A DNA stretch of 64,000 nucleotides, taken from positions 310,001 through 374,000 of the forward strand of contig NZ_LZGS01000035.1 of the NCBI RefSeq assembly GCF_001690495.1, given 5' to 3'. Source of the DNA: Gilliamella sp. App4-10. GTDB taxonomy: Bacteria > Pseudomonadota > Gammaproteobacteria > Enterobacterales > Orbaceae. The position numbers and the translations under genes are program-made. This document shows, piece by piece, positions 1-64,000 of the stretch (positions within the stretch are counted from its first letter, which is position 1; every line of letters begins with the position of its first letter). The notes beneath the pieces are model-generated. The model saw only the letters and a list, made by a program, of their open reading frames with translations, was not told the origin of the DNA and made no database searches.

Positions 1-1210
1 CTAACTCTTGGTAATGTTGACGTAGCGCTTTATCACCCTCTAAAATTTTAGCTACTTTAGTATAGGTTAATCTGGCATGTGAATTCATCACCGCTTCGTA
101 AAACTCATAGCCTGTTAATCGCCCTTTGTTAGACACGGTCATTTCGCAAACTAAACATAAACGATCAACTTGTGGATTTAACGAACAAAGTCCATTAGAT
201 AATACTTCGGGAAGCATTGGTACAACTCGTGATGGAAAGTAAACCGATGTACCACGCAAGCAGGCTTCTTTATCTAAGGCTTTATCAGGTCTAACATAAT
301 AACTCACATCGGCAATCGCCACCCATAAACGATAGCCCCCACCACGATTTTTTTGGCAATAAACCGCATCATCAAAGTCCCGTGCATCTTCACCATCAAT
401 AGTGACTAAAGGCAATTGACGCAGATCTTTTCGCCCTTTTTTAGCACTTTCTGGCACTTGTTCGGTAAATTTGCTCACTTCTTTTTCAACAGCTTGTGGT
501 AATTCATAAGGAATTTCGTGGTTTCGTAGTGCAATATCAATCGCCAAATTGGTTCCCATGATCTCACCAAGCACTTCTTTTATAATACCGACGGCTTTTT
601 GACGACGTTCCGGGCGTTGCTGTAATTCAACCACGACTACCGTTCCCATACGAACCGTGCGATCAGGTTTGCCAGCAATTAAAATATCAAAGTTTAAACG
701 GCTGTCATCAGGCACAACAAAACCAATGCCTTGCTCAACAAAATATCGCCCAACAATTTGATTATTGCGTGGTTCTAAAATTCGTACAACCCGAGCTTCC
801 ATTTTTCCACGATATTTAGTGCCCATTGGCTGCGCTAAGATCACATCACCTTGTAAAACTTTTTTCATTTGCTCTGGCGATAAAAAATAGTCTTCAAGAC
901 GCCCTTCAACGCGTAAGAAACCAAATCCATCACGATGCGCAATTACACTGCCTTTAACCATGTCGAATTTTTCAGGTAAGGCATAACATTTACGGCGCGT
1001 AAACACAACTTGCCCGTCACGCTCCATAGCCCGCAAGCGACGATGCAACGCCACTTTTTGTTCTTCATCTTTAATAGCAACAGCTTGGGCAATTTTTTCT
1101 AAACTTGCCGGTTTTGCTTCTTGTTTAAGGTAATCTAAAATAAGCTCACGGCTAGCAATAGGGGAATCATACTTCTCAGCTTCGCGATCAAAAAATGGAT
1201 CTTTTATCAT
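1..1210 (-). CDS. rnr: Ribonuclease R, 5' part (runs off the window)
   Basis: This is the N-terminal 403 codons of RNase R, a processive 3'-5' exoribonuclease that degrades structured RNA and takes part in rRNA and tmRNA-linked decay. My translation begins [14 protein letters not shown] and contains a winged-helix region (about residues 20-75), cold-shock-like segments ([27 protein letters not shown]) and the start of the RNB catalytic domain with the acidic motif [13 protein letters not shown], which supplies Mg-binding aspartates. The frame is open to base 1, where it reads LRQHYQEL as in enterobacterial RNase R. The ATG is at 1208-1210. The C-terminal half of RNB and the S1 domain lie outside the window. 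Confidence 0.95.
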
Positions 1211-1820
1211 AAGGGATATCCTGTGACTAATATTAGCGCTAGCATAACATAGAGTGCTATAACTTAAAATGAAGATTCAATTTATAAACAAGCGTCAAAA
1301 TGTTGTTAACCTATTTTAATGTAGGATTTTGTCAGTATTCGATACTAGACTTAAAAAACGATAAGAATCAAAATTCCAAATAATGGGAACGTTTGTTGCC
1401 GAAAAATAAAGCCTTTTTATTTTTGTGAATGGAGTAAATTGGGTGCAGTGGTTTCGGACGTTTGTCGTTTAGGTGCTCCAAATAGCTATAATGACCACGT
1501 CCGAGTTAGTTTTTTGCGAATTCCCCTAAAAACCCCCCCGCGCTGGGCAGCAGAATGAGACCTTCTGCTGCCCAGCGCAATTACTCGTATCATCCTGATA
1601 CTCGCCCTCATCGAGGCCATCTTTGATTTGCTTAGATGCTCGAATTTGTTCCAAACAAATTTGGCTCTCGGCAAAGCATAGCATAGCCTTGCCAAACATC
1701 CCTATTTAGCGTGCTAACTGACTATATTAGCGTCATATTCTGACACAGGAATAAGACAAACAACATAGTCAATTATTTTTGGAGGTTATTTTGTTTTTAT
1801 AATTATCTTGATGATTTTAT
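1211..1820. other. Intergenic region between rnr and the CRISPR array
   Basis: There is no convincing gene in these 610 bases. The left part (1211-1430) is AT-rich and must hold the rnr promoter. The middle (about 1490-1700) is clearly more GC-rich than the surroundings and contains a perfect inverted repeat annotated separately. A 69-codon minus-strand frame crosses this patch (1486-1695), but it has no recognisable family and spans the hairpin. I treat the patch as possible foreign or remnant DNA. Confidence 0.5.
1540..1578. repeat. Perfect 16-bp inverted repeat in a GC-rich patch
   Basis: The arms GCGCTGGGCAGCAGAA (1540-1555) and its exact complement (1563-1578) flank a 7-base loop. On the minus strand the hairpin is followed by a run of seven G and then five T, so it could act as a terminator in that direction, but no gene feeds it convincingly. 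It could also be the end of a decayed mobile element. No coding assignment is possible. Confidence 0.7.
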
Positions 1821-2328
1821 TTTAATTACCGCGTATACGGCGTTAAAGGCGTTATTCTTTCATCAGCTTAGAGGGAGCTATTTCTAAACTGCCTATACGG
1901 CGTTAAAGATTTGACGTATAACCATTTTACCTTCTAGAATTTTCTAAACCGCCTATACGGCGTTAAAGAAAGTGACAATTAGTACATTTGGTGAAGCAAT
2001 TTTCTAAACCGCCTATACGGCGTTAAAGAGATATCAGGATCTGCAGCCGGATTTTACGCATTTCTAAACCGCCTATACGGCGTTAAAGTCTATGTTGGAC
2101 AGTTAAAATACGGCTTAAATTTTCTAAACCGCCTATACGGCGTTAAAGTGGATTTATTGCGACACAGCATTGAATGCGACTTTCTAAACCGCCTATACGG
2201 CGTTAAAGTGCCTGTTGCGGTGTGTGGCGCAACGGCAATGTTTCTAAACCGCCTATACGGCGTTAAAGTAACTGCAATTTATAACCGCATTTTAGAAAAA
2301 TTTCTAAACCGCCTATACGGCGTTAAAG
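1821..2328 (-). CRISPR. Type I-F CRISPR array, 9 repeats and 8 spacers
   Basis: Nine 28-base repeats occur at exact 60-base spacing: 1821-1848, 1881-1908, 1941-1968, 2001-2028, 2061-2088, 2121-2148, 2181-2208, 2241-2268 and 2301-2328. They separate eight different 32-base spacers. Read on the minus strand, each repeat starts CTTTAACGCCGTATAGGC and ends GGTTTAGAAA. The stem CGCC/GGCG, the 28/32 geometry and the TTAGAAA end are typical of type I-F (Csy/Cas6f). The leftmost repeat is strongly degenerate and the next has one change, so transcription runs leftwards from a leader on the right. The last seven repeats are identical. No cas gene is present in the window. Confidence 0.97.
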
Positions 2329-2530
2329 TAGAACTTAAGATTCGATAAGCCCTGCTTTATAAAGATAAACGACAATTTCATCTTTGAAAACCCTTTTTTT
2401 GAGCTGTTTTTTAATATACTGATTTTATTGAATTTTAAATTGTTGTTAGAAAAAGGGTTAGCAGAAGTTTTAATTCAAAAAAATTCTAAAAAAATAAATT
2501 AAATAAAATCAATACGTTTTCTGACTAATT
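2329..2530 (-). promoter_or_regulatory. CRISPR leader (AT-rich)
   Basis: This very AT-rich stretch lies at the conserved end of the array, opposite the decayed terminal repeat. That is where a leader carrying the array promoter and the IHF and adaptation signals should lie. On the minus strand it contains a tract reading CTCAAAAAAAGGGTT near 2390-2405, as often seen in I-F leaders. Position and composition are the evidence; no promoter was mapped. Confidence 0.6.
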
Positions 2531-2542
2531 GTTAGTTAGTAG

Positions 2543-2571
2543 TTGGTTGTTTTTTTCAAAAAAACAACCAA
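2543..2571 (-). terminator. Possible purD terminator (AT-rich palindrome)
   Basis: A perfect 14-bp palindrome with a single-base loop (arms TTGGTTGTTTTTTT and its complement) ends six bases beyond the purD stop. It is placed as a terminator for the purHD operon, but it has no T-run of its own beyond the stem, so its efficiency is uncertain. Confidence 0.4.
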
Positions 2572-2577
2572 TCACCA

Positions 2578-3867
2578 CTATTTGTTTTGTTCCCGCTCAA
2601 TCGCACGATAGCCAATATCATGGCGATAAAAACAGCCATGCCAATAAATACTTTTTATTTGCTGATAAGCACGCTGTTGTGCATCGAGTACCGTATTTCC
2701 TAATGTGGTCACACACAACACTCGTCCACCGTTGGTGTATAAGTTGCCATTTTCTAAACTAGTACCGGCATGGAAAATTTTGCAATCATCGGTTGATTCT
2801 GCCGGTAGTCCAAAAATCGCATCTTGGGTATTATATTCGCCTGGGTAGCCACCTGCAGCTAGCACCACGCCTAATGCAGGTCTTGGATCCCATTTTGATT
2901 GTACGGTATCTAATTTACCATCAACTGCAGCCAAGCAGAGTCTGACTAAATCTGATTGCATTCGCATCATTATTGGCTGTGTTTCGGGATCGCCAAATCG
3001 GCAATTAAACTCAATAACTTTTGGATTACCTTCTTTATCAATCATTACACCTGCATATAAAAAGCCAACATAAACATTGCCTTCTTGCGCCATGCCATCA
3101 ACCGTTGGGTAGATGATTTCATCCATTATTCGTTTAAAAACAGCATCACTCACCACTGGTGCTGGCGAATATGCCCCCATACCACCAGTATTTAATCCTG
3201 TATCACCATCACCAACTCGTTTATGGTCTTGGCTTGTTGCCATGGGTTCGACATTTTTGCCATCCACCATGACAATAAAGCTGGCTTCTTCACCATCGAG
3301 AAACTCTTCAATCACTACTCGGTGACCGGCATCACCAAAGGCATTACCGGCTAGCATATCACGGACAGCATCTTCAGCTTCTTTCACTGTCATGGCAACA
3401 ATCACCCCTTTACCTGCCGCTAGCCCATCAGCCTTAATCACAATCGGTGCACCCTTTTCACGAATATAGGCAATGGCTGGAGCGACTTCGGTAAAGTTTT
3501 GATATTCTGCGGTGGGGATTTTGTGGCGAGCTAAGAAGTCTTTAGTAAAGGCTTTTGACCCTTCAAGTTGTGCAGCGGCTTTAGTTGGTCCAAAGATTTT
3601 TAATCCCGCTTTTTGGAAGCTATCAACAATGCCAATTACTAACGGAGCTTCGGGTCCCACTATAGTTAAATCGATTTGTTCTTGTTGGGCAAAATTGAGT
3701 AATCCCCCCACATCGGTTGCTTTAATATTAATATTTTCTAAGCCTGATTCAAGTGCAGTACCTGCATTACCTGGCGCAACAAAGACTTTTGATACTAATG
3801 GCGATTGTGTGACTTTCCAAGCAAGTGCATGTTCACGCCCACCATTACCTATGATTAAAACTTTCAT
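2578..3867 (-). CDS. purD: Phosphoribosylamine-glycine ligase (GARS)
   Basis: PurD condenses phosphoribosylamine with glycine using ATP, the second step of de novo purine synthesis. The 429-residue protein starts MKVLIIGNGGREHALAWK, the conserved N-terminal nucleotide-fold motif. It has the ATP-grasp core with KADGLAAGKGVIVA (about residues 145-158), EEFLDGEEASF, the DHKRVGDGDTGLNTGGMGAYSP block, and EFNCRFGDPETQ near residue 290. The length equals that of E. coli PurD. It lies 109 bases downstream of purH on the same strand, the standard purHD operon. The extreme C-terminus (FYRHDIGYRAIEREQNK) matches the enterobacterial end. Confidence 0.97.
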   Translation of the reverse strand: MKVLIIGNGGREHALAWKVTQSPLVSKVFVAPGNAGTALESGLENINIKATDVGGLLNFAQQEQIDLTIVGPEAPLVIGIVDSFQKAGLKIFGPTKAAAQLEGSKAFTKDFLARHKIPTAEYQNFTEVAPAIAYIREKGAPIVIKADGLAAGKGVIVAMTVKEAEDAVRDMLAGNAFGDAGHRVVIEEFLDGEEASFIVMVDGKNVEPMATSQDHKRVGDGDTGLNTGGMGAYSPAPVVSDAVFKRIMDEIIYPTVDGMAQEGNVYVGFLYAGVMIDKEGNPKVIEFNCRFGDPETQPIMMRMQSDLVRLCLAAVDGKLDTVQSKWDPRPALGVVLAAGGYPGEYNTQDAIFGLPAESTDDCKIFHAGTSLENGNLYTNGGRVLCVTTLGNTVLDAQQRAYQQIKSIYWHGCFYRHDIGYRAIEREQNK

Positions 3868-3976
3868 AAAAGATCCTTTAAATACTTCAACCTAAAAAAG
3901 GAGTGTCAATTTTTAAGTTTGACAAAACCAAGTAATCTATTTTAATAAATTAATGACTGACTCATTTTATAAATCA

Positions 3977-5569
3977 TTAATGTCTAAAGTGGCGCATATG
4001 AGTAAAAATCATCGCAATATTGTGCTCATTCGCCGCTTGGATCACTTCGTCATCGCGAATCGATCCACCTGGCTGAATAACACAAGTCACCCCTGCAGCG
4101 GCAGCAGCGTCAATTCCATCTCTAAATGGGAAAAACGCATCTGATGCAACAACAGAACCTGCAACGTCTAGATTTTCGTCTTGCGCTTTAATGCTCGCGA
4201 TTTTTGCGGAATAAACTCGGCTCATTTGACCTGCTCCAATACCAATTGTCATGTTATCTTTTGCATAAACAATGGCATTCGATTTAACAAATTTAGCCAC
4301 TTTCCAACAAAATAGCGCATCGGAAAGCTCTTGGTCTGTTGGCTTACGTTTGGTGACTACCATTAATACATCTGGCGATATCATGCCTACATCACGATCT
4401 TGCACTAACAAACCACCATTGACACGTTTAAAATCTAAACTTGCCGACGCTGATGTTGACCACTCGCCACATTCAAGCACGCGCACATTTTTTTTAGCTT
4501 GTATGATGGTGAGTGCTTCTTGGCTGACTGAAGGTGCAATAATCACTTCAACAAATTGTTTATCAACAATCGTTTGGGCGGTTTTAGCATCTAACGCTCT
4601 ATTAAACGCAATAATGCCACCAAAAGCTGAAGTTGGGTCTGTTTTAAAGGCTTTTTCATAAGCGTTTAGAATGTTATCGCTAACGGCAACACCACAAGGG
4701 TTTGCATGTTTTACAATCACACAAGCGGGCTCGTCAAATGATTTTACGCATTCAAGTGCAGCGTCGGTATCAGCAATATTATTATAAGAAAGTGCTTTAC
4801 CTTGCAGTTGCTTTGCTGTGGCAATCGAGGCTTCTTTGACATCTTGCTCAACATAAAAAGCTGCTTGCTGATGGGCATTTTCGCCGTAACGCATATTCTG
4901 TTTTTTAATGAATTGTAGATTTAACGTCCTAGGAAACTCACCCGATGGTTCATTGGTTTCACCCATATACGGGGGGACTAATTGCCCAAAATAGTTGGCA
5001 ATCATGCCGTCATATTTAGCTGTGTGTTCAAAGGCTTTAATTGCAAGGTTAAAGCGGTATTCAAAAGAAAGGGAATTTTGGTTATCATCCATCATGTTAA
5101 TGATATTGGCATAATCACCACAATCAACCACAATGGCGACATATTTATGATTTTTAGCGGCCGATCGTACCATCGTCGGGCCACCAATATCGATGTTTTC
5201 AACGGCTTCTTCTAACGTGCAATTGGTGTTAGAAACCGTTTGTACAAATGGGTAAAGATTGACAACCACCATATCGATTGGCGTAATTTGATGTTGTTGC
5301 ATCACGTCATCATCAATCCCTCGTCGCCCTAGAATCGCCCCATGAATTTTGGGATGTAACGTTTTAACTCGTCCATCCATCATTTCAGGAAATCCGGTAT
5401 AGTCAGAAACTTCTGTTACAGGTATCTGGTTTTCCATTAACAATTTTGCCGTTCCCCCTGTTGAAAGAAGTTCCACATTTCGTTCTGATAAGGCTTTGGC
5501 AAACTCTAAAATACCGGTTTTATCGGACACACTAAGTAAAGCACGGCGGATGGGACGAAACTGCTGCAT
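3977..5569 (-). CDS. purH: Bifunctional AICAR transformylase / IMP cyclohydrolase
   Basis: PurH carries out the last two steps of IMP synthesis: formylation of AICAR with 10-formyl-THF, then ring closure. The N-terminal IMP cyclohydrolase (MGS-like) domain shows [28 protein letters not shown] and [19 protein letters not shown]. The C-terminal AICAR transformylase domain shows [26 protein letters not shown] and the end motif [28 protein letters not shown]. At 530 residues it is full length. It is the first gene of purHD. A TATAAT-like hexamer at 5618-5623 (minus strand) is a plausible -10 element. I did not find a clear PurR box. Confidence 0.97.
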
Positions 5570-5726
5570 GAGGGAGGCTCCGAAGTTGATATCTACAATC
5601 TTAGTTATTGAGCCAACATTATATATAAATTAAAGATAGATGTTGAGTATTAACTTGTTAAAAAATATCGAAACAGTGAATGATAATGTTTGACTTTTAT
5701 CATAGAATTAACGCTTAACAATTATG

Positions 5727-5760
5727 GTTGCTCCTCCTAAAGCTGGAGCAACTTTTCTTT
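5727..5760 (+). terminator. Hairpin with T-rich tail between DUF823 gene and purH
   Basis: The arms GTTGCTCC (5727-5734) and GGAGCAAC (5745-5752) are followed by TTTTCTTT on the plus strand. The genes on both sides are on the minus strand, so the tail faces the wrong way for the DUF823 gene that ends at 5822. The stem could still stop or protect that transcript. Confidence 0.45.
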
Positions 5761-5821
5761 GGTCGACTTGACTTTAATTACACATAATCCAATCTGCCAT
5801 TCAAAGATCAAGAAATAAACG

Positions 5822-7294
5822 CTAAGGATAGACGCATATCCCATTGTAGTTCCAATCTTTGCTATTGTTGCTAATCATACCATCTGTCGTTGAGACCATG
5901 AAATGATGAGTGCTATCCTTCTCATCATTTGTCCAGAGATATGAAGTGGCTCGAAAATCGGTGTAACTTAACAAACTACCCCATTCGCTGAGAAAACCTG
6001 CGCCGATCCGGCGCTGGTAATTATTATTATTTGATGGCGGCGTGGCACCAACTGAACCTTCACAGAGTGCAATGTTTCCACTAAAACAACCTGCATTGGT
6101 AAGATCTTTTACTTGTGGAAGACGATATCCTAGGCTTGTACACCACGTTGCTGTGGCGGGAGCTGAATCAATTTTACTTCCGCGACTGACAAACCACTTT
6201 TGCAAAACAAATCCATATTTTAACACCGTTTGCCCACTACTATCTTTACCCTCTAATTCGAATAACTGTGGTAAGGTAGGTTTTGGCATTGGATTAGGTT
6301 TGTCGCTGTCCCATTGACCTCTTGCTTCTGGACCTGTTAGTGTAACCCGAACATTAGTACCGCTTTTATTCGGTGTCATGGTGGCAGTTATCCCCCCTTG
6401 CGTGACCGGAGCCCAAACTAGTGGACCACTTTCACTTCCTATTATATCTAAATAAAAATATAAACCATCAGCACCTGTGGTCGGAAAATTACGGTTATAA
6501 GATGCGGGTGTGGTAGATTGAGTAATAAAACCTTGACCAGATTTCCATATGTCAGCAGGACCGATGGAATCCACTGTTTCATTTTGTATATTATCAGTTT
6601 TTAAGTAACAAATTGCAAAAGATGCTTTTGGATTGATATAATAAGTTTCTGTCCTGTCTTCGAAAAGACTAATTTTAGGTGAACCATACAGCGTACTTAA
6701 ACTACTACCTGAGCTTCTTAATACCACTTTATAAGGTGAATTACAAACATTCAAAACTTCACTACGCTCCACTGCGTGATCATATTTATCGGTGATGTTA
6801 ACCTCTAAACTACCTGTTGCACTTACGCCATTTGTGCCCTGTCCATCGCCATCATCATCTCTCCAGTAGTTATAAGAATCACCAATAAGTGCACTTAAAT
6901 CGATTGAACTCTTTGATGTGGGTATAAACATACTAATATCAGCAAAACTCTCATTTACATTAGGTAATACTATTGGGGTTGCGGGTGATGAATTATTGTT
7001 TTTTTGAGTAATAGTTGTACCATCCGATAAGGTGATACCTAATAATCCATCAGTTTCATAAGCTTTTGTTATACCATCATTAAACGTTAAATATGGTGCG
7101 GTACCTTGGATGGTATTGATGGTAGTGGCTGATAAAGCTTGTGAATCTAATGAATATGATAACAATAACGAAGCCAATACTAAAAATAATTTAGATGATA
7201 AAAATAAAGTTGCAGAAAATACTCGGCTAGAGCGATACTTTAAAAAGTTTAATACATAAGGTTGCCAGTTCCTTATGTTCAGGCCATACAACAT
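5822..7294 (-). CDS. Secreted DUF823-family (adhesin/ZirS-like) protein
   Basis: This 490-residue protein has a long hydrophobic N-terminus (about residues 25-52, LFLSSKLFLVLASLLLSYSL) that looks like a signal peptide. The middle is rich in Ser, Thr and Asn. The C-terminal ~230 residues carry the hallmarks of the DUF823 domain found in Salmonella and Providencia adhesin-like and Zir-type secreted proteins: DGLYFYLDIIG, PVTQGGITATM, VTLTGPEA, KYGFVLQKWFVSRG, a WCTSLGYRLPQVKDLTNAGC block, RRIGAGFLSEWG, and a final CVYP. There is no outer-membrane barrel, so it is a secreted or periplasmic substrate rather than an autotransporter. A partner transporter gene is not adjacent. The family call rests on recall of motifs; function in adhesion is inference. 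Confidence 0.7.
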   Translation of the reverse strand: MLYGLNIRNWQPYVLNFLKYRSSRVFSATLFLSSKLFLVLASLLLSYSLDSQALSATTINTIQGTAPYLTFNDGITKAYETDGLLGITLSDGTTITQKNNNSSPATPIVLPNVNESFADISMFIPTSKSSIDLSALIGDSYNYWRDDDGDGQGTNGVSATGSLEVNITDKYDHAVERSEVLNVCNSPYKVVLRSSGSSLSTLYGSPKISLFEDRTETYYINPKASFAICYLKTDNIQNETVDSIGPADIWKSGQGFITQSTTPASYNRNFPTTGADGLYFYLDIIGSESGPLVWAPVTQGGITATMTPNKSGTNVRVTLTGPEARGQWDSDKPNPMPKPTLPQLFELEGKDSSGQTVLKYGFVLQKWFVSRGSKIDSAPATATWCTSLGYRLPQVKDLTNAGCFSGNIALCEGSVGATPPSNNNNYQRRIGAGFLSEWGSLLSYTDFRATSYLWTNDEKDSTHHFMVSTTDGMISNNSKDWNYNGICVYP

Positions 7295-7691
7295 AACTTC
7301 CCATCCGTCAAGTGATCTTTTGTGTTATTTATCTTTTTGGGTTGTTAGCTTTTAGAATAAGCTACATTTATTTTAATTAGTTTAAATTATAACCGCTTAG
7401 AAAGAAATTGACTACTTTTTTAGTTAAATATTTGTAAATATTTGTTAATTGTTTTTCAATTAGGTTTTGTGAAAAGCCTGAAAATTTTCAGAAAGCTAGT
7501 GTTTGAATATAAAATATTTTTAATTGAGTTGAAATTGTTGGCGTATTCTAGCCTCAAATAAATAGCAATAAATAATAGCCTTCAGATGTTGTAAAAAATT
7601 AGTGTGTTTTTTATAGAAAAAACATGCAAATATCGCATTGATTTTATTTATTTTTATTTTGTAAAGCGCTAAACGTTTTTAAAGTGAAATT
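7295..7691. other. AT-rich intergenic region upstream of the DUF823 gene
   Basis: About 400 bases of AT-rich DNA hold no supported gene. The part near 7295-7450 must hold the promoter of the divergently placed DUF823 gene; no strong promoter or operator stands out. Confidence 0.5.
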
Positions 7692-7720
7692 AAAAAAAAT
7701 CAGGCATAAATATGCCTGAT
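7692..7720 (-). terminator. Rho-independent terminator after era
   Basis: On the minus strand the stem ATCAGGCATA/TATGCCTGAT is followed by eight T. It lies 26 bases past the era stop and closes the lepA-lepB-rnc-era transcription unit. Confidence 0.9.
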
Positions 7721-7746
7721 TAATCAAAAAAGATCGAGTAAGATCT

Positions 7747-8652
7747 TTAATCATCACTATAGCCTAAACTTCGTAATGCTCGTTCATCATCCGCCCAACC
7801 TGCTTTGACTTTTACCCAAAGCTCTAGATGGACTTTATTATCAAAAAATGACTGCATGTCTTTACGAGCTTCAATCCCTATTTTTTTGATCTTTTCACCT
7901 TTATTGCCGATGACCATTTTCTTTTGTCCATCGCGTTCAACTAAAATTAATCCATTAATTCGATACATTCCATTACGTTCGTCAACTTTGAATTGTTCAA
8001 TTTCAACAGTTACCGAATAAGGTAATTCATCACCTAAAAAACGCATCAGTTTTTCACGGATGATTTCCGATGCCATAAAGCGTTGCGACCGATCGGTAAT
8101 GTAATCTTCTGGGAAATGGTGTTCGCCTTTGGGTAAGTGTTTTTTGACGATATTTTTGATAATATCAACACCTTCACCTTTTTCAGCGCTAATTGGCACA
8201 ACATCAAGAAAGTTAATTTTTTGGCTGATTGTTTGAATATGCGGTAATAGTTGTGTTTTGTCGGTAACGTTATCAATCTTATTAATGACTAGCAAAACTG
8301 GACTTTTGCAGTCTTTTAGTTTGTTAGCGACCATTTCATCATCGTCATTCCAATGTGTCCCTTCAACTACAAAAATCACTAGCTCCACATCACCAATTGA
8401 ACTGCTTGCTGCACGATTCATTAAGCGATTAATGGCTCTTTTTTCTTCAATATGGAGTCCAGGTGTATCAATATAGATAATTTGGTCATTATTCTGTGTG
8501 TCGATACCGACAATGCGATGGCGGGTCGTTTGCGCTTTGCGTGATGTAATCGAAACTTTTTGACCAAGTAACTGGTTTAATAGTGTTGATTTACCTACAT
8601 TTGGTCGCCCAATAATGGCGACAAATCCACAATGTTGTGTTGTTTCTATCAT
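7747..8652 (-). CDS. era: GTPase Era, 16S rRNA binding
   Basis: Era is an essential GTPase that binds the 3' end of 16S rRNA and assists 30S maturation. At 301 residues it matches the usual length. G1 is GRPNVGKS (residues 15-22), G3 is DTPG, G4 is NKID, and the C-terminal KH domain has the [15 protein letters not shown] loop. It overlaps the rnc stop by four bases (ATGA), as in the conserved lepB-rnc-era operon, which implies translational coupling. recO, which often follows, is not here; a terminator comes next. Confidence 0.97.
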
Positions 8653-9323
8653 TTTATACCTAATTGGTTGAGTGCTTCTTGTGCGGCAGTTTGTTCTGCT
8701 TTTCGGCGACTTAAGCCACGACCTAAATATTGGCGACTATCGTTATCGATTTTGCATTGAATTAAGAATTCTTGCTCGTGGTTATCGCCGATGACTTCTA
8801 GTATCAAATAGCATGGGCGGGGGCGATGAGTTCCTTGTAAATATTCTTGCAATCTTGTTTTTGCATCTTTTTGTTTAATACCTGGTTGGATTTGGTTTAA
8901 ACGGCTTTGATACCACGATAAGATTAGCTGGCGAATTGTCTCAATGTTGCTATCTAAGTAAATGGCACCAATAATGGCCTCAACGGCATCAGAAATAATC
9001 GACTCACGACGAAATCCACCACTTTTTAATTCGCCTTGTCCTAAAATTAGGTGATCACCTAATTTGAAATCTTTGCCCATTTCGGCAAGTGTTTGCCCGC
9101 AAACTAACGTTGCTCGCATTTGGCTTAGGTCGCCTTCGTCTTGTTTGACAAAACGGTGATAGAGTTCATCGGCAATGACAAAACTTAAAATAGAATCCCC
9201 TAAAAACTCTAAACGCTCGTTATGTAGTTTATTAGCACTTCGATGAGTAAGTGCTAATTCAAGTAGAGATATATCTTGAAACTGATAACCGATTGATTGT
9301 TGTATTTGAGTAAATTTTTTCAT
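8649..9323 (-). CDS. rnc: Ribonuclease III
   Basis: RNase III cuts double-stranded RNA in rRNA precursors and several mRNA leaders. The 224-residue protein has the signature [11 protein letters not shown] (residues 36-46) with catalytic acidic residues, a second acidic cluster at [13 protein letters not shown], and a C-terminal double-stranded RNA-binding domain ([10 protein letters not shown] to [16 protein letters not shown]). It sits 11 bases after lepB and overlaps era. The hairpin in the pnp leader of this window is a probable target. Confidence 0.97.
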
Positions 9324-9334
9324 AGTTTTGGTTT

Positions 9335-10336
9335 TTAATGTATGCGACCAATACGACTAAAGCGGATTCCCGTTGGCCATTCGTTTGGTTGTTTTTCAAA
9401 GCTGATCCAAATTGCTGTTGCTTTACCAACAAAGTTGGCTTTGGGCACAAAACCAAAGTATCGGCTATCGCCACTGTTATCTCGGTTGTCGCCCATCATA
9501 AAGTAATGATCTTGTGGCACGACCCAAGTGGCAACAGGTTGATCTTTTTGGTGATAATAATAGTTTGGATCTTCTTGCGTACCTTGCGTTGTTAAAATAT
9601 TGTGTGGCATGCCACCTAAAGTTTCTTGTTGAATGTTCATATTCAATGTCACGATAGATTCAGAATTGACAATACCTTTATCAACATATTGATCTAGCGT
9701 ATAAAAATTAGGGTTTGATTTGAACTGTTCGTGCACTTCTTTCCAGTTACTTGGTTTGCGTTCGCTGTAATGTAAATCGAGTGGCTGTGATTGTTGCCCT
9801 ACACAATTGGAATCCGTTATTTGGCATGCTGGATAGATTAAAATTTGCTTTTCTTTAACCAGATAGACGATTTTGTCGCCGGGCAAACCAACAACGCGTT
9901 TAATCAAATCCATTTGGGGAATATTTGGGTGTTTAAATACAGCCACATCACCACGTTTGGGTTGTCCTGTCGGGATGATGACGGAGTTGGTAATAGGATC
10001 ACGTACGCCATAAGAGAATTTTTCAACCGCAATAAAGTCGCCGACTAATAAAGTCTGCATCATTGACCCTGATGGAATTTGAAACGGTTCATAAATAAAT
10101 GAACGAATAACAAACACCACAAACAAAACAGGAAAAAACGATGCTAAGCTTTCGACCCAGCCTTTGGGTTTACCAACTTCGGCAAGTATTTTTCCATCTA
10201 CTTCGCCATTGCTTTGGATTCGAACTTCTTCAACTTTACGCTGCCTTGCTGGTTTCCATTTAAATTTTTCTAAAAACCAAAAAATACCCGTAATAAATGT
10301 TGCTAGTGTTAATATGATGGCAAACGTCCCAGCCAT
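9335..10336 (-). CDS. lepB: Signal peptidase I
   Basis: LepB removes signal peptides on the periplasmic face of the inner membrane. It has an N-terminal membrane segment (residues ~1-22) and a second around residues 66-80. The catalytic serine lies in [14 protein letters not shown] (near residue 90) and the catalytic lysine in the [12 protein letters not shown] region. The C-terminal box is [14 protein letters not shown]. At 333 residues it is close to the E. coli protein (324). It sits 48 bases downstream of lepA. Confidence 0.97.
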
Positions 10337-10384
10337 TTTTCTTCCTCTTTAAATAAATCTTCTTATCGATTTGTTTTTAATTAA

Positions 10385-12181
10385 TTAATCTTTTCCTACA
10401 TGCAAAATCGCTAAAAACGCTTCTTGCGGTAATTCAACATTACCAACTTGTTTCATACGTTTTTTACCTTCTTTCTGCTTCTGTAAAAGTTTCTTTTTAC
10501 GACTTACATCACCACCATAACATTTGGCTAATACGTTTTTACGTAGTTGTTTTACGGTTGAGCGTGCTATGACATGATTGCCGATAGCCGCTTGAATGGC
10601 GATATCAAATAGTTGACGAGGAATAAGATCTTTCATTTTTTCGACTAATTCCCGCCCTCGATATGGAGCGTTATCTTTATGGGTGATTAAAGCTAATGCA
10701 TCCACTCGCTCACCGTTAATTAATACATCCAATCTTACCATGTCAGCAGCTTGGAATCGTTTAAAACTATAATCTAATGAGGCATACCCACGCGAAGTCG
10801 ATTTTAGTTTATCAAAAAAGTCTAATACAACTTCCGTCATTGGAATTTCATACGTTAAAGCAACTTGATTACCATGATAAACCATGTTGGTTTGCACGCC
10901 GCGTTTTTCAACACATAAAGTGATGACGTTACCTAAATAAGTTTGTGGAACAAGTATGTTACATTCTGCAATCGGTTCACGTAATTCCTGTATATTATTT
11001 ACAGCAGGTAATTTTGCTGGGCTATCCACGTAGATAATGTCATTTGACGTGGTTAACACTTCATAAACAACCGTTGGTGCGGTAGTAATCAGATCGAGAT
11101 TGTATTCACGCTCTAAACGTTCTTGGATAATTTCCATATGCAATAAACCAAGAAAACCACAACGAAATCCAAATCCTAAAGCGCCTGAATTTTCGGGCTC
11201 ATAAAACAGTGAGGCATCATTTAGGCTTAATTTACCAAGGGCATCACGAAAAGCTTCGTAATCGTCAGAACTGGTTGGAAATAGTCCCGCATAAACTTGC
11301 GGTTTAACCTTTTTAAATCCCGGTAAGGGGGTTTGTGCAGGTGCTTTTGCTAAGGTTAAGGTATCGCCGACTGGCGCACCTAATATATCTTTGATAGCAC
11401 AAACAACCCAGCCCACTTCGCCACAATGCAAGCACTGTTTGTCGACTTGTTTCGGCGTAAAAATTCCAAGACGATCAACATTATAAGTCATGCCTGTACT
11501 CATGACTTTGATCTTATCCCCTTTGTTTAATTCGCCATTTTTAATGCGGATTAATGAAACCACCCCTAAGTAATTATCAAACCACGAATCGATAATAAGT
11601 GCTTGTAATGGTGCATTCGAATCACCTTCTGGTGGAGGAATGTCACTAACTAATTGTTCAAGCACATCAATAACACCTACACCAGTTTTAGCCGAACAGC
11701 GAACGGCATTACTTGCATCAATGCCAACAATGTCTTCAATTTCGGCCGCTACGCGCTCTGGTTCTGCAGCGGGTAAATCAATTTTGTTAAGAACAGGGAC
11801 AACTTCAAGATCCATATCTAACGCAGTATAGCAGTTTGCTAGCGTTTGTGCTTCAACGCCTTGCCCTGCATCCACAACTAATAAAGCCCCTTCACAAGCA
11901 GCGAGCGAACGCGAGACTTCATATGAGAAGTCAACATGACCTGGCGTGTCGATGAAATTGAGCTGATAGATTTCGCCATTTTTAGCATGATAATCAAGTG
12001 TTACACTTTGTGCTTTAATTGTAATGCCTCGCTCACGTTCAAGATCCATTGAGTCGAGCACTTGGGCTTCCATTTCGCGATCTGAAAGTCCACCACAAAT
12101 TTGAATTATGCGGTCTGAAAGCGTTGATTTACCATGGTCAATATGGGCAATAATTGAAAAATTGCGGATATTTTTATTCAT
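10385..12181 (-). CDS. lepA: Elongation factor 4 (back-translocating GTPase)
   Basis: LepA is a ribosomal GTPase related to EF-G that affects initiation and elongation under stress. The 598-residue protein has G1 AHIDHGKST (near residue 12), the switch region [17 protein letters not shown], and NKIDLP. The family-specific C-terminal domain ends with [20 protein letters not shown]. It heads the lepA-lepB-rnc-era cluster, 155 bases downstream of rseB, so read-through from the sigma-E operon is possible. Confidence 0.97.
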
Positions 12182-12336
12182 ATTAATAAATTATAATTAG
12201 TATCTTGGTTATTAACAGTTAACTATCTAAAGCGTTTTTTGGTTATTACCAATATTGCTAATAATTACATAGTCAGAAAGAGGAACATTTTACACATTTA
12301 TCACTGCTAAGCATAGCGTTATCGAGAAGTTTGCAC

Positions 12337-13320
12337 TTATTTCTGGATAATATTTTGCGCAATACGCTCAACGGTCGTTAGCGGTAAATTACCAATAACA
12401 ATAATATTTTTGTGCCCCACGTTAGTTGAATATATAGTCCTTCCACCTTGTTGAATAATTTGGTTGGATTGCTTAGCTTGTTCAGCGGAGATATTAACCG
12501 TAAACGAAAATACACCATCTGAAAACAGTTTAGTCGCAATATCAGAACTGTAAAAATTTAAATTATAGGTGGCTATTTCTTTAAATCCTTTAGGTAACCA
12601 AGCCAGTCGCCATTGGTCGAACGCATTATTTTGTTTTTCGATCGATAATAAAATTGGATAAGTTCGGCTGTTAATGTAGTTTGCTAGCTCTTTTTTATCA
12701 AAATTTTTATCAAGTTGGATCACTTTTATCTGGTTAATAATGATGCTATTTTGATCTAATAAATCGATCCTAATCGGTAAAGAAGTATCATCATCAATCC
12801 AAATTACGTAGCTATAACGATCCTGTTCTTTGGCGATGATTTTGACCAACTGCGCACTTCGATTAGCTGTCCTTGCTTTGCCTAATGCAATAAAGTCGTA
12901 AACATCTTTGAGGTCGTTAAAATTATTATAAATAACGTCAGGAAAAGCCTCGATAATGCGCGAACTAGTGATAGAAAAAGATGCGCTATCAGGCTGAAAG
13001 TAACTGGTTATGCCCTTATGCAAGATAATCTCTTTATCGGGACCTTCAAGATAACGCAAATATGCATTAATATCTTCTTTTGCAATAGCGCCTAAATGGC
13101 TATATTCGAATGTGGTTACATACTGATTTTTATCTTGAGATAAGAAGTAAATACGGTAATCTTGCGTTTGTACAGCACTATTCATTTTGTTTAATAGCGC
13201 TAAAGCTTCCTCAGTATCGTTGGCATAAATCGATACTGAAAAAAACGCAAAAAACAGAGTGAATATAATATTTTTACTCTGTTTTATAATATGTTCAACG
13301 AAATAATTTGGTAATTTCAT
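12337..13320 (-). CDS. rseB: Sigma-E regulatory protein RseB
   Basis: RseB is a periplasmic sensor that binds the RseA periplasmic tail and protects it from DegS until lipopolysaccharide or lipoprotein stress signals arrive. It is 327 residues long with a signal peptide (NIIFTLFFAFFSVSIYAN, ending near residue 34) followed by the MucB/RseB N-domain (LALLNKMNSAVQTQDY) and the C-terminal domain (WRLAWLPKGFKEI, FTVNI). It lies six bases after rseA. rseC, the usual next gene, is absent and lepA follows. Confidence 0.93.
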   Translation of the reverse strand: MKLPNYFVEHIIKQSKNIIFTLFFAFFSVSIYANDTEEALALLNKMNSAVQTQDYRIYFLSQDKNQYVTTFEYSHLGAIAKEDINAYLRYLEGPDKEIILHKGITSYFQPDSASFSITSSRIIEAFPDVIYNNFNDLKDVYDFIALGKARTANRSAQLVKIIAKEQDRYSYVIWIDDDTSLPIRIDLLDQNSIIINQIKVIQLDKNFDKKELANYINSRTYPILLSIEKQNNAFDQWRLAWLPKGFKEIATYNLNFYSSDIATKLFSDGVFSFTVNISAEQAKQSNQIIQQGGRTIYSTNVGHKNIIVIGNLPLTTVERIAQNIIQK

Positions 13321-13326
13321 TACGAA

Positions 13327-13887
13327 TTAATGAGCATTTAATCTTTTTTGTAATTCATAATCTTGTACAAGCAATCTAATTTTGTCATATTGTCGTTTTT
13401 CAAGTAATTGCTGATCGTTTTGTTGATGAATTCCACCCACCTGAGCTACATTTACGCCAACAGGTACAGTGTTTAATGTAGGGCTTACACTCGTATTATC
13501 TGTTCGCCCTTGATGATATTGCACGCCTGCAATAATGCCAAGAGTTACACACGCAGCAAGTCCAACTTGGCTTACTTTGGAAAAAAAATCTTTAACATGA
13601 ATCCAAATTAAATTCTCTACTTTTGGTGGTGTGGTTGTTTCAATATTAGGCTGATCAACAAGTTGATTGTATAAATCTTCATTCGCGATCGCTTGAGCAA
13701 TTTGGTTAGAGATATCTAAAGTTAATAAACTACTATGCAACTCACCTCTCATTGTGTCTCTTACAATATGATAGCGATGCCAACATGATTGCAAATTTTC
13801 ATCATGTGATACTTCATCAACTATGTAATCGTTTGTAAGCTCACCATCCATAAGTAATGAAAGTTGCTCTTTCTGTTCTATTTGCAT
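13327..13887 (-). CDS. rseA: Anti-sigma-E factor RseA
   Basis: RseA is a single-pass inner-membrane protein that holds sigma-E inactive. I place the start at the ATG at 13885-13887, because MQIEQKEQLSLLMDGEL aligns with the N-terminus of E. coli RseA (MQKEQLSALMDGE) and AAGG lies eight bases upstream. A frame open further upstream (to 13938) would add 17 unrelated residues. The cytoplasmic sigma-binding domain (CWHRYHIVRDTMRGE) is followed by a membrane segment (VGLAACVTLGIIAGVQ, about residues 110-126) and a short periplasmic tail that binds RseB. Confidence 0.92.
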   Translation of the reverse strand: MQIEQKEQLSLLMDGELTNDYIVDEVSHDENLQSCWHRYHIVRDTMRGELHSSLLTLDISNQIAQAIANEDLYNQLVDQPNIETTTPPKVENLIWIHVKDFFSKVSQVGLAACVTLGIIAGVQYHQGRTDNTSVSPTLNTVPVGVNVAQVGGIHQQNDQQLLEKRQYDKIRLLVQDYELQKRLNAH

Positions 13888-13937
13888 AGTAAATACCTTA
13901 AATTTAGGACTACTTTTTATAAATTTATTTGTAGCCA

Positions 13938-14510
13938 TTAACTGAGTAATGGTTTAATTTTTTCATCTATTGCATCACGCGCTCTAAAAATACGTGATCG
14001 CACTGTTCCAACTGGTGTATCCATTATTTGAGCAATTTCTTCGTAGCTTAAACCATCGATTTCGCGCAAGGTGATTGCGGTTTTTAAATCATCGGGTAGC
14101 GCTTCGATCGCTGCAAATACGGTTTTTTTTACTTCGTCTGAAAGTGCTAAATTTTCAGGGTTATTAAGATCTCTTAATGCATTCGCTCCTTCGTAACTTT
14201 CAGCTTCGCTAGCATCAATATCTGATGATGGCGGTCGTCGTCCTTGAGAGGTTAAATAATTTTTAGCTGTATTAACCGCAATTCGATACAACCATGTATA
14301 AAAAACACTTTCACCTTTAAAAAGGCTTAACGATCGATATGCCTTAATAAAAGTCTCTTGCACAACATCAGGAACTTCGGACGCTAATACATAACGAGAA
14401 ACCAAATGAGCCAATTTATTTTGATAACGAACCACAAGTAAATTAAATGCGTTTTTATCTCCGCTAAGAACACGATCAACTAATACTTGGTCTGTTACTT
14501 GCTCCCCCAT
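13938..14510 (-). CDS. rpoE: RNA polymerase sigma factor RpoE (sigma-E)
   Basis: RpoE is an ECF sigma factor that directs the envelope-stress response. At 190 residues it has region 2 (AFNLLVVRYQNKLAHLVSRY, VVQETFIKAYRSL), the linker GRRPPSSDIDASEAES, and region 4 HTH (LREIDGLSYEEIAQIMDTPVGTVRSRIFRAR). All match the enterobacterial protein closely. It is the first gene of rpoE-rseA-rseB. The 228 bases upstream, to cyaA, must hold its promoters. Confidence 0.97.
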   Translation of the reverse strand: MGEQVTDQVLVDRVLSGDKNAFNLLVVRYQNKLAHLVSRYVLASEVPDVVQETFIKAYRSLSLFKGESVFYTWLYRIAVNTAKNYLTSQGRRPPSSDIDASEAESYEGANALRDLNNPENLALSDEVKKTVFAAIEALPDDLKTAITLREIDGLSYEEIAQIMDTPVGTVRSRIFRARDAIDEKIKPLLS

Positions 14511-14738
14511 TAAAGGCCTTTCCTTATTATGTTAATAACTGTCAATCGGCCCAAATTTGTGCTGACATACAGTTAGATTCTTAAATCAAAAAAAAGTTCC
14601 CATTATTTTAATAGAAATTTGAGTATATTGCTTACTAATTGTAAATTAACTGTAAAATTTTGCTCTTTTTTTATATTAACAAACCTATTTTACTTATTTT
14701 TTGACACAATGATTAAAATAAAAATCTTTGTCAAACTT

Positions 14739-17219
14739 TTAATTGAGTGGAGTGATCTTTCGTTCGCCACAGTCATTATATGCGATTTGATAAAATTGAG
14801 GTAGATTAAAATTAACTGAGCTAGTAGTAAATGTAAAACGATCGTCAGATAGAACATAAAAATCATTGATATCTTTAACCATATTATCCTTTGAACCATT
14901 GCAGTTACGGTAAATTTCGATTTGATTATGTTCATTTAGAATGTAAAGATCAAAACCTAAATGGGTATCTTCAAAGAAGAATTGAATAATCCCTTCATAA
15001 GCAATGCTGTCGATTTCTTTCGGTAATTCACTGGTTTCGTCTAAAATGTTCAGCGGTCTACCTTGTACTTTGTTATTTGATACCGCACCATAAAAATCGA
15101 TCGCATTTTCAAATTGATGGCATGAAACGCCTAATCGCTCAAAAAATAGATACCAAGAAGATCCGCCAATTCTTAATGGTTTAACTTGTGTTAAGTTGTT
15201 TTTTGTAGTAGTTAAACGTAAATCAATGCATTCATCCATCAGTTTTTTCATTTGTTGTCTGATTTCAGTACCTAAATATTCACTATAACAAAAAATTTCG
15301 ATTGAATTGGGCAAGTCTGCATCTTTGTGCATACGATTTAATAATGCCTTAATGGCTTCCAACATCGATAGTGAACCACTAAAATGCAGTATGCGAATTT
15401 CGTTCCACGAATTTCGATAAAGAAGATCAATCGATCCAACCAAACTTAATTCGTGTTTGCCATAATTAAGTACGCTATTGGTAACTTCATCGTCTAATTC
15501 AATGTTAGCTGTCGGATCATCTTCTAGATTTAAAATAATAGCCAAATGACGGATTTCGCATGGACCATATAACTGTTCTTCGGTTGCTGCTGGCACGTCA
15601 ATGGGAAAGTAATTTTTTAGATCCGCAATCAATTGATTGATTTTTGAGTTATTTCGATTTTCACCGTCATGATAATAAAAGGTGGTAGTATCAGCAATTA
15701 AGCCATTAAAATAACACCACCCAACCAGTTTTACTAAGTATTTGCTGTATTCTAAATATTGATGGCCAATAATTGATTGCAACATGGGTTTTTGATTGTA
15801 AACATACCACCCCGACCGATTGATGCGATCTTCAGCTACATGAATAAATGTTAATGCGTCTTCTTGCAAATTACCAGAGATATTGAGCTTTAAAGTGGTG
15901 ATCTTGCCTGGCAATACTTCAAAAGCAGCATAGAGTTTACGCGTTAAGATCGCTAAATCCTGAGGACTAATCAATGAGTCTAAATTATTGCGGCGACCAA
16001 AATTGAGTAAATTTCGATAACCTATCATCATTGTGTTTAACAAGATTTCGTGTATTTCTCGAACTTGTCCTATTTTCCAAGTTTGACAAGCATCTAATTT
16101 TGCAATTTGTTGTTCATTCCATCCCCAATCTTTAACTAAATCACTAAGAATGGCACGACGCCAAGAATACGATTGCATTGGAATAGAAAGTTTTTCATTC
16201 ACTTTTAAATAAAAGCAATTGCGAATTAACTCTAGTCGTTGAAAATCATTAATTTCAATGAGATATTTACTAATTCTGTCTAACAGCATGTAATACGAAT
16301 CTAGATACATTCCTGTATGTATTTCACCATTTTGAATGAGTTCTCTCATTTGATAAGCAACCGGCTTATTTTGTGGATAAATCCATGAATATGCTTCTAA
16401 TAATAGGGTTTTAAGTACCGCTTTAAAGGGTGAGTCAATACTTTTATACAGTTGCCATAAACTTGCGCCAAAATATTCTTCAGCCGATAATCCTGTTAGT
16501 GGACCAAAATCAATCCATTGATCTCGTTCAATTAAATTCAGATCAACCATTGCTTTAACACATTTTTCATAAGTAGGATAAGTAACATTATTTACGGTGA
16601 AGTTATAGGGCACTACAAACCACAACAAAAATTTTCCCGCTAATAAATTTGCGGAGCGGTAAAACTCTTCAAGTAATAAAATATGCTGCGCAGATCCGCA
16701 ATTTTCGCCCATTAAACATTCATGATGCTTATTAATAAAACGATCGGCATCAACCACAAATAACGTTAATTTGACTTGTAAATCAGCTGCCCAATTTTCG
16801 ATTAAACGGCATTTTTTTTGTAATGCTTCTTTTTGATTATCGGTTAAACTGTTTTCAATGCATATCCAAATATCAAGATCAGATTGAACCGATTGTCCAA
16901 TAGAACACGTACTTCCCATCGAATATAAAGCTGATATTGCTAGAGGGGTGTTAGTTGACGTTTCGTTTGAATTTACAACAAAATTGAATTTGCTTTTAAG
17001 CAGTTTATTTGTATCATCAGATAATTGATAACAAGCAATACCTGAAGGTATATCACCTTCCATATATCCTGGTAATTCAGGAGTATGATAATGAAAAAGG
17101 GCAGGAAGTAATAAAAATACTTGTTGAAATTCAGCAGACATACCAATAAGAGCACGCTCACGTTTCAAATTAGCAAGATCTTCAAGTTCTTTTTTTATGT
17201 CATTGATATAATATTGCAT
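14739..17219 (-). CDS. cyaA: Class I adenylate cyclase
   Basis: CyaA makes cyclic AMP from ATP for CRP signalling and is activated through the PTS. The start is put at the ATG at 17217-17219: MQYYINDIKKELEDLANLKR aligns residue for residue with the E. coli N-terminus, whereas the frame upstream opens only at a GTG. The catalytic nucleotidyltransferase region has GSTCSIGQSVQSDLDIWIC with paired aspartates, then CGSAQHILLLEEFYRS and the conserved SAEEYFGASLWQLYKSIDSP block. The C-terminal half is the glucose-sensitive regulatory domain. It is 826 residues against 848 in E. coli. CRP-like sites in the sugar-gene region of this window would depend on its product. Confidence 0.95.
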   Translation of the reverse strand: MQYYINDIKKELEDLANLKRERALIGMSAEFQQVFLLLPALFHYHTPELPGYMEGDIPSGIACYQLSDDTNKLLKSKFNFVVNSNETSTNTPLAISALYSMGSTCSIGQSVQSDLDIWICIENSLTDNQKEALQKKCRLIENWAADLQVKLTLFVVDADRFINKHHECLMGENCGSAQHILLLEEFYRSANLLAGKFLLWFVVPYNFTVNNVTYPTYEKCVKAMVDLNLIERDQWIDFGPLTGLSAEEYFGASLWQLYKSIDSPFKAVLKTLLLEAYSWIYPQNKPVAYQMRELIQNGEIHTGMYLDSYYMLLDRISKYLIEINDFQRLELIRNCFYLKVNEKLSIPMQSYSWRRAILSDLVKDWGWNEQQIAKLDACQTWKIGQVREIHEILLNTMMIGYRNLLNFGRRNNLDSLISPQDLAILTRKLYAAFEVLPGKITTLKLNISGNLQEDALTFIHVAEDRINRSGWYVYNQKPMLQSIIGHQYLEYSKYLVKLVGWCYFNGLIADTTTFYYHDGENRNNSKINQLIADLKNYFPIDVPAATEEQLYGPCEIRHLAIILNLEDDPTANIELDDEVTNSVLNYGKHELSLVGSIDLLYRNSWNEIRILHFSGSLSMLEAIKALLNRMHKDADLPNSIEIFCYSEYLGTEIRQQMKKLMDECIDLRLTTTKNNLTQVKPLRIGGSSWYLFFERLGVSCHQFENAIDFYGAVSNNKVQGRPLNILDETSELPKEIDSIAYEGIIQFFFEDTHLGFDLYILNEHNQIEIYRNCNGSKDNMVKDINDFYVLSDDRFTFTTSSVNFNLPQFYQIAYNDCGERKITPLN

Positions 17220-17332
17220 AGCTTCAATTAGGTAATACACGCGTATTAAACTAACGCATTTGGTAAATCTAACATGTTATTTGTATAAGGTAAATAGGGC
17301 ATAAATTTAAATCCCGAATAAAATGAATAATT

Positions 17333-17944
17333 ATGATAACAATTGAAAATATAGCTAAACAGATTAAAAAACAAGAATGCACTAAATTTGTTGATAACAA
17401 AGCTGCAGTATTATTGCCGATCGTCGATATTGATCATCAGTTGCATCTAGTATTTCAAGTTCGATCAAAAAAACTAAAATGGCAACCAGGAGATATCTGT
17501 TTTCCTGGTGGACGAGTTGAATTAACTGACATCAATCCTGAATACACCGCCAAACGCGAAACTGTTGAAGAATTAGGTATATCCCTCAATCAAATAACGA
17601 TTTTAGGACAATTACCTAAATTTATTGCAACTTTAGGCATAGCCATTTATCCATTTGTAGGCACAATAAACACACTAGATGATTTGCAACTAAACCATGA
17701 CGAAGTTGAACAAATTTTTACCGTTCCTATTGAGTGGTTTCTCCATAATCCCCCACAGCGTGCAACAATGTTTGTAGGGCATAAACCTGCCGATGATTTT
17801 CCTTTCAATATTATTGTGAATCGATCACCAGAATGGCAAAAACGATCTGAACATTTGATCTATTTTTACCATTATAACAATTGGGTCATTTGGGGGTTAA
17901 CAGCACAAATCCTTAAGCAATTTGTCGATAAAATCCAAGCATAA
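17333..17944 (+). CDS. nudL: NUDIX hydrolase, CoA pyrophosphatase (NudL-like)
   Basis: This 203-residue protein has a CoA-pyrophosphatase type NUDIX box, FPGGRVELTD (about residues 57-66) followed by AKRETVEELGI. The spacing and the aspartate replacing the first box glutamate match E. coli NudL. The domain begins with KAAVLLPIVD, and the UPF0035-like lead LKWQPGDICFPGG precedes the box. NudL-type enzymes hydrolyse CoA and its derivatives to phosphopantetheine and 3',5'-ADP. It is divergent from cyaA across 113 bases. Substrate is inferred from the family. Confidence 0.82.
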   Translation: MITIENIAKQIKKQECTKFVDNKAAVLLPIVDIDHQLHLVFQVRSKKLKWQPGDICFPGGRVELTDINPEYTAKRETVEELGISLNQITILGQLPKFIATLGIAIYPFVGTINTLDDLQLNHDEVEQIFTVPIEWFLHNPPQRATMFVGHKPADDFPFNIIVNRSPEWQKRSEHLIYFYHYNNWVIWGLTAQILKQFVDKIQA

Positions 17945-18316
17945 GCTATATGGAAAATATAATTTTAAAAAAATAATAATAATCTTACTTATTTGGAGAA
18001 AAGTTAACGCTTTTTTTAACAATTTATTTCATTTTAAACAATTAGTGCTAGGTATTCTTCCATTTTATGAAAAGATCTTGAGGATTATCGCTGAACGTCT
18101 TATAAAGGTATCTAGTTGTTTTACTAATCATTCCTGCCAAAACAACTAGATACCTTAACGATGTCTTAACGCTTTTTACAAGCAGACAAGGACAAAACTT
18201 TAGGAGCTCCGCCAGGTCGAATACTCTCGAAGCAATACTATTAATATATCTGCAAATTAAATAAGCGTTAAACAGTGATTTTCTATTTTAATAATTCAAA
18301 AATGAAGGATTCTATC
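17945..18316. other. Intergenic region with a long inverted repeat
   Basis: These 372 bases hold no supported gene. A plus-strand frame overlapping the NUDIX 3' end (17922-18149) runs into the inverted repeat and has no family resemblance. The stretch 18175-18235 is richer in GC than its surroundings and may be a mobile-element remnant. The ydgH-like promoter must lie in the last ~100 bases. Confidence 0.45.
18105..18156. repeat. Perfect 18-bp inverted repeat
   Basis: The arms AAGGTATCTAGTTGTTTT (18105-18122) and their exact complement (18139-18156) enclose a 16-base loop. No T-run follows on either strand, so it is a poor intrinsic terminator. It could be a small palindromic repeat element or an RNA processing site 160 bases after the NUDIX gene. 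Confidence 0.65.
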
Positions 18317-19117
18317 ATGAAATGTTTTAACAAAACCTCTATTGCTTTAGCCGTATTTTTATCATTACCTGTTGCCAATCTTTATGCTGCTCAACCGTTA
18401 ACTGCCAAAGAAAGTAGTCTTTTAGTACCATTGAAAGAAATCTCAGTAACCGGAAGTTATTTACAAGCTGATAATGCCGCGAATGATATTTCGCACGCTG
18501 CCGATGAAGCCGGCGCTAAATACTACTATATTACTGCAATGGAAACTCCAGCCAATGGGACTTCATCAGATCGTGCTATTGTTTATGCTAATATTTATCA
18601 ATCTAATGCACCAATTGCCGTACAAAAAGATGAAACCAATTATAATGGTGTGGTTTCTTATGAACGTTCAAAAGCCCTTTACTATTTACCATTCGAAGTC
18701 GTTAAATTGAAAGGTAATTACAATAACACTTCCCAAATTACTGAAGATGCAAGTAAATTAGCTGCTGAAAAAAATGCCTATGCGTTTTATATCTATTCTA
18801 TTTCGTCGGCTGATAACAAAAATCAAGCGCAAGATATTGAAGTTGCCTTATACAACCAAGATGCACCGGTTAGAGATTATATCGCCACAACTGATATACA
18901 CGGTCAAGATGCTTACGAAATAAGTAGCGAAGCATTTAAACATATGACGCCATACAAAACAATTAGTTTCCATGGTGTATTTAACAATACTTCCGATATC
19001 AGTGCAGCTGCACAAAAACATGCAGTTGCTAATGATGCACATTTTTATTATGTAAAAGAAGTAACATCTAACTCAGCAAGTACAGCACAAACTGTTTTTG
19101 TAAATCTATACAAATAA
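18317..19117 (+). CDS. ydgH: Periplasmic protein with three DUF1471 (YhcN) repeats, YdgH-like
   Basis: This is a 266-residue exported protein with a clear signal peptide (MKCFNKTSIALAVFLSLPVANLYA). Three tandem DUF1471/YhcN-type units begin near LKEISVTGSY (residue ~40), FEVVKLKGNY (~120) and YKTISFHGVF (~210). Each continues into the A-x-x-A...YY(I/V) helix-strand pattern and ends in a V-x-LY strand. E. coli YdgH has the same three-domain architecture. The start at 18317 is preceded by AAGGA seven bases upstream; upstream codons in the frame lack a ribosome site. Family members are linked to stress and biofilm phenotypes; the exact role is unknown. Confidence 0.85.
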   Translation: MKCFNKTSIALAVFLSLPVANLYAAQPLTAKESSLLVPLKEISVTGSYLQADNAANDISHAADEAGAKYYYITAMETPANGTSSDRAIVYANIYQSNAPIAVQKDETNYNGVVSYERSKALYYLPFEVVKLKGNYNNTSQITEDASKLAAEKNAYAFYIYSISSADNKNQAQDIEVALYNQDAPVRDYIATTDIHGQDAYEISSEAFKHMTPYKTISFHGVFNNTSDISAAAQKHAVANDAHFYYVKEVTSNSASTAQTVFVNLYK

Positions 19118-19336
19118 GATAGTGCATTACTAAAATCACTCCCACGAGAACAACCTATTTTTCCTCGTGGGTTTACAATTAAAACAACTTAATTAAATAA
19201 TTGATTTATTATATTTTTTAATTAAAATCAATTATTTGTTCAGTAAGGAAAAATGGCTATTTTGTTTTTAATTAAAGCTACATTCTAGCAAAAAATCATC
19301 AAGTAAATGACTATATGGCTTGGATGCAAGAGTAAC
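19118..19336. other. Left chromosomal flank of the integrated element
   Basis: AT-rich DNA lies between the ydgH-like stop and attL, with only the hairpin listed next. No gene is seen. Confidence 0.4.
19141..19171 (+). terminator. Hairpin after the ydgH-like gene
   Basis: The stem CCCACGAG/CTCGTGGG with a 15-base loop starts 24 bases past the stop. Only three T follow, so it is a modest terminator candidate. Confidence 0.6.
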
Positions 19337-19361
19337 AATCACTCAGTTGCGGAATAAGAAT
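19337..19361. repeat. attL core of the P2-type element
   Basis: This 25-base sequence begins AATCACTCAGTTGCGG and is repeated exactly at 32305-32329 in the same orientation. It lies 113 bases past the int stop, which is the expected place for an attachment core next to a tyrosine integrase. Confidence 0.9.
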
Positions 19362-19453
19362 TCTAATACTGCCCTTTTAAAATCAATAACTTAAACTAAA
19401 ATTAATTAGCTAAAATCTAAATATAACTGACAAAAACCGAGTATAACTGAACT

Positions 19454-19474
19454 CAACCGCCAATTTACCGCCAT
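19454..19474. repeat. Left arm-type repeat next to int (partner at 32210-32230)
   Basis: This 21-base sequence starts CAACCGCCAATT and ends GCCAT. It matches 32210-32230 in 19 of 21 positions in the same orientation. Both copies lie about 95-120 bases inside the att cores, as expected for integrase arm-binding or accessory sites. Two copies of TATAACTGA lie just to its left near 19421-19450. Confidence 0.55.
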
Positions 19475-20482
19475 TTATTTTATATTAAATAATGGGTTTA
19501 ATGTGGTTGCTTCTTCTAGATGATCGGGAGCAAGATGGGCGTATCTCATCGTTGTTTTTATGTCTGTATGGCCAAGTATCTTTTGCAAAACAAGTATATT
19601 TCCACCATTCATCATAAAATGACTAGCAAAAGTGTGGCGCAATACATGAGTTAATTGCCCATCAGGCAACTCTATTCCTGTTCTGTCAATCGCTCTTTTA
19701 AATGCGTTTTCATGTGTACCTCTAAATATTTTTTTGTTTTCTTTTGGGATCTGGTCATATAGTTCTTTTGTTATTGGAACAGTTCGATTACGCCTTCCTT
19801 TTGTCTTAATGTATGTAATTTTATATGGCGTGATTTGAGATAATTTTAGATTGGCTATTTCTGACCACCTTGCTCCTGTTGAAAGTCCTATTTTTACCAT
19901 TAATGATAAATACGTAACGTTGCTATTTTGACATTCATTTAATAATAGTTTTATTTGATCATTAGTTAAAAACGCCATTTCAGATTCATCAGTTTTAAAC
20001 TGTTTGATATTTTCAACGGGGTTCGGGCGTTCCCACTCTCCTAATCGAGCCAATTCATTAAACATGGCACGAAGATAAACCAATTCGAGGTTTAACGTAC
20101 GTAATGACACTGTTTTTACTGAATCGGTTCTATACAGTTCGCCAGTCATGCGTTTTTTTCGATAATTAGTAAATGTTTTAGTCGTAAAATCGCCAACTAA
20201 TGGATCATTAGTTGACTGGCAAATAAACTCAAGAATCTTTTTTACACGCTTTCCATCTTTTAGTGTTTGCCCATGTGATTGATACCAGATATTAACTAAA
20301 TCAGATATTCTTCGCCGATCTTGCTTTTCAGCAATCCACGGCTTAATAGCTACTTGTTCTTCAATATAGGCTTCATAAGCAAGTGCTTCACCTTTTGTTG
20401 TGAACGTTTTACGAATTCTACGCCCACCCTCTAGGTATTTTTCAAATAGCCATTTGCCATTACTTTGTTTTCTTACACTCAC
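19475..20482 (-). CDS. int: P2-family tyrosine integrase
   Basis: This site-specific recombinase inserts and excises the element. At 335 residues it has the P2-type N-terminus (SVRKQSNGKWLFEKYLEGGRRIRKTF), a core-binding SAM-like domain (residues ~60-160), and the catalytic domain. The arginine lies in GARWSEIANL (near 207), a lysine in YIKTKGRRNRTVPI, the box HVLRHTFASHFMM near 280, the histidine in LQKILGHTDIKTT and the nucleophile tyrosine in MRYAHLAPDH. It lies next to attL and is probably cotranscribed with cI and the AlbA_2 gene during lysogeny. Confidence 0.95.
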   Translation of the reverse strand: MSVRKQSNGKWLFEKYLEGGRRIRKTFTTKGEALAYEAYIEEQVAIKPWIAEKQDRRRISDLVNIWYQSHGQTLKDGKRVKKILEFICQSTNDPLVGDFTTKTFTNYRKKRMTGELYRTDSVKTVSLRTLNLELVYLRAMFNELARLGEWERPNPVENIKQFKTDESEMAFLTNDQIKLLLNECQNSNVTYLSLMVKIGLSTGARWSEIANLKLSQITPYKITYIKTKGRRNRTVPITKELYDQIPKENKKIFRGTHENAFKRAIDRTGIELPDGQLTHVLRHTFASHFMMNGGNILVLQKILGHTDIKTTMRYAHLAPDHLEEATTLNPLFNIK

Positions 20483-20497
20483 TTTATATCAAGACTC

Positions 20498-22510
20498 CTA
20501 ATGCTCTTCCACTGTGGTATAACCTTGTTTAGGAATATTTGGTACATGAGGAAATGCCATACGAAGAACGCCATCTTTAGTTAATTGTTTAACATACCCT
20601 TGTCGTAATCTATCTGGAGTTCTATTGACTAATATAGCAAGAGCGGATAATGAGATATAGTGCCCCTTACAAAGTGCGATTAAAACCGTTTTCATTTCAT
20701 CAAAAGTAATTCTCTTTTTTATGGTTGGCGAGGCTATTTTTTCTAAACTTTGAAGGAACCCATTATCAAGTTGTGTCAACTCAAATATAAATGGCTTATC
20801 TACACGTTCATCAATTATTCTTCCTAATAAATCCTTATTGGTTGATGAAGTATTTTTATAACCGGAGCTCGGCTCCTTATAACCGGAGTTTTTATTTTTA
20901 TAACCGGAGTTATTGTTTCTTGATGTCAAAGAACCATCTCTATATATGTGGTCATGTTGAATATTTTCACCATCATTAGCATAAAGAATATCTTCTGGCA
21001 TAAGCAACTCTTCTTCACCAAATAACTTATATATTTTATTTTTTTTCTCTCCTTGAGATATAAGGAATCCTTTTCTTTCTAAATTAGGTAAGGCGAGCGT
21101 GACCTCTCTTGAATGCTTAGAGGTTAACTCACAAGCTCGTTGGTGATTTATCCAATTTTCTTGTGCGGTTGTAGCCAATATCATTTTTTCAAAATCATCT
21201 AATTTTGAAAAATTGTCATATCCAAATTTTTTAACTAAATAGTCGACAATATTATGGGGTATTAAGCTTGTCGTTGATAACTCTAATAAAGTCTGCTCGA
21301 TATCATATTTTTCTCTTAAATTGGGAACTTTCCAATTAGCTTGTTCCCAACCTGAGTATATTCGCGGAACTCCGGAACCCGCTCGCTCCCCTAAACCAAT
21401 ATATAAAAACATTTGTTGCATTTTTTGGTTGCGACATTCACTGTTCCCTCCCTTTATTGCATCTTCTTTAGATATGAGCATTAGACCAGGATTTCTAAAA
21501 CCAAACATATCAGGTCTTTTAACCACTAAAATGGAAACTCTGCCTGTTAAGTAATCAGCGTGAACTAAGGTATTAACTAAAGCCTCACGAAGTGCTTGAT
21601 GTATACCTGAATCAGATTGACGTACACCATCTGTAATATTGAAAGGTACTTTTAAATCTGACACTAATTTTGGATAAACAAGTTGATAAAAGTCAAAAAC
21701 ATTTCCTGACCAGCTGCCATCATAAAATACGCGATCTATCCAACGTGTATCTATTTTGTTTTCAGGTCGCTCTATATAATCAACAGAATATTTGGGGATA
21801 ATTTCTGTAATGGCATCCCATTTACCAAACATGAGTAATCCTGCAATGGTTAACCCTTCTTTTTTCGTGTATCGATCTTTTCTCCACCCGCCAATTTTGC
21901 TTAAAAATGAAAGCAAATTTTCTTTTAAAAAAGGATGTTCTGGATGCCTAGCAGAGAATATATTTCTGTATTTTTGTAAGCTTTCTATTTCAATATCATC
22001 AATCGTAAAATTATCTAAAATACGAGAGTCTGTTCCTTGTGGATCTTGTTCTAAAATCATTTGCCGTATTTTTGCTTCATCGCATTTAATGTCACTATCA
22101 TTCATTCGGATATAAGCATTAACGATGCTATTGTTAATATAAATAGGTTTTTTATCTCTTGTTGCTGGATGAATACGAATAATTAATATCGTTTTGTTAT
22201 CAATACTTTTTTCTAAAATATCTTTGTCGGTTAATAAATTATAATTAACTTTTTCCTTATTATTTAATGCAGTAACTAATTCTTTCTTTATTTTGGTTAC
22301 ATCTTTAATACCAATAAGATTAAATTTATGAGATTTTTCTTCCACACCAAGAATAACCCAACCACCTTTAGAATTTGCCATTGCTGAATAAGTGGGCCAA
22401 AAATCTTTGGGTAATTGACCTTGGTGATCTTTCCCTTGTGCAGATTTAACCTCAATCTCTTCTGTTTCGGTTAAAGATTCAATATCAGCGAGCGTGTTTA
22501 TTTCAATCAT
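20498..22510 (-). CDS. AlbA_2 domain / HATPase_c_4 protein (RecG-like, Schlafen AAA_4 type)
   Basis: This 670-residue protein has an N-terminal AlbA_2 (Schlafen AAA_4) domain with ETEEIEVKSAQGK, YSAMANSKGGWVILGVEEK and an IRIHPATRDKKPIYI strand. A HATPase_c_4-like segment follows (REALVNTLVHADYL, GRVSILVVKRPDMFGFRNPG, GGNSECRNQKMQQMFLYIGLGERAGSGVPRI). The C-terminus looks like winged-helix modules separated by a linker with three SGYK repeats (about 20860-20915). The start is the ATG at 22508-22510, with AGGTG six bases upstream. It lies between cI and int, so it should be expressed in the lysogen. Such proteins are annotated as regulators or as phage-exclusion candidates; the function here is unknown. 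Confidence 0.8.
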   Translation of the reverse strand: MIEINTLADIESLTETEEIEVKSAQGKDHQGQLPKDFWPTYSAMANSKGGWVILGVEEKSHKFNLIGIKDVTKIKKELVTALNNKEKVNYNLLTDKDILEKSIDNKTILIIRIHPATRDKKPIYINNSIVNAYIRMNDSDIKCDEAKIRQMILEQDPQGTDSRILDNFTIDDIEIESLQKYRNIFSARHPEHPFLKENLLSFLSKIGGWRKDRYTKKEGLTIAGLLMFGKWDAITEIIPKYSVDYIERPENKIDTRWIDRVFYDGSWSGNVFDFYQLVYPKLVSDLKVPFNITDGVRQSDSGIHQALREALVNTLVHADYLTGRVSILVVKRPDMFGFRNPGLMLISKEDAIKGGNSECRNQKMQQMFLYIGLGERAGSGVPRIYSGWEQANWKVPNLREKYDIEQTLLELSTTSLIPHNIVDYLVKKFGYDNFSKLDDFEKMILATTAQENWINHQRACELTSKHSREVTLALPNLERKGFLISQGEKKNKIYKLFGEEELLMPEDILYANDGENIQHDHIYRDGSLTSRNNNSGYKNKNSGYKEPSSGYKNTSSTNKDLLGRIIDERVDKPFIFELTQLDNGFLQSLEKIASPTIKKRITFDEMKTVLIALCKGHYISLSALAILVNRTPDRLRQGYVKQLTKDGVLRMAFPHVPNIPKQGYTTVEEH

Positions 22511-22563
22511 GATATTCACCTAAATATTTATCATCCAACCTAAACCTTACCCATTTTTTATGA

Positions 22564-22932
22564 TTAAGTATTTTTTAAAATGCTCGCCTTTAATAATTGA
22601 TATTCATCATCAGTTATTGCGCTGCTATTTTTTAATGCCGCAATACGTTCTAATTTTTCTAATGTTTCGCTTGTTATTTCAATTGTTTTTTTTTCTGTTT
22701 TTACTCCATCAATGTTTGATTTACCTTCGCCAGTGCAAAGCCATAACAGATTAGCTCCCGTATCTAATGCGCACTGTATTATGTATTCTGCTGGAATTGT
22801 ATTTCTGACAACTCTATTGGAGAGAACGCTAATTCCCACGCCAAAATATTCACATAACGCTTTCATTGTTTTTAATCTGTAAGCGCTAACCATTCTATCT
22901 ATTATGTTTTTAGCACTATCAAATTGAATCAT
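22564..22932 (-). CDS. cI: P2/186-type CI repressor, short form
   Basis: This 122-residue lysogeny repressor matches the phage CI N-terminal HTH family: FDSAKNIIDRMVSAYRLKTMKALCEYFGVGISVLSNRVVRNTIPAEYIIQCALDTGANLLWLCTGEG. The HTH spans roughly residues 22-45. There is no C-terminal peptidase-type oligomerisation domain; instead the end (ETLEKLERIAALKNSSAITDDEYQLLKA) resembles a short SHOCT-like helix pair. It should repress the divergent cox promoter and control its own through the three operators at 22964-23022. It lacks a LexA-like self-cleavage domain, so SOS induction would need an antirepressor. Confidence 0.88.
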   Translation of the reverse strand: MIQFDSAKNIIDRMVSAYRLKTMKALCEYFGVGISVLSNRVVRNTIPAEYIIQCALDTGANLLWLCTGEGKSNIDGVKTEKKTIEITSETLEKLERIAALKNSSAITDDEYQLLKASILKNT

Positions 22933-22963
22933 ATTAACTCCCAGAATACCAAAAAGAAAACAT

Positions 22964-23022
22964 ACCTGTAAGGTATTGACATAAACCTAAAAGGTATTCA
23001 TAATAAAAAATACCGATTAGGT
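22964..23022. promoter_or_regulatory. Three CI/Cox-region operators
   Basis: Three related palindromes lie in the cI-cox intergenic region: ACCTGTAAGGT (22964-22974), ACCTAAAAGGT (22985-22995) and ACCGATTAGGT (23012-23022). The consensus is ACCTNNNAGGT, with centres 21 and 27 bases apart. They are the likely binding sites for the CI repressor at the divergent lysis/lysogeny switch. Confidence 0.75.
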
Positions 23023-23087
23023 TATTTTTTTACACTAATCAAACCAAATATAATCGAATATAAACCAGTTAGAGGAAATAATGCACT

Positions 23088-23312
23088 ATGAAACAAGATT
23101 TATCAATAACTTTCGGTGCTGCATATATGACTGTTGAAGAATATGCAAAACATTCTGGAATGAAAGAAAAAACTATAAAAGATTATGTCCATAAGGGGTA
23201 TTTACCAATTCGCAAAAAGAATATCACTGGCAAGCGATCAATTATTTTAATCAATAATGCGGCTTTAGTTGCTGAAGCGCTGGCGGACAGAAGCCCAACG
23301 ATTAACATTTAA
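23088..23312 (+). CDS. cox: Cox/Apl-type regulator and excision factor
   Basis: This 74-residue protein has a MerR/excisionase-like winged HTH (YMTVEEYAKHSGMKEKTIKDYVHKGYLPIRKK). It is the first gene rightwards of the cI-cox switch, the position of P2 cox and 186 apl. These proteins repress the lysogenic promoter and act as directionality factor for Int. The start at 23088 gives a normal length; the identification rests on HTH type plus position. Confidence 0.8.
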   Translation: MKQDLSITFGAAYMTVEEYAKHSGMKEKTIKDYVHKGYLPIRKKNITGKRSIILINNAALVAEALADRSPTINI

Positions 23313-23323
23313 AAGGTTTAGCC

Positions 23324-23503
23324 ATGAGTCATGTAATCTATTTGAGTTCCAAAGTCGCTAATAAACCGGCTTTAATTTTTATTCAGATTAATAACCATAA
23401 CCCTAAAGGTTGGGTTGAGAAACCGAATGGGCAAGCAATTAAATTGCATCAGCCACTAACAGGTAATAAGCATGAACAACTTTCAACGCGCTCGCAATCT
23501 TGA
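23324..23503 (+). CDS. Small early-region protein, 59 residues
   Basis: This frame (MSHVIYLSSKVANKPALIF...) starts 11 bases after cox with AAGG upstream and overlaps the next gene by 32 bases. It is basic and has no recognised domain. Its place in a tightly packed early operon supports it being real. Confidence 0.55.
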   Translation: MSHVIYLSSKVANKPALIFIQINNHNPKGWVEKPNGQAIKLHQPLTGNKHEQLSTRSQS

Positions 23504-23807
23504 GTACCTCCGTAACCTTCACTTATTAATAAGCGGTAAGCGTAGCTTGGCCAGATCAGCTTTTAATAATTTAAAGCCTGGGCAAAAACGGTTATTGCTA
23601 GCAGCATCAGGTATCAAGCAGCGCACAACCATCATTTACAACGCAGATAGTCAATTTTCCCACACTTGGGAAATGCGATATGACGATCTGACCGATAAAG
23701 AAATCGACAACCTAAAAAAGGGATTGTGTCGTTTGCAATCAATTATTGATGCGTTCGCAATCTGCGAATCTGCCGACTTTATAAAAGAAACAAAACAGGT
23801 GGCATAA
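23472..23807 (+). CDS. P2-type early-region protein of unknown function
   Basis: This 111-residue protein begins NNFQRARNLEYLRNLHLL and has a basic N-terminal half with KPGQKRLLLAASGI and a C-terminal helix (EIDNLKKGLCRLQSIIDAF). I do not recognise a named domain. Its place between cox and the DUF2732 gene corresponds to the P2 orf78/B/orf80 block. It ends immediately before the next ATG. A role in early replication is only inferred from position. Confidence 0.65.
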   Translation: MNNFQRARNLEYLRNLHLLISGKRSLARSAFNNLKPGQKRLLLAASGIKQRTTIIYNADSQFSHTWEMRYDDLTDKEIDNLKKGLCRLQSIIDAFAICESADFIKETKQVA

Positions 23808-24023
23808 ATGAATATGACAATAGTTAACGAGGATGTATTACTGCAAGCATTAAAACAGGCTAGAGAAGAAACTAAGACTGGACTGTGTGACCTATTTACA
23901 GCAAAACTTGAACGGTTAGCGGCTCACATTCGAACTGATTACTTATCACCAATCGAGTCTGCTGAACTTCTTGAACAAGAAGCCGAAGCAATGCGGCAAA
24001 AGAATTATGAAAACGTGGCCTAA
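23808..24023 (+). CDS. DUF2732 family phage protein
   Basis: This 71-residue protein has the pattern of DUF2732, a family confined to P2-like early regions: LLQALKQAREETKTGLCDLFTAKLERLAAHI, then LSPIESAELLEQEAEAM. It is mostly helical. It lies directly after the previous gene, and its stop overlaps the ATG of the decayed zinc-finger gene (TAATG). Function is unknown. Confidence 0.75.
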   Translation: MNMTIVNEDVLLQALKQAREETKTGLCDLFTAKLERLAAHIRTDYLSPIESAELLEQEAEAMRQKNYENVA

Positions 24024-24288
24024 TGCATGATGTTATCAAACGAACGAATGATATCGTTTAATTAGAGCTCGATAATCTAATTGCTAATCGCAAAACGTTT
24101 CAAGGTAACTCAGCAACACACTGCATTTAATGCAACGTATCGCTCCCTGAAAACGCCGTCAATTAATTGAAGGATGTCAGCTTTGCATTGACTGTCAGCA
24201 ATTAAAAGACCAGCAAAGGTTAATTAGTAAAAAACACAGCGAAAGAAATATTATCGCAACGATCCACCATGCGTCCAAATTGTCATAG
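24023..24288 (+). pseudogene. Decayed TraR/DksA-type zinc-finger gene
   Basis: From the ATG at 24023 the frame reads MHDVIKRTNDIV-stop-LELDNLIANRKTFQGNSATHCI-stop-CNVSLPEN. A one-base shift restores RRQLIEGCQLCIDCQQLKDQQ, ending at the TAG at 24286-24288. The C-x2-C (with the stop between) and C-x2-C pairs plus the order of blocks are those of the small TraR/DksA zinc-finger proteins coded at this place in P2-like phages. Two in-frame TAA codons and a frameshift make it a pseudogene. Confidence 0.75.
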
Positions 24289-24337
24289 GCTAACGGCTTC
24301 TAATATTAAATTTGATAACACAATTGAGAATAAAAAT

Positions 24338-24586
24338 ATGTTTGATGAATTTCAATCAAAATCACTTAAAGTCATTCGGTTATATTGTTATCTATTTGGA
24401 TTAATTGCTAGTTATAACATGCAAGTGATTATTGTTCCTAATGAGCTGGCAACAATCTTAAACCGTAATCTAACTGTTAATATTTCATGTGGTGATGCAG
24501 TCATGATTTGTGAAACCATTGATGCATATCATTTAGATGTGGATAGAGCAGTAGATATTATTGAATTGGAACTCAATGACGAATAA
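24338..24586 (+). CDS. Hypothetical early-region protein, 82 residues
   Basis: I start this at the ATG at 24338 (MFDEFQSKSLKVIRLYCYLFGLI). A start at 24269 would overlap the end of the pseudogene above and adds a segment without helix-like character. The protein is acidic at the C-terminus (VDIIELELNDE) and has no recognised domain. It sits upstream of dam in the early operon. Confidence 0.5.
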   Translation: MFDEFQSKSLKVIRLYCYLFGLIASYNMQVIIVPNELATILNRNLTVNISCGDAVMICETIDAYHLDVDRAVDIIELELNDE

Positions 24587-24683
24587 GAAGAACAAATTTT
24601 ACTAATCAATAATTAAACTGGACAGTTGTCCCAAATCTTTTAAATTTCAAACAAACAAAATGCATATAGATTAAGGAGCACAA

Positions 24684-25529
24684 ATGAATATTAAAAAATC
24701 GTTTTTAAAGTGGCCGGGAGGAAAAGGTCGCATTATTGAGTTATTACTATCTTATTTACCAACCAACGGACGATTTATTGAGCCATTTGTTGGCGCTGGT
24801 AATGTTTTTATTAATGTCGATGCCAAAAGTTATATTTTAACGGATAGCAACAGTGATTTAATTAACGTTTATCATTGGTTAAAAAGTGATGCAACAATAT
24901 TGATAAATGAAACCAAAGCACTTTTTGATAGCGAAGTTGATTTTTATGAATTAAGAAACCAGTTTAATCTATCATCTAAAAGGCACACATTAGAACAAGC
25001 AGCAAAATTTATTTGGCTAAATCGACATTGCTTCAATGGTCTTTGCAGATATAACAGAAATGGCAACTTCAACGTGCCAAAAGGTAAACATAGTAATACT
25101 TATTTTCCAGAACAAGAACTCATTAATTTTAGTAAAAAATTATGTGACACCGATGTGTTACTAACTGCATGTGATTTTAGAACAACAATTACCAAAGCAG
25201 AATCTAACGATATAATTTATTGCGATCCTCCTTACCTGGGTCCGTTTAATGGATCATTTGTGGGTTATACTTCAAACAGTTTTGATTACATAAAAACGCA
25301 AGAGTTAGAAAAATGTCTGTTTGATGCAGTCAAACGGGGGGCAATTGCTATTATTTCTAACAGTGATAATCCAATAACGCAAGAAATCTTTAATAAATTC
25401 AATATCCATTCTATTGAATCTCCGCGCTCGATAGCAGCCAACGGCAATCGCAAGCCAGCAAAAGAGATTATTGGCGTGTTAACGCCAGAAATGATTAACA
25501 ACTCACAACAAAAGGACCTCACAAAATAA
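24684..25529 (+). CDS. dam: DNA adenine methylase (Dam type, phage)
   Basis: This 281-residue D12-class N6-adenine methyltransferase should modify GATC sites. Motif X is SFLKWPGGKGRIIELLLSYLP (N-terminal), motif I FIEPFVGAGNVF, the region ILTDSNSDLINVYHWLK follows, and the catalytic DPPY is in IIYCDPPYLGPFNG (about residue 180). A ribosome site (AAGGAG) lies seven bases before the ATG. Dam genes are common cargo of P2-type early regions, where they can protect phage DNA or alter regulation. Sequence specificity is inferred from similarity to Dam. Confidence 0.92.
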   Translation: MNIKKSFLKWPGGKGRIIELLLSYLPTNGRFIEPFVGAGNVFINVDAKSYILTDSNSDLINVYHWLKSDATILINETKALFDSEVDFYELRNQFNLSSKRHTLEQAAKFIWLNRHCFNGLCRYNRNGNFNVPKGKHSNTYFPEQELINFSKKLCDTDVLLTACDFRTTITKAESNDIIYCDPPYLGPFNGSFVGYTSNSFDYIKTQELEKCLFDAVKRGAIAIISNSDNPITQEIFNKFNIHSIESPRSIAANGNRKPAKEIIGVLTPEMINNSQQKDLTK

Positions 25530-25730
25530 TAAGGCAAGTATTTAAAGTCATTTGAAATTCAATCGTTGTTGCATCGGCACATCAAGCAATTAAACCAGTG
25601 TTTAATGCTGACGATCAGGCGATATTAATAAATTTAACAAGATAAAGGCAAAAAGACGTAACAAGCCTATAAGTATAGCAAAAGCCCGCCTATCGGTTAA
25701 AAATTTTTAATAAACAAAGCATAAAATAAT

Positions 25731-27794
25731 ATGAATACAATCACGAACCTACCATCAATCAGCAACAGGGCGAAATCTGTCCTGTTTTTGGCTATGCGTG
25801 ATTTTTACGATACCGTCGGGCAATTTTTACCAACAAAATATATTCAGCCAAAATCACAATACGCCACAGCTTGCAGGCCTCCAAAAGATTTAACGATTAT
25901 TGAGCGTCCACTATGGGAACAAATCCCACATGAATATGATTATTTCCATTCATATTTTAGGGATACGCCTCAGTTTATTGGCAGATACTTCGCTAGAAAA
26001 TATCTAACGCTGTATCAAGAAAAAGGCTCAAAAGTTGCTAACACCTATTTACGAACCTGTGGATTAACTCGCTGCACCGAAGTACAGAAAAAATATTCAT
26101 TAAATGTCGAAAAAAGTTTAATTGCTCAAGCATTCTATAAACAGCTATCGATATTACCGAGCTTGGACAAAATCGACGTTGAAGAACTTGGCGGACAGAT
26201 TGCTAGCTATATGCACAATTTAATCACCCACTTTTTAGAAACAGATGAATTTAAGTTAAGCAATAACGTCCATGAATTAGCTATCTATAAGTTTGTATTA
26301 GAGCAGCTCAAACCATTAAAAATTACAGCGCCCTACTTTGCCAATTATAAAAAAGATGAAATCAACGAACAGCAAATTGTTATCGCACTAGCCAAGCTTA
26401 CTGATGATAAATGGTGGCAAAACAAGTTAACACGCACTTGGGCTTTTCAACGTGAACACTTGGCAATTGCTGCGGGACAAGTTCAGAAATCCGCAAGCCC
26501 ATATGCAAGCCGCACATGCGTAGGTGAATGGAGAGAGCAAAAAAGGAAAAATCGGGAGTGGTTGAAAAATCAATGTATAGAAAATACTGAAACGGGTGAA
26601 CAATTTGAGCTTGTTTTACAGGTCGATAAATCTAATGCCAACCCAGCTATTCGTCGTTGTGAGCTTATGGTTCGTATGCGGGGATTTGAGGACATCGCCG
26701 ACGAGTACGGTTATGAGGGGGTATTTATAACATTGACTGCACCGTCAAAATATCACGCCGTACATGCTAAAGGTGGGTTTGTCAAAAACTGGAACGGCGG
26801 CACACCACGGGACGCACAACGCTACTTATGCAAAGTATGGGCAAAAATCAGGGCAAAGCTCAATCGTGAAAATATCAAAATCTTTGGCTTTAGAGTTGCT
26901 GAGCCTCACCATGACGGTACGCCACATTGGCATATATTAGTTTTTATGCTACCTGACAATAAAGATAAAGTTTATGACATTATGTATTCATACGCACTAG
27001 AAGAAGACGGCAACGAACCGGGTGCGCGTGAAAACCGTTTCAAGTTTGAAGAAATTGAAAAAGAGAAAGGCTCAGCAACGGGTTACATTGCTAAATATAT
27101 TTCTAAAAACATTGACGGTTATCAACTTGATGGCGAAGTCGATGACGAGACAGGACAAAACTTAAAAGAGATGGCGAAGAACGTAACGGCTTGGGCTAAC
27201 CGCTGGGGTATTCGTCAGTTTCAGCAAATCGGCGGCGCACCTGTGACCGTGTGGCGTGAACTGCGTCGGCTCGGCAGCCAAAAAGTCGAAAGCCCAGCAA
27301 TCGACCCAGTACTTGCCGCAGCTGATGCAGGCGACTGGGCGGCATACACAGAATTACAAGGCGGTGCTATGGTACAGCGTAAAGACTTGCGCGTCAGAAT
27401 TTCGTACGAAGAAGCACAAAACCAATTTGAGGAAGACGTCAAAAAGATTAAAGGGGTATTTTCCCCCATTATTGGCATGGCATCTTTTATATGCACTCGT
27501 TTAATAAAGTGGGCTATTGTCTCTAAAAATAGGCGCGAACGCGCCCCTTGGAGTTCTGTCAATAACTGTACGGAGATCAAAAAATCACCAAAGTACGATC
27601 GACGTCAAAAAGTGATAAATGAGCTAAAAAAACATCAAATAAATTACAACTCGCACCAGTTAAATCATCTTTTAGCGGGGCGGGAACTAAAATTTAGTGA
27701 TAAATTGCTAATAAAATGGATTAAAGACAAGTTGGCCATAATCGATTTACACCAGAAATGGATCGAAATAGGGCCAGATATTGAGTTTTTTTAA
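25731..27794 (+). CDS. P2 gpA-type replication initiation endonuclease
   Basis: This 687-residue HUH nickase initiates rolling-circle replication of P2-like phages by nicking at ori and joining to the 5' end. The HUH motif is EPHHDGTPHWH (residues 391-401), and the paired catalytic tyrosines are in GYIAKYISK (Y452 and Y456). Upstream is YEGVFITLTAPSKYH, the conserved motif I. The N-terminal half has the family block WEQIPHEYDYFHSYFRDTPQFIGRYF. It is slightly shorter than P2 gpA but looks complete. The last ~80 residues (after ~600) are more basic and divergent. The structural genes that normally come next are absent. Confidence 0.93.
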   Translation: MNTITNLPSISNRAKSVLFLAMRDFYDTVGQFLPTKYIQPKSQYATACRPPKDLTIIERPLWEQIPHEYDYFHSYFRDTPQFIGRYFARKYLTLYQEKGSKVANTYLRTCGLTRCTEVQKKYSLNVEKSLIAQAFYKQLSILPSLDKIDVEELGGQIASYMHNLITHFLETDEFKLSNNVHELAIYKFVLEQLKPLKITAPYFANYKKDEINEQQIVIALAKLTDDKWWQNKLTRTWAFQREHLAIAAGQVQKSASPYASRTCVGEWREQKRKNREWLKNQCIENTETGEQFELVLQVDKSNANPAIRRCELMVRMRGFEDIADEYGYEGVFITLTAPSKYHAVHAKGGFVKNWNGGTPRDAQRYLCKVWAKIRAKLNRENIKIFGFRVAEPHHDGTPHWHILVFMLPDNKDKVYDIMYSYALEEDGNEPGARENRFKFEEIEKEKGSATGYIAKYISKNIDGYQLDGEVDDETGQNLKEMAKNVTAWANRWGIRQFQQIGGAPVTVWRELRRLGSQKVESPAIDPVLAAADAGDWAAYTELQGGAMVQRKDLRVRISYEEAQNQFEEDVKKIKGVFSPIIGMASFICTRLIKWAIVSKNRRERAPWSSVNNCTEIKKSPKYDRRQKVINELKKHQINYNSHQLNHLLAGRELKFSDKLLIKWIKDKLAIIDLHQKWIEIGPDIEFF

Positions 27795-28336
27795 ATTTCG
27801 TAAAAAAGTTTCAAGAAAGCATATATTTAAGCAAAAAAACATAGATGTAATTTAAATAATACCTTTTAATTGCTTTTTCCACTGGTTAATTCATCGTTTG
27901 ATATATTCAATGACAATATTTTTATCATTTATACCTAAATTTTTTACCATTTGTCGATAACTTTGCACATCATTAAGAACTAAATTAATAGCTGATTATT
28001 TAAACTGCGGTTCGTATTTAAAGGGTTGATAAAAAAATAACGTTTTTTTTAGTTAAACTCTTGATAACAGACTGAAAATATGTAATATTTTGTTTTCAAG
28101 TAATCAATATAGTAATGTCTCAGAAATACGGTAGCTGAAAGGTATACTCACAACGGAGTATTTAAAAATAACGATTATTAATGCGATTATTACAGTACAT
28201 GATTATTTACATATCTGGCGGTTAGCCAAACAAGCCAAAGACTTTACATCTATAAATGTGTTAACTGGCATGTTAATCAATGACGAATCAAATTAGGCAA
28301 ATTACGATTAACCATAAAATTGATTTAATATTGTTT
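27795..28336. other. Deletion scar between gpA and the lysis genes
   Basis: Over 540 AT-rich bases hold no intact gene. Short open stretches exist (for example a plus-strand piece near 28165-28290 reading HDYLHIWRLAKQAKDF and a minus-strand piece near 27880-27990 reading YRQMVKNLGINDKNIVIEYIKR), but I cannot assign them. In P2-like phages this place holds the whole head gene block, so the stretch is probably debris from its loss. Confidence 0.5.
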
Positions 28337-28522
28337 ATGCAAGACATAAATAAGACAGTTAACCCCCTAACCTATAGCGTTTTTAGCAAAACCAAAGAGA
28401 TTGTTAAAATTATTTATTAAAACAAATCAATCCTATACAAATTACCTGCAATAGTGCCGAGCGGTATCGTGCTAAATGTATCCATAGCAGTGTGAGTTCC
28501 CAAAAAGTTTAAACTAAAATGA
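28337..28522 (+). pseudogene. Remnant of tail protein gpX
   Basis: From the ATG at 28337 one frame reads KTVNPLTYSVFSKTKEIVKIIY-stop-NKSILYKLPAIVPSGIVLNVSIAV-stop-VPKKFKLK-stop. The order Y-x-KTKEIV, N-x-L, LP-x-IVPSGIVLNV, then a basic tail ending near LW/LK matches P2 gpX (a ~67-residue LysM-like tail protein). gpX directly precedes the holin gene in P2, as here. Two internal TAA/TGA codons make it a pseudogene. Confidence 0.7.
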
Positions 28523-28532
28523 GATTAATTGA

Positions 28533-28910
28533 ATGACAGAACCAACTACAACAACATTCACAGCGATTATCAGTGCTTTTTCAATATCGATTATTTATCC
28601 AAATATCGAAAATGGCATGATTTTAGGTGCGCTTTGTGGCTCAATCTTACTTGTAATTAGCGAAGAGCACATCTCCGTATTTCGCCGTATCATCTTATTT
28701 TTTATATCTTTTTCGATAGGAATGTTGCTAGCCGAAATGACATTAAATCTATTAATACCTTTATTCCCGTCAAACATTCAACCAAAAGTACCGCTCGGAC
28801 TTGGTGCATTAGTCGCTTCGGCCGTTAGTGTCAAATTATTGCTTTGGTTAATTAAAAAGTTTGACGATCCATCCGACTTATTTAATAGCTTTAGGAGAAA
28901 GAAACCATAA
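28533..28910 (+). CDS. Putative holin
   Basis: This 125-residue protein has three or four predicted membrane segments (TAIISAFSISIIYPNI, MILGALCGSILLVIS, IILFFISFSIGMLLAEM, GLGALVASAVSVKLLLWLI) and a short charged C-terminal tail (FNSFRRKKP), the usual holin layout. It is the first gene of the lysis cassette and its stop abuts the endolysin ATG. Holins form the inner-membrane lesions that release or trigger the endolysin. Assigned by topology and position. Confidence 0.75.
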   Translation: MTEPTTTTFTAIISAFSISIIYPNIENGMILGALCGSILLVISEEHISVFRRIILFFISFSIGMLLAEMTLNLLIPLFPSNIQPKVPLGLGALVASAVSVKLLLWLIKKFDDPSDLFNSFRRKKP

Positions 28911-29498
28911 ATGATAACAACTGAACAATTGCAAAATGTGGCTAATAAGCTAGAAGTTGAGCTGGCTATGGTGCAAGCGGTGACAAAAATTGAGGCTTGC
29001 TCATCAGGCATTAAAAACGGCTTACCGGTAATTCTATTTGAAAGGCATATCTTTTACCATCAGCTTAAAAAACACGGCTTTGATATAGAAAAATTATCAA
29101 ATACTTATCCTGATTTAATCAATCCCACCGCTGGTGGTTATTTAGGTGGTGCTAGTGAAAACTATCGGCTAACTCTTGCCAAACAAATTGATATTGATTC
29201 CGCAATTGAAAGTGCTAGCTGGGGCTTATTTCAAATTATGGGTTTCCACTGGCAACTACTTGGCTATGAATCAGCTCAGCAATTTGAACAACATATGACT
29301 GAAAGCGAAGAAATGCAATTAGATGCGTTTTACCGTTTTGTTACTCATAAATCGAATTGCAAGCTATTACAAGCAATGAAAGATAAAGATTTTTCAACGT
29401 TTGCAAAACTTTACAACGGTCCAGCTTATAAAAAAAATAGCTATGACTTAAAACTCAAAGAGGCATACGAAAACTATGCAAAATCTATTAAAAAGTAA
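28911..29498 (+). CDS. Phage endolysin, N-acetylmuramidase family
   Basis: This 195-residue muramidase belongs to the DUF3380/N-acetylmuramidase group. Characteristic blocks are LAMVQAVTKIEACSSG (probable catalytic Glu28), LPVILFERHIFYHQL, PTAGGYLGGASENYRL, and SASWGLFQIMGFHWQLLGY. It has no signal peptide, so it needs the holin. The start is one base after the holin stop, and its 3' end overlaps the Rz gene by 23 bases. The gene looks intact. Confidence 0.92.
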   Translation: MITTEQLQNVANKLEVELAMVQAVTKIEACSSGIKNGLPVILFERHIFYHQLKKHGFDIEKLSNTYPDLINPTAGGYLGGASENYRLTLAKQIDIDSAIESASWGLFQIMGFHWQLLGYESAQQFEQHMTESEEMQLDAFYRFVTHKSNCKLLQAMKDKDFSTFAKLYNGPAYKKNSYDLKLKEAYENYAKSIKK

Positions 29499-29922
29499 GC
29501 TATTACCGTGGTCACTATTACTGGTTTGTTTATTGTTAAATTGTGTGCAAAATCAACTATTGAGCACTAAAAATAAACAATTGCAAACAAGTAATCTACA
29601 ACTACAGAATGATAAGCAAAAGTTAATCGAAATCATTGATGATAAAAACAATGAATTAATTGAACTTAGTTATCAGTATCGGGCAAATGAACAAAAATTG
29701 ATAGAACAAAAAAATCAACTGCACGCGGTTGATACGTTAAATCGTCAATATCAACAACAATTGGAGCTACTTATCAATGAAAATAAACAATTACGCATAT
29801 GGTCTAATACTGATCTGCCTGATGTTATTAAATGGCTGTACACTCGGCCAGAAATCAAAGGAAGTGAAGATTATCAAAACTGGATGTCCAGCCGTAACGC
29901 CTTGCTATCTTCCCATGAATAA
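29476..29922 (+). CDS. Rz/LysB-like inner-membrane spanin
   Basis: This 148-residue protein has an N-terminal membrane anchor (LLPWSLLLVCLLLNCV) followed by a long, Gln/Asn/Lys-rich coiled coil (residues ~25-110). That is the layout of i-spanins, which link inner and outer membranes and fuse them in the last step of lysis. It overlaps the endolysin end and contains the start of the Rz1 gene in another frame, the classic nested arrangement. Confidence 0.85.
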   Translation: MQNLLKSKLLPWSLLLVCLLLNCVQNQLLSTKNKQLQTSNLQLQNDKQKLIEIIDDKNNELIELSYQYRANEQKLIEQKNQLHAVDTLNRQYQQQLELLINENKQLRIWSNTDLPDVIKWLYTRPEIKGSEDYQNWMSSRNALLSSHE

Positions 29923-30049
29923 TTTACGGCGGAATCGTTCATTAATTGACGACAACCAAGCCATCTTAACGGCATGGCATCAATGTGCGATTCAAGTCGA
30001 AATGATTTATCAATGCCAGCAAGAACAAAATCAGCATGGGAAAAATTAA
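29777..30049 (+). CDS. Rz1/LysC-like outer-membrane spanin lipoprotein, nested in Rz
   Basis: This 90-residue lipoprotein has a signal sequence and lipobox (YGLILICLMLLNGC, cysteine at residue 21). It starts inside the Rz gene in a different frame and continues 127 bases beyond it. The family hallmark CPAVTPCYLP follows, with a proline-containing segment as in LysC of P2. It pairs with the i-spanin above. Its intact state next to a decayed structural block is notable. Confidence 0.85.
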   Translation: MKINNYAYGLILICLMLLNGCTLGQKSKEVKIIKTGCPAVTPCYLPMNNLRRNRSLIDDNQAILTAWHQCAIQVEMIYQCQQEQNQHGKN

Positions 30050-30112
30050 ACAATTTCTGGTAAAAGTTTTAGAGGATGATTTTAATAATGGAATGTATAG
30101 TTTCCAACAAAT

Positions 30113-30147
30113 AAAAAAACTGAACCCTGTAAATCACAGGATTCAGT
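30113..30147 (-). terminator. Terminator of the lipase gene
   Basis: On the minus strand the stem ACTGAATCCTGT/ACAGGGTTCAGT (one mismatch) is followed by seven T. It begins 20 bases after the lipase stop. Confidence 0.9.
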
Positions 30148-30166
30148 TCTTGCAAACAAGCCTGAT

Positions 30167-31066
30167 TTATAATTCTTTAGAGCCCAAACGTGTAGCATGT
30201 TTAAGATAAAGGTCTATCGGATCTGGTTTAGTCGGATGAACACCCGCAATTTGATTGATAGCATCCAGATGATCCATTTGATAATCAGAACGGATAACCT
30301 TACCCAAATGAGAACTATAACGACCAACTAAACCATCGTTATGCTTACGCTCTTTTCTGAAAAACGTAGCTAATTTAGCCAGAACAGTATGCGAAGGATC
30401 AGCAGTATTTAAGCCTTCATTAACCACTCTTGATTTGATAATGCCACTCCAAGAATAATAGTAAACACCATTACTTTCCTGCTCTTTACCTTCGCCACCC
30501 CATTTTTTAGGGAGACCTTGCGGATATTTTAAGTTAAATTTTTTAATACTTTGAGTCGACATGTTTTTCAGTGATTTTTCAAAATCATTTACTAAAAACG
30601 GTTTGTTACTAAACAGACCAATAAATTTCATAAATGCTTTAACTATCACATCAGCAGTAGGACCTGTCATCTTACCAGAGATAATCTCCAACATTAAATC
30701 TGCAAGCTCAGAACCGTAATTCATTCCATTTACAGATGTTACTGAAGCCACCATGCTAGGATGGAGAGCTGCGACGTAACGACAGGTAAGTGCACCTTGA
30801 CTATGCCCAATCAGATTTACTTTTTGGCTACGCGTTTTTTCACGTATATTCATCACTTCATTTTTCAACTGTTCACCAGCTGCTTCAGTTGAATCGGTAG
30901 CAGAAATTGCAACTGTATAAACAGCATAACCTTGTTTTTTTAAAGATTCAGCGATCTTAAAGAAATATGGGTATCCCTTAATTCGGTTGAACCCAAACAG
31001 CCCATCTACCAGTACGATTGGATATTTTGTTTTCACAACTTTTAAGTTAGATATTGTTTTATCCAT
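30167..31066 (-). CDS. Triacylglycerol lipase, Proteus-type (family I.1)
   Basis: This 299-residue alpha/beta hydrolase should cleave triacylglycerols. The nucleophile is Ser89 in IGHSQGALTCRYVAA. The catalytic aspartate lies in NDGLVGRYSSHLGKVI and the histidine in YQMDHLDAINQIAG. The whole layout, including HPSMVASVTSVNGMNYGSELADL and the C-terminal LKHATRLGSKEL, follows Proteus mirabilis lipase. Like it, there is no signal peptide. The oxyanion-region motif is YPIVLVDGLFGF, with Asp21 where lipases normally have His (VHG). It lies at the right end of the P2-type element on the opposite strand to the lysis genes, a typical cargo position. Confidence 0.9.
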   Translation of the reverse strand: MDKTISNLKVVKTKYPIVLVDGLFGFNRIKGYPYFFKIAESLKKQGYAVYTVAISATDSTEAAGEQLKNEVMNIREKTRSQKVNLIGHSQGALTCRYVAALHPSMVASVTSVNGMNYGSELADLMLEIISGKMTGPTADVIVKAFMKFIGLFSNKPFLVNDFEKSLKNMSTQSIKKFNLKYPQGLPKKWGGEGKEQESNGVYYYSWSGIIKSRVVNEGLNTADPSHTVLAKLATFFRKERKHNDGLVGRYSSHLGKVIRSDYQMDHLDAINQIAGVHPTKPDPIDLYLKHATRLGSKEL

Positions 31067-31835
31067 TTAACCTTCCTTAATTATTCTTATATATGAGTTA
31101 TTATTGTTATTTTATAAAAATTTTACAAAGACGGTTTAAAAATCTAAATTAAAAGTAATTTCTTGCATAATGCACTAATTCTGTTTTTTTATGCAGAAAT
31201 TAACCGTAAAAAAACGATATCATTTTCGATATAATAATGCAAATTTAATTTTTAAAAAATTTTCATTTACTTTACTAAAAAATCCTAAAATGATGTTTAT
31301 TTTATATACTTTAATTAGTCTGTTGTTACGCATGAATTAGAAACTACATTAACGATATGCACATTATTTTTAATTACGTTCACAGATCCAATAAAATATT
31401 TTAATTTAAAAATCAATTTTTTAAATTAAAAATCTTCCATGCAAATAAATTCTTCTTAATTGTTTCTGCAAAAATACGGTTAAATTGTTTAAAAGTAAAA
31501 TTGAGCTTCGCCAAAAAATTTGACAAAGCTTGTGAAAACCTCATCATTAGTTAAAATTCACGTAGAAAATTAAGTGGTGTGTTTTTGTATTTTATATACA
31601 ATCAATGTTAGATTATCACGTGTTCAGAAAATCCTCACTTCATTTACAGTAATTTGGAAAACAACTGTAATGGGTATACATAAAAAATTAATATTTTATC
31701 CACGGCAAGAGATATAACGGCTACATCACAACGAAAAAAGATGCCATATAACCTATATCCCAATGTAAACATAGCAGTTTCAATCAAATGTCATCAAGTA
31801 ACATAAATAAAAAGCAGGAATATCCTCCCGCTATT
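31067..31835. other. AT-rich stretch in the right part of the element
   Basis: These 769 bases are very AT-rich and have no supported gene. Several short frames exist, but none has a ribosome site plus recognisable sequence. The lipase promoter is expected in 31067-31250. Confidence 0.5.
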
Positions 31836-32009
31836 CTATTGATTATCTTTTACTTCAGAATCATTTCTATTTTTTATCTTCAATAATAATTCATGCAATA
31901 AACACAAACCAATTTTTATATCATTTTCTGATAGCTCAGCATCAATCATTAATTTATTAATAAATTCGGCTTGCTCTAGTTTGATATCATTTTTTTTTAT
32001 TTCATCCAT
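31836..32009 (-). CDS. SOS-controlled small protein near attR, 57 residues
   Basis: I derived this frame directly: it starts MDEIKKNDIKLEQAEFINK and ends RNDSEVKDNQ. It has a strong purine-rich ribosome site (GGGGGGTAGG) before the ATG at 32007-32009, and a canonical LexA box 22 bases upstream. It is acidic, helical and has no known domain. In coliphage 186 a LexA-controlled gene (tum) near the right end encodes an antirepressor of CI. This gene has the matching position and control, but I see no sequence evidence of homology to Tum, so the role is inference. Confidence 0.6.
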   Translation of the reverse strand: MDEIKKNDIKLEQAEFINKLMIDAELSENDIKIGLCLLHELLLKIKNRNDSEVKDNQ

Positions 32010-32030
32010 CGCCTACCCCCCTTTTTTATA

Positions 32031-32046
32031 CTGTTATTATATACAG
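32031..32046 (-). promoter_or_regulatory. LexA (SOS) box
   Basis: The sequence CTGTTATTATATACAG fits CTGT-N8-ACAG exactly. On the minus strand it overlaps a TATAAT hexamer, so LexA binding would cover the -10 region of the promoter for the 57-codon gene. The element is probably induced with the host DNA-damage response through this site. Confidence 0.8.
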
Positions 32047-32209
32047 TATATTTATTGCGGGAATTATTATCAAGCAGAAATTTTATAATCTATTAATCAA
32101 CACTCTGATTCTTTAGATGTTTTATATATAAAAATGTATAAAAATCATAAGGAAATTATGATAATAACACAATAAATAGCAAACTGATTTTTAGATTTAA
32201 AAATAAAAA

Positions 32210-32230
32210 CAACCGCCAATTAATCGCCAT
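32210..32230. repeat. Right arm-type repeat (partner at 19454-19474)
   Basis: This 21-base sequence differs from the left copy at two positions and lies 75 bases inside attR in the same orientation. It is a candidate Int or Cox accessory binding site. Confidence 0.55.
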
Positions 32231-32304
32231 CCGAAAAATAAATAAAAAAATATTTAATTATTTAGTTGTTTTCATTTGTTTTATTTAAAAATAGAAAGAC
32301 ACCG

Positions 32305-32329
32305 AATCACTCAGTTGCGGAATAAGAAT
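32305..32329. repeat. attR core of the P2-type element
   Basis: This is an exact copy of the 25-base attL core. The chromosomal bases that follow (CCGCTTTTCTC) complete a GCGGA/TCCGC hairpin with the core. The empty attB site was therefore probably a terminator-like hairpin downstream of the tRNA cluster, not a tRNA gene. Confidence 0.9.
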
Positions 32330-32377
32330 CCGCTTTTCTCTTTCGTAGCTATATTTCAATTAATATGAAGTGATATC

Positions 32378-32460
32378 TGGTACGGATAGTGAGGCTTGAA
32401 TCCGCACACCTTTCAGAACTAGAACCTAAATTTATCATTTATACTAATTCCACCAACCCC
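32378..32460 (-). pseudogene. Decayed tRNA-Leu copy A
   Basis: On the minus strand the sequence follows the functional tRNA-Leu at 32887-32971 in length and block order: ATTTAGGTTCT around the anticodon TAG, AAGGTGTG in the variable arm and CCA at the end. The two strands of the acceptor stem (GGGGTTG against CTATCCG) no longer pair, and the D and anticodon stems are disrupted. It is not expected to fold as tRNA. It is the most distal unit of the cluster. Confidence 0.8.
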
Positions 32461-32537
32461 ATTTAGAAACAATAGAAAAAGTAACTTGGTAAAAATAGAC
32501 TGAATGATTAGCTATCAAAATAGTGAGGAGATTGAAT

Positions 32538-32612
32538 TGGCTGGGGTACCAGGATTCGAACCTGGGCGTGGCGGGATCAAAACCCGCTGCCTTACCGCTT
32601 GGCTATACCCCA
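32538..32612 (-). tRNA. tRNA-Gln (anticodon TTG), distal copy
   Basis: This 75-base gene includes an encoded CCA. It has 5' TGGGGTATAGCC, an anticodon stem-loop GCGGG-TTTTGAT-CCCGC with anticodon TTG, and T-arm GGTTCGAATCC. It is identical over its whole length to the copy at 32788-32862 and resembles E. coli glnU. Confidence 0.97.
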
Positions 32613-32630
32613 ATTAATATAAAGTAATAC

Positions 32631-32714
32631 TAGTGCGGATAATAAAATTTAAATCTTCACACTTTTCCGAGCTGGAACTGAATCTAGCGCTTCTACCAAT
32701 TTCACTATATCCGT
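32631..32714 (-). pseudogene. Decayed tRNA-Leu copy B, anticodon CAG
   Basis: This second degenerate copy of the leuW-type gene keeps six pairs of the acceptor stem (CGGATA against TATCCG), although both sides changed, and keeps the D-arm AAATTGGTAGA. The anticodon loop reads TTCAGTT, so the anticodon shifted from TAG to CAG. The T-loop became TTTAAAT and the encoded end is CTA rather than CCA. It is probably non-functional, but less decayed than copy A. Confidence 0.75.
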
Positions 32715-32787
32715 TTAGGAATAATCGAAAAGCAAATTGCAAAAATAAACTGAATCATCAGATATCAAAACATTAAGCAGATTGAAA

Positions 32788-32862
32788 TGGCTGGGGTACC
32801 AGGATTCGAACCTGGGCGTGGCGGGATCAAAACCCGCTGCCTTACCGCTTGGCTATACCCCA
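32788..32862 (-). tRNA. tRNA-Gln (anticodon TTG), proximal copy
   Basis: Identical in sequence to the gene at 32538-32612, with anticodon TTG and encoded CCA. It lies 24 bases downstream of tRNA-Leu in the same transcript. The 250-base spacing between the two Gln copies marks the tandem duplication unit. Confidence 0.97.
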
Positions 32863-32886
32863 ACAAAGATAGAAGTTAATATTAAA

Positions 32887-32971
32887 TGGTGCGGGTGGAG
32901 AGACTTGAACTCACACACCTTGCGGCGCCAGAACCTAAATCTGGTGCGTCTACCAATTTCGCCACACCCGC
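32887..32971 (-). tRNA. leuW: tRNA-Leu (anticodon TAG)
   Basis: This 85-base class II tRNA has acceptor GCGGGTG pairing with CACCCGC, anticodon loop TTTAGGT (anticodon TAG), long variable arm and encoded CCA. It matches E. coli leuW closely. It is the only intact Leu gene among three copies here and lies 37 bases after tRNA-Met. Confidence 0.97.
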
Positions 32972-33008
32972 ACTGAATACTCCCGGTAAAAGTACTACCT
33001 AATATTAA

Positions 33009-33085
33009 TGGTGGCTACGACGGGATTCGAACCTGTGACCCCATCATTATGAGTGATGTGCTCTAACCAACTGAGCTACGTAGCC
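33009..33085 (-). tRNA. metT: tRNA-Met elongator (anticodon CAT)
   Basis: This 77-base gene begins GGCTACGTAGCTCAG, has the anticodon loop CTCATAA, and an encoded CCA. It is essentially identical to E. coli metT. It is the first gene of the Met-Leu-Gln cluster. Confidence 0.97.
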
Positions 33086-33122
33086 ATTCATTTGCAACAC
33101 CATAACCAACGTTGCGAGGCGC

Positions 33123-33151
33123 ATTATGCTTGTGTTACGTCAAATCGTCAA
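33123..33151 (-). promoter_or_regulatory. tRNA cluster promoter
   Basis: On the minus strand TTGACG (33146-33151), a 17-base spacer and CATAAT (33123-33128) are followed by a GC-rich discriminator GCGCC. That is typical of a strong, stringently controlled stable-RNA promoter. It lies about 38 bases upstream of tRNA-Met. Confidence 0.85.
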
Positions 33152-33201
33152 CCCTTTTTTTAAGATATTTTGAAAAAAAATGATGATTGATTAAGATGCA
33201 A

Positions 33202-34299
33202 TCAAATCCAGTTTAATAACGCTTCAATTCGCCTTTTTTGTAACTCAAAATAAATTTGTTTTCCTATATATCCTTCAGCAATGATTTGTTGCACATTGAC
33301 ATCATTGGCAATTTTATAAGCTTTTTTTAGATAATTTGCTTGTGTAAATGATGTTGTTTTAGCAAAAACTTGGCTTGCAATAATTAATTGGTCAAGATGC
33401 GAAGGATTGCGCCATACATCAATACTATTTAGTAAAGAAACAATTTGTTCTGCAGTAAGTGTTTGCACTCTCTCAAGATCATGACGATATTGCTGAACCA
33501 TGATGGCTACTTTAGTATAGTTATTGGGAGCTTTAAATTTTGCACATAATACTTCAGCTGTTGACTTGTTAGGTAACTGTGCACACAACACAGCAAAACG
33601 GATAGTTAAATCATCTGTTAATAAAGCAGATTTTTTTAATGCATTAATAATATCGGTTGATAAACCTAACGATGGAAACAGCAACTTAAGTGCTCCACAT
33701 TGTTGTAGCACTTGAAAATAGATTTGGGGATTTAAAGTCGACAATGCCTTTTCAGTTTCCTTCCATACACGCTCTGGTGTTAGATAACTAACCTCACCAG
33801 CGGATACCATTTGTTTCATCAGTTCTAAAGTTTGTGGCGCTACTATAAAACCTAATTGGTGAAAACGCGCAGCAAAGCGTGCCACACGTAATATACGTAG
33901 TGGATCTTCTCGAAAAGCTGGTGAGATATGGCGCAAGATTTTATGTTTAATGTCATCAACACCATGATAAGGATCGATGATATTGCCGTTTTCATCCATG
34001 GCTATGGCGTTAATGGTTAAATCACGGCGCATAAGATCTTGTTCTAATGTGATTTCTTTACCAAAATCGCATATAAATCCAGTATACCCTTTACCGAATT
34101 TACGTTCAGTACGAGCCAATGCGTATTCTTCTTTTGTGTCAGGGTGTAAAAACACTGGGAAGTCTTTACCCACTTGTTGATATCCTAACGCCAAAAGCTC
34201 GTCTGGGGTAGCGCCAACAATAACCCAATCATGGTCGGCAACTGGCAGATGTAACAATCTATCTCGTACTCCTCCCCCTACAAGATAAATTTTACTCAT
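33202..34299 (-). CDS. cca: CCA-adding tRNA nucleotidyltransferase lacking the HD motif
   Basis: This enzyme adds or repairs the 3' CCA of tRNAs. The catalytic head is intact: YLVGGGVRDRLLHLPVADHDWVIVG with the D-x-D pair, RRDLTINAIA, and AFREDPLRILRVARFAARF. The protein is 365 residues against 412 in E. coli. The missing part falls in the HD phosphohydrolase domain: where E. coli has WHPEIDTGIHT and RFATLCHDLGKG, this protein has a deletion and RFAVLCAQLPNK, so the metal-binding H and HD residues are gone. The C-terminal body/tail (SIDVWRNP, YIGKQIYFELQKRRI) is kept. It should add CCA but lack phosphodiesterase/phosphatase activity. Confidence 0.95.
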   Translation of the reverse strand: MSKIYLVGGGVRDRLLHLPVADHDWVIVGATPDELLALGYQQVGKDFPVFLHPDTKEEYALARTERKFGKGYTGFICDFGKEITLEQDLMRRDLTINAIAMDENGNIIDPYHGVDDIKHKILRHISPAFREDPLRILRVARFAARFHQLGFIVAPQTLELMKQMVSAGEVSYLTPERVWKETEKALSTLNPQIYFQVLQQCGALKLLFPSLGLSTDIINALKKSALLTDDLTIRFAVLCAQLPNKSTAEVLCAKFKAPNNYTKVAIMVQQYRHDLERVQTLTAEQIVSLLNSIDVWRNPSHLDQLIIASQVFAKTTSFTQANYLKKAYKIANDVNVQQIIAEGYIGKQIYFELQKRRIEALLNWI

Positions 34300-34302
34300 C
34301 TA

Positions 34303-34914
34303 TCACATCCAACGATCTTTTTTGCGTCGACTAGATATAATACTTGGTAATATAAGTCCTAAAATAAGACCTCCGCCAGCAACAAGACCACCATAGGTAA
34401 ACCAAGTTACAATAAGATCTCGACGTTTATCATCCACTTGATTTAGCATTGATTCAATTCGTGCTCCTTGCTCTTTTACCTTTTGCTCTAAAGCTTCATT
34501 TTTATTTTGTAGTGTTTCAATTGATTTTTCAGCCGATTGCAATTTTTGGACATAATCACTCACCAATTTTTGTTGATAAGCTTCAGCGTTATCAACTCTA
34601 TCTTGATATTCTGCCAGCTTTGCTTCTAACAATGGTAAGCGTTCTTTATAGCTAGGTTGTTCATTTAGTTTAGAAGTTTCAATCCAAGCTACACGCCCAT
34701 TTTTAAGTTGAATGCGGGTATATTTACCATCTGCGCTCTTTTCAAGCTCAACGACTTTTTCGCCAGCTTTAACCGCGTTAGAAAATGCATATTGTGAACC
34801 AGGGCCACGATGCAAATAAACATCAACATCATCAGACACATATTTGTCTATAGCGTAAGTATCAAAAAAAATCGCAAAAAGCGAAAGCATCGCAATAATA
34901 TTTTGTTTTTTCAT
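34303..34914 (-). CDS. ygiM: SH3-domain membrane protein YgiM
   Basis: This 203-residue protein has a signal sequence (IIAMLSLFAIFFDTYA), a bacterial SH3 domain (YVSDDVDVYLHRGPGSQYAFSNAVKAG to VAWIETSKL), a coiled coil (about residues 90-165) and a C-terminal membrane segment (TYGGLVAGGGLILGLILPSI) with a basic tail. This is the TIGR04211/YgiM layout. It lies three bases upstream of cca on the same strand, as in E. coli. Its role is not well defined; an envelope function is inferred. Confidence 0.92.
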   Translation of the reverse strand: MKKQNIIAMLSLFAIFFDTYAIDKYVSDDVDVYLHRGPGSQYAFSNAVKAGEKVVELEKSADGKYTRIQLKNGRVAWIETSKLNEQPSYKERLPLLEAKLAEYQDRVDNAEAYQQKLVSDYVQKLQSAEKSIETLQNKNEALEQKVKEQGARIESMLNQVDDKRRDLIVTWFTYGGLVAGGGLILGLILPSIISSRRKKDRWM

Positions 34915-35032
34915 TATATTCCCAATATTTACCTATAAATAATCTCATAATAACACAAATAACCAACAATTCGCATATTCATTTTATGATAAATGGTTTT
35001 AAAGTCTAAATTAAAAGCAAGGACCTGATAAA

Positions 35033-35046
35033 TGAAATCGATTACA
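35033..35046. promoter_or_regulatory. GalR/GalS-like operator upstream of alpha-galactosidase
   Basis: TGAAATCGATTACA matches the GalR/GalS operator consensus TGTAANCGNTTACA at all but one specified position. It lies about 100 bases before the alpha-galactosidase start and is a likely target of the regulator at 37608-38615. Confidence 0.65.
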
Positions 35047-35051
35047 ATTTA

Positions 35052-35067
35052 TGAGATCTTAATCACA
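35052..35067. promoter_or_regulatory. CRP-like site upstream of alpha-galactosidase
   Basis: TGAGATCTTAATCACA fits TGTGA-N6-TCACA with one mismatch. It lies just downstream of the GalR-like operator. Control by cAMP-CRP is plausible for a sugar hydrolase. Confidence 0.5.
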
Positions 35068-35146
35068 AAATATGAAATTAAAGATATTTTTTTAGGTAAA
35101 TTGCTTTTATTTTATATAAATGACAAATTATAAGATTGGAGTCATT

Positions 35147-37264
35147 ATGAATTATCGTCTTAAAAATAACTATATAGATGTCTTGTTCCGCACTACTCCT
35201 TATGCTGAATTATGCTATTTTGGTAAACGATTACATAATTTACAACCTAAAGCGGTTGAAATGCTGCTCCCTGCTGTACCTAATTCTCGTATAGACACTA
35301 ATGTGCCGTTCACCCTTTGTCCGGAAGAAGGTTTAGGTAATTTTAGTACGCCAGGGCTTGAAGGACATCGAAATGGTAAAGATTGGTCTCCCGTTTTTGT
35401 TACCAAAGATGTCATTAACACAGATAATAACATTACTATTATTAGTGAAGATAGTATTGCTAAACTTCGTTTAACTAGTTATTTTATTTTAGATAAAAGT
35501 GGAGTGCTACAATGTCAAAATACCTTAACCAATTTGGGTAACGAGCCATATCAAGTTAATCGTTTTTCGGTTACACTTCCTATTCCTGAACGAGCTCAAG
35601 AATTAATGGCGTTTAGTGGTCGTTGGATTAAAGAGTTCTTCCCCCATCGAATCAAAATATCCCATTGCGGTTATTTACAAGAAAATCGCCGAGGTAGAAC
35701 ATCACACGAGTATTTCCCTGGTATGATGATTGGTACAGAAGGTTTCAAAGAACAAACTGGCGAAGTTTGGGGGATTCATTTGGGTTGGAGTGGTAACCAT
35801 CGTATTCAAGTTGCCGTCAAAAGTAATGGTAAGCGTTTTATTCAAGCTGAAGCATTATATCTTGCTGGTGAAATATCACTCGCTAAAAATGAATCTTTAA
35901 GTACACCTTGGTTATATGCGACCTATAGTGATGAAGGCTTAAATAAAATGAGCCACCACTTTCATGAGTTTTTACGTAGTCACATTATTAAATTTACTAA
36001 AAATAAACCCCGTCCTGTCCATCTCAATACTTGGGAAGGCATTTTTTTTGACCATAACCCTGATTATATTATGAAAATGGCAACTAAAGCCGCCCAAATT
36101 GGTGTGGAACGCTTTATTATTGATGATGGTTGGTTTGGTAACCGTGACGATGATTATCAAGGCTTAGGAGATTGGTATTTAGATGAACGAAAATATCCAA
36201 ACGGTTTAGAACCAGTGATTAAACACGTTAAAGACCTTGGTATGGAATTTGGTATTTGGGTTGAGCCAGAGATGATCAATAAAAATTCAGATCTTTATCG
36301 TACCCATCCAGATTGGTTGCTTGAGCTACCAGGTTATCATCAGCCAGAAGGTCGCCATCAATATTTACTTGATTTACAACGCCCCGAGGTTTTTGAATAT
36401 CTGCTAGAAAGACTAACATGGTTACTCGGTAGTTATGACATTGATTATATTAAATGGGATATGAATCGAGAAATTGTTCAACCAGGCCATAAAGGTAATC
36501 CAGCAATTTTAGGTCAAACTAAAGCGCTTTACCGATTACTTGATATTTTGCAAGAAAAATTCCCTGATGTTGAAATTGAATCTTGCTCATCAGGAGGGGG
36601 GCGCATCGATTATGAGATGTTAAAGCGTACACAACGTTTTTGGACTTCGGATTCTAATGATGCATTAGATAGACAAATAATTCAACGTGGTATGAGTTAC
36701 TTTTTCCCACCAGAAGTGATGGGTGCGCATATTGGCGGTGCTTTATGTCATACCACATTCCGCGAACTGCATATGAATTTGCGTGGTCTAACAGCTTTAT
36801 TTGGTCATATGGGCGTTGAACTCGATCCAGTGAAGGAGTCTGAGCGAGAACAAAAAGGGTTTGCACATTATATTAGTTTACATAAACAGTTGCGTCCTTT
36901 ATTACATAGTGGTAACACTGTACGTTTAGATGTTGATGATAGCCCAGCGATGCAAAGTTATGGTGTTGTAAGCCAAGACAAAAAAGAAGCTGCGTTTATC
37001 ATTGCTCAACTAACATTACCAACTTATGCGTTAAGTGGTAATTTGCGATTAACAGGCTTGTTAGCCGATAAGCAATACCAAATTGAGGTGCTAGATATGC
37101 CTGATAATATCGATCCTGCAATAAATGGCCATGTTATGAAAACATTACCGCAATGGATGAAGACTCAAACAATCCTGACTGGTAATTGGTTAATGCATGT
37201 GGGATTGCCTTTACCAGTGCTTGATCCGGCAACAGCAATGTTAATAAAAGTGACTGCTAACTAA
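35147..37264 (+). CDS. Alpha-galactosidase, GH36 (RafA-type)
   Basis: This 705-residue enzyme releases galactose from alpha-1,6-galactosides such as melibiose and raffinose. The start is the ATG at 35147, preceded by GGAG at eight bases; the upstream frame (35120) lacks one. Blocks are RFIIDDGWFGNRDDDYQGLGDW, the nucleophile Asp438 in YIKWDMNRE, and CSSGGGRIDYEML with the acid/base Asp502 in RFWTSDSNDALDRQ. It has no signal peptide, so it acts in the cytoplasm on imported sugar. No permease gene lies beside it. A GalR-like and a CRP-like site precede it. Confidence 0.95.
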   Translation: MNYRLKNNYIDVLFRTTPYAELCYFGKRLHNLQPKAVEMLLPAVPNSRIDTNVPFTLCPEEGLGNFSTPGLEGHRNGKDWSPVFVTKDVINTDNNITIISEDSIAKLRLTSYFILDKSGVLQCQNTLTNLGNEPYQVNRFSVTLPIPERAQELMAFSGRWIKEFFPHRIKISHCGYLQENRRGRTSHEYFPGMMIGTEGFKEQTGEVWGIHLGWSGNHRIQVAVKSNGKRFIQAEALYLAGEISLAKNESLSTPWLYATYSDEGLNKMSHHFHEFLRSHIIKFTKNKPRPVHLNTWEGIFFDHNPDYIMKMATKAAQIGVERFIIDDGWFGNRDDDYQGLGDWYLDERKYPNGLEPVIKHVKDLGMEFGIWVEPEMINKNSDLYRTHPDWLLELPGYHQPEGRHQYLLDLQRPEVFEYLLERLTWLLGSYDIDYIKWDMNREIVQPGHKGNPAILGQTKALYRLLDILQEKFPDVEIESCSSGGGRIDYEMLKRTQRFWTSDSNDALDRQIIQRGMSYFFPPEVMGAHIGGALCHTTFRELHMNLRGLTALFGHMGVELDPVKESEREQKGFAHYISLHKQLRPLLHSGNTVRLDVDDSPAMQSYGVVSQDKKEAAFIIAQLTLPTYALSGNLRLTGLLADKQYQIEVLDMPDNIDPAINGHVMKTLPQWMKTQTILTGNWLMHVGLPLPVLDPATAMLIKVTAN

Positions 37265-37550
37265 TATTATTAACGCTCTTAACTTAATTATTTAGCAACT
37301 AACTAGCAGGAGGAATTAGCTAAATTACTAATTCTCCTTAATATTCAATTACTACTGAAACGATTGTGGTTGTTGATACGTTAATGATATTATTGGCAAA
37401 CACTTTTTTTTACCTTATTATAGTTAATTAAGTCATATATTAAGACTATTGCAAGTCTAATCAGCTTAAAGATGTCAGCAAAAGAAGATAGTTAACTTTC
37501 GCTTTATGCACCTATTTTTTTATATTGTTGATGACCGTCAAATCGCTATA
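37265..37550. other. Intergenic region between alpha-galactosidase and galR-like gene
   Basis: About 290 AT-rich bases contain a bulged hairpin at 37309-37338 near the left end. No gene is seen. Confidence 0.4.
37309..37338 (+). terminator. Hairpin after alpha-galactosidase
   Basis: The stem GGAGGAATTAG/CTAATTCTCC, with one bulge and an eight-base loop, starts 45 bases past the stop and is followed by a few T. It is a moderate terminator candidate. Confidence 0.5.
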
Positions 37551-37578
37551 TTGACAATATATTGAGCATAAATATTTT
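37551..37578 (+). promoter_or_regulatory. Promoter of the galR-like gene
   Basis: A perfect -35 TTGACA (37551-37556), a 16-base spacer and TATTTT (37573-37578) lie about 30 bases before the start codon, which has AAGG as ribosome site. Confidence 0.65.
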
Positions 37579-37607
37579 ATCAATAGTAATTAATTAAAAG
37601 GTTTTTT

Positions 37608-38615
37608 ATGGCGACAATAAAAGATGTTGCACGTTTAGCAAAAGTATCAGTTGCAACCGTGTCTCGCGTGATTAATAACGCAAATAACGTGCGAGATAAT
37701 ACACGAGTTACCGTAAAAAATGCCATGGAAACATTAAACTACTATCCTGATGCTAATGCACGAGCTTTGTCACAGCAAAATTCGAATACCATTGGTATTA
37801 TTGTAGCCGATGTTTCAGATCCGTTTTTTGGCGCTATGGTTAGTACCGTTGAAAAAGTTGCTTCACGAACTGGGCATTTTTTGTTGATTGGCAATGGTTA
37901 TCATAATGAGCAACAAGAATATAATGCCATTACTCAATTGATTGAACATCGCTGTTCATCGTTAGTTGTACATGCCAAAATGATCCCCGATAGTACCCTT
38001 AAAAAATTAATGCAACAAGTGCCAGGAATGGTTCTGATTAACCGCATTGTAAAAGGGTTCGAAAAGCGCTGTATTGCCCTTGATGATCGCTATGGTTCTT
38101 ATCTTGCAGTCAAGCATTTAATTCAACATGGACATACTAAAATTGGTTATTTATGTTCAAATCATAACATCTCTGATTCATCTGATCGTTTACAAGGTTA
38201 TAAAGACGCATTATTAGAACATGGTATCAACGTTAATGAAAACCTGATCGCTATTGGTTTACCAAATGAAATAGGTGGCGAACAGGCAATGATGTCATTG
38301 CTTGAACGAAACAACCATATCACCGCAATCGCTTGTTATAACGACTCAATGGCAGCCGGTGCAATGTCTGTACTTTATGATAATGATATTGAGATTCCAA
38401 ACGATATTTCGATCATTGGTTTTGATGATCTCGTTTTATCACGTTATTTACACCCTAAATTAACCACCATTCGTTATCCATTACAAACAATGGCAGAACA
38501 AGCTGCTGAATTAGCATTAAAGTTGGCTAAAGGTGAAGCACCCCCTTCAAATTTAATCAACATTTTTATACCAACACTCACGAAACGTTATTCAATAAAT
38601 TTCATTAGATATTAA
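37608..38615 (+). CDS. galS: LacI-family regulator, GalR/GalS type
   Basis: This 335-residue repressor has the LacI HTH (MATIKDVARLAKVSVATVSRVINN) and hinge (YYPDANARALSQQNSNTIGIIVADVSDPFFG). The periplasmic-binding-like core ends IIGFDDLVLSRYLHPKLTTIRYP. The DNA-reading part and the ARALSQQ hinge are close to GalR/GalS of enterics, which bind TGTAANCGNTTACA operators and respond to galactose. Two such operators lie in front of alpha-galactosidase and beta-galactosidase in this window, making a local regulon likely. I cannot decide between GalR and GalS. Confidence 0.85.
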   Translation: MATIKDVARLAKVSVATVSRVINNANNVRDNTRVTVKNAMETLNYYPDANARALSQQNSNTIGIIVADVSDPFFGAMVSTVEKVASRTGHFLLIGNGYHNEQQEYNAITQLIEHRCSSLVVHAKMIPDSTLKKLMQQVPGMVLINRIVKGFEKRCIALDDRYGSYLAVKHLIQHGHTKIGYLCSNHNISDSSDRLQGYKDALLEHGINVNENLIAIGLPNEIGGEQAMMSLLERNNHITAIACYNDSMAAGAMSVLYDNDIEIPNDISIIGFDDLVLSRYLHPKLTTIRYPLQTMAEQAAELALKLAKGEAPPSNLINIFIPTLTKRYSINFIRY

Positions 38616-38637
38616 CTATTTAATATCTAATGAAATT
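38598..38637. terminator. Perfect 18-bp hairpin over the galR-like stop codon
   Basis: The arms AATTTCATTAGATATTAA (38598-38615) and their complement (38620-38637) enclose a four-base loop. The left arm covers the last six codons including the stop. No clear T-run follows. It probably ends or stabilises the message, and may serve both convergent genes. Confidence 0.6.
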
Positions 38638-38761
38638 AAATAATACAGTAAATAGATATCAACAAACTATCCATTTTTCATCTGACCTATATAAGTAATT
38701 TTTTCTTAATAATAATTCAGATCATGAATTTAGTATTATTTTCTATTACGTAAAATTATCA

Positions 38762-40492
<1,731 letters not shown>

Positions 40493-40534
40493 TCATTATT
40501 TTAAAAATAGATAAATATCTTTTAAATTTGAGGC

Positions 40535-40576
40535 AAAAAAAAACCTAAAGAATAGTCATAACTATTCTTTAGGTTT
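40535..40576 (-). terminator. Intrinsic terminator in the porin leader
   Basis: A perfect 16-bp stem (40541-40556 with 40561-40576, loop CATA) is followed on the minus strand by nine T. It lies 55 bases before the porin start codon, so it must end transcription before the gene unless prevented. Its upstream arm shares AAACC with the antiterminator site. Confidence 0.92.
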
Positions 40577-40602
40577 TGCCCGCTATAAGTCGGTAACAAT
40601 CC
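40572..40602 (-). promoter_or_regulatory. BglG-type ribonucleic antiterminator (RAT) site
   Basis: On the minus strand the sequence starts GGATTGTTACCG and ends GCGGGCAAAACC. These conserved ends and the ~31-base length are those of RAT sites bound by BglG/LicT/SacY antiterminators. It overlaps the terminator stem by five bases. Phosphorylation-controlled antiterminator binding would melt the terminator and allow porin expression. The antiterminator gene is not in the window. Confidence 0.88.
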
Positions 40603-40625
40603 AATACCTTTTAATAGGTAATTTC

Positions 40626-40653
40626 AATATAACTAATAAAAACGACTATTCAA
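40626..40653 (-). promoter_or_regulatory. Porin promoter
   Basis: On the minus strand TTGAAT (40648-40653), a 16-base spacer and TATATT (40626-40631) precede the RAT by about 24 bases. The CRP-like site is centred near -60 relative to the start this predicts, the usual class I position. Confidence 0.6.
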
Positions 40654-40670
40654 AAACTAAATACTAATAG

Positions 40671-40686
40671 TGTGATTGATATCACA
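40671..40686. promoter_or_regulatory. CRP site, perfect consensus halves
   Basis: TGTGATTGATATCACA fits TGTGA-N6-TCACA exactly. It lies between the divergent porin and lacZ genes and is best placed for the porin promoter. Confidence 0.85.
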
Positions 40687-40775
40687 TTAAAAATTATCAT
40701 TTTATATACAACTTCAACAAGGGTAATTAGCATTCTAAAAAATACCAAAACGGTAAAAAACTTATTAAATAAAAA

Positions 40776-40789
40776 TGTATACGATTACA
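40776..40789. promoter_or_regulatory. GalR/GalS-like operator upstream of lacZ
   Basis: TGTATACGATTACA matches TGTAANCGNTTACA at all but one specified position. It lies 127 bases before the lacZ start; a TATAAT hexamer occurs at 40830-40835. It suggests that the GalR-type protein, not a LacI adjacent to lacZ, controls this gene. Confidence 0.7.
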
Positions 40790-40903
40790 TAAATGTTAAC
40801 TTCATCACTGTTTTTAAACACGTGTAATTTATAATCCATAAAAGCTCGATGATAATAATGTTGGTAATCATGAGCAGTCAACATGACATAACAAACCGAA
40901 TAA

Positions 40904-44002
<3,099 letters not shown>

Positions 44003-44023
44003 TTAAAAACAATTAACTATATA

Positions 44024-44058
44024 AAAAATAAGGCACTAATCACTTGTGCCTTATTTTT
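44024..44058. terminator. Bidirectional terminator between lacZ and recB
   Basis: The stem AAAAATAAGGCAC/GTGCCTTATTTTT, with a nine-base loop, has T-rich ends on both strands and lies between two convergent genes. Confidence 0.9.
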
Positions 44059-44100
44059 AGTTATTTAATCTATTTTTCAACACTGAGAGTTTTTAATGTC

Positions 44101-47100
44101 TTATAGCTCATTCGATACATTCCCTTCAAACAACTTATCAAGTTCTTCGATAAACGCTTGCTCAGGTAGATGGTAAAAGATACCATGCTCGGGCATACCA
44201 CGCAAAAACAGATAGTAAACGCCCCCAAAATGGGTTTGATATTGGTAATTGGCTAAACGACCTTTTAAAAAGCGATGCAAGGCTAAACAGTAAAGTTGGT
44301 ATTGTAGGTCGTAGCGATGTTCACACATCACTTTTTCTAGTGCTTCTTGATTATAAGAATCAACGCATTCACCTAACCAATTTGATTTATAATCAACCAA
44401 ATAATATTTCCCTTCGAATTTAAAGACTAAATCAATAAACCCTCTTAGCATGCCTTGTACCGAATCAAAATCTACCTTAGGACATAATCTTGATAAACGA
44501 TCATATTGTTTGCACAGACTATCTAATTGCTGGCTAGTTACAGTTTTGCGTATAGGAAGATAAAATTGTAATTCGTTAATATGTTGCCCCATTAACACTT
44601 GCGATAATATTAAATTTGGATCATGCAGTGGTGTAGTCAATACTTGTTGCATCCAATTCGTTACTACACCACTCCATGCTGGCTCTAAATTGAGTTTTTT
44701 TACCATTTGATTACATAATTCATCAAGGTTATCTGGTGTGATCTCTTCCATAATGCTGTGCATTAATGTACCCACATATGCCCCTTTCGGAAAGTGGTGG
44801 ATATCATATTGTATATCGGTTGACGGAGCATTAGCAGGTTCAAGTTGGAGCTCATCCCAATCATTAATAATATCGGGATTGTAAGCCAATATGGCATGAT
44901 TATGTTTTTGTAATTCAGTATAACTTGTGACTCGCCAACTGCTTGATAGCTTACGCGAAAACTCATTCGCCGATAAGAATTGGCTTGGTAAAATTTGAGA
45001 AATATACTGTTCGTTCTCTATCGGTAATTGTACTTCAACTAAATTGGCCATATTGGCAATTGATCTTAGTTCATTTTTTAATAAATGATTAATCGCTGAT
45101 TGACTTTTCTTCAACGACGCAAGCCCAATACTGCAATGATAAACTGAACGGGTCATTGCTACATATAATAACCGCAAATCTTCAGCAAGGCGTTCATTTT
45201 CTATCTGTTGTTTAATCTCGTCGGACAGTAACCATGCATAGGTTGTTTGATAGTCATTGTCTTTATCATGATAAAATTGACTATCCGCCTCACGATACAT
45301 CGAAATAAATGGCAACCACACAATTGGGAATTCCAGCCCCTTGGATTTATGAATAGTAATTATTTTGACAAGGTTTTCATCACTTTCAAGGCGTTGCTGG
45401 TGATTTTCTAAATTAGGATCGGGGCTAACTATTTGTTTTGTCAACCAACGCATTAACGCATGTGGACTATCTAATTCATTTGATGCTTCTTGGAGTAACT
45501 CGCCTAAATGCATTAAATTGGTTAACGTTCGTTCACCATCTTGGCGAGCTAATATGTTTTCAGCTAAATGACGTTTTTTCATCATTCTGCGTAACATCAC
45601 TAATACACCATAATATTGCCAAATTGCTTGGTATTGTTTGAACTCTTCAACTAAACTTTCCCATCTGTCTTGATCGTCAGTGATTTGTTCAAGTTCAGTC
45701 ATGGTTTGCCCTAATAATGATGTCATTAATGCTAGTCTTAATGTTGTTTCGTTTTCAGGCATTAAGACCGCTTGCAATAAACTCAATACATCATTTGCCT
45801 CAATTGAAGAAAAGACACTACTATTGTTTGATAAATAAACACTTTTAATGCCGTAATTGGACAATTTTTGTTGAATAATTTCGGCTTCACGACCTGTGCG
45901 AACTAAGATCGCAATATCAGCTGTAGTGACAGGACGTTGTTTTTCTTCATTATCAATTAATATTGAAGAATTAGACAATAAAGACAAAATTTGATTAGCA
46001 CAACAACTTGCTATATGTTCTTGATAATCTGTATTGGTTGCAATGCCATCAGGCAGTAAATAAGCTGTGAGTGCGGCAACTTCTTGGTTATTCACTTGCA
46101 AAGACTTTTGTTGATTCCTTTTTGCCGCATCCATGGGTAAAAATGGAATATCTTCAAATATAAATGGATTATTACAATTAGCGAATAATTGATTAACCGC
46201 TTTAACCATCGAAACCGATGAACGATGGTTGACATCCATAGTAAAATAATTTTCTCCAGTCGATTGTTTAGCTTTTAAATAAGTGAATATATCAGCTCCC
46301 CGAAAGCTGTAAATCGCTTGCTTGGGATCACCAATAAAGAGTAAACCTCGATCTGGCTGTTGGTTATCATAAATACGGTTAAAAATTTGATACTGCGTGG
46401 GATCGGTATCTTGAAATTCATCAATCAAAGCAACGCGGTATTTTGACGCTATAGATTGCGCTAATCGTTTACCTGTTTTTGCTTGTAACGCGCGATTAAG
46501 TTGCCCAATAAGATCATCAAAGCTCATTTCACCGTGTTTGAGCTTTTCGTCATAAAGCCCTTTTTGAATCACGCTAACAATATCCATTAAGATTTGGCTA
46601 CGCAAATCCAAAGACTGTGTATATAGATCGTCAATTTGTTCAAAAACAAAATGACATGGCGCATTCTTTCCTTCTTTTGTCTTTTCGATTAATACCGATT
46701 GCTTAAATTTTTTAAGTTCATCTGGTAATTCAAACGTTTGAGTTGCGCTGTTAGCCCATGCTGATACTTTAATGACCCAATTAGGTAAATGTCGGCTATT
46801 ATAAGATTGTTTGCTGACACCTGATTGAGTAATGATATTGACTAATTCATCAGATAAATCTAACCAAGACTTTTTAACATTTTCAATTATTTCATAATTT
46901 TTTAGATAAAACGCCTTAATTGTTGTACCGATATCTGGATTTAGCTTGTTAGTATTGTTAAGATTTAAGCCTAAATAAGGTGTGATATCTTTTAATAATG
47001 CGGCTGGATCTTGCCATGTAGCAAGTACCAAATAAGCAAGCTGTTTATCAAGTGGCGTAAAATAGTGACGCCAAAACTCTTGTGTTACCCTTAATTTCAG

Positions 47101-47577
47101 TTGAGATTCATCAGAAATTAGCTTTTGTTCAAATAAAACACCTGACTCAAACGCATGGCTAGTTAATATACGCTGACAAAAACTATGAATAGTATAAATT
47201 GCCGCGTCATCCATTGATTGTTGGGCTACAGTAAGTCGTTGTATTGCTAATTTGTGATCATCGATTAACTCAATGAGTTGTTGATAAATCGGATCTTTAT
47301 GCTGCTGTTGTTGTAGTCCAATTCGTAATTCTTGAATATTTTGTCTTATCCGTGAACGTAGTTCTTGAGTTGCGGCTTTAGTAAAAGTAACAACCAAAAT
47401 TTCATTAACGTCTAAGGGTCTTGGATAACTATTTTGACCAATACCAAGCAATAATCTTAAATAAATAAAGGCGAGCGAATAAGTTTTACCGGTTCCTGCC
47501 GATGCTTCAATTAAGGTTCGACCAGTTAAAGGTAAATCAAAAAGATTGAGTTTTTTTACTCTGCTTGATAAAACCAT
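44101..47577 (-). CDS. recB: Exodeoxyribonuclease V beta subunit (RecB)
   Basis: RecB is the helicase-nuclease subunit of RecBCD, which processes double-strand breaks and degrades foreign DNA. The 1158-residue protein has Walker A IEASAGTGKTYSLAF (near residue 25), LIDEFQDTDPTQYQIF (motif II), and motif VI LRLLYVAMTRSVYHCSIG. The C-terminal nuclease domain has GFIDLVFKFEGKYYLVDYKSNWLG. It starts within the sixA 3' end (22-base overlap). recC, ptrA and recD are not adjacent, unlike the enteric arrangement. Confidence 0.95.
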   Translation of the reverse strand: MVLSSRVKKLNLFDLPLTGRTLIEASAGTGKTYSLAFIYLRLLLGIGQNSYPRPLDVNEILVVTFTKAATQELRSRIRQNIQELRIGLQQQQHKDPIYQQLIELIDDHKLAIQRLTVAQQSMDDAAIYTIHSFCQRILTSHAFESGVLFEQKLISDESQLKLRVTQEFWRHYFTPLDKQLAYLVLATWQDPAALLKDITPYLGLNLNNTNKLNPDIGTTIKAFYLKNYEIIENVKKSWLDLSDELVNIITQSGVSKQSYNSRHLPNWVIKVSAWANSATQTFELPDELKKFKQSVLIEKTKEGKNAPCHFVFEQIDDLYTQSLDLRSQILMDIVSVIQKGLYDEKLKHGEMSFDDLIGQLNRALQAKTGKRLAQSIASKYRVALIDEFQDTDPTQYQIFNRIYDNQQPDRGLLFIGDPKQAIYSFRGADIFTYLKAKQSTGENYFTMDVNHRSSVSMVKAVNQLFANCNNPFIFEDIPFLPMDAAKRNQQKSLQVNNQEVAALTAYLLPDGIATNTDYQEHIASCCANQILSLLSNSSILIDNEEKQRPVTTADIAILVRTGREAEIIQQKLSNYGIKSVYLSNNSSVFSSIEANDVLSLLQAVLMPENETTLRLALMTSLLGQTMTELEQITDDQDRWESLVEEFKQYQAIWQYYGVLVMLRRMMKKRHLAENILARQDGERTLTNLMHLGELLQEASNELDSPHALMRWLTKQIVSPDPNLENHQQRLESDENLVKIITIHKSKGLEFPIVWLPFISMYREADSQFYHDKDNDYQTTYAWLLSDEIKQQIENERLAEDLRLLYVAMTRSVYHCSIGLASLKKSQSAINHLLKNELRSIANMANLVEVQLPIENEQYISQILPSQFLSANEFSRKLSSSWRVTSYTELQKHNHAILAYNPDIINDWDELQLEPANAPSTDIQYDIHHFPKGAYVGTLMHSIMEEITPDNLDELCNQMVKKLNLEPAWSGVVTNWMQQVLTTPLHDPNLILSQVLMGQHINELQFYLPIRKTVTSQQLDSLCKQYDRLSRLCPKVDFDSVQGMLRGFIDLVFKFEGKYYLVDYKSNWLGECVDSYNQEALEKVMCEHRYDLQYQLYCLALHRFLKGRLANYQYQTHFGGVYYLFLRGMPEHGIFYHLPEQAFIEELDKLFEGNVSNEL

Positions 47578-48014
47578 TCAAGCTTTCCCGCAGATTCTGG
47601 CAATAAATTAATACAAGCAATTGCAGCAGTAGGAAACATAGGCGGAGAGACTTGTGGACAAAGTTCATTAACTAAATATCCTACTAATGGCAAATGTGAT
47701 ACCACAATCACATTTTCAATCCCATCGGCTAACAATAATGTTAATACGTCAACAATATGAGATGGGCTACCACTAGGTACTAAAAATCGATTAGTTTCAA
47801 CTTTATCGACACGAACATGCGATGATAATTCTGTCAATGTTTGTTGTGCTCGTAGATAAGGACTCACTAAGCCAAAATCAAATTGATAATTTTGCTGTTT
47901 AAGCCATATTCCAGCTTGATTTGACTGAATAATACCATAATTTGTTAATGTCCGACTTGAATCTGATGAAGCAGAAAATCCTGCTTCACCATGTCTCATA
48001 ATACAAACTTTCAT
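47556..48014 (-). CDS. sixA: Phosphohistidine phosphatase SixA
   Basis: This small (152-residue) histidine phosphatase has the RHG motif at the N-terminus (MKVCIMRHGEAGFSASSDS), a second histidine in VVSHLPLVGYLV, and the SPYLRAQQT box. It dephosphorylates HPt domains such as ArcB and possibly PTS proteins. The start is the ATG at 48012-48014; a TTG precedes it directly. It overlaps recB by 22 bases and follows yfcZ closely. In E. coli sixA lies beside fadJ. Confidence 0.92.
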   Translation of the reverse strand: MKVCIMRHGEAGFSASSDSSRTLTNYGIIQSNQAGIWLKQQNYQFDFGLVSPYLRAQQTLTELSSHVRVDKVETNRFLVPSGSPSHIVDVLTLLLADGIENVIVVSHLPLVGYLVNELCPQVSPPMFPTAAIACINLLPESAGKLEWFYQAE

Positions 48015-48024
48015 CAATATTTAA

Positions 48025-48321
48025 TTAACGTAATTTTAATTGGAAAATCATGGATTCTGCACCACAGCAAAAAGTGAATTTTACTGTTAATTTAAAGCCA
48101 TCATTAATTTTTTCAATATTGCTCTCAATTTGGCAAGGCTCAGTTTCAACATCTTTGGCAGCTTGTGTTAATGATGCCAACTTTTGTTGAGCTTCAGATT
48201 CTGTCGCAAAAACGCGCTCATATTCAGCGCTACAATCTTCATTGTCAATTATTGTACCCACATCCACGCAACAACATGCGGCTGTTTCGTTTGCTTTACA
48301 TTTGTTTAAAGAATCTGTCAT
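48025..48321 (-). CDS. yfcZ: YfcZ/YiiS family protein (DUF406)
   Basis: This 98-residue protein has the YfcZ/YiiS pattern: a Cys-rich N-terminus (ACCCVDVGTIIDNEDC), then EYERVFATESEAQQKLASLTQAAKDVETEPCQI, and a C-terminal FTFCCGAESMIFQLKLR. The function is unknown. It lies ten bases before sixA. In E. coli yfcZ is separated from sixA by the fadIJ operon, which is missing here. Confidence 0.88.
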   Translation of the reverse strand: MTDSLNKCKANETAACCCVDVGTIIDNEDCSAEYERVFATESEAQQKLASLTQAAKDVETEPCQIESNIEKINDGFKLTVKFTFCCGAESMIFQLKLR

Positions 48322-49002
48322 GCTCTACACCTCTATTACCAGTTGATATGATTCATAGTATACTCTTAATCATAACTTAGGGCAAAGTACTAACGCTGTT
48401 TTGTTTTAGTTATTTATAATAACTTGATAACTAACCGCTCTAACAAATTTTGATTGAGTTTTTAAGGCATATATCGGAATTACTTGCGTTGTTTAGCGTA
48501 ATTTGAAAAATGACTGTATAACGCGTCTTCCAAACAAGCGATACGGCGCTTATATCATAAAAAAATCACCGTCATCGATTTGGCTAACTACTTTATGGTC
48601 AATCGTCCAACAATTTATCGTACTGAAAGACTCCATTAAACATTCAATAACATGACTCACATTGCATATTAAACACGAAAACAGATAGCATCATTTTCTA
48701 GGTGGGTTGTGTGCTCGCCATCGTATCCATTACAAATTCACGAAACCAACCAGCCCTAAAATAAAAGGGTAAGTCAAAAGATAGAAAACGAAATGTTTAA
48801 GCGATTTTAGGCAAAACGTTTTATGAGCTTTTTAAATGATTATTTTCATCATGAAGTGTAAACAACCCATTGTTTTCTTACCAGTCATATAATTAGTTTT
48901 CTGAATAAATATTGACAGAATATAACAATAAACCACTTTGGCAATAGTTGTACAAATAACATGAAGTGAACAGACCTCTGCCAGACAGCAGAGGTTACAT
49001 TA
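48322..49002. other. Intergenic region with a recombinase remnant
   Basis: These 681 bases are free of intact genes. A resolvase-like C-terminal fragment lies at 48511-48639 (listed separately). The rest (48640-49002) has no gene or clear hairpin. The promoter of yfcZ-sixA-recB must lie near 48330-48450. Confidence 0.5.
48511..48639 (+). pseudogene. C-terminal fragment of a resolvase/invertase-type recombinase
   Basis: One plus-strand frame reads NASSKQAIRRLYHKKITVIDL then ANYFMVNRPTIYRTERLH before a TAA at 48637. The pattern of alternating helix, LA-x-x-F-x-V-x-RPTIYR resembles the HTH at the C-terminus of serine recombinases. No N-terminal catalytic domain is found upstream, so it is a fragment. 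The family call is tentative. Confidence 0.45.
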
Positions 49003-50769
49003 TTAAAATTTAGGCGCTGAAGGACGACCGCGTTTTTTAGCAAATCCTTTATCTGATGTATCAGATTTGCTACCTTTACGGTTTCGCTTAGATTCAGACA
49101 TTGTGCCATTAACCAAGCTCATTTTCATTGGCTGATTAAGAACTCTGACTTTTTCAAAGTGTTTTAACATATCTTTTGGCATGCCTTTTGGTAATTCAAC
49201 AGTTGAATAAGTATCATAAAGTTTGATATTGCCAATATAACGGCTACTAATATCGGCCTCATTGGCAATTGCACCAACGATATGCCGCACTTCAACACCG
49301 TTTTCTTTACCAAGTTCGATACGGTACATATCCATATCACCCACATCGCGACGCTCACGACGTTTTGGTGTTTCGCGGTTATCTCCTCGTAGGCGGCGCT
49401 CACCACTACGGTTATCTCGATCACGAGTGTCACGAGATGGCTTAAATACCGGATCAGGTGGAAGAATCAGTGGACGTTCACCTTGCGCTAATTTGAGCAA
49501 AGCAGTTGCAATTGTTTCAAGACCTGCACCACTGTCAGCTTGTATTTTCGCTAATAAATTTTGGTATTGATCTAAATCACTACTTTCTAACTGTTTTTGG
49601 ACTTGCTCCGTAAATTTAGCTAAACGACGTTTTTCCAGCAACTCTTTAGATGGCAATCCAACTTCTGGGATTGGTTTTTTTATGGTATGTTCGATATTTT
49701 TAAGCAAACGACGTTCACGACTATCAACGAATAAAATAGCACGACCGGCTCGACCAGCTCGGCCAGTACGACCGATACGGTGAACATAAGATTCGGAATC
49801 TAACGTAATATCATAATTGATAACTAAGCTGATGCGCTCAACATCTAAACCACGAGCCGCAACATCTGTTGCAATTAAAATATCTAATCGACCATTGCGT
49901 AAACGATCTAATGTTTGTTCACGCAATTGTTGTGTCATATCGCCATTTAAAGCCGCACAGCTATAACCGTGTTTTTCAAGCACTTCTGCCACATCTAAAG
50001 TAGCCGATTTTGTTCGAACAAAAATAATCGCTGCATCAAAATCTTCAGCTTCTAAAAAGCGAACAATCGCTTCATTTTTACGCATACCTCGAACAAGCCA
50101 ATAACTTTGGTCAATATCAGGCGCTGTTTGATTAGTACCTTTAATTTGAACTTCTTTAGGATTATGCATAAATCGTTTAGTAATACGACGAATTGGCGCG
50201 GGCATCGTTGCTGAAAATAATGCTGTTTGATGATTTTCGGGAATCGTCGCCATGATGCTTTCAACATCATCAATAAAGCCCATTCTTAACATTTCGTCAG
50301 CTTCATCAAGTACTAAACCTTTCAGATTGGAAAGATCCAGTGTTTTACGATTTAAGTGATCAAGCAAACGTCCTGGTGTACCAACCACAATTTGTGGTCC
50401 TTGTTTTAACGCACGTAATTGCACGTCATAACGCTGGCCTCCATATAAAGCTAGTACTTTTATCCCTTTCATATATTTTGAATATTCAGAACAAGCATCT
50501 GCAACTTGCATAGCCAGCTCTCGTGTTGGCGCTAGAACTAAAAGTTGTGGTGCTTTTAGGCTTGCATCAATATTCATTAGGAAAGGGATTGAAAATGCAG
50601 CAGTTTTACCACTACCTGTTTGCGCCATTCCCAATACATCGTTACCTTCTAATAATAGAGGTATACATTCAGATTGTATAGGTGATGGTTTGCTAAAACC
50701 AAGATCATTTAATGCATTAAGGATATCCTCGGATAAACCAAGGTCAATAAAAGAAACTTCTTTTGTCAT
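49003..50769 (-). CDS. deaD: DEAD-box RNA helicase DeaD (CsdA)
   Basis: DeaD is an ATP-dependent RNA helicase that assists 50S assembly and mRNA decay in the cold. At 588 residues it has the Q motif, [33 protein letters not shown], and [13 protein letters not shown]. The DeaD-specific C-terminal RNA-binding domain ([28 protein letters not shown]...[20 protein letters not shown]) and a basic tail follow. Gene order rpsO-pnp-nlpI-deaD is the enteric one. Confidence 0.97.
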
Positions 50770-51131
50770 GTAAACTCGCTTATAAATTTTAAATATATAA
50801 ACTTACTTATTTAATTAATTAGCAAAGCAATTGATAATTATTAACTAATACCGATAACATTCTATCTTATTTTGCTAAACTGAATAAAGAAAGCAGATAT
50901 AAATTTATGCCAGTTCACTAAATTGAAAATTTACAACTCACCCCAATAACTAACTGCCAATATTAACTCAGCAACTATTCGATATAAATTCAAAATAAAT
51001 TTAAAATTAATTGATATTTATACGATAAAAGATAAAGTTAACTGCATTATCTCATGTTGATAACATATTATTTGGCAAATCAGAACTACGCTATAACAAT
51101 ATTTTCACTTTTAAAACTGGCATGACTCTTG
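50770..51131. other. Intergenic region between nlpI and deaD
   Basis: These 362 AT-rich bases have no supported gene. I looked for the small yrbN frame known at this place in E. coli and did not find it. The region probably contains the deaD leader and promoter. Confidence 0.5.
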
Positions 51132-51986
51132 TTACTCTTCTTCAAGTAACTTCATTTCGTAGAGTGCCTGTTGATGTTCAACATAGTTATAAATATTATT
51201 GGCTAAAGCATATTTAAATAACATTTTGGCACGCTCATTGTCACCTTTACTTTGATAATATTTTCCTAAGTAAAAGTAGGCTTCACAAAGGCGCTCGGCT
51301 AATTGTCGATTATTCTCAACACCTTGTTGAAGGTTCTGCATTAATTTAGATTCACTTATTTTACCTAAATAAAATGCAATAATATTGCCACTATAAATCG
51401 TTTTATCATTAATCAGATCATAACGTTTTTGTAGCTCAATTTTGGCAGCTTCACTGTCAATTTCTTTTTCAATCAGATAAAGCCATAAAATTCTGATAGG
51501 TTCATTCACATCATATTGATAAAACTGGAATGCATCGCGTTCAGCAGCTTGATAATGACCTGTGCGATACAAAGTAATAGCACGATTCAAATACGCATAG
51601 GTATAAGCTGGATCAAGCTCTAATAAGGTATTAAATGACACCAAAGCTGCATCAAAATCGCCATCTCTTAATGCGTAAGTTCCTAAAAAGTTGTAAACAT
51701 CAGAAATTTCAGAATTTAAACTCAATAAATACGAAAAATCGCTTTGCGCAAAAGCTTTAAAACCTAAGGAATCGTAAGCAATACCTCGCTGCAATATGAG
51801 CTGCATTCGAGTTACAGTATCAAGATCTTTTTTTGATAGGAGCTGGCTGATCTGAGCAATTTTTAACTCATCATCATATGAAATTTGCTCAGGGACAGCA
51901 AGCAAAGGCTGAGAATTAGAACAACCAGACAAGAGAATAACAGCTAGCAAAAAGCAGTACACAGTTCTCAGGTTGAATAATCTCAT
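51132..51986 (-). CDS. nlpI: Lipoprotein NlpI
   Basis: NlpI is an outer-membrane TPR lipoprotein that binds peptidoglycan hydrolases and, with Prc, controls degradation of MepS. The 284-residue protein has a lipobox (FLLAVILLSGC, Cys22) and TPR units such as SDVYNFLGTYALRDGDFDAALVSFNTLLELDPAYTYAYLNRA. The length is close to the E. coli protein (294). It is 25 bases after pnp. Its partner gene prc is also in this window. Confidence 0.95.
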   Translation of the reverse strand: MRLFNLRTVYCFLLAVILLSGCSNSQPLLAVPEQISYDDELKIAQISQLLSKKDLDTVTRMQLILQRGIAYDSLGFKAFAQSDFSYLLSLNSEISDVYNFLGTYALRDGDFDAALVSFNTLLELDPAYTYAYLNRAITLYRTGHYQAAERDAFQFYQYDVNEPIRILWLYLIEKEIDSEAAKIELQKRYDLINDKTIYSGNIIAFYLGKISESKLMQNLQQGVENNRQLAERLCEAYFYLGKYYQSKGDNERAKMLFKYALANNIYNYVEHQQALYEMKLLEEE

Positions 51987-52011
51987 TTTTTTCCCCTAGT
52001 GAATAAGATTT

Positions 52012-54126
52012 TTATTCTGCAGTTGGAGCAACTTCGTCTGACTGCTCAACAGCATCTTTCATACTCAAACGGATTCTGCCTTGGCGATCAATTTCTAGTA
52101 CTTTAACTTTTACTTCTTGACCAACTTTTAAATAATCAACTACTTTTTCGACTCGATGATCAGCTATTTGAGAAACATGCACAAGCCCTTCTTTTCCACC
52201 AATAACAGATACAAATGCACCAAAATCAACAATTCTCGTTACTTTACCTATATAAATTTTACCAATTTCGACATCAGCAACTAAATTAGTAATACGTGCC
52301 ATGGCATCTTTCGCTTTATTACTATCTGAAGCCGCAATCTTAACTGTACCATCATCAGTAATTTCAATAGTTGTTCCTGTTTCTTCAGTTAAGGCTCGAA
52401 TTGTTGCACCTCCTTTACCGATGATATCGCGAATCTTATCAGGATTTACGTTCATTGTATAAATACGTGGTGCAAATTCCGAAATTTCTTGGCGAGGTTT
52501 ATTAATTGCTTGTTCCATTACACCTAAAATGTGTAAACGTGCACCTTTTGCTTGATTAAGCGCTACTTGCATAATTTCTTTAGTGATACCTTCAATTTTG
52601 ATATCCATTTGTAATGCACTAACGCCTTCACGCGTACCGGCTACTTTAAAGTCCATATCGCCAAGATGGTCTTCGTCACCAAGAATATCTGACAATACCA
52701 CAAACTGATCGCCTTCTTTGACCAGCCCCATAGCAATACCAGCAACAGATGATTTAATTGGCACTCCGGCATCCATAAGCGCAAGTGAAGCACCGCAAAC
52801 AGAAGCCATCGAAGATGAACCATTTGATTCGGTAATTTCTGACACCACTCGAACAGTGTATGGAAACTCTTCACGACTTGGCATTACTGCCGCAACACCG
52901 CGTTTAGCTAAACGTCCATGACCAATTTCACGACGTTTTGGTGAACCTACCATACCAGTTTCACCAACAGAATATGGAGGAAAATTGTAATGAAGTAAGA
53001 AACGCTCAGTATACTCACCCGTTAATTCATCAATGATTTGTGCATCACGTTCTGTACCTAATGTTGCCGTGACTAATGCTTGTGTTTCGCCACGTGTAAA
53101 TAGTGCACTACCATGCGTTCTTGGTAAAACACCCGTACGGATATCAAGTGCACGAATCATATCTTTTTCGCGACCATCAATACGAGGTTCGCCTGCAATA
53201 ACACGCTTACGAACAATTTGGCTTTCTAAATCGACGATAATATTAAGCACTTCGTTTTCATCAACTTCTTCATTTTGCTCTTTTAGTGCGGCTAATACTT
53301 CTTCTTTGATTAAATCAATTTTCGCATAACGCGCCTGTTTTTCGGTTATACGATAAGCTTCACCTAAGCGCTCTTTAGCGAGTTCAACAATGGCATTATA
53401 TAGCACTTCGTTTTTAGCTGGTGCTACCCAATCCCATTTTTCGCAATTGGCTTTTTTTACAAATTCATTAATATTATCAATAACAACTTGTTGTTGCTCA
53501 TGACCAAATACCACTGCCGCTAACATTTGATCTTCAGTAAGTAAATCAGCTTCAGATTCAACCATTAATACTGCACTTTTAGTTCCAGCAACCACTAAAT
53601 CTAAACGACTTGTAGCAAGTTCTATTACAGATGGATTTAATACAAATTCATTATTAATAAAACCAACACGCGCAGCACCGATAGGGCCATGGAATGGCAC
53701 ACCCGATAAGCAAAGCGCAGCAGAAGCACCTATCATAGCAACTAAGTCTGGGCTCACATCAGGATTTACTGAAACCACGGTTGCAATAATTTGGATTTCA
53801 TTAACAAATCCTTCCGGGAATAATGGACGAAGTGGTCGGTCAATTAAACGTGCAATTAGGGTTTCGCCTTCACTTGGGCGACCTTCACGTTTAAAAAATC
53901 CGCCGGGAATACGCCCTGCAGCATAGGTACGTTCTTGGTAATTAACCGTTAATGGGAAAAAGTCTTGACCTTCTTTTACTTTCTTATTGGCAACAACAGT
54001 GACAAATACAGCAGTATCATCCATATTAACCATAACTGCAGCAGTTGCTTGACGGGCCATAATACCTGTTTCTAAAGTCACAGTATGACGACCATATTGA
54101 AATTTTTGGTATGTCGGATTAAACAA
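52012..54126 (-). CDS. pnp: Polynucleotide phosphorylase
   Basis: PNPase is a phosphorolytic 3'-5' exoribonuclease and core part of the RNA degradosome. The 704-residue protein has two RNase PH-like domains ([40 protein letters not shown]), the KH domain ([22 protein letters not shown]) and the S1 domain ([29 protein letters not shown]). It follows rpsO on the same strand. A large hairpin in its leader is a probable RNase III site for autoregulation. Confidence 0.98.
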
Positions 54127-54394
54127 AATAATTTCCTCTTGTTATTTATTATGTTGAAGTTTGATATTTCGACAGGACAAAGCATTATGCTGCGCGTATT
54201 GATATTCTCTTCAACAATGTGGGGATATATTCAACAAAAAGATTATTTCACTGTCACGACTAATGACAAATCTATAAATTATAGAGCTCTCATTAGTCGC
54301 GCGAAACATGAGATATAATCTTAACTTTGTTGACTTACATAAAATATTAATTTTTTAAGCTCAGTATTATATCAGAGCATCGATTTTTCACAAC
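54127..54394. other. rpsO-pnp intercistronic region
   Basis: About 270 bases without a gene hold the pnp leader with its long hairpin (54257-54299). A pnp promoter may lie just upstream of the hairpin, towards 54330-54390. Confidence 0.5.
54257..54299 (-). promoter_or_regulatory. Probable RNase III processing hairpin in the pnp leader
   Basis: Outer arms CGACTAATGA (54257-54266) and its complement (54290-54299) pair perfectly. They enclose a second stem, CTATAA/TTATAG. A double stem of this kind upstream of pnp is the known site of RNase III cleavage and PNPase autocontrol in enterics. Function here is inferred from position and shape. Confidence 0.6.
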
Positions 54395-54420
54395 GAAAAA
54401 GAGGCCTAAGCCTCTTTTCA
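54395..54420 (-). terminator. rpsO terminator
   Basis: On the minus strand AAAAGAGGC-TTAG-GCCTCTTTTT forms a nine-bp stem ending in T, 14 bases beyond the rpsO stop. It partly separates rpsO from pnp transcription. Confidence 0.88.
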
Positions 54421-54433
54421 AGTAGATTATAAA

Positions 54434-54703
54434 TTAGCGACGTAAACCGAGTTTTTTAATCAATTGGTTATAACGTTCGATATCTTTACGACGTAAATAA
54501 TCTAATAATTTACGTCGGCTAGACACCATACGTAATAAACCACGACGGCTATGATGATCTTTTTTGTGCTCAGAAAAATGACCTTGTAAATCATTAATAC
54601 GCGCAGTTAAAAGAGCAACTTGAACTTCAGTTGAACCTGTGTCATTAGTGCCACGACCATATTCGGCAACGATTTTCGCTTTAGCTTCTACAGTTAGAGA
54701 CAT
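54434..54703 (-). CDS. rpsO: 30S ribosomal protein S15
   Basis: S15 is a primary 16S rRNA binding protein of the 30S platform. The start is the ATG at 54701-54703 ([18 protein letters not shown]) with AGAGG upstream. The frame stays open upstream to 54796, but only this start gives the universal 89-residue product. Conserved blocks are [46 protein letters not shown] and KLGLRR. Confidence 0.98.
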
Positions 54704-54852
54704 GATAAACCTCTTAAAATAAATATAAAATATGGAATGACCGATCTCTAATTCAGACACTCCTCGGTATTCATATAGTGAATATATGAACTGCACAATT
54801 ATACAGAAATTTATAAAAATAGCAATTTGATTTATTTAGTTAACGACAGGAT

Positions 54853-55776
54853 TTATTTGAGTTCAAAACCATACTCTTCTTGGATTAGTTTTTTTAACGC
54901 CTCAATATAATTTTGGGCAGATATACTTAATTGGACTTTTTGTGATGTTATCCAACCAATTAGGATCTTTTCTTCGACATTTAATGGTATTGATAAAATA
55001 TCAGAACCATTTAAATCAGTACTTAAAATCCCTGTACTAATGGTATAACCATTAAGTCCATGTAATAGGTTAAACAAGGTTGCCCTATCGCTCACATGAA
55101 TACTCTTTTTATGATAGACCGTACTTAAAATCTCTTCTGAAAAATAAAACGAATTATACTCCCCCTGCTCGAAAGAGAGATAAGGATAATCCTCTAAATC
55201 AACTAAAGTTAATGATTTCATCACAGCTAATGGATGATGAGCACTAATAAATACATGAGGATGAGCTTCAAAAAGTGGATTAAAGGTTAAACGATGTTCT
55301 TTCAGTAATCGCAAAATCACCTTTTGATTAAAATCAGTCAAATATAAGATGCCAACCTCACTGCGTAAATTGGCTACATCGCTGATAATATCGTATGTTC
55401 TTGTTTCCCTAAGCGTAAACTCGTATTCATCTGTATGATTTTTTTTAATTAAATTAACAAAAGCATTAACTGCAAAAGCATAATGTTGGGTAGATATACT
55501 ACATAGCTGCTTAGAAGGTACTTTTTTTGAATAATGTTGTTCCAATAATTCAGCCTGATCTAAGACTTGTTTAGCATAACCTAAAAACTCAACACCATCG
55601 GTCGAAAGTGAAACGCCTTTGGAGGTACGTACAAAAATCTCAATACCAAATTCAGCTTCTAAATCTTTTACCGCCGTTGATAAACTCGGTTGTGTAATGT
55701 ACAAATTTTTAGCTGCTTCATTAATTGAGCCGGAACGTGCAATTTCTAAAATATAACGTAATTGTTGAAGTTTCAT
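54853..55776 (-). CDS. LysR-family transcriptional regulator
   Basis: This 307-residue LysR regulator has the N-terminal HTH (MKLQQLRYILEIARSGSINEAAKNLYITQPSLSTAVKDLEAEFGIEIFVRT) and an effector domain starting near residue 90. The helix and effector sequence resemble those of regulators common in Firmicutes and Fusobacteria (CysB/CpsY-like) more than E. coli paralogues, so transfer is possible. It lies in the same direction as rpsO and 176 bases from yfcA. Target and ligand are not evident. Confidence 0.85.
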   Translation of the reverse strand: MKLQQLRYILEIARSGSINEAAKNLYITQPSLSTAVKDLEAEFGIEIFVRTSKGVSLSTDGVEFLGYAKQVLDQAELLEQHYSKKVPSKQLCSISTQHYAFAVNAFVNLIKKNHTDEYEFTLRETRTYDIISDVANLRSEVGILYLTDFNQKVILRLLKEHRLTFNPLFEAHPHVFISAHHPLAVMKSLTLVDLEDYPYLSFEQGEYNSFYFSEEILSTVYHKKSIHVSDRATLFNLLHGLNGYTISTGILSTDLNGSDILSIPLNVEEKILIGWITSQKVQLSISAQNYIEALKKLIQEEYGFELK

Positions 55777-55952
55777 AATATCAGTTAATGTCTTAACACA
55801 AATATATACTAAATCATATTTAAGTGAAGTAAATAATTGTTATCGTTTTTATACTCAAACACATACTTTCCTGAAAGTTTTTAACAACGATTTTGTTGTG
55901 CTATTGTAAAATAGTGATGAAAACAAATATTAATGATTAAAATGGTGAGCAA

Positions 55953-56705
55953 TTAAAAGAAGTTTTCGTAAATTAATTTTATACTCATAAACGTTGAAAC
56001 AGTAATTAGCATGGGTCTGATTAATTTGCGACCTTTAGCAATGACCATCTTAGCACCAAGTCTTGCACCTATAAATTGACCAACTAACATGATAAGTCCA
56101 ATTGGCCATATCACTTCACCACCAACAATAAAAAATAGTAAACCAGCTAAATTTGAAGTGAAGTTTAACACTTTGGTATGTGCTGTCGCTTTAGTTAAAT
56201 TAAAGCCAGCCAGTGTTATATAGGCTAACGCATAAAATGAACCCGCGCCAGGCCCAAAAAATCCATCATAAAAACCAATTGCTAAAGCTGGTATTAGTGC
56301 AAATTGGATAAGTGAAAAGCGACTTTTACGATCGTTTTCACCAATGGTTGGAGAAAGCAAAAAATAAAGTCCCACGCCAATGGTTAAAATAGGCAGTAAT
56401 AGCTTTAAAAAATCAGCTTGGACATGCATAACCGACAATGTTCCAACTGCCGATCCAACAAAAGCACACATGATTGAACACTTTTGCTGCTTTAAATCGA
56501 CCATTCGCTGACGAATAAAATATAAACTAGCAGAAAATGAACCACCACAGCTTTGTAATTTATTAGTCGCCAAAGCACTGGCTGGCGGCAGTCCAACCGC
56601 AAGTAAAGCAGGTACGGTTAATAAACCACCGCCACCTGCAATTGAATCAATAAAACCCGCTAAAATAGCAATAGTAAACAGTAAGATAAGTAACTCATCA
56701 CTCAT
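55953..56705 (-). CDS. yfcA: TSUP-family membrane permease (YfcA)
   Basis: This 250-residue member of the TauE/SafE (TSUP) family has two repeated blocks of four membrane segments. The first repeat shows [41 protein letters not shown], the second [40 protein letters not shown], both with the G/P-rich family motif. Substrates of this family are sulfur-containing anions; YfcA itself is not defined. It overlaps the aroC stop by four bases, as the enteric neighbour does, though mepA is missing between them. Confidence 0.92.
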
Positions 56706-57775
56706 AGCGAATTGACATCATTACATTGAGCGCGATAGCGAAGATAATGATCCATTAGCACTATAGCAACCATCGCTTCAGCGATAGGTACGGCTCGTAT
56801 TCCTACACATGGATCATGTCGACCATGGGTCGATACTTCAACGGTCTCGCCATAGATATTAATTGATTGTCCAGCAATTTCAATGCTTGGTGTTGGCTTT
56901 AAGGCGATACTGGCTAATATCGTTTGTCCTGAGCTAATACCCCCTAAAATACCGCCAGCATGGTTAGATAAAAAACCTTGCTTGGTTATTTCATCTCGAT
57001 TTTCACTGCCTCGTTTATTAACAACCGCATAACCATCACCAATTTCAACGCCCTTCACTGCATTAATACTCATTAACGCATGCGCAAGTTCAGCATCTAA
57101 TTTGTCAAATACGGGTTCACCAAAACCTACTGGAACGTTCTCGGCAACAATACAGACTTTAGCGCCAATTGAGTCACCCTCTTTTTTCAGTGATCTGAGC
57201 AACTGATCAAGTGCCTCTAATTGGCTTTCATCAGCGCAAAAAAATGGATTTTGTTCAACTTGTTGCCAATCTTTTAATTCACATTTTACATCGCCCATCT
57301 GAGCCAAATAACCACGAATGGTTATGCCAAGCTTTTCTTGCAGATATTTTTTTGCAATCGCGCCAGCGGCAACGCGCATGGCAGTTTCACGAGCAGAAGA
57401 ACGACCGCCACCACGATAATCGCGTATGCCATATTTATTTTGGTAAGTATAATCTGCATGGCTCGGTCTAAAGATATCTTTAATTTTGCTATAATCTTGA
57501 GAACGTTGATCGGTGTTTTCAATAAGTAATCCAATACTTGTCCCTGTTGTCACACCCTCAAATACACCTGATAAAATTTTAACTCGATCGGCTTCTCGGC
57601 GTTGAGTCGTATAACGAGATGATCCAGGTCTACGACGGTCAAGGTCATGTTGCATATCTGATTCAGTTAATGCAAGTCCAGGTGGAACGCCATCGACAAC
57701 ACACCCTAATGCTACGCCGTGTGATTCACCAAATGTGGTCACTTTGAATAATTTTCCGATTGAGTTTCCAGCCAT
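56702..57775 (-). CDS. aroC: Chorismate synthase
   Basis: AroC converts EPSP to chorismate, the last shikimate step, and needs reduced FMN. The 357-residue protein has [62 protein letters not shown] and [18 protein letters not shown], all family signatures. It follows prmB after 30 bases and overlaps yfcA. Confidence 0.97.
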
Positions 57776-57805
57776 AATAAATTTATTCCAATTATTGAAA
57801 GCAGC

Positions 57806-58699
57806 TTATTTAAAACAGTAATGATATTGAATCAACTCTTCACGAGTGATTGCAAACACGCCCAGACCACCATACTTAAATTCAATCCAATTAAATGGGA
57901 CATCTGGATATTGTTGCTGTAAGCTAATCCAGCTATTACCAACTTCACAAACTAATATACCCGCTGGAGCTAAATAATCTATCGCATCTCGTAAAATTGT
58001 TTTTACCAAATCTAAACCATCGAAGCCCGCCTCTAATGCTAATTTAGGTTCATATAAAAACTCATCTGGCAAATCACTCATATCTTCACTATCAACGTAA
58101 GGTGGATTTGTGACAATTAGGTCATATTGTTTTACAGGCACATCATTAAATAGATCTGACAAAATAGGTGTAACTCGAAAATCCATTTCGTGCATTTCAA
58201 TATTTGTTTTTGCAATATCTAATGCTTCTAATGAAATATCGGTGATATCAACTTGAGCATCAGCAAACTCATAAGCACAAGCAATACCAATACAACCACT
58301 GCCTGTGCACAAATCTAAAATATTTTTAGGTTCAGCGAATATTAGCTGTTCAAAATGGTTATTAATGAGTTCACCAATAGGAGAACGAGGAATTAATACA
58401 CGTTCATCAACGTAAAAAGAATGGCCACAAAACCAAGCTTGATTAGTTAAATAAGGGGTTGGTACACGATCTTTAATTCGTTTTTGAATAACATCAAAAA
58501 GTTGATTTTTTTCTTCATTAGTCAGATTTGCAGAATAAAACTCCGAAGGAATAAACAACGATAACCCTAACGTTGCTAAAATTAATTGTTTAGATTCATC
58601 AATAGGATTATCTGTACCATGACCTAAAAAGACATCTGATAGACTAATTTGTGATGCTGTCCAACGTATAAAGTCCTGAACTGTGTGTAAGTTTTCCAT
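57806..58699 (-). CDS. prmB: Ribosomal protein L3 N5-glutamine methyltransferase
   Basis: PrmB methylates a glutamine of ribosomal protein L3 using SAM. The 297-residue protein has the SAM motif ILDLCTGSGCIGIACAY, the catalytic NPPY in LIVTNPPYVDSEDM and the N-terminal four-helix domain starting with TVQDFIRWTASQ. L3 rather than release-factor specificity is assigned from the PrmB-type VLIPRSPIGELI and LEAGFDGLDLVKTIL blocks and the aroC neighbourhood. Confidence 0.95.
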   Translation of the reverse strand: MENLHTVQDFIRWTASQISLSDVFLGHGTDNPIDESKQLILATLGLSLFIPSEFYSANLTNEEKNQLFDVIQKRIKDRVPTPYLTNQAWFCGHSFYVDERVLIPRSPIGELINNHFEQLIFAEPKNILDLCTGSGCIGIACAYEFADAQVDITDISLEALDIAKTNIEMHEMDFRVTPILSDLFNDVPVKQYDLIVTNPPYVDSEDMSDLPDEFLYEPKLALEAGFDGLDLVKTILRDAIDYLAPAGILVCEVGNSWISLQQQYPDVPFNWIEFKYGGLGVFAITREELIQYHYCFK

Positions 58700-58847
58700 A
58701 ATGGCTCCAAATGATCGAGGAGAGGAAGGTATTGCTTGTCATTTTAGGTAACTAACTTTAATTACATTTTGTTAAAGTAACTCTAATAGTTAGTTCCTGC
58801 AGTAATGCGGAACCTGATGGTTCTATCCTTCAATGACTAAATATTTA

Positions 58848-58935
58848 TGGCGGTGAGGAAGGGATTCGAACCCTTGATACGTTGCCGTATACACACTTTC
58901 CAGGCGTGCTCCTTCAACCACTCGGACACCTCACC
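58848..58935 (-). tRNA. tRNA-Ser (anticodon GGA)
   Basis: This 88-base class II tRNA has GGTGAGG pairing with CCTCACC, the anticodon loop CTGGAAA (anticodon GGA), a long variable arm and an encoded CCA. It closely resembles E. coli serW/serX and stands alone between prmB and the small membrane gene. Confidence 0.97.
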
Positions 58936-59007
58936 TAATTATTAGAGCCTGTTTTTTTCAAGCAGGCTGCATACTATAATAATCACCAAACAATTAATCA
59001 AGTTTTT

Positions 59008-59097
59008 TTAATTCATGTAAACAATGGTACCAAATGTCGCTAAAACAGCTAGTATACCAACTGTCGTGATCAAAGCATACTTTAAATTTGAACACAT
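59008..59097 (-). CDS. ynhF: YnhF-like 29-residue membrane peptide
   Basis: A 30-codon frame codes MCSNLKYALITTVGILAVL and ends ATFGTIVYMN. It has GGAG nine bases before the ATG at 59095-59097. The N-terminus and length align with E. coli YnhF (MSTDLKFSLVTT...), a 29-residue stress-linked inner-membrane peptide. One membrane helix covers residues ~7-27. It lies between tRNA-Ser and prc. The match is from recall of YnhF and should be treated as likely, not certain. Confidence 0.75.
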   Translation of the reverse strand: MCSNLKYALITTVGILAVLATFGTIVYMN

Positions 59098-59125
59098 TTT
59101 TATTATCTCCAATTATTTTTTATTA

Positions 59126-61207
59126 TTAATTAGTCTGTTCGATTGGTGAATCAAACGAGATAATCTCGTTAATAGAGCTATTACCTTTTAATCTGGGATA
59201 TTTAGGCGCAAAATCAAGTAATATCTCGATAGATTCATCCAAGTAAGCATCAGGTTGTTTATAATCTTTAGGTAAATCATCTAATTTAGTGATTGATGGT
59301 AAACCAGCTTTATTTAAACGTTCATTCATTCTTTTTAAACCACGCTCTTCATTAGTTTTTTGTTCTGCTTCTCGTTTTTTCTTATTAAGCGAAACAATAT
59401 ATTGACGATCTTTTTTATCATTAAGCCTTTTGATATCTTCATCAATATAAATAAATTCAGGATTCTGTGAAATTCGAGTTAAATGTTGCGATTCTAAATC
59501 AGGTAATAACGGCTTAATATTGGCAACAGTCAAATAATCAGCTGATGCTATTTTATCCCAAGGTAATGCATTATCTAAGAATCGTTCACCTGTTTCATCA
59601 ACATACTTAACTTTATTCATTTCAATGTCCGGCTCAACACCTTTTAATTGAGTACTACCTCCATTGATACGATAAAACTTTTGAATAGTGTATTGAGCAC
59701 CGCCTAGTTCAGGCCAATTAGGATGTAATCTTGCATCAACCGGATAAGAAATGTTACGAGAAGTTTGTACAGTTCCTTTACCATAAGTCGTTTCACCAAC
59801 AATTAATGCGCGCCCATAATCTTGCATAGCAGCAGAAAATATTTCTGATGCTGATGCACTATAGCGATTAACCATTACAACAAGTGGTCCGGTATATTCG
59901 ATACCTTTATTTTTATCATCGTAAGTAATAACTTTTTGCAAATTGTCACGTACTTGAACAACAGGTCCACTATCAATAAATAAACCAGTTAAAGTAATAA
60001 CCTCGGCTAATGAACCGCCACCATTATCACGTAAATCAATAACCAGACCTTGTAAATTTTCTTTATTCGCTTTCGATAAAAGAGATTCCACTTTTTCGGT
60101 TAATCCCATGTAGAAACTCGGTATTTCAATAACCCCTACTTTACCGCGCTGATTATCAATGATCTTCAATTTCGCTTCACGATCTTCAAAATGAATTTTA
60201 TCACGAGTAAGCTCAATGACTTTGGCCTTACTATTGTTACCTGCTGGTAAAATTTCTAACTTAACTATAGTCCCTTTTGGTCCACGAATTTTATCGACAA
60301 TATCATCTAAACGCCAACCGATAACATCTTCAATTGCAGAATCACTTTGACCTACGCCAATGATTTTATCGCCAACAGAAAACAGCTTACTTTTTTCAGC
60401 AGGTCCGCCAGTGACAAAAGACATAATCACGGTATAGTCGTCTTGTTGACTTAATGTTGCCCCAATACCTTCAAATGATAAACTCATTTCAGAATCAAAA
60501 TCTCGTTTTTTACGTGGTGCTAAATAGCTAGTGTGGGGGTCGATTTCTCTTGCAAATGCATTCATAAATACCTGAAACGCATCTTCATTATTTGATTGTA
60601 TGATCGTCTTTAGAACGCGATTATAACGTTTAGCTAATACCTCGCGAATCTCTTTTTCATTTTTCCCAGATAAAGATAAACTGAGTTCGTCATATTTAAC
60701 GCGTTTATCCCAATAGGCATCAAGTTCGGCTTCAGAAATTGGCCATGCAATTTCTTCACGATTAAAATCAACTTCATCATTAACAGAAAAATCCATAGGG
60801 CGCTGTAAAACTGTAAGTGCATATTGATAACGGTTATAGCGTTTTTTTAAAAAAAGATTATAAATGTCATAAGCCGTTTTTAAATTGCCATCAATTAATT
60901 CTTGACCTAAAGACTCTTGCCTGTTTCGAAAGCTATCCACATCACTTTGAATAAATATGAATTTATTACCGTCTAATAATTTGAAATAGCGATCAAAAAT
61001 CTGAGCAGAAAAAGCACCATTTAAGGCAAAATTACGATAATGTGATTGGGTAAAAAAATTGGTTACACGTTTAGCAACAACTTGGTGAATCTCGTCTTGC
61101 CTCAAAACAGGTATTTGTTCTCCAACTTGTGGCTTTGCCTGAACATTTTGACTAACAATACCTAAAATAAGACCGGCTGTAATAATACCTTTCAGTAATT
61201 TATTCAT
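59126..61207 (-). CDS. prc: Tail-specific periplasmic protease Prc
   Basis: Prc degrades periplasmic proteins with nonpolar C-termini and processes PBP3; with NlpI it degrades MepS. The 693-residue protein has a signal peptide (LLKGIITAGLILGIVSQNVQA), a PDZ domain (EGIGATLSQQDDYTVIMSF...AEKSKLFSVGDKIIGVG, about residues 240-320) and the Ser/Lys dyad in VVMVNRYSASASEIFSAAMQDYGRALIVGETTYGKGTV. A long C-terminal extension follows. It sits nine bases after proQ, as in enterics. Confidence 0.96.
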   Translation of the reverse strand: MNKLLKGIITAGLILGIVSQNVQAKPQVGEQIPVLRQDEIHQVVAKRVTNFFTQSHYRNFALNGAFSAQIFDRYFKLLDGNKFIFIQSDVDSFRNRQESLGQELIDGNLKTAYDIYNLFLKKRYNRYQYALTVLQRPMDFSVNDEVDFNREEIAWPISEAELDAYWDKRVKYDELSLSLSGKNEKEIREVLAKRYNRVLKTIIQSNNEDAFQVFMNAFAREIDPHTSYLAPRKKRDFDSEMSLSFEGIGATLSQQDDYTVIMSFVTGGPAEKSKLFSVGDKIIGVGQSDSAIEDVIGWRLDDIVDKIRGPKGTIVKLEILPAGNNSKAKVIELTRDKIHFEDREAKLKIIDNQRGKVGVIEIPSFYMGLTEKVESLLSKANKENLQGLVIDLRDNGGGSLAEVITLTGLFIDSGPVVQVRDNLQKVITYDDKNKGIEYTGPLVVMVNRYSASASEIFSAAMQDYGRALIVGETTYGKGTVQTSRNISYPVDARLHPNWPELGGAQYTIQKFYRINGGSTQLKGVEPDIEMNKVKYVDETGERFLDNALPWDKIASADYLTVANIKPLLPDLESQHLTRISQNPEFIYIDEDIKRLNDKKDRQYIVSLNKKKREAEQKTNEERGLKRMNERLNKAGLPSITKLDDLPKDYKQPDAYLDESIEILLDFAPKYPRLKGNSSINEIISFDSPIEQTN

Positions 61208-61216
61208 TCAAATTCT

Positions 61217-61765
61217 CTACTTGTTGATAATAAGTTCAGGTTTAACCGTTAATTCCATACCTGTACCAACCTTTACTTTAATATGCTCTTTTTCAATATT
61301 AATTATTTGTACTTTTATAGGTTTCTTACCTACTACAACTTTAACAGAATCACCAATTTTTAGAGTTTTAGCCTTTTTAGAAGGCTCACGTATAGTTTTA
61401 CGTTTTTCTTTTGTACGATCTTTAAGGAGTTTTTTAGCTTTTTCCTTACTCTCTTTCAACTGTTGTTGAGCATGCTCCATCTGTTCTCGATTGATGACTT
61501 CATGAGGGTTGCCATCTAAGTCAACACGGTTAGTCCCTTCTTTTATACTATACAAGTAGCGCCAACTCATGGTGTATGCACGTAGTGCAGCACGAAGTTT
61601 AGTTTTACTAAGTACTTCATTACCATCCAGTCGAGAAAGGATATCTTGAAAAACTCCAATCTTTAATGGTTTTGCTTCACCTTCAAGGGTAAAACAATTC
61701 GGGAATTTTTGAGCTAAATAAGCAATAATTTCTTTACTATTTGTTAATTGAAACTGACTTTCCAT
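61217..61765 (-). CDS. proQ: RNA chaperone ProQ
   Basis: ProQ binds many structured small RNAs and mRNA 3' ends. The 182-residue protein has the N-terminal FinO/ProQ domain (KEIIAYLAQKFPNCFTLEGEAKPLKIGVFQDIL...LRAALRAYTMSWRYLYSIKEGTNRVDLDGN), a lysine-rich linker (about residues 90-130) and a small Tudor-like C-terminal domain (IGDSVKVVVGKKPIKVQIINIEKEHIKVKV). It is shorter than E. coli ProQ (232), mainly in the linker. It precedes prc. Confidence 0.95.
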   Translation of the reverse strand: MESQFQLTNSKEIIAYLAQKFPNCFTLEGEAKPLKIGVFQDILSRLDGNEVLSKTKLRAALRAYTMSWRYLYSIKEGTNRVDLDGNPHEVINREQMEHAQQQLKESKEKAKKLLKDRTKEKRKTIREPSKKAKTLKIGDSVKVVVGKKPIKVQIINIEKEHIKVKVGTGMELTVKPELIINK

Positions 61766-61828
61766 TGTTTATTCCATAGCAGCTAAATTTCACGGGCGTT
61801 AAAGTATAGCGCAGCTTATACAATAACA

Positions 61829-62191
61829 CTAATTATCTTTTTTCTGTTTATTAATAAAAGTAATAAAATCTTTAATACCGTTTCGCATCAACCATGAGGC
61901 AACAATAGATTGTTCTTCAACGGATAACTGTTCAAATGCAGTCATCCAAAGTTGTAAAGGTTCTATCGGCGAAACAACATAACTAGCACTTTCTTCTTCA
62001 ACATATAATGCTTTTTTAACATTAAGTGGTAAGCTATCTATATGATATTCTAAAGCTTTGCCTCGAACACCTGCTCTTTTTCGTGCAATCCAATTTTCAG
62101 CTCTTGCTTTTCGATTAACACCTTGTATCGTTGACGGCATCCCGGCAATACTTGATAGCTCTTTTGATGAGAACCACTCTTTCATTTTCAC
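61829..62191 (-). CDS. Mu-type HTH DNA-binding protein
   Basis: This 120-residue protein has the DNA-binding domain found at the N-terminus of Mu transposase and Mu repressor: EWFSSKELSSIAGMPSTIQGVNRKARAENWIARKRAGVRGKALEYHIDSLP. It is followed by a short acidic helical C-terminus (LQLWMTAFEQLSVEEQSIVASWLMRNGIKDFITFI). It is divergent from an Ner-like gene, the arrangement of the Mu control region, but no transposase or other Mu gene is near. It is probably a domesticated regulator. Confidence 0.85.
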   Translation of the reverse strand: MKMKEWFSSKELSSIAGMPSTIQGVNRKARAENWIARKRAGVRGKALEYHIDSLPLNVKKALYVEEESASYVVSPIEPLQLWMTAFEQLSVEEQSIVASWLMRNGIKDFITFINKQKKDN

Positions 62192-62364
62192 TATCCCATT
62201 TTAGCACAATTAAGAAAAAATTATAGAAATCAAAGAAACTTTGATACAATAAATAAGAAACATGTAATTATTAATAATTCAAGTTCAATTGCAAACTTAC
62301 TCGTTTTAGTAACTTTAGAGCATAACATAGATATACAAGGTTATAAACTAAGAGGAAATAAAAA

Positions 62365-62628
62365 ATGAAAAAAAAGTCTAATGATTGGCATCCAGCAGAC
62401 ATTATCGCCGCCTTAAAAAAGAAAGGTACAACGCTTGCAAATCTATCTCGTCAATCAGGTTTAAGCTCATCAACACTTAGCAATGCATTAGTTCGTCCAT
62501 GGACGAAAGGAGAGATCATTATTGCCAAAGCACTAAATCTAGAGCCTCACCAAATTTGGCCTAGTCGTTATATTAATTCGAGAACAAAGCAACCAATAAA
62601 GCGTGTAATACGCCAGAGCAAAGAATAA
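62365..62628 (+). CDS. sfsB: Ner-like regulator, SfsB/Nlp family
   Basis: This 87-residue HTH protein aligns well with E. coli SfsB (Nlp), a Ner homologue: DWHPADIIAALKKKGTTLANLSRQSGLSSSTLSNALVRPW, then KGEIIIAKALNLEPHQIWPSRY. AGAGG lies nine bases before the ATG. SfsB influences sugar (maltose) gene expression together with CRP in E. coli. The 173-base divergent gap to the Mu-type HTH gene is AT-rich and probably holds operators for both. Confidence 0.88.
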   Translation: MKKKSNDWHPADIIAALKKKGTTLANLSRQSGLSSSTLSNALVRPWTKGEIIIAKALNLEPHQIWPSRYINSRTKQPIKRVIRQSKE

Positions 62629-62672
62629 ATTTTAAAATAATCCGTAATAAAAAATCACTTTAAAATAACAAT

Positions 62673-62709
62673 ATGGAAACATATAGAAACAAATAGTTTC
62701 CATGTTTTT
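62673..62709 (+). terminator. Terminator after the sfsB-like gene
   Basis: The stem ATGGAAAC/GTTTCCAT with a 15-base loop is followed by GTTTTT, 45 bases after the stop. Confidence 0.6.
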
Positions 62710-62840
62710 AATATTAAAAATGCTTTTAGCTTGATTGAAAGTTACTTTATTTTTCAATAATAAAAATATTAGTTCATCTTGAACGTTGCCCAACATATGC
62801 TATTATCTATAAAAAGTATTAACTAGCAGGCAACAATATA

Positions 62841-63203
62841 ATGAAAAATTTAAAAAAAGTTATTATCGCATTATTCCCAATGATAATATTATCAAGCTGC
62901 TCACAAAAGAATTTTATAGAGCAAGGAACCCCACTAAACAAAGAAAAGGTAAGAAATATAGTTGAAGGTTCAACGACTGAATCACAAATGATTACCCTAT
63001 TTGGCGAACCAACAAACCGAAAAAAAATTAATTCAAATGAAAAACAATGGACATATAAATATATTAAAAAAAGTTCAACCAGTCATATAATTATCGGTGA
63101 AACACAATACAATATTATTGAAGGTACACTTGATGTTATCATTTCAAAAGGAGTAGTAACTTGGTTTAACTATGATGAGGAACACAAACAGAAAAAATGG
63201 TAG
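62841..63203 (+). CDS. Small lipoprotein with SmpA/BamE-like fold
   Basis: This 120-residue lipoprotein has a lipobox (LFPMIILSSC, Cys20). The mature part has KVRNIVEGSTTESQMITLFGEPTNRKK then QWTYKY and a final strand pair, the pattern of the SmpA/OmlA (BamE-like) domain in which a start of helix-turn-GxP leads to a beta sheet. It is not BamE itself (no matching central motif). Its function is unknown. It sits alone between two regulators and rnpB. Confidence 0.7.
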   Translation: MKNLKKVIIALFPMIILSSCSQKNFIEQGTPLNKEKVRNIVEGSTTESQMITLFGEPTNRKKINSNEKQWTYKYIKKSSTSHIIIGETQYNIIEGTLDVIISKGVVTWFNYDEEHKQKKW

Positions 63204-63344
63204 TTCAATGTATACGCTGTAATATAGCGCTATCATCATGCGGTGCCATTTAGATAATTTCTTTTATCCTATTAATTGATACTTTATTCCCTAGCAATTT
63301 TGCCCACATTTTTTTTATAAGTCTATTAAAAGAAAATACAATAC

Positions 63345-63372
63345 TGGACAAAATTATACATTACGTTATACT
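63345..63372 (+). promoter_or_regulatory. rnpB promoter
   Basis: TGGACA (63345-63350), a 16-base spacer and TATACT (63367-63372) place the transcription start at 63380, the predicted 5' end of the RNA. Confidence 0.8.
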
Positions 63373-63379
63373 CATCAGC

Positions 63380-63769
63380 GAAATTAACTAGACAATCGCT
63401 GCTTTGTTTTTGTTCTTTGTTCAAAGAGGACAGGCAAAGGGGAGGAAAGTCCGGGCTCCATAGGGCAGAGTGCCAGGTAACACCTGGGGGATTTTAGCGA
63501 GAGCTAAAATTTACGACTAGTGCAACAGAAAGTAAACCGCCGATGGCTTATTTTATAAGATCAGGTAAGGGTGAAAGGGTGTGGTAAGAGCACACCGCGC
63601 AACTGGTAACAGCTGTGGCATGGTAAACTCCACTCGGAGCAAGGTCAAATAGGGATTCATTAGCGCGGCCCGCGTTGAATCCGGGTAGACTGCTTGAGCT
63701 AATGCGTGAGTATTAGCCTAGAGGAATGATTGTCCACGACAGAACCCGGCTTATCGGTTAATTTCACTT
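63380..63769 (+). ncRNA. rnpB: RNase P RNA (M1 RNA)
   Basis: The catalytic RNA of RNase P removes 5' leaders from tRNA precursors. Class A conserved pieces are present in order: GAGGAAAGTCCGGGCTCC, CAGGGTGCCAGGTAAC-like text, AAACCGCCGATGGC, GATCAGGTAAGGGTGAAA, GGTAAGAGCACACCGCGC, GGTAAACTCCAC, GCAAGGTCAAATAGGG and the 3' block CCACGACAGAACCCGGC followed by TTATCGG. The end is near 63769 from comparison with E. coli. The 3' end overlaps the DedA gene stop on the other strand. Confidence 0.97.
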
Positions 63770-64000
63770 TTTACTTCTTATTTTTTTCTCATTGCTGTTT
63801 GATGCAGTTTTTGATGGCGTTTTATTATTGAATAAACGTTTAACTGATAGCAAAACTGAAAATATCAAACCTGACACCAATAAAAAGACAGGTATTAACA
63901 TTAGAAGAGACATTATCTGCTTTTCATATTCTTTAAAAATTGGTGATAACCCAAACAGATAACCTAATGTCACTATCAAGGAAATCCATAATGTCGCACT
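63764..64000 (-). CDS. DedA-family membrane protein, C-terminal part (runs off the window)
   Basis: The frame is open to base 64000 and reads SATLWISLIVTLGYLFGLSP followed by a hydrophobic segment (MSLLMLIPVFLLVSGLIFSVLLS) and a basic tail. The tryptophan, GYLFG and next membrane helix are typical of the C-terminus of DedA proteins such as YqjA and YghB, which support membrane proton homeostasis. The methionine at 63979 is internal. Only the last ~79 codons are visible, so the paralogue cannot be named. Confidence 0.7.
   Translation of the reverse strand, partial: SATLWISLIVTLGYLFGLSPIFKEYEKQIMSLLMLIPVFLLVSGLIFSVLLSVKRLFNNKTPSKTASNSNEKKIRSKK

Follow-up and report, generated by a model that had tools for sequence, protein, structure and literature searches.

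What would keep a prophage's excision, replication and lysis genes open once nothing is left to package? The question is posed by a P2-type element of 12,968 bp in Gilliamella sp. App4-10, which lies within the 64,000-nucleotide stretch of DNA that we analysed (the window) and is bounded by 25-bp repeats at 19337-19361 and 32305-32329. These are a perfect direct pair with a spacing of 12,968, exactly the ends given by an earlier, sequence-only reading. That reading had also described the switch, integrase, Dam, gpA and a four-gene lysis cassette as open; all of them are, and HMMs identify the open genes as integrase, a CI-type repressor, Cox, DUF2732, Dam, gpA, holin, an N-acetylmuramidase endolysin, LysB/Rz and LysC/Rz1 (Table 1). 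The integrase carries what we take to be the family motif, RHTFASHF...GH...Y, and gpA retains the tyrosines aligned to P2 450/454, noted for the role that these residues presumably have in P2 gpA. With early genes in P2 order, P2-type Int, Cox and gpA, and the lysis cassette, the element is a P2-like prophage remnant (Peduoviridae). Our main reading, to which we give a probability of roughly 0.4, is that it may be a long-retained, packaging-deficient element, kept after head and tail loss and working as a lysis or release element.

Table 1. Features of the element, in window positions; dN/dS values compare the window with Gilliamella mensalis.
Feature	Position	Strand	Evidence and remarks
attL core, 25 bp	19337..19361	.	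identical to 32305-32329; apparently inside a decayed tRNA-Gln
Tyrosine integrase, 335 aa	19475..20482	-	phrog_1, PF00589; dN/dS 0.075
SLFN_AlbA_2 + HATPase_c_4/RecG-C protein, 673 aa, cargo	20498..22519	-	PF04326, PF13749, phrog_12156; dN/dS 0.13
CI-type repressor, 122 aa	22564..22932	-	PF07022; dN/dS 0.06
Cox excisionase/repressor, 74 aa	23088..23312	+	phrog_575; 73/74 residues identical in G. mensalis at dS 0.61
Early orf, 59 aa	23324..23503	+	open in both elements; homologues in full prophages
Early orf, 111 aa	23472..23807	+	phrog_5349 (weak)
DUF2732, 71 aa	23808..24023	+	PF10809
Place of broken TraR/DksA-like gene (P2 orf82)	24024..24268	+	no open frame in window
Orf, 105 aa, no assigned function	24269..24586	+	open in both elements; dN/dS 0.43-0.78 by method
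Dam-type adenine methyltransferase (D12)	24684..25529	+	PF02086; dN/dS 0.15
gpA replication initiator	25731..27794	+	PF05840, phrog_91; dN/dS 0.10
Deletion scar: native stub downstream of gpA, putative IS3 OrfA-like remnant, gpL remnant	27795..28292	+	blastn
gpX remnant	28293..28530	+	aligns to gpX region of full prophages and to G. mensalis
Holin, 125 aa	28533..28910	+	PF16931, phrog_198
Endolysin, N-acetylmuramidase, 195 aa	28911..29498	+	PF11860; PDB relatives 7q4s, 5nm7, 7rum
LysB, Rz-like spanin	29476..29922	+	phrog_89
LysC, Rz1-like spanin	29777..30049	+	PF23793, NF038368
Terminator-like 17-pair hairpin, between lysC and convergent lipase	30115..30151	.	sequence
Lipase without evident signal peptide, cargo	30167..31066	-	PDB 6cl4, 3w9u, 4gw3
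Orf, 57 aa	31836..32009	-	in full prophages beyond ogr, near attR end
attR core, 25 bp	32305..32329	.	identical to 19337-19361

The virion genes are gone. No match to P2 Q, P, O, N, M, L, X, R, S, V, W, J, I, H, G, FI, FII, E, T, U, D or ogr was found by tblastn (E<=1e-3) in window positions 18001-34000, and the genome has neither PF05125 nor a gpP-type terminase, so the element is not a complete P2-like prophage (terminase, capsid and tail); nor, having no tail gene, does it qualify as a P2-type tailocin, as other loci of the genus do. The claim that every head and tail gene had been lost apart from a gpX remnant thus stood at the protein level, but blastn revealed a gpL remnant (about 28076-28295) as well. 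gpX itself is broken as claimed, surviving only as a remnant (blastn), and an OrfA-like remnant at 27884-28019 (blastn) is, by our reading of the sequence, IS3. The TraR-like gene had rightly been called broken: its place holds no frame of at least 50 aa and no P2 orf82 match, and the gene is open in G. mensalis (L028:11024-11245).

The same reduced form, scar and locus are present in this other species, G. mensalis, which favours the main reading; the same-locus comparison proposed earlier thus turned up a conserved form. The scar is 75.4% identical between the two over 391 sites, and the host sites align (score 66 vs. a shuffle maximum of 34). Support for a tRNA-Gln at this site is weak when the window is taken by itself (22 vs. 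21) and improves in G. mensalis (27 vs. 24). There the element has its own 20-bp repeat pair in the same place, so that att cores are identical inside each genome and different between the two, again in favour of the main reading. Repeated excision might explain the matched cores, although strand exchange should even out no more than a few bases. We rejected separate pruning in each species, since the IS3 relic, the gpL and gpX remnants and the aligned host site are common to both. Among the matches listed, the reduced form occurs in 2 of 35 genomes, as a defective prophage at one locus in related genomes; this low count weighs against the main reading, and in the near relatives G006 and G023 the element is not among the matches listed.

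Most of the element has evolved under constraint. Between the two species, dN/dS was 0.01-0.29 in 15 of 16 genes, the 105-aa orf having the highest value, and the main reading gains from the ratios of Cox (0.009), holin (0.15) and spanins (0.14-0.20), together with those of int, CI and gpA in Table 1. Twelve of the 16 genes have dS of 0.33-0.66 (int 0.55, CI 0.66, Cox 0.61, gpA 0.56, holin 0.61, lysC 0.57), against 0.49 and 0.53 in two flanking genes. In a neutral simulation calibrated on the scar, int, SLFN and gpA were closed in 400 of 400 runs; drift at that rate predicts 7-15 stops per lineage in these three genes, and zero are seen in either species. Simple early-stage decay, the alternative first raised for this locus, is therefore rejected for the element as a whole: a second species has the same form, dN/dS is low in most frames, and the long ones would not have stayed open under neutral drift. 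Purifying selection has thus continued after inactivation, with the exception of the 105-aa orf, the 111-aa orf and the window lipase.

Some parts nevertheless appear to be weakening, namely TraR and the lipase in the window, and holin and endolysin in G. mensalis. The panel against which we compared invariant sites left out any member that covered <85% of the query, contained a stop or came within 3 residues of another member; the comparison took in genes other than cox, SLFN and the 59-, 105- and 57-aa orfs. The G. mensalis holin is changed at 15 of 85 such sites (at most 5 in the full-prophage panel) and its endolysin at 19 of 123 (at most 6), while Dam is changed in both elements, at 7 and 9 of 117 (panel at most 6). 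The relaxed selection that was to refute a satellite or lysis device is thus not seen for int and gpA and partly seen for the lysis genes, in the G. mensalis holin and endolysin. On the window branch, polarised changes were 27 N to 9 S in the 111-aa orf and 53 N to 21 S in the lipase, where the neutral ratio is about 3; the G. mensalis lipase has few changes at a similar ratio (14/6). The near-neutral ratios of these two genes, the drift of the G. mensalis lysis genes and the Dam changes all count against the main reading.

The window endolysin is 93.0-94.5% identical to those of three full prophages, and gpA only 84.5% to the nearest of these; the lysis block was therefore probably renewed by recombination, which we count in favour of the main reading. 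Four of the 16 genes (59-aa, 111-aa, DUF2732 and endolysin) have dS >0.8, and parts have therefore been exchanged, which also tells against the main reading. A rival reading is that of a dying prophage: its genes would look sound because their loss proceeds slowly and unevenly and is partly undone when infecting P2-like phages recombine with it. In favour of this, TraR, gpX and gpL are broken, drift affects two window genes (the lipase and the 111-aa orf) and the lysis genes of G. mensalis, the lysis block was probably swapped with phage DNA, other deletion states exist in the genus (G014, with early genes, Dam and ogr only; G009, with int and three CI copies), and two near relatives lack the element among the matches listed. 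Still, int, SLFN, CI, Cox, Dam and gpA have dN/dS far below 1 at flank-like dS, and slow decay leaves the missing stops in int, SLFN and gpA unaccounted for. We regard it as unlikely, though the least unlikely of the rivals.

How would the lysis genes be expressed? The late promoter and ogr have been lost, and a search for a replacement promoter gave nothing convincing (11 promoter-like sites vs. 12.9 expected); both results are unfavourable to the main reading. On the other hand, no terminator-like site interrupts the + strand between gpA and holin, which is favourable. For one sequence in the scar, TTGATA-16-TAATAT at 28061-28088, we make no claim of a conserved lysis promoter, as other parts of the scar contain comparably identical stretches and promoter-like sites do not exceed their frequency in shuffled sequence.

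The sequence-only reading was silent on the 673-aa SLFN_AlbA_2/RecG-C-like gene and the lipase. Of the residues that never vary in 95 of 95 relatives, five are changed in the window lipase and none in that of G. mensalis, by a test that was not leave-one-out and excluded L047 (same sequence as G019); in a 15-member leave-one-out panel the window showed 7 changes at 102 sites vs. 0-6 for the others, a modest excess. The window lipase as a maintained partner is thus unsupported, given the changed invariant residues and near-neutral N:S. Lipases of this family do lie 3' of holin-endolysin-Rz in some enterobacterial phage-tail loci, in line with the main reading. The pairing was HMM-confirmed in L132 and L129 only; judged by ORF size and start, the order recurs in 5 of 12 genome loci (L051-L062) and, among 13 viral contigs (L135 not parsed), in L132, L133, L134, L136 and L137, although some lipase-bearing contigs may duplicate strains of the genome loci. 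In L128 an endolysin is instead about 2.3 kb downstream. In Snodgrassella-named records and genus g2, the lipases have no adjoining lysis genes by ORF starts only, a point against the main reading.

Of 44 family genomes, two carry the SLFN-type gene, in each case within the reduced element. Its confinement there, and the conservation of both SLFN and CI, could mean that selection acts on the repressor (superinfection immunity), this gene and Dam, with the rest following; the G009 relic likewise retains its integrase and three CI copies. We find such an immunity or defence island rather doubtful, because it leaves open gpA, holin, endolysin and spanins unexplained and because PADLOC matches for the SLFN-type gene were weak (best E 1.1e-4, model Aga_SIR2-PNTD1-PNTD2).

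Among the matches listed, the genus has 15 gpA loci: six full prophages, seven headless loci with tail genes (G001, G010, G012, G013, G020:C76, G032:C17 and G033) and two with neither head nor tail genes. We read the seven as tailocin-like, and headless P2-type loci are common in Gilliamella. They retain int, Cox, gpA and holin, which favours the main reading, and have tail or tail-fibre genes wherever the stretch covers them, including tail-fibre-like H matches (seven in G012, three in G001). In G012 and G013, another lysis set lies, by our reading, between gpA and gpX. The P2 capsid is absent from G001, G010, G012, G013 and G033, and strong gpP-type terminase matches occur only in the six full-prophage genomes; six weak ones (E about 1e-4) lie elsewhere in other genomes. 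G003 and G007 were rejected as short forms: Q and P adjoin gpA (in G003 also O, N, M and L; tblastn), making them full prophages of another structural family. In IMG/VR, 15 loci have close gpA; 14 of them retain both Q and P, and the remaining one has the form seen in the window. Headless loci could hardly appear in this search, because only close gpA relatives were sought (headless gpA 53%). Differently deleted versions, which were to refute the satellite or lysis device, do exist at other loci (the seven headless ones, G014, G009); at this locus both carriers have the same version.

The element is possibly a former tailocin, in which the head was lost first, a phage-tail bacteriocin stage followed, and the tail went later, with int, gpA and lysis genes as leftovers and selection on lysis fading. 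The 7 headless loci among 15 with their H matches, the five headless-locus genomes without a P2 capsid, the confinement of strong terminase matches to full-prophage genomes, and the drifting G. mensalis lysis genes fit that history. Yet the window gpA is closer to the nearest full prophages (84-85%) than to the six unsplit headless loci (53-54%; one part of the split G033 gpA reaches 64%), the gpL remnant marks a separate head loss, the scar was not found in the headless loci, and int and gpA remain constrained. On balance we think this history improbable.

The satellite half of the earlier suggestion, 'satellite or lysis device', fared worse. A P2-derived satellite would excise, replicate and be packaged by a helper P2-like phage. 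In favour of this, Int, Cox and gpA show constraint, att cores match within each genome, and P2 capsid genes occur in 6 of 35 genomes, so helpers exist in the genus; excerpted text of a survey (PMC7744054) proposes satellites as one reason for integrase persistence in short prophages. Among aligned loci, a GC-rich motif resembling the P2 cohesive end was visible in 6 of 8 from one Gilliamella phage family and in 0 of 7 from the other. This cos-like motif, known for one of two structural families, occurs in 4 of 35 genomes, each time inside a full prophage; the element lacks it, and so do the two carrier genomes. Of the 12-mers conserved near Q, the window has just two, which overlap at 24893-24894 inside Dam. 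Neither carrier genome has a P2 capsid (PF05125) or gpP-type terminase as a same-genome helper, and, among the matches listed, the element occupies one locus in two genomes rather than several sites. Finally, the headless loci also retain int and gpA, so their retention need not mean transfer. A satellite is, in our view, highly improbable.

We therefore retain 'lysis device' as the preferred working reading, built on the anatomy, the common scar and locus, the open frames and dN/dS; its selected function is what we infer. A P2-like Gilliamella prophage would have entered a tRNA-Gln-like site and then lost its genes for packaging, head and tail through two or more deletions, of which the first lay next to an IS3 copy. 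Two cargo genes would have been gained, and the deletions completed, before the window species and G. mensalis lineages split; afterwards the CI/Cox switch, Int and att excision, gpA replication and lysis cassette would have stayed open, mostly under purifying selection. The element can probably still excise and lyse, as predicted from its genes. On loss of repression, Int and Cox would excise it, gpA would replicate the circle, and early-operon read-through or a scar promoter would drive holin, endolysin and spanins and cause some of the cells to burst. Since nothing is left to package, lysis itself would be the product, releasing cell content and in G. mensalis perhaps the adjoining lipase, a mode of action like type 10 secretion or a colicin-release lysis device and unlike a phage or satellite. 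The tailocin-like relatives show that a P2 chassis (switch, int, gpA, holin) can persist without virions, and integrase, gpA and holin have repeatedly outlasted head loss in the genus. A bolder version, which we consider unlikely, is that host-level selection has kept the whole P2 circuit (switch, excision, replication and lysis) since the packaging and virion genes disappeared. The circuit would serve as an inducible element for lysis and release, with a lipase that has no signal peptide as its cargo, and would amount to a type 10 device still inside an excising phage chassis. If true, it would complete, with the tailocin-like relatives, a one-genus series from phage through headless tailocin to bare lysis element.

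Full P2-like (Peduoviridae) Gilliamella prophages, such as those of G021 (L029+L030) and G016 (L033+L034), have in common with the window element the integrase family, switch, early genes, Dam, gpA (84% in G021), lysis cassette (endolysin 93% nt) and end orf. Unlike the window element, which has SLFN and lipase cargo and no virion genes, these prophages carry Q to D and ogr, and they occupy other tRNA genes: Leu (G021), Lys (G020) and, by our reading of the repeat, Cys (G016). The headless Gilliamella elements likewise keep int, repressor, Cox, early genes, gpA and holin and have no P2 head genes, but unlike the window they keep tail or tail-fibre genes, and their gpA is more distant. Domesticated or 'grounded' defective prophages, reportedly described by Bobay and colleagues in 2014 (work that PMC6379469 cites), resemble the element in defectiveness, one common locus and purifying selection on the remaining genes; int, Cox and att in the window still look functional, and grounding through loss of excision is not seen.

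Excerpts of the PMC7744054 survey count lysis genes among those that incomplete prophages preferentially lose and report an unexplained enrichment of integrases; the window element, unlike those prophages, keeps its lysis genes. P4 has no lysis functions (PMC4936722). It and other satellites are like the element in having an integrase and their own replication without virion genes, but the element keeps lysis genes, shows no cos-like motif, and has P2's own initiator in gpA. The type 10 secretion locus of Yersinia entomophaga, as the excerpted text of PMC10847048 presents it, has holin, endolysin and spanins without virion genes, and release by lysis is proposed. The element has the same gene set, likewise near cargo without an evident export signal. 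It differs from that published description in that its predicted lysis genes lie inside a P2 element with int, gpA and a repressor, and in that the lipase is convergent to them, not in one operon, and weakened. Here, then, a pair of orthologous reduced elements keeps lysis genes and integrase without any virion gene, and selection for excision, replication and lysis without packaging becomes a testable question in one gut-symbiont genus.

The element is bounded by two copies of a 25-bp repeat in the 2.43 Mb genome of Gilliamella sp. App4-10 (G000). From left to right it carries an integrase gene (int), an SLFN-type gene, CI, Cox, small early genes, Dam and gpA, followed by a deletion scar, holin, endolysin, LysB, LysC, a convergent lipase and a 57-aa orf; the switch, integrase, Dam, gpA and lysis genes of the sequence-only reading of this P2-type element are thus all present. 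By alignment, gpA retains the tyrosines corresponding to P2 450/454, and int retains its integrase motif; the roles of both are assumed here. The claim that every head and tail gene had gone apart from a gpX remnant was nearly right: P2 head and tail proteins gave no tblastn match in the element region (E ≤ 1e-3), but part of gpL also remains. Between gpA and holin lie gpA-downstream sequence common to full prophages, an IS3 OrfA-like remnant, the gpL portion and the broken gpX, and R to ogr were not found downstream of LysC; there were therefore at least two deletions. The first apparently adjoins an insertion sequence.

Coordinates of the element, its remnants and the compared loci
Feature	Locus (genome)	Coordinates
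Reduced element, start of first 25-bp repeat to end of second	window (G000)	19337-32329
gpA-downstream sequence common to full prophages, 51 bp	window	27788-27838
Scar	window	27795-28292
Short sequences repeated across many Gilliamella genomes, adjoining the second deletion	window	31614-31739; 31522-31616
VgrG-like type VI secretion island (named by sequence reading) adjoining the tRNA-Gln array	L204 (G006, nearest relative of the window)	152-14031
Lysis-lipase locus	L132	2023-4354
Lysis-lipase locus	L129	8651-10861
Lysis-lipase loci	L057-L060, L062	
Headless loci (no P2 head genes, tail genes present)	L214 (G010); L215+L216 (G012); L217+L218 (G001); L219+L220 (G013); L221 (G020:C76); L222 (G032:C17); L223+L224 (G033)	
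CI-type repressor genes in tandem, three to four per array and some of them partial, in P2-like prophages	L030 (G021); L033 (G016); L037 (G009)	11083-12549; 2475-4256; 7542-8675
First structural-module family (only family in which the cos-like motif was found)	L030, L033, L031, L039	
Second structural-module family	L035, L036, L140, L141, L144, L146, L150	

Among the matches listed for 35 genus genomes, only G000 and Gilliamella mensalis (G019) matched across the element including the SLFN and lipase genes, and protein searches within the genus placed these two genes in the same two genomes alone. The same-locus comparison proposed earlier found the reduced form, the scar and the host insertion site again in G019. 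Gene order is conserved, with flanks 87–89% and element pieces 75–90% identical, and the common scar differs at 24.6% of 391 aligned sites, with five indels. The counterparts of the window genes are open in G019, TraR included, so the break reported earlier in the TraR-like gene does not extend to G. mensalis. Intact tRNAs stand at the host site, without the element, in six genomes (G003, G008, G017, G021, G022 and G023).

Two flanking genes have dS values of 0.49 and 0.53 between the carriers (NG86), and 12 of 16 element genes fall between 0.33 and 0.66; the 59-aa, 111-aa and DUF2732 genes and the endolysin exceed 0.8. Because most element values lie near those of the flanks and four are higher, the data fit a single reduced ancestor and descent with exchange in parts. 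The relatives of the two carriers do not make a simple tree: over a core block of 10 kb, the best match of G000 is G006 (93–99%) and that of G019 is G023 (95–99%), both without the element among the matches listed. Independent gain of the element by the two lineages is a less likely alternative. The tRNA site appears more decayed than the G019–G023 distance would give, from which we infer that the element was lost or replaced in some lineages. The att cores, identical within each genome (25 bp in G000, 20 bp in G019), differ between genomes (18–20 of 27 aligned columns); over these short stretches, their joint change suggests recombination between the element ends after the split.

The window endolysin gene is 93.0–94.5% identical to those of G016, G021 and the locus L147 and 78% to that of G019, while window gpA is 84.5% identical to G021 and 87% to G019 (nucleotides). 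Sliding identity places the change inside the lysis block. The window probably acquired a working lysis block from a phage after the split, which makes its lysis frames less informative on long retention than int and gpA.

Simple early-stage decay had been the alternative offered by the sequence-only reading. In neutral simulations calibrated on the scar (figures before indels), int, SLFN and gpA stayed open in 0/400 runs for one lineage, and the per-lineage chance of an open frame was about 2% (endolysin, LysB), 9% (LysC) or 11% (holin). The long frames are therefore not open by lag, which argues against that alternative. NG86 dN/dS was lowest for Cox (0.009), CI (0.06), int (0.075), endolysin (0.09) and gpA (0.10), followed by SLFN (0.13), LysC (0.14), Dam and holin (both 0.15), the 59-aa (0.16) and 111-aa (0.17) genes, LysB and DUF2732 (both 0.20), the 57-aa orf (0.23), lipase (0.29) and orf105 (0.78); other methods gave 0.52 and 0.31 for LysB, 0.43 and 0.23 for the 59-aa orf, and 0.43 and 0.58 for orf105. 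Polarised N/S counts, which are crude, with many ambiguous sites and a neutral ratio of about 3, were 19/12 for holin, 32/38 for endolysin, 22/25 for LysB, 11/10 for LysC and 24/55 for gpA on the G019 branch, and 37/37 for gpA, 53/21 for lipase and 27/9 for the 111-aa gene on the window branch. At sites invariant in a panel of related prophages, changes in int (window 1/152, G019 3/152), gpA (4/290, 2/290) and CI (0/23 in both) were within the panel range; Dam (7/117, 9/117) and the G019 holin (15/85) and endolysin (19/123) exceeded every panel member. The dN/dS test proposed earlier thus gave low NG86 values for gpA and the lysis genes (0.09–0.20), but the G019 holin and endolysin qualify it. 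By these substitutions, the genes for the switch, excision and replication are under strong selection; for lysis it is weaker in G. mensalis, and the window lipase is weakly constrained.

The earlier suggestion of a P2-derived satellite is unsupported. Neither carrier genome yielded a P2 capsid or a gpP-type terminase, and the motif GGTGRSGTGGGGTYTC, which lies near Q and resembles the P2 cohesive end, occurs in 4/35 genomes, every time within a full prophage; neither the element nor the rest of either carrier genome contains it. The search for a cos site is thus negative for this motif, which belongs to one structural family and may not be that of the second. Gilliamella P2-like phages have one early region in common and two structural-module families, with portals about 50% or 37% identical to that of P2.

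A gpA search recovered 15 loci, spread over 13 of the 35 genomes (the G033 locus lies on two contigs). Full prophages, which have both capsid and gpP-type terminase, account for six of them (G003, G007, G016, G020:C34, G021 and G032:C1), a further seven are headless, and only those of the two carriers have neither head nor tail genes. All seven headless loci carry int, CI, Cox, gpA, gpX and holin; P2 head genes were not found in the seven stretches compared (tblastn, E ≤ 1), and P2 tail genes are seen in all as far as those stretches extend (R only in G020:C76; G and H without V-W-J-I in G001; V to D plus ogr in G013), with H-like tail-fibre matches in a row in G012 (seven) and G001 (three). 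They look like tailocins and possibly merit separate study. Window gpA is 84–85% identical to G021 and G020:C34 and 53–54% to the six unsplit headless loci; head loss was therefore separate. G014 has int to Dam plus ogr, gpA being absent; in G009, int is accompanied by three copies of CI, with no other phage genes found. Differently deleted relatives, which were to count against the sequence-only reading, thus exist, but the G019 form is the same as that of the window.

The window lipase has no signal peptide by eye, and its best PDB matches are 6cl4 (Lipase C12) and 3w9u/4gw3, which we take to be Proteus-type lipases. Within the family (44 genomes), it is confined to the two reduced elements and to two genomes of another genus, which have three copies between them; relatives at 72–75% are found in records named Snodgrassella. 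The window copy is changed at sites identical in 95/95 relatives (H21D, D27N, R63A and L169M) and in 92/92 (G298E), and the G019 copy at none of the relative-invariant positions.

Taken together, the sequence comparisons indicate that the element is real, old and common to two species, with a selectively kept core and without packaging means of its own. A lysis or release function is the most economical reading of the retained genes and may be what selection acts on. Judged by titles and abstract openings, full-text searches on domesticated defective, Gilliamella or lysis-cassette cryptic prophages found no such element, nor did those on lysis-based secretion, tailocins with a lipase or lysis cassette, P2-like satellites with lysis genes, or Proteus lipase. 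Lipases without a signal peptide also stand directly behind holin-endolysin-Rz in enterobacteria, in loci of phage or of phage-tail (tailocin-like) type; in L132, an HMM-confirmed family member follows holin, endolysin and Rz and precedes the tail sheath. In Yersinia entomophaga, a lysis cassette is reported to burst some cells and so release cargo (PMC10847048).
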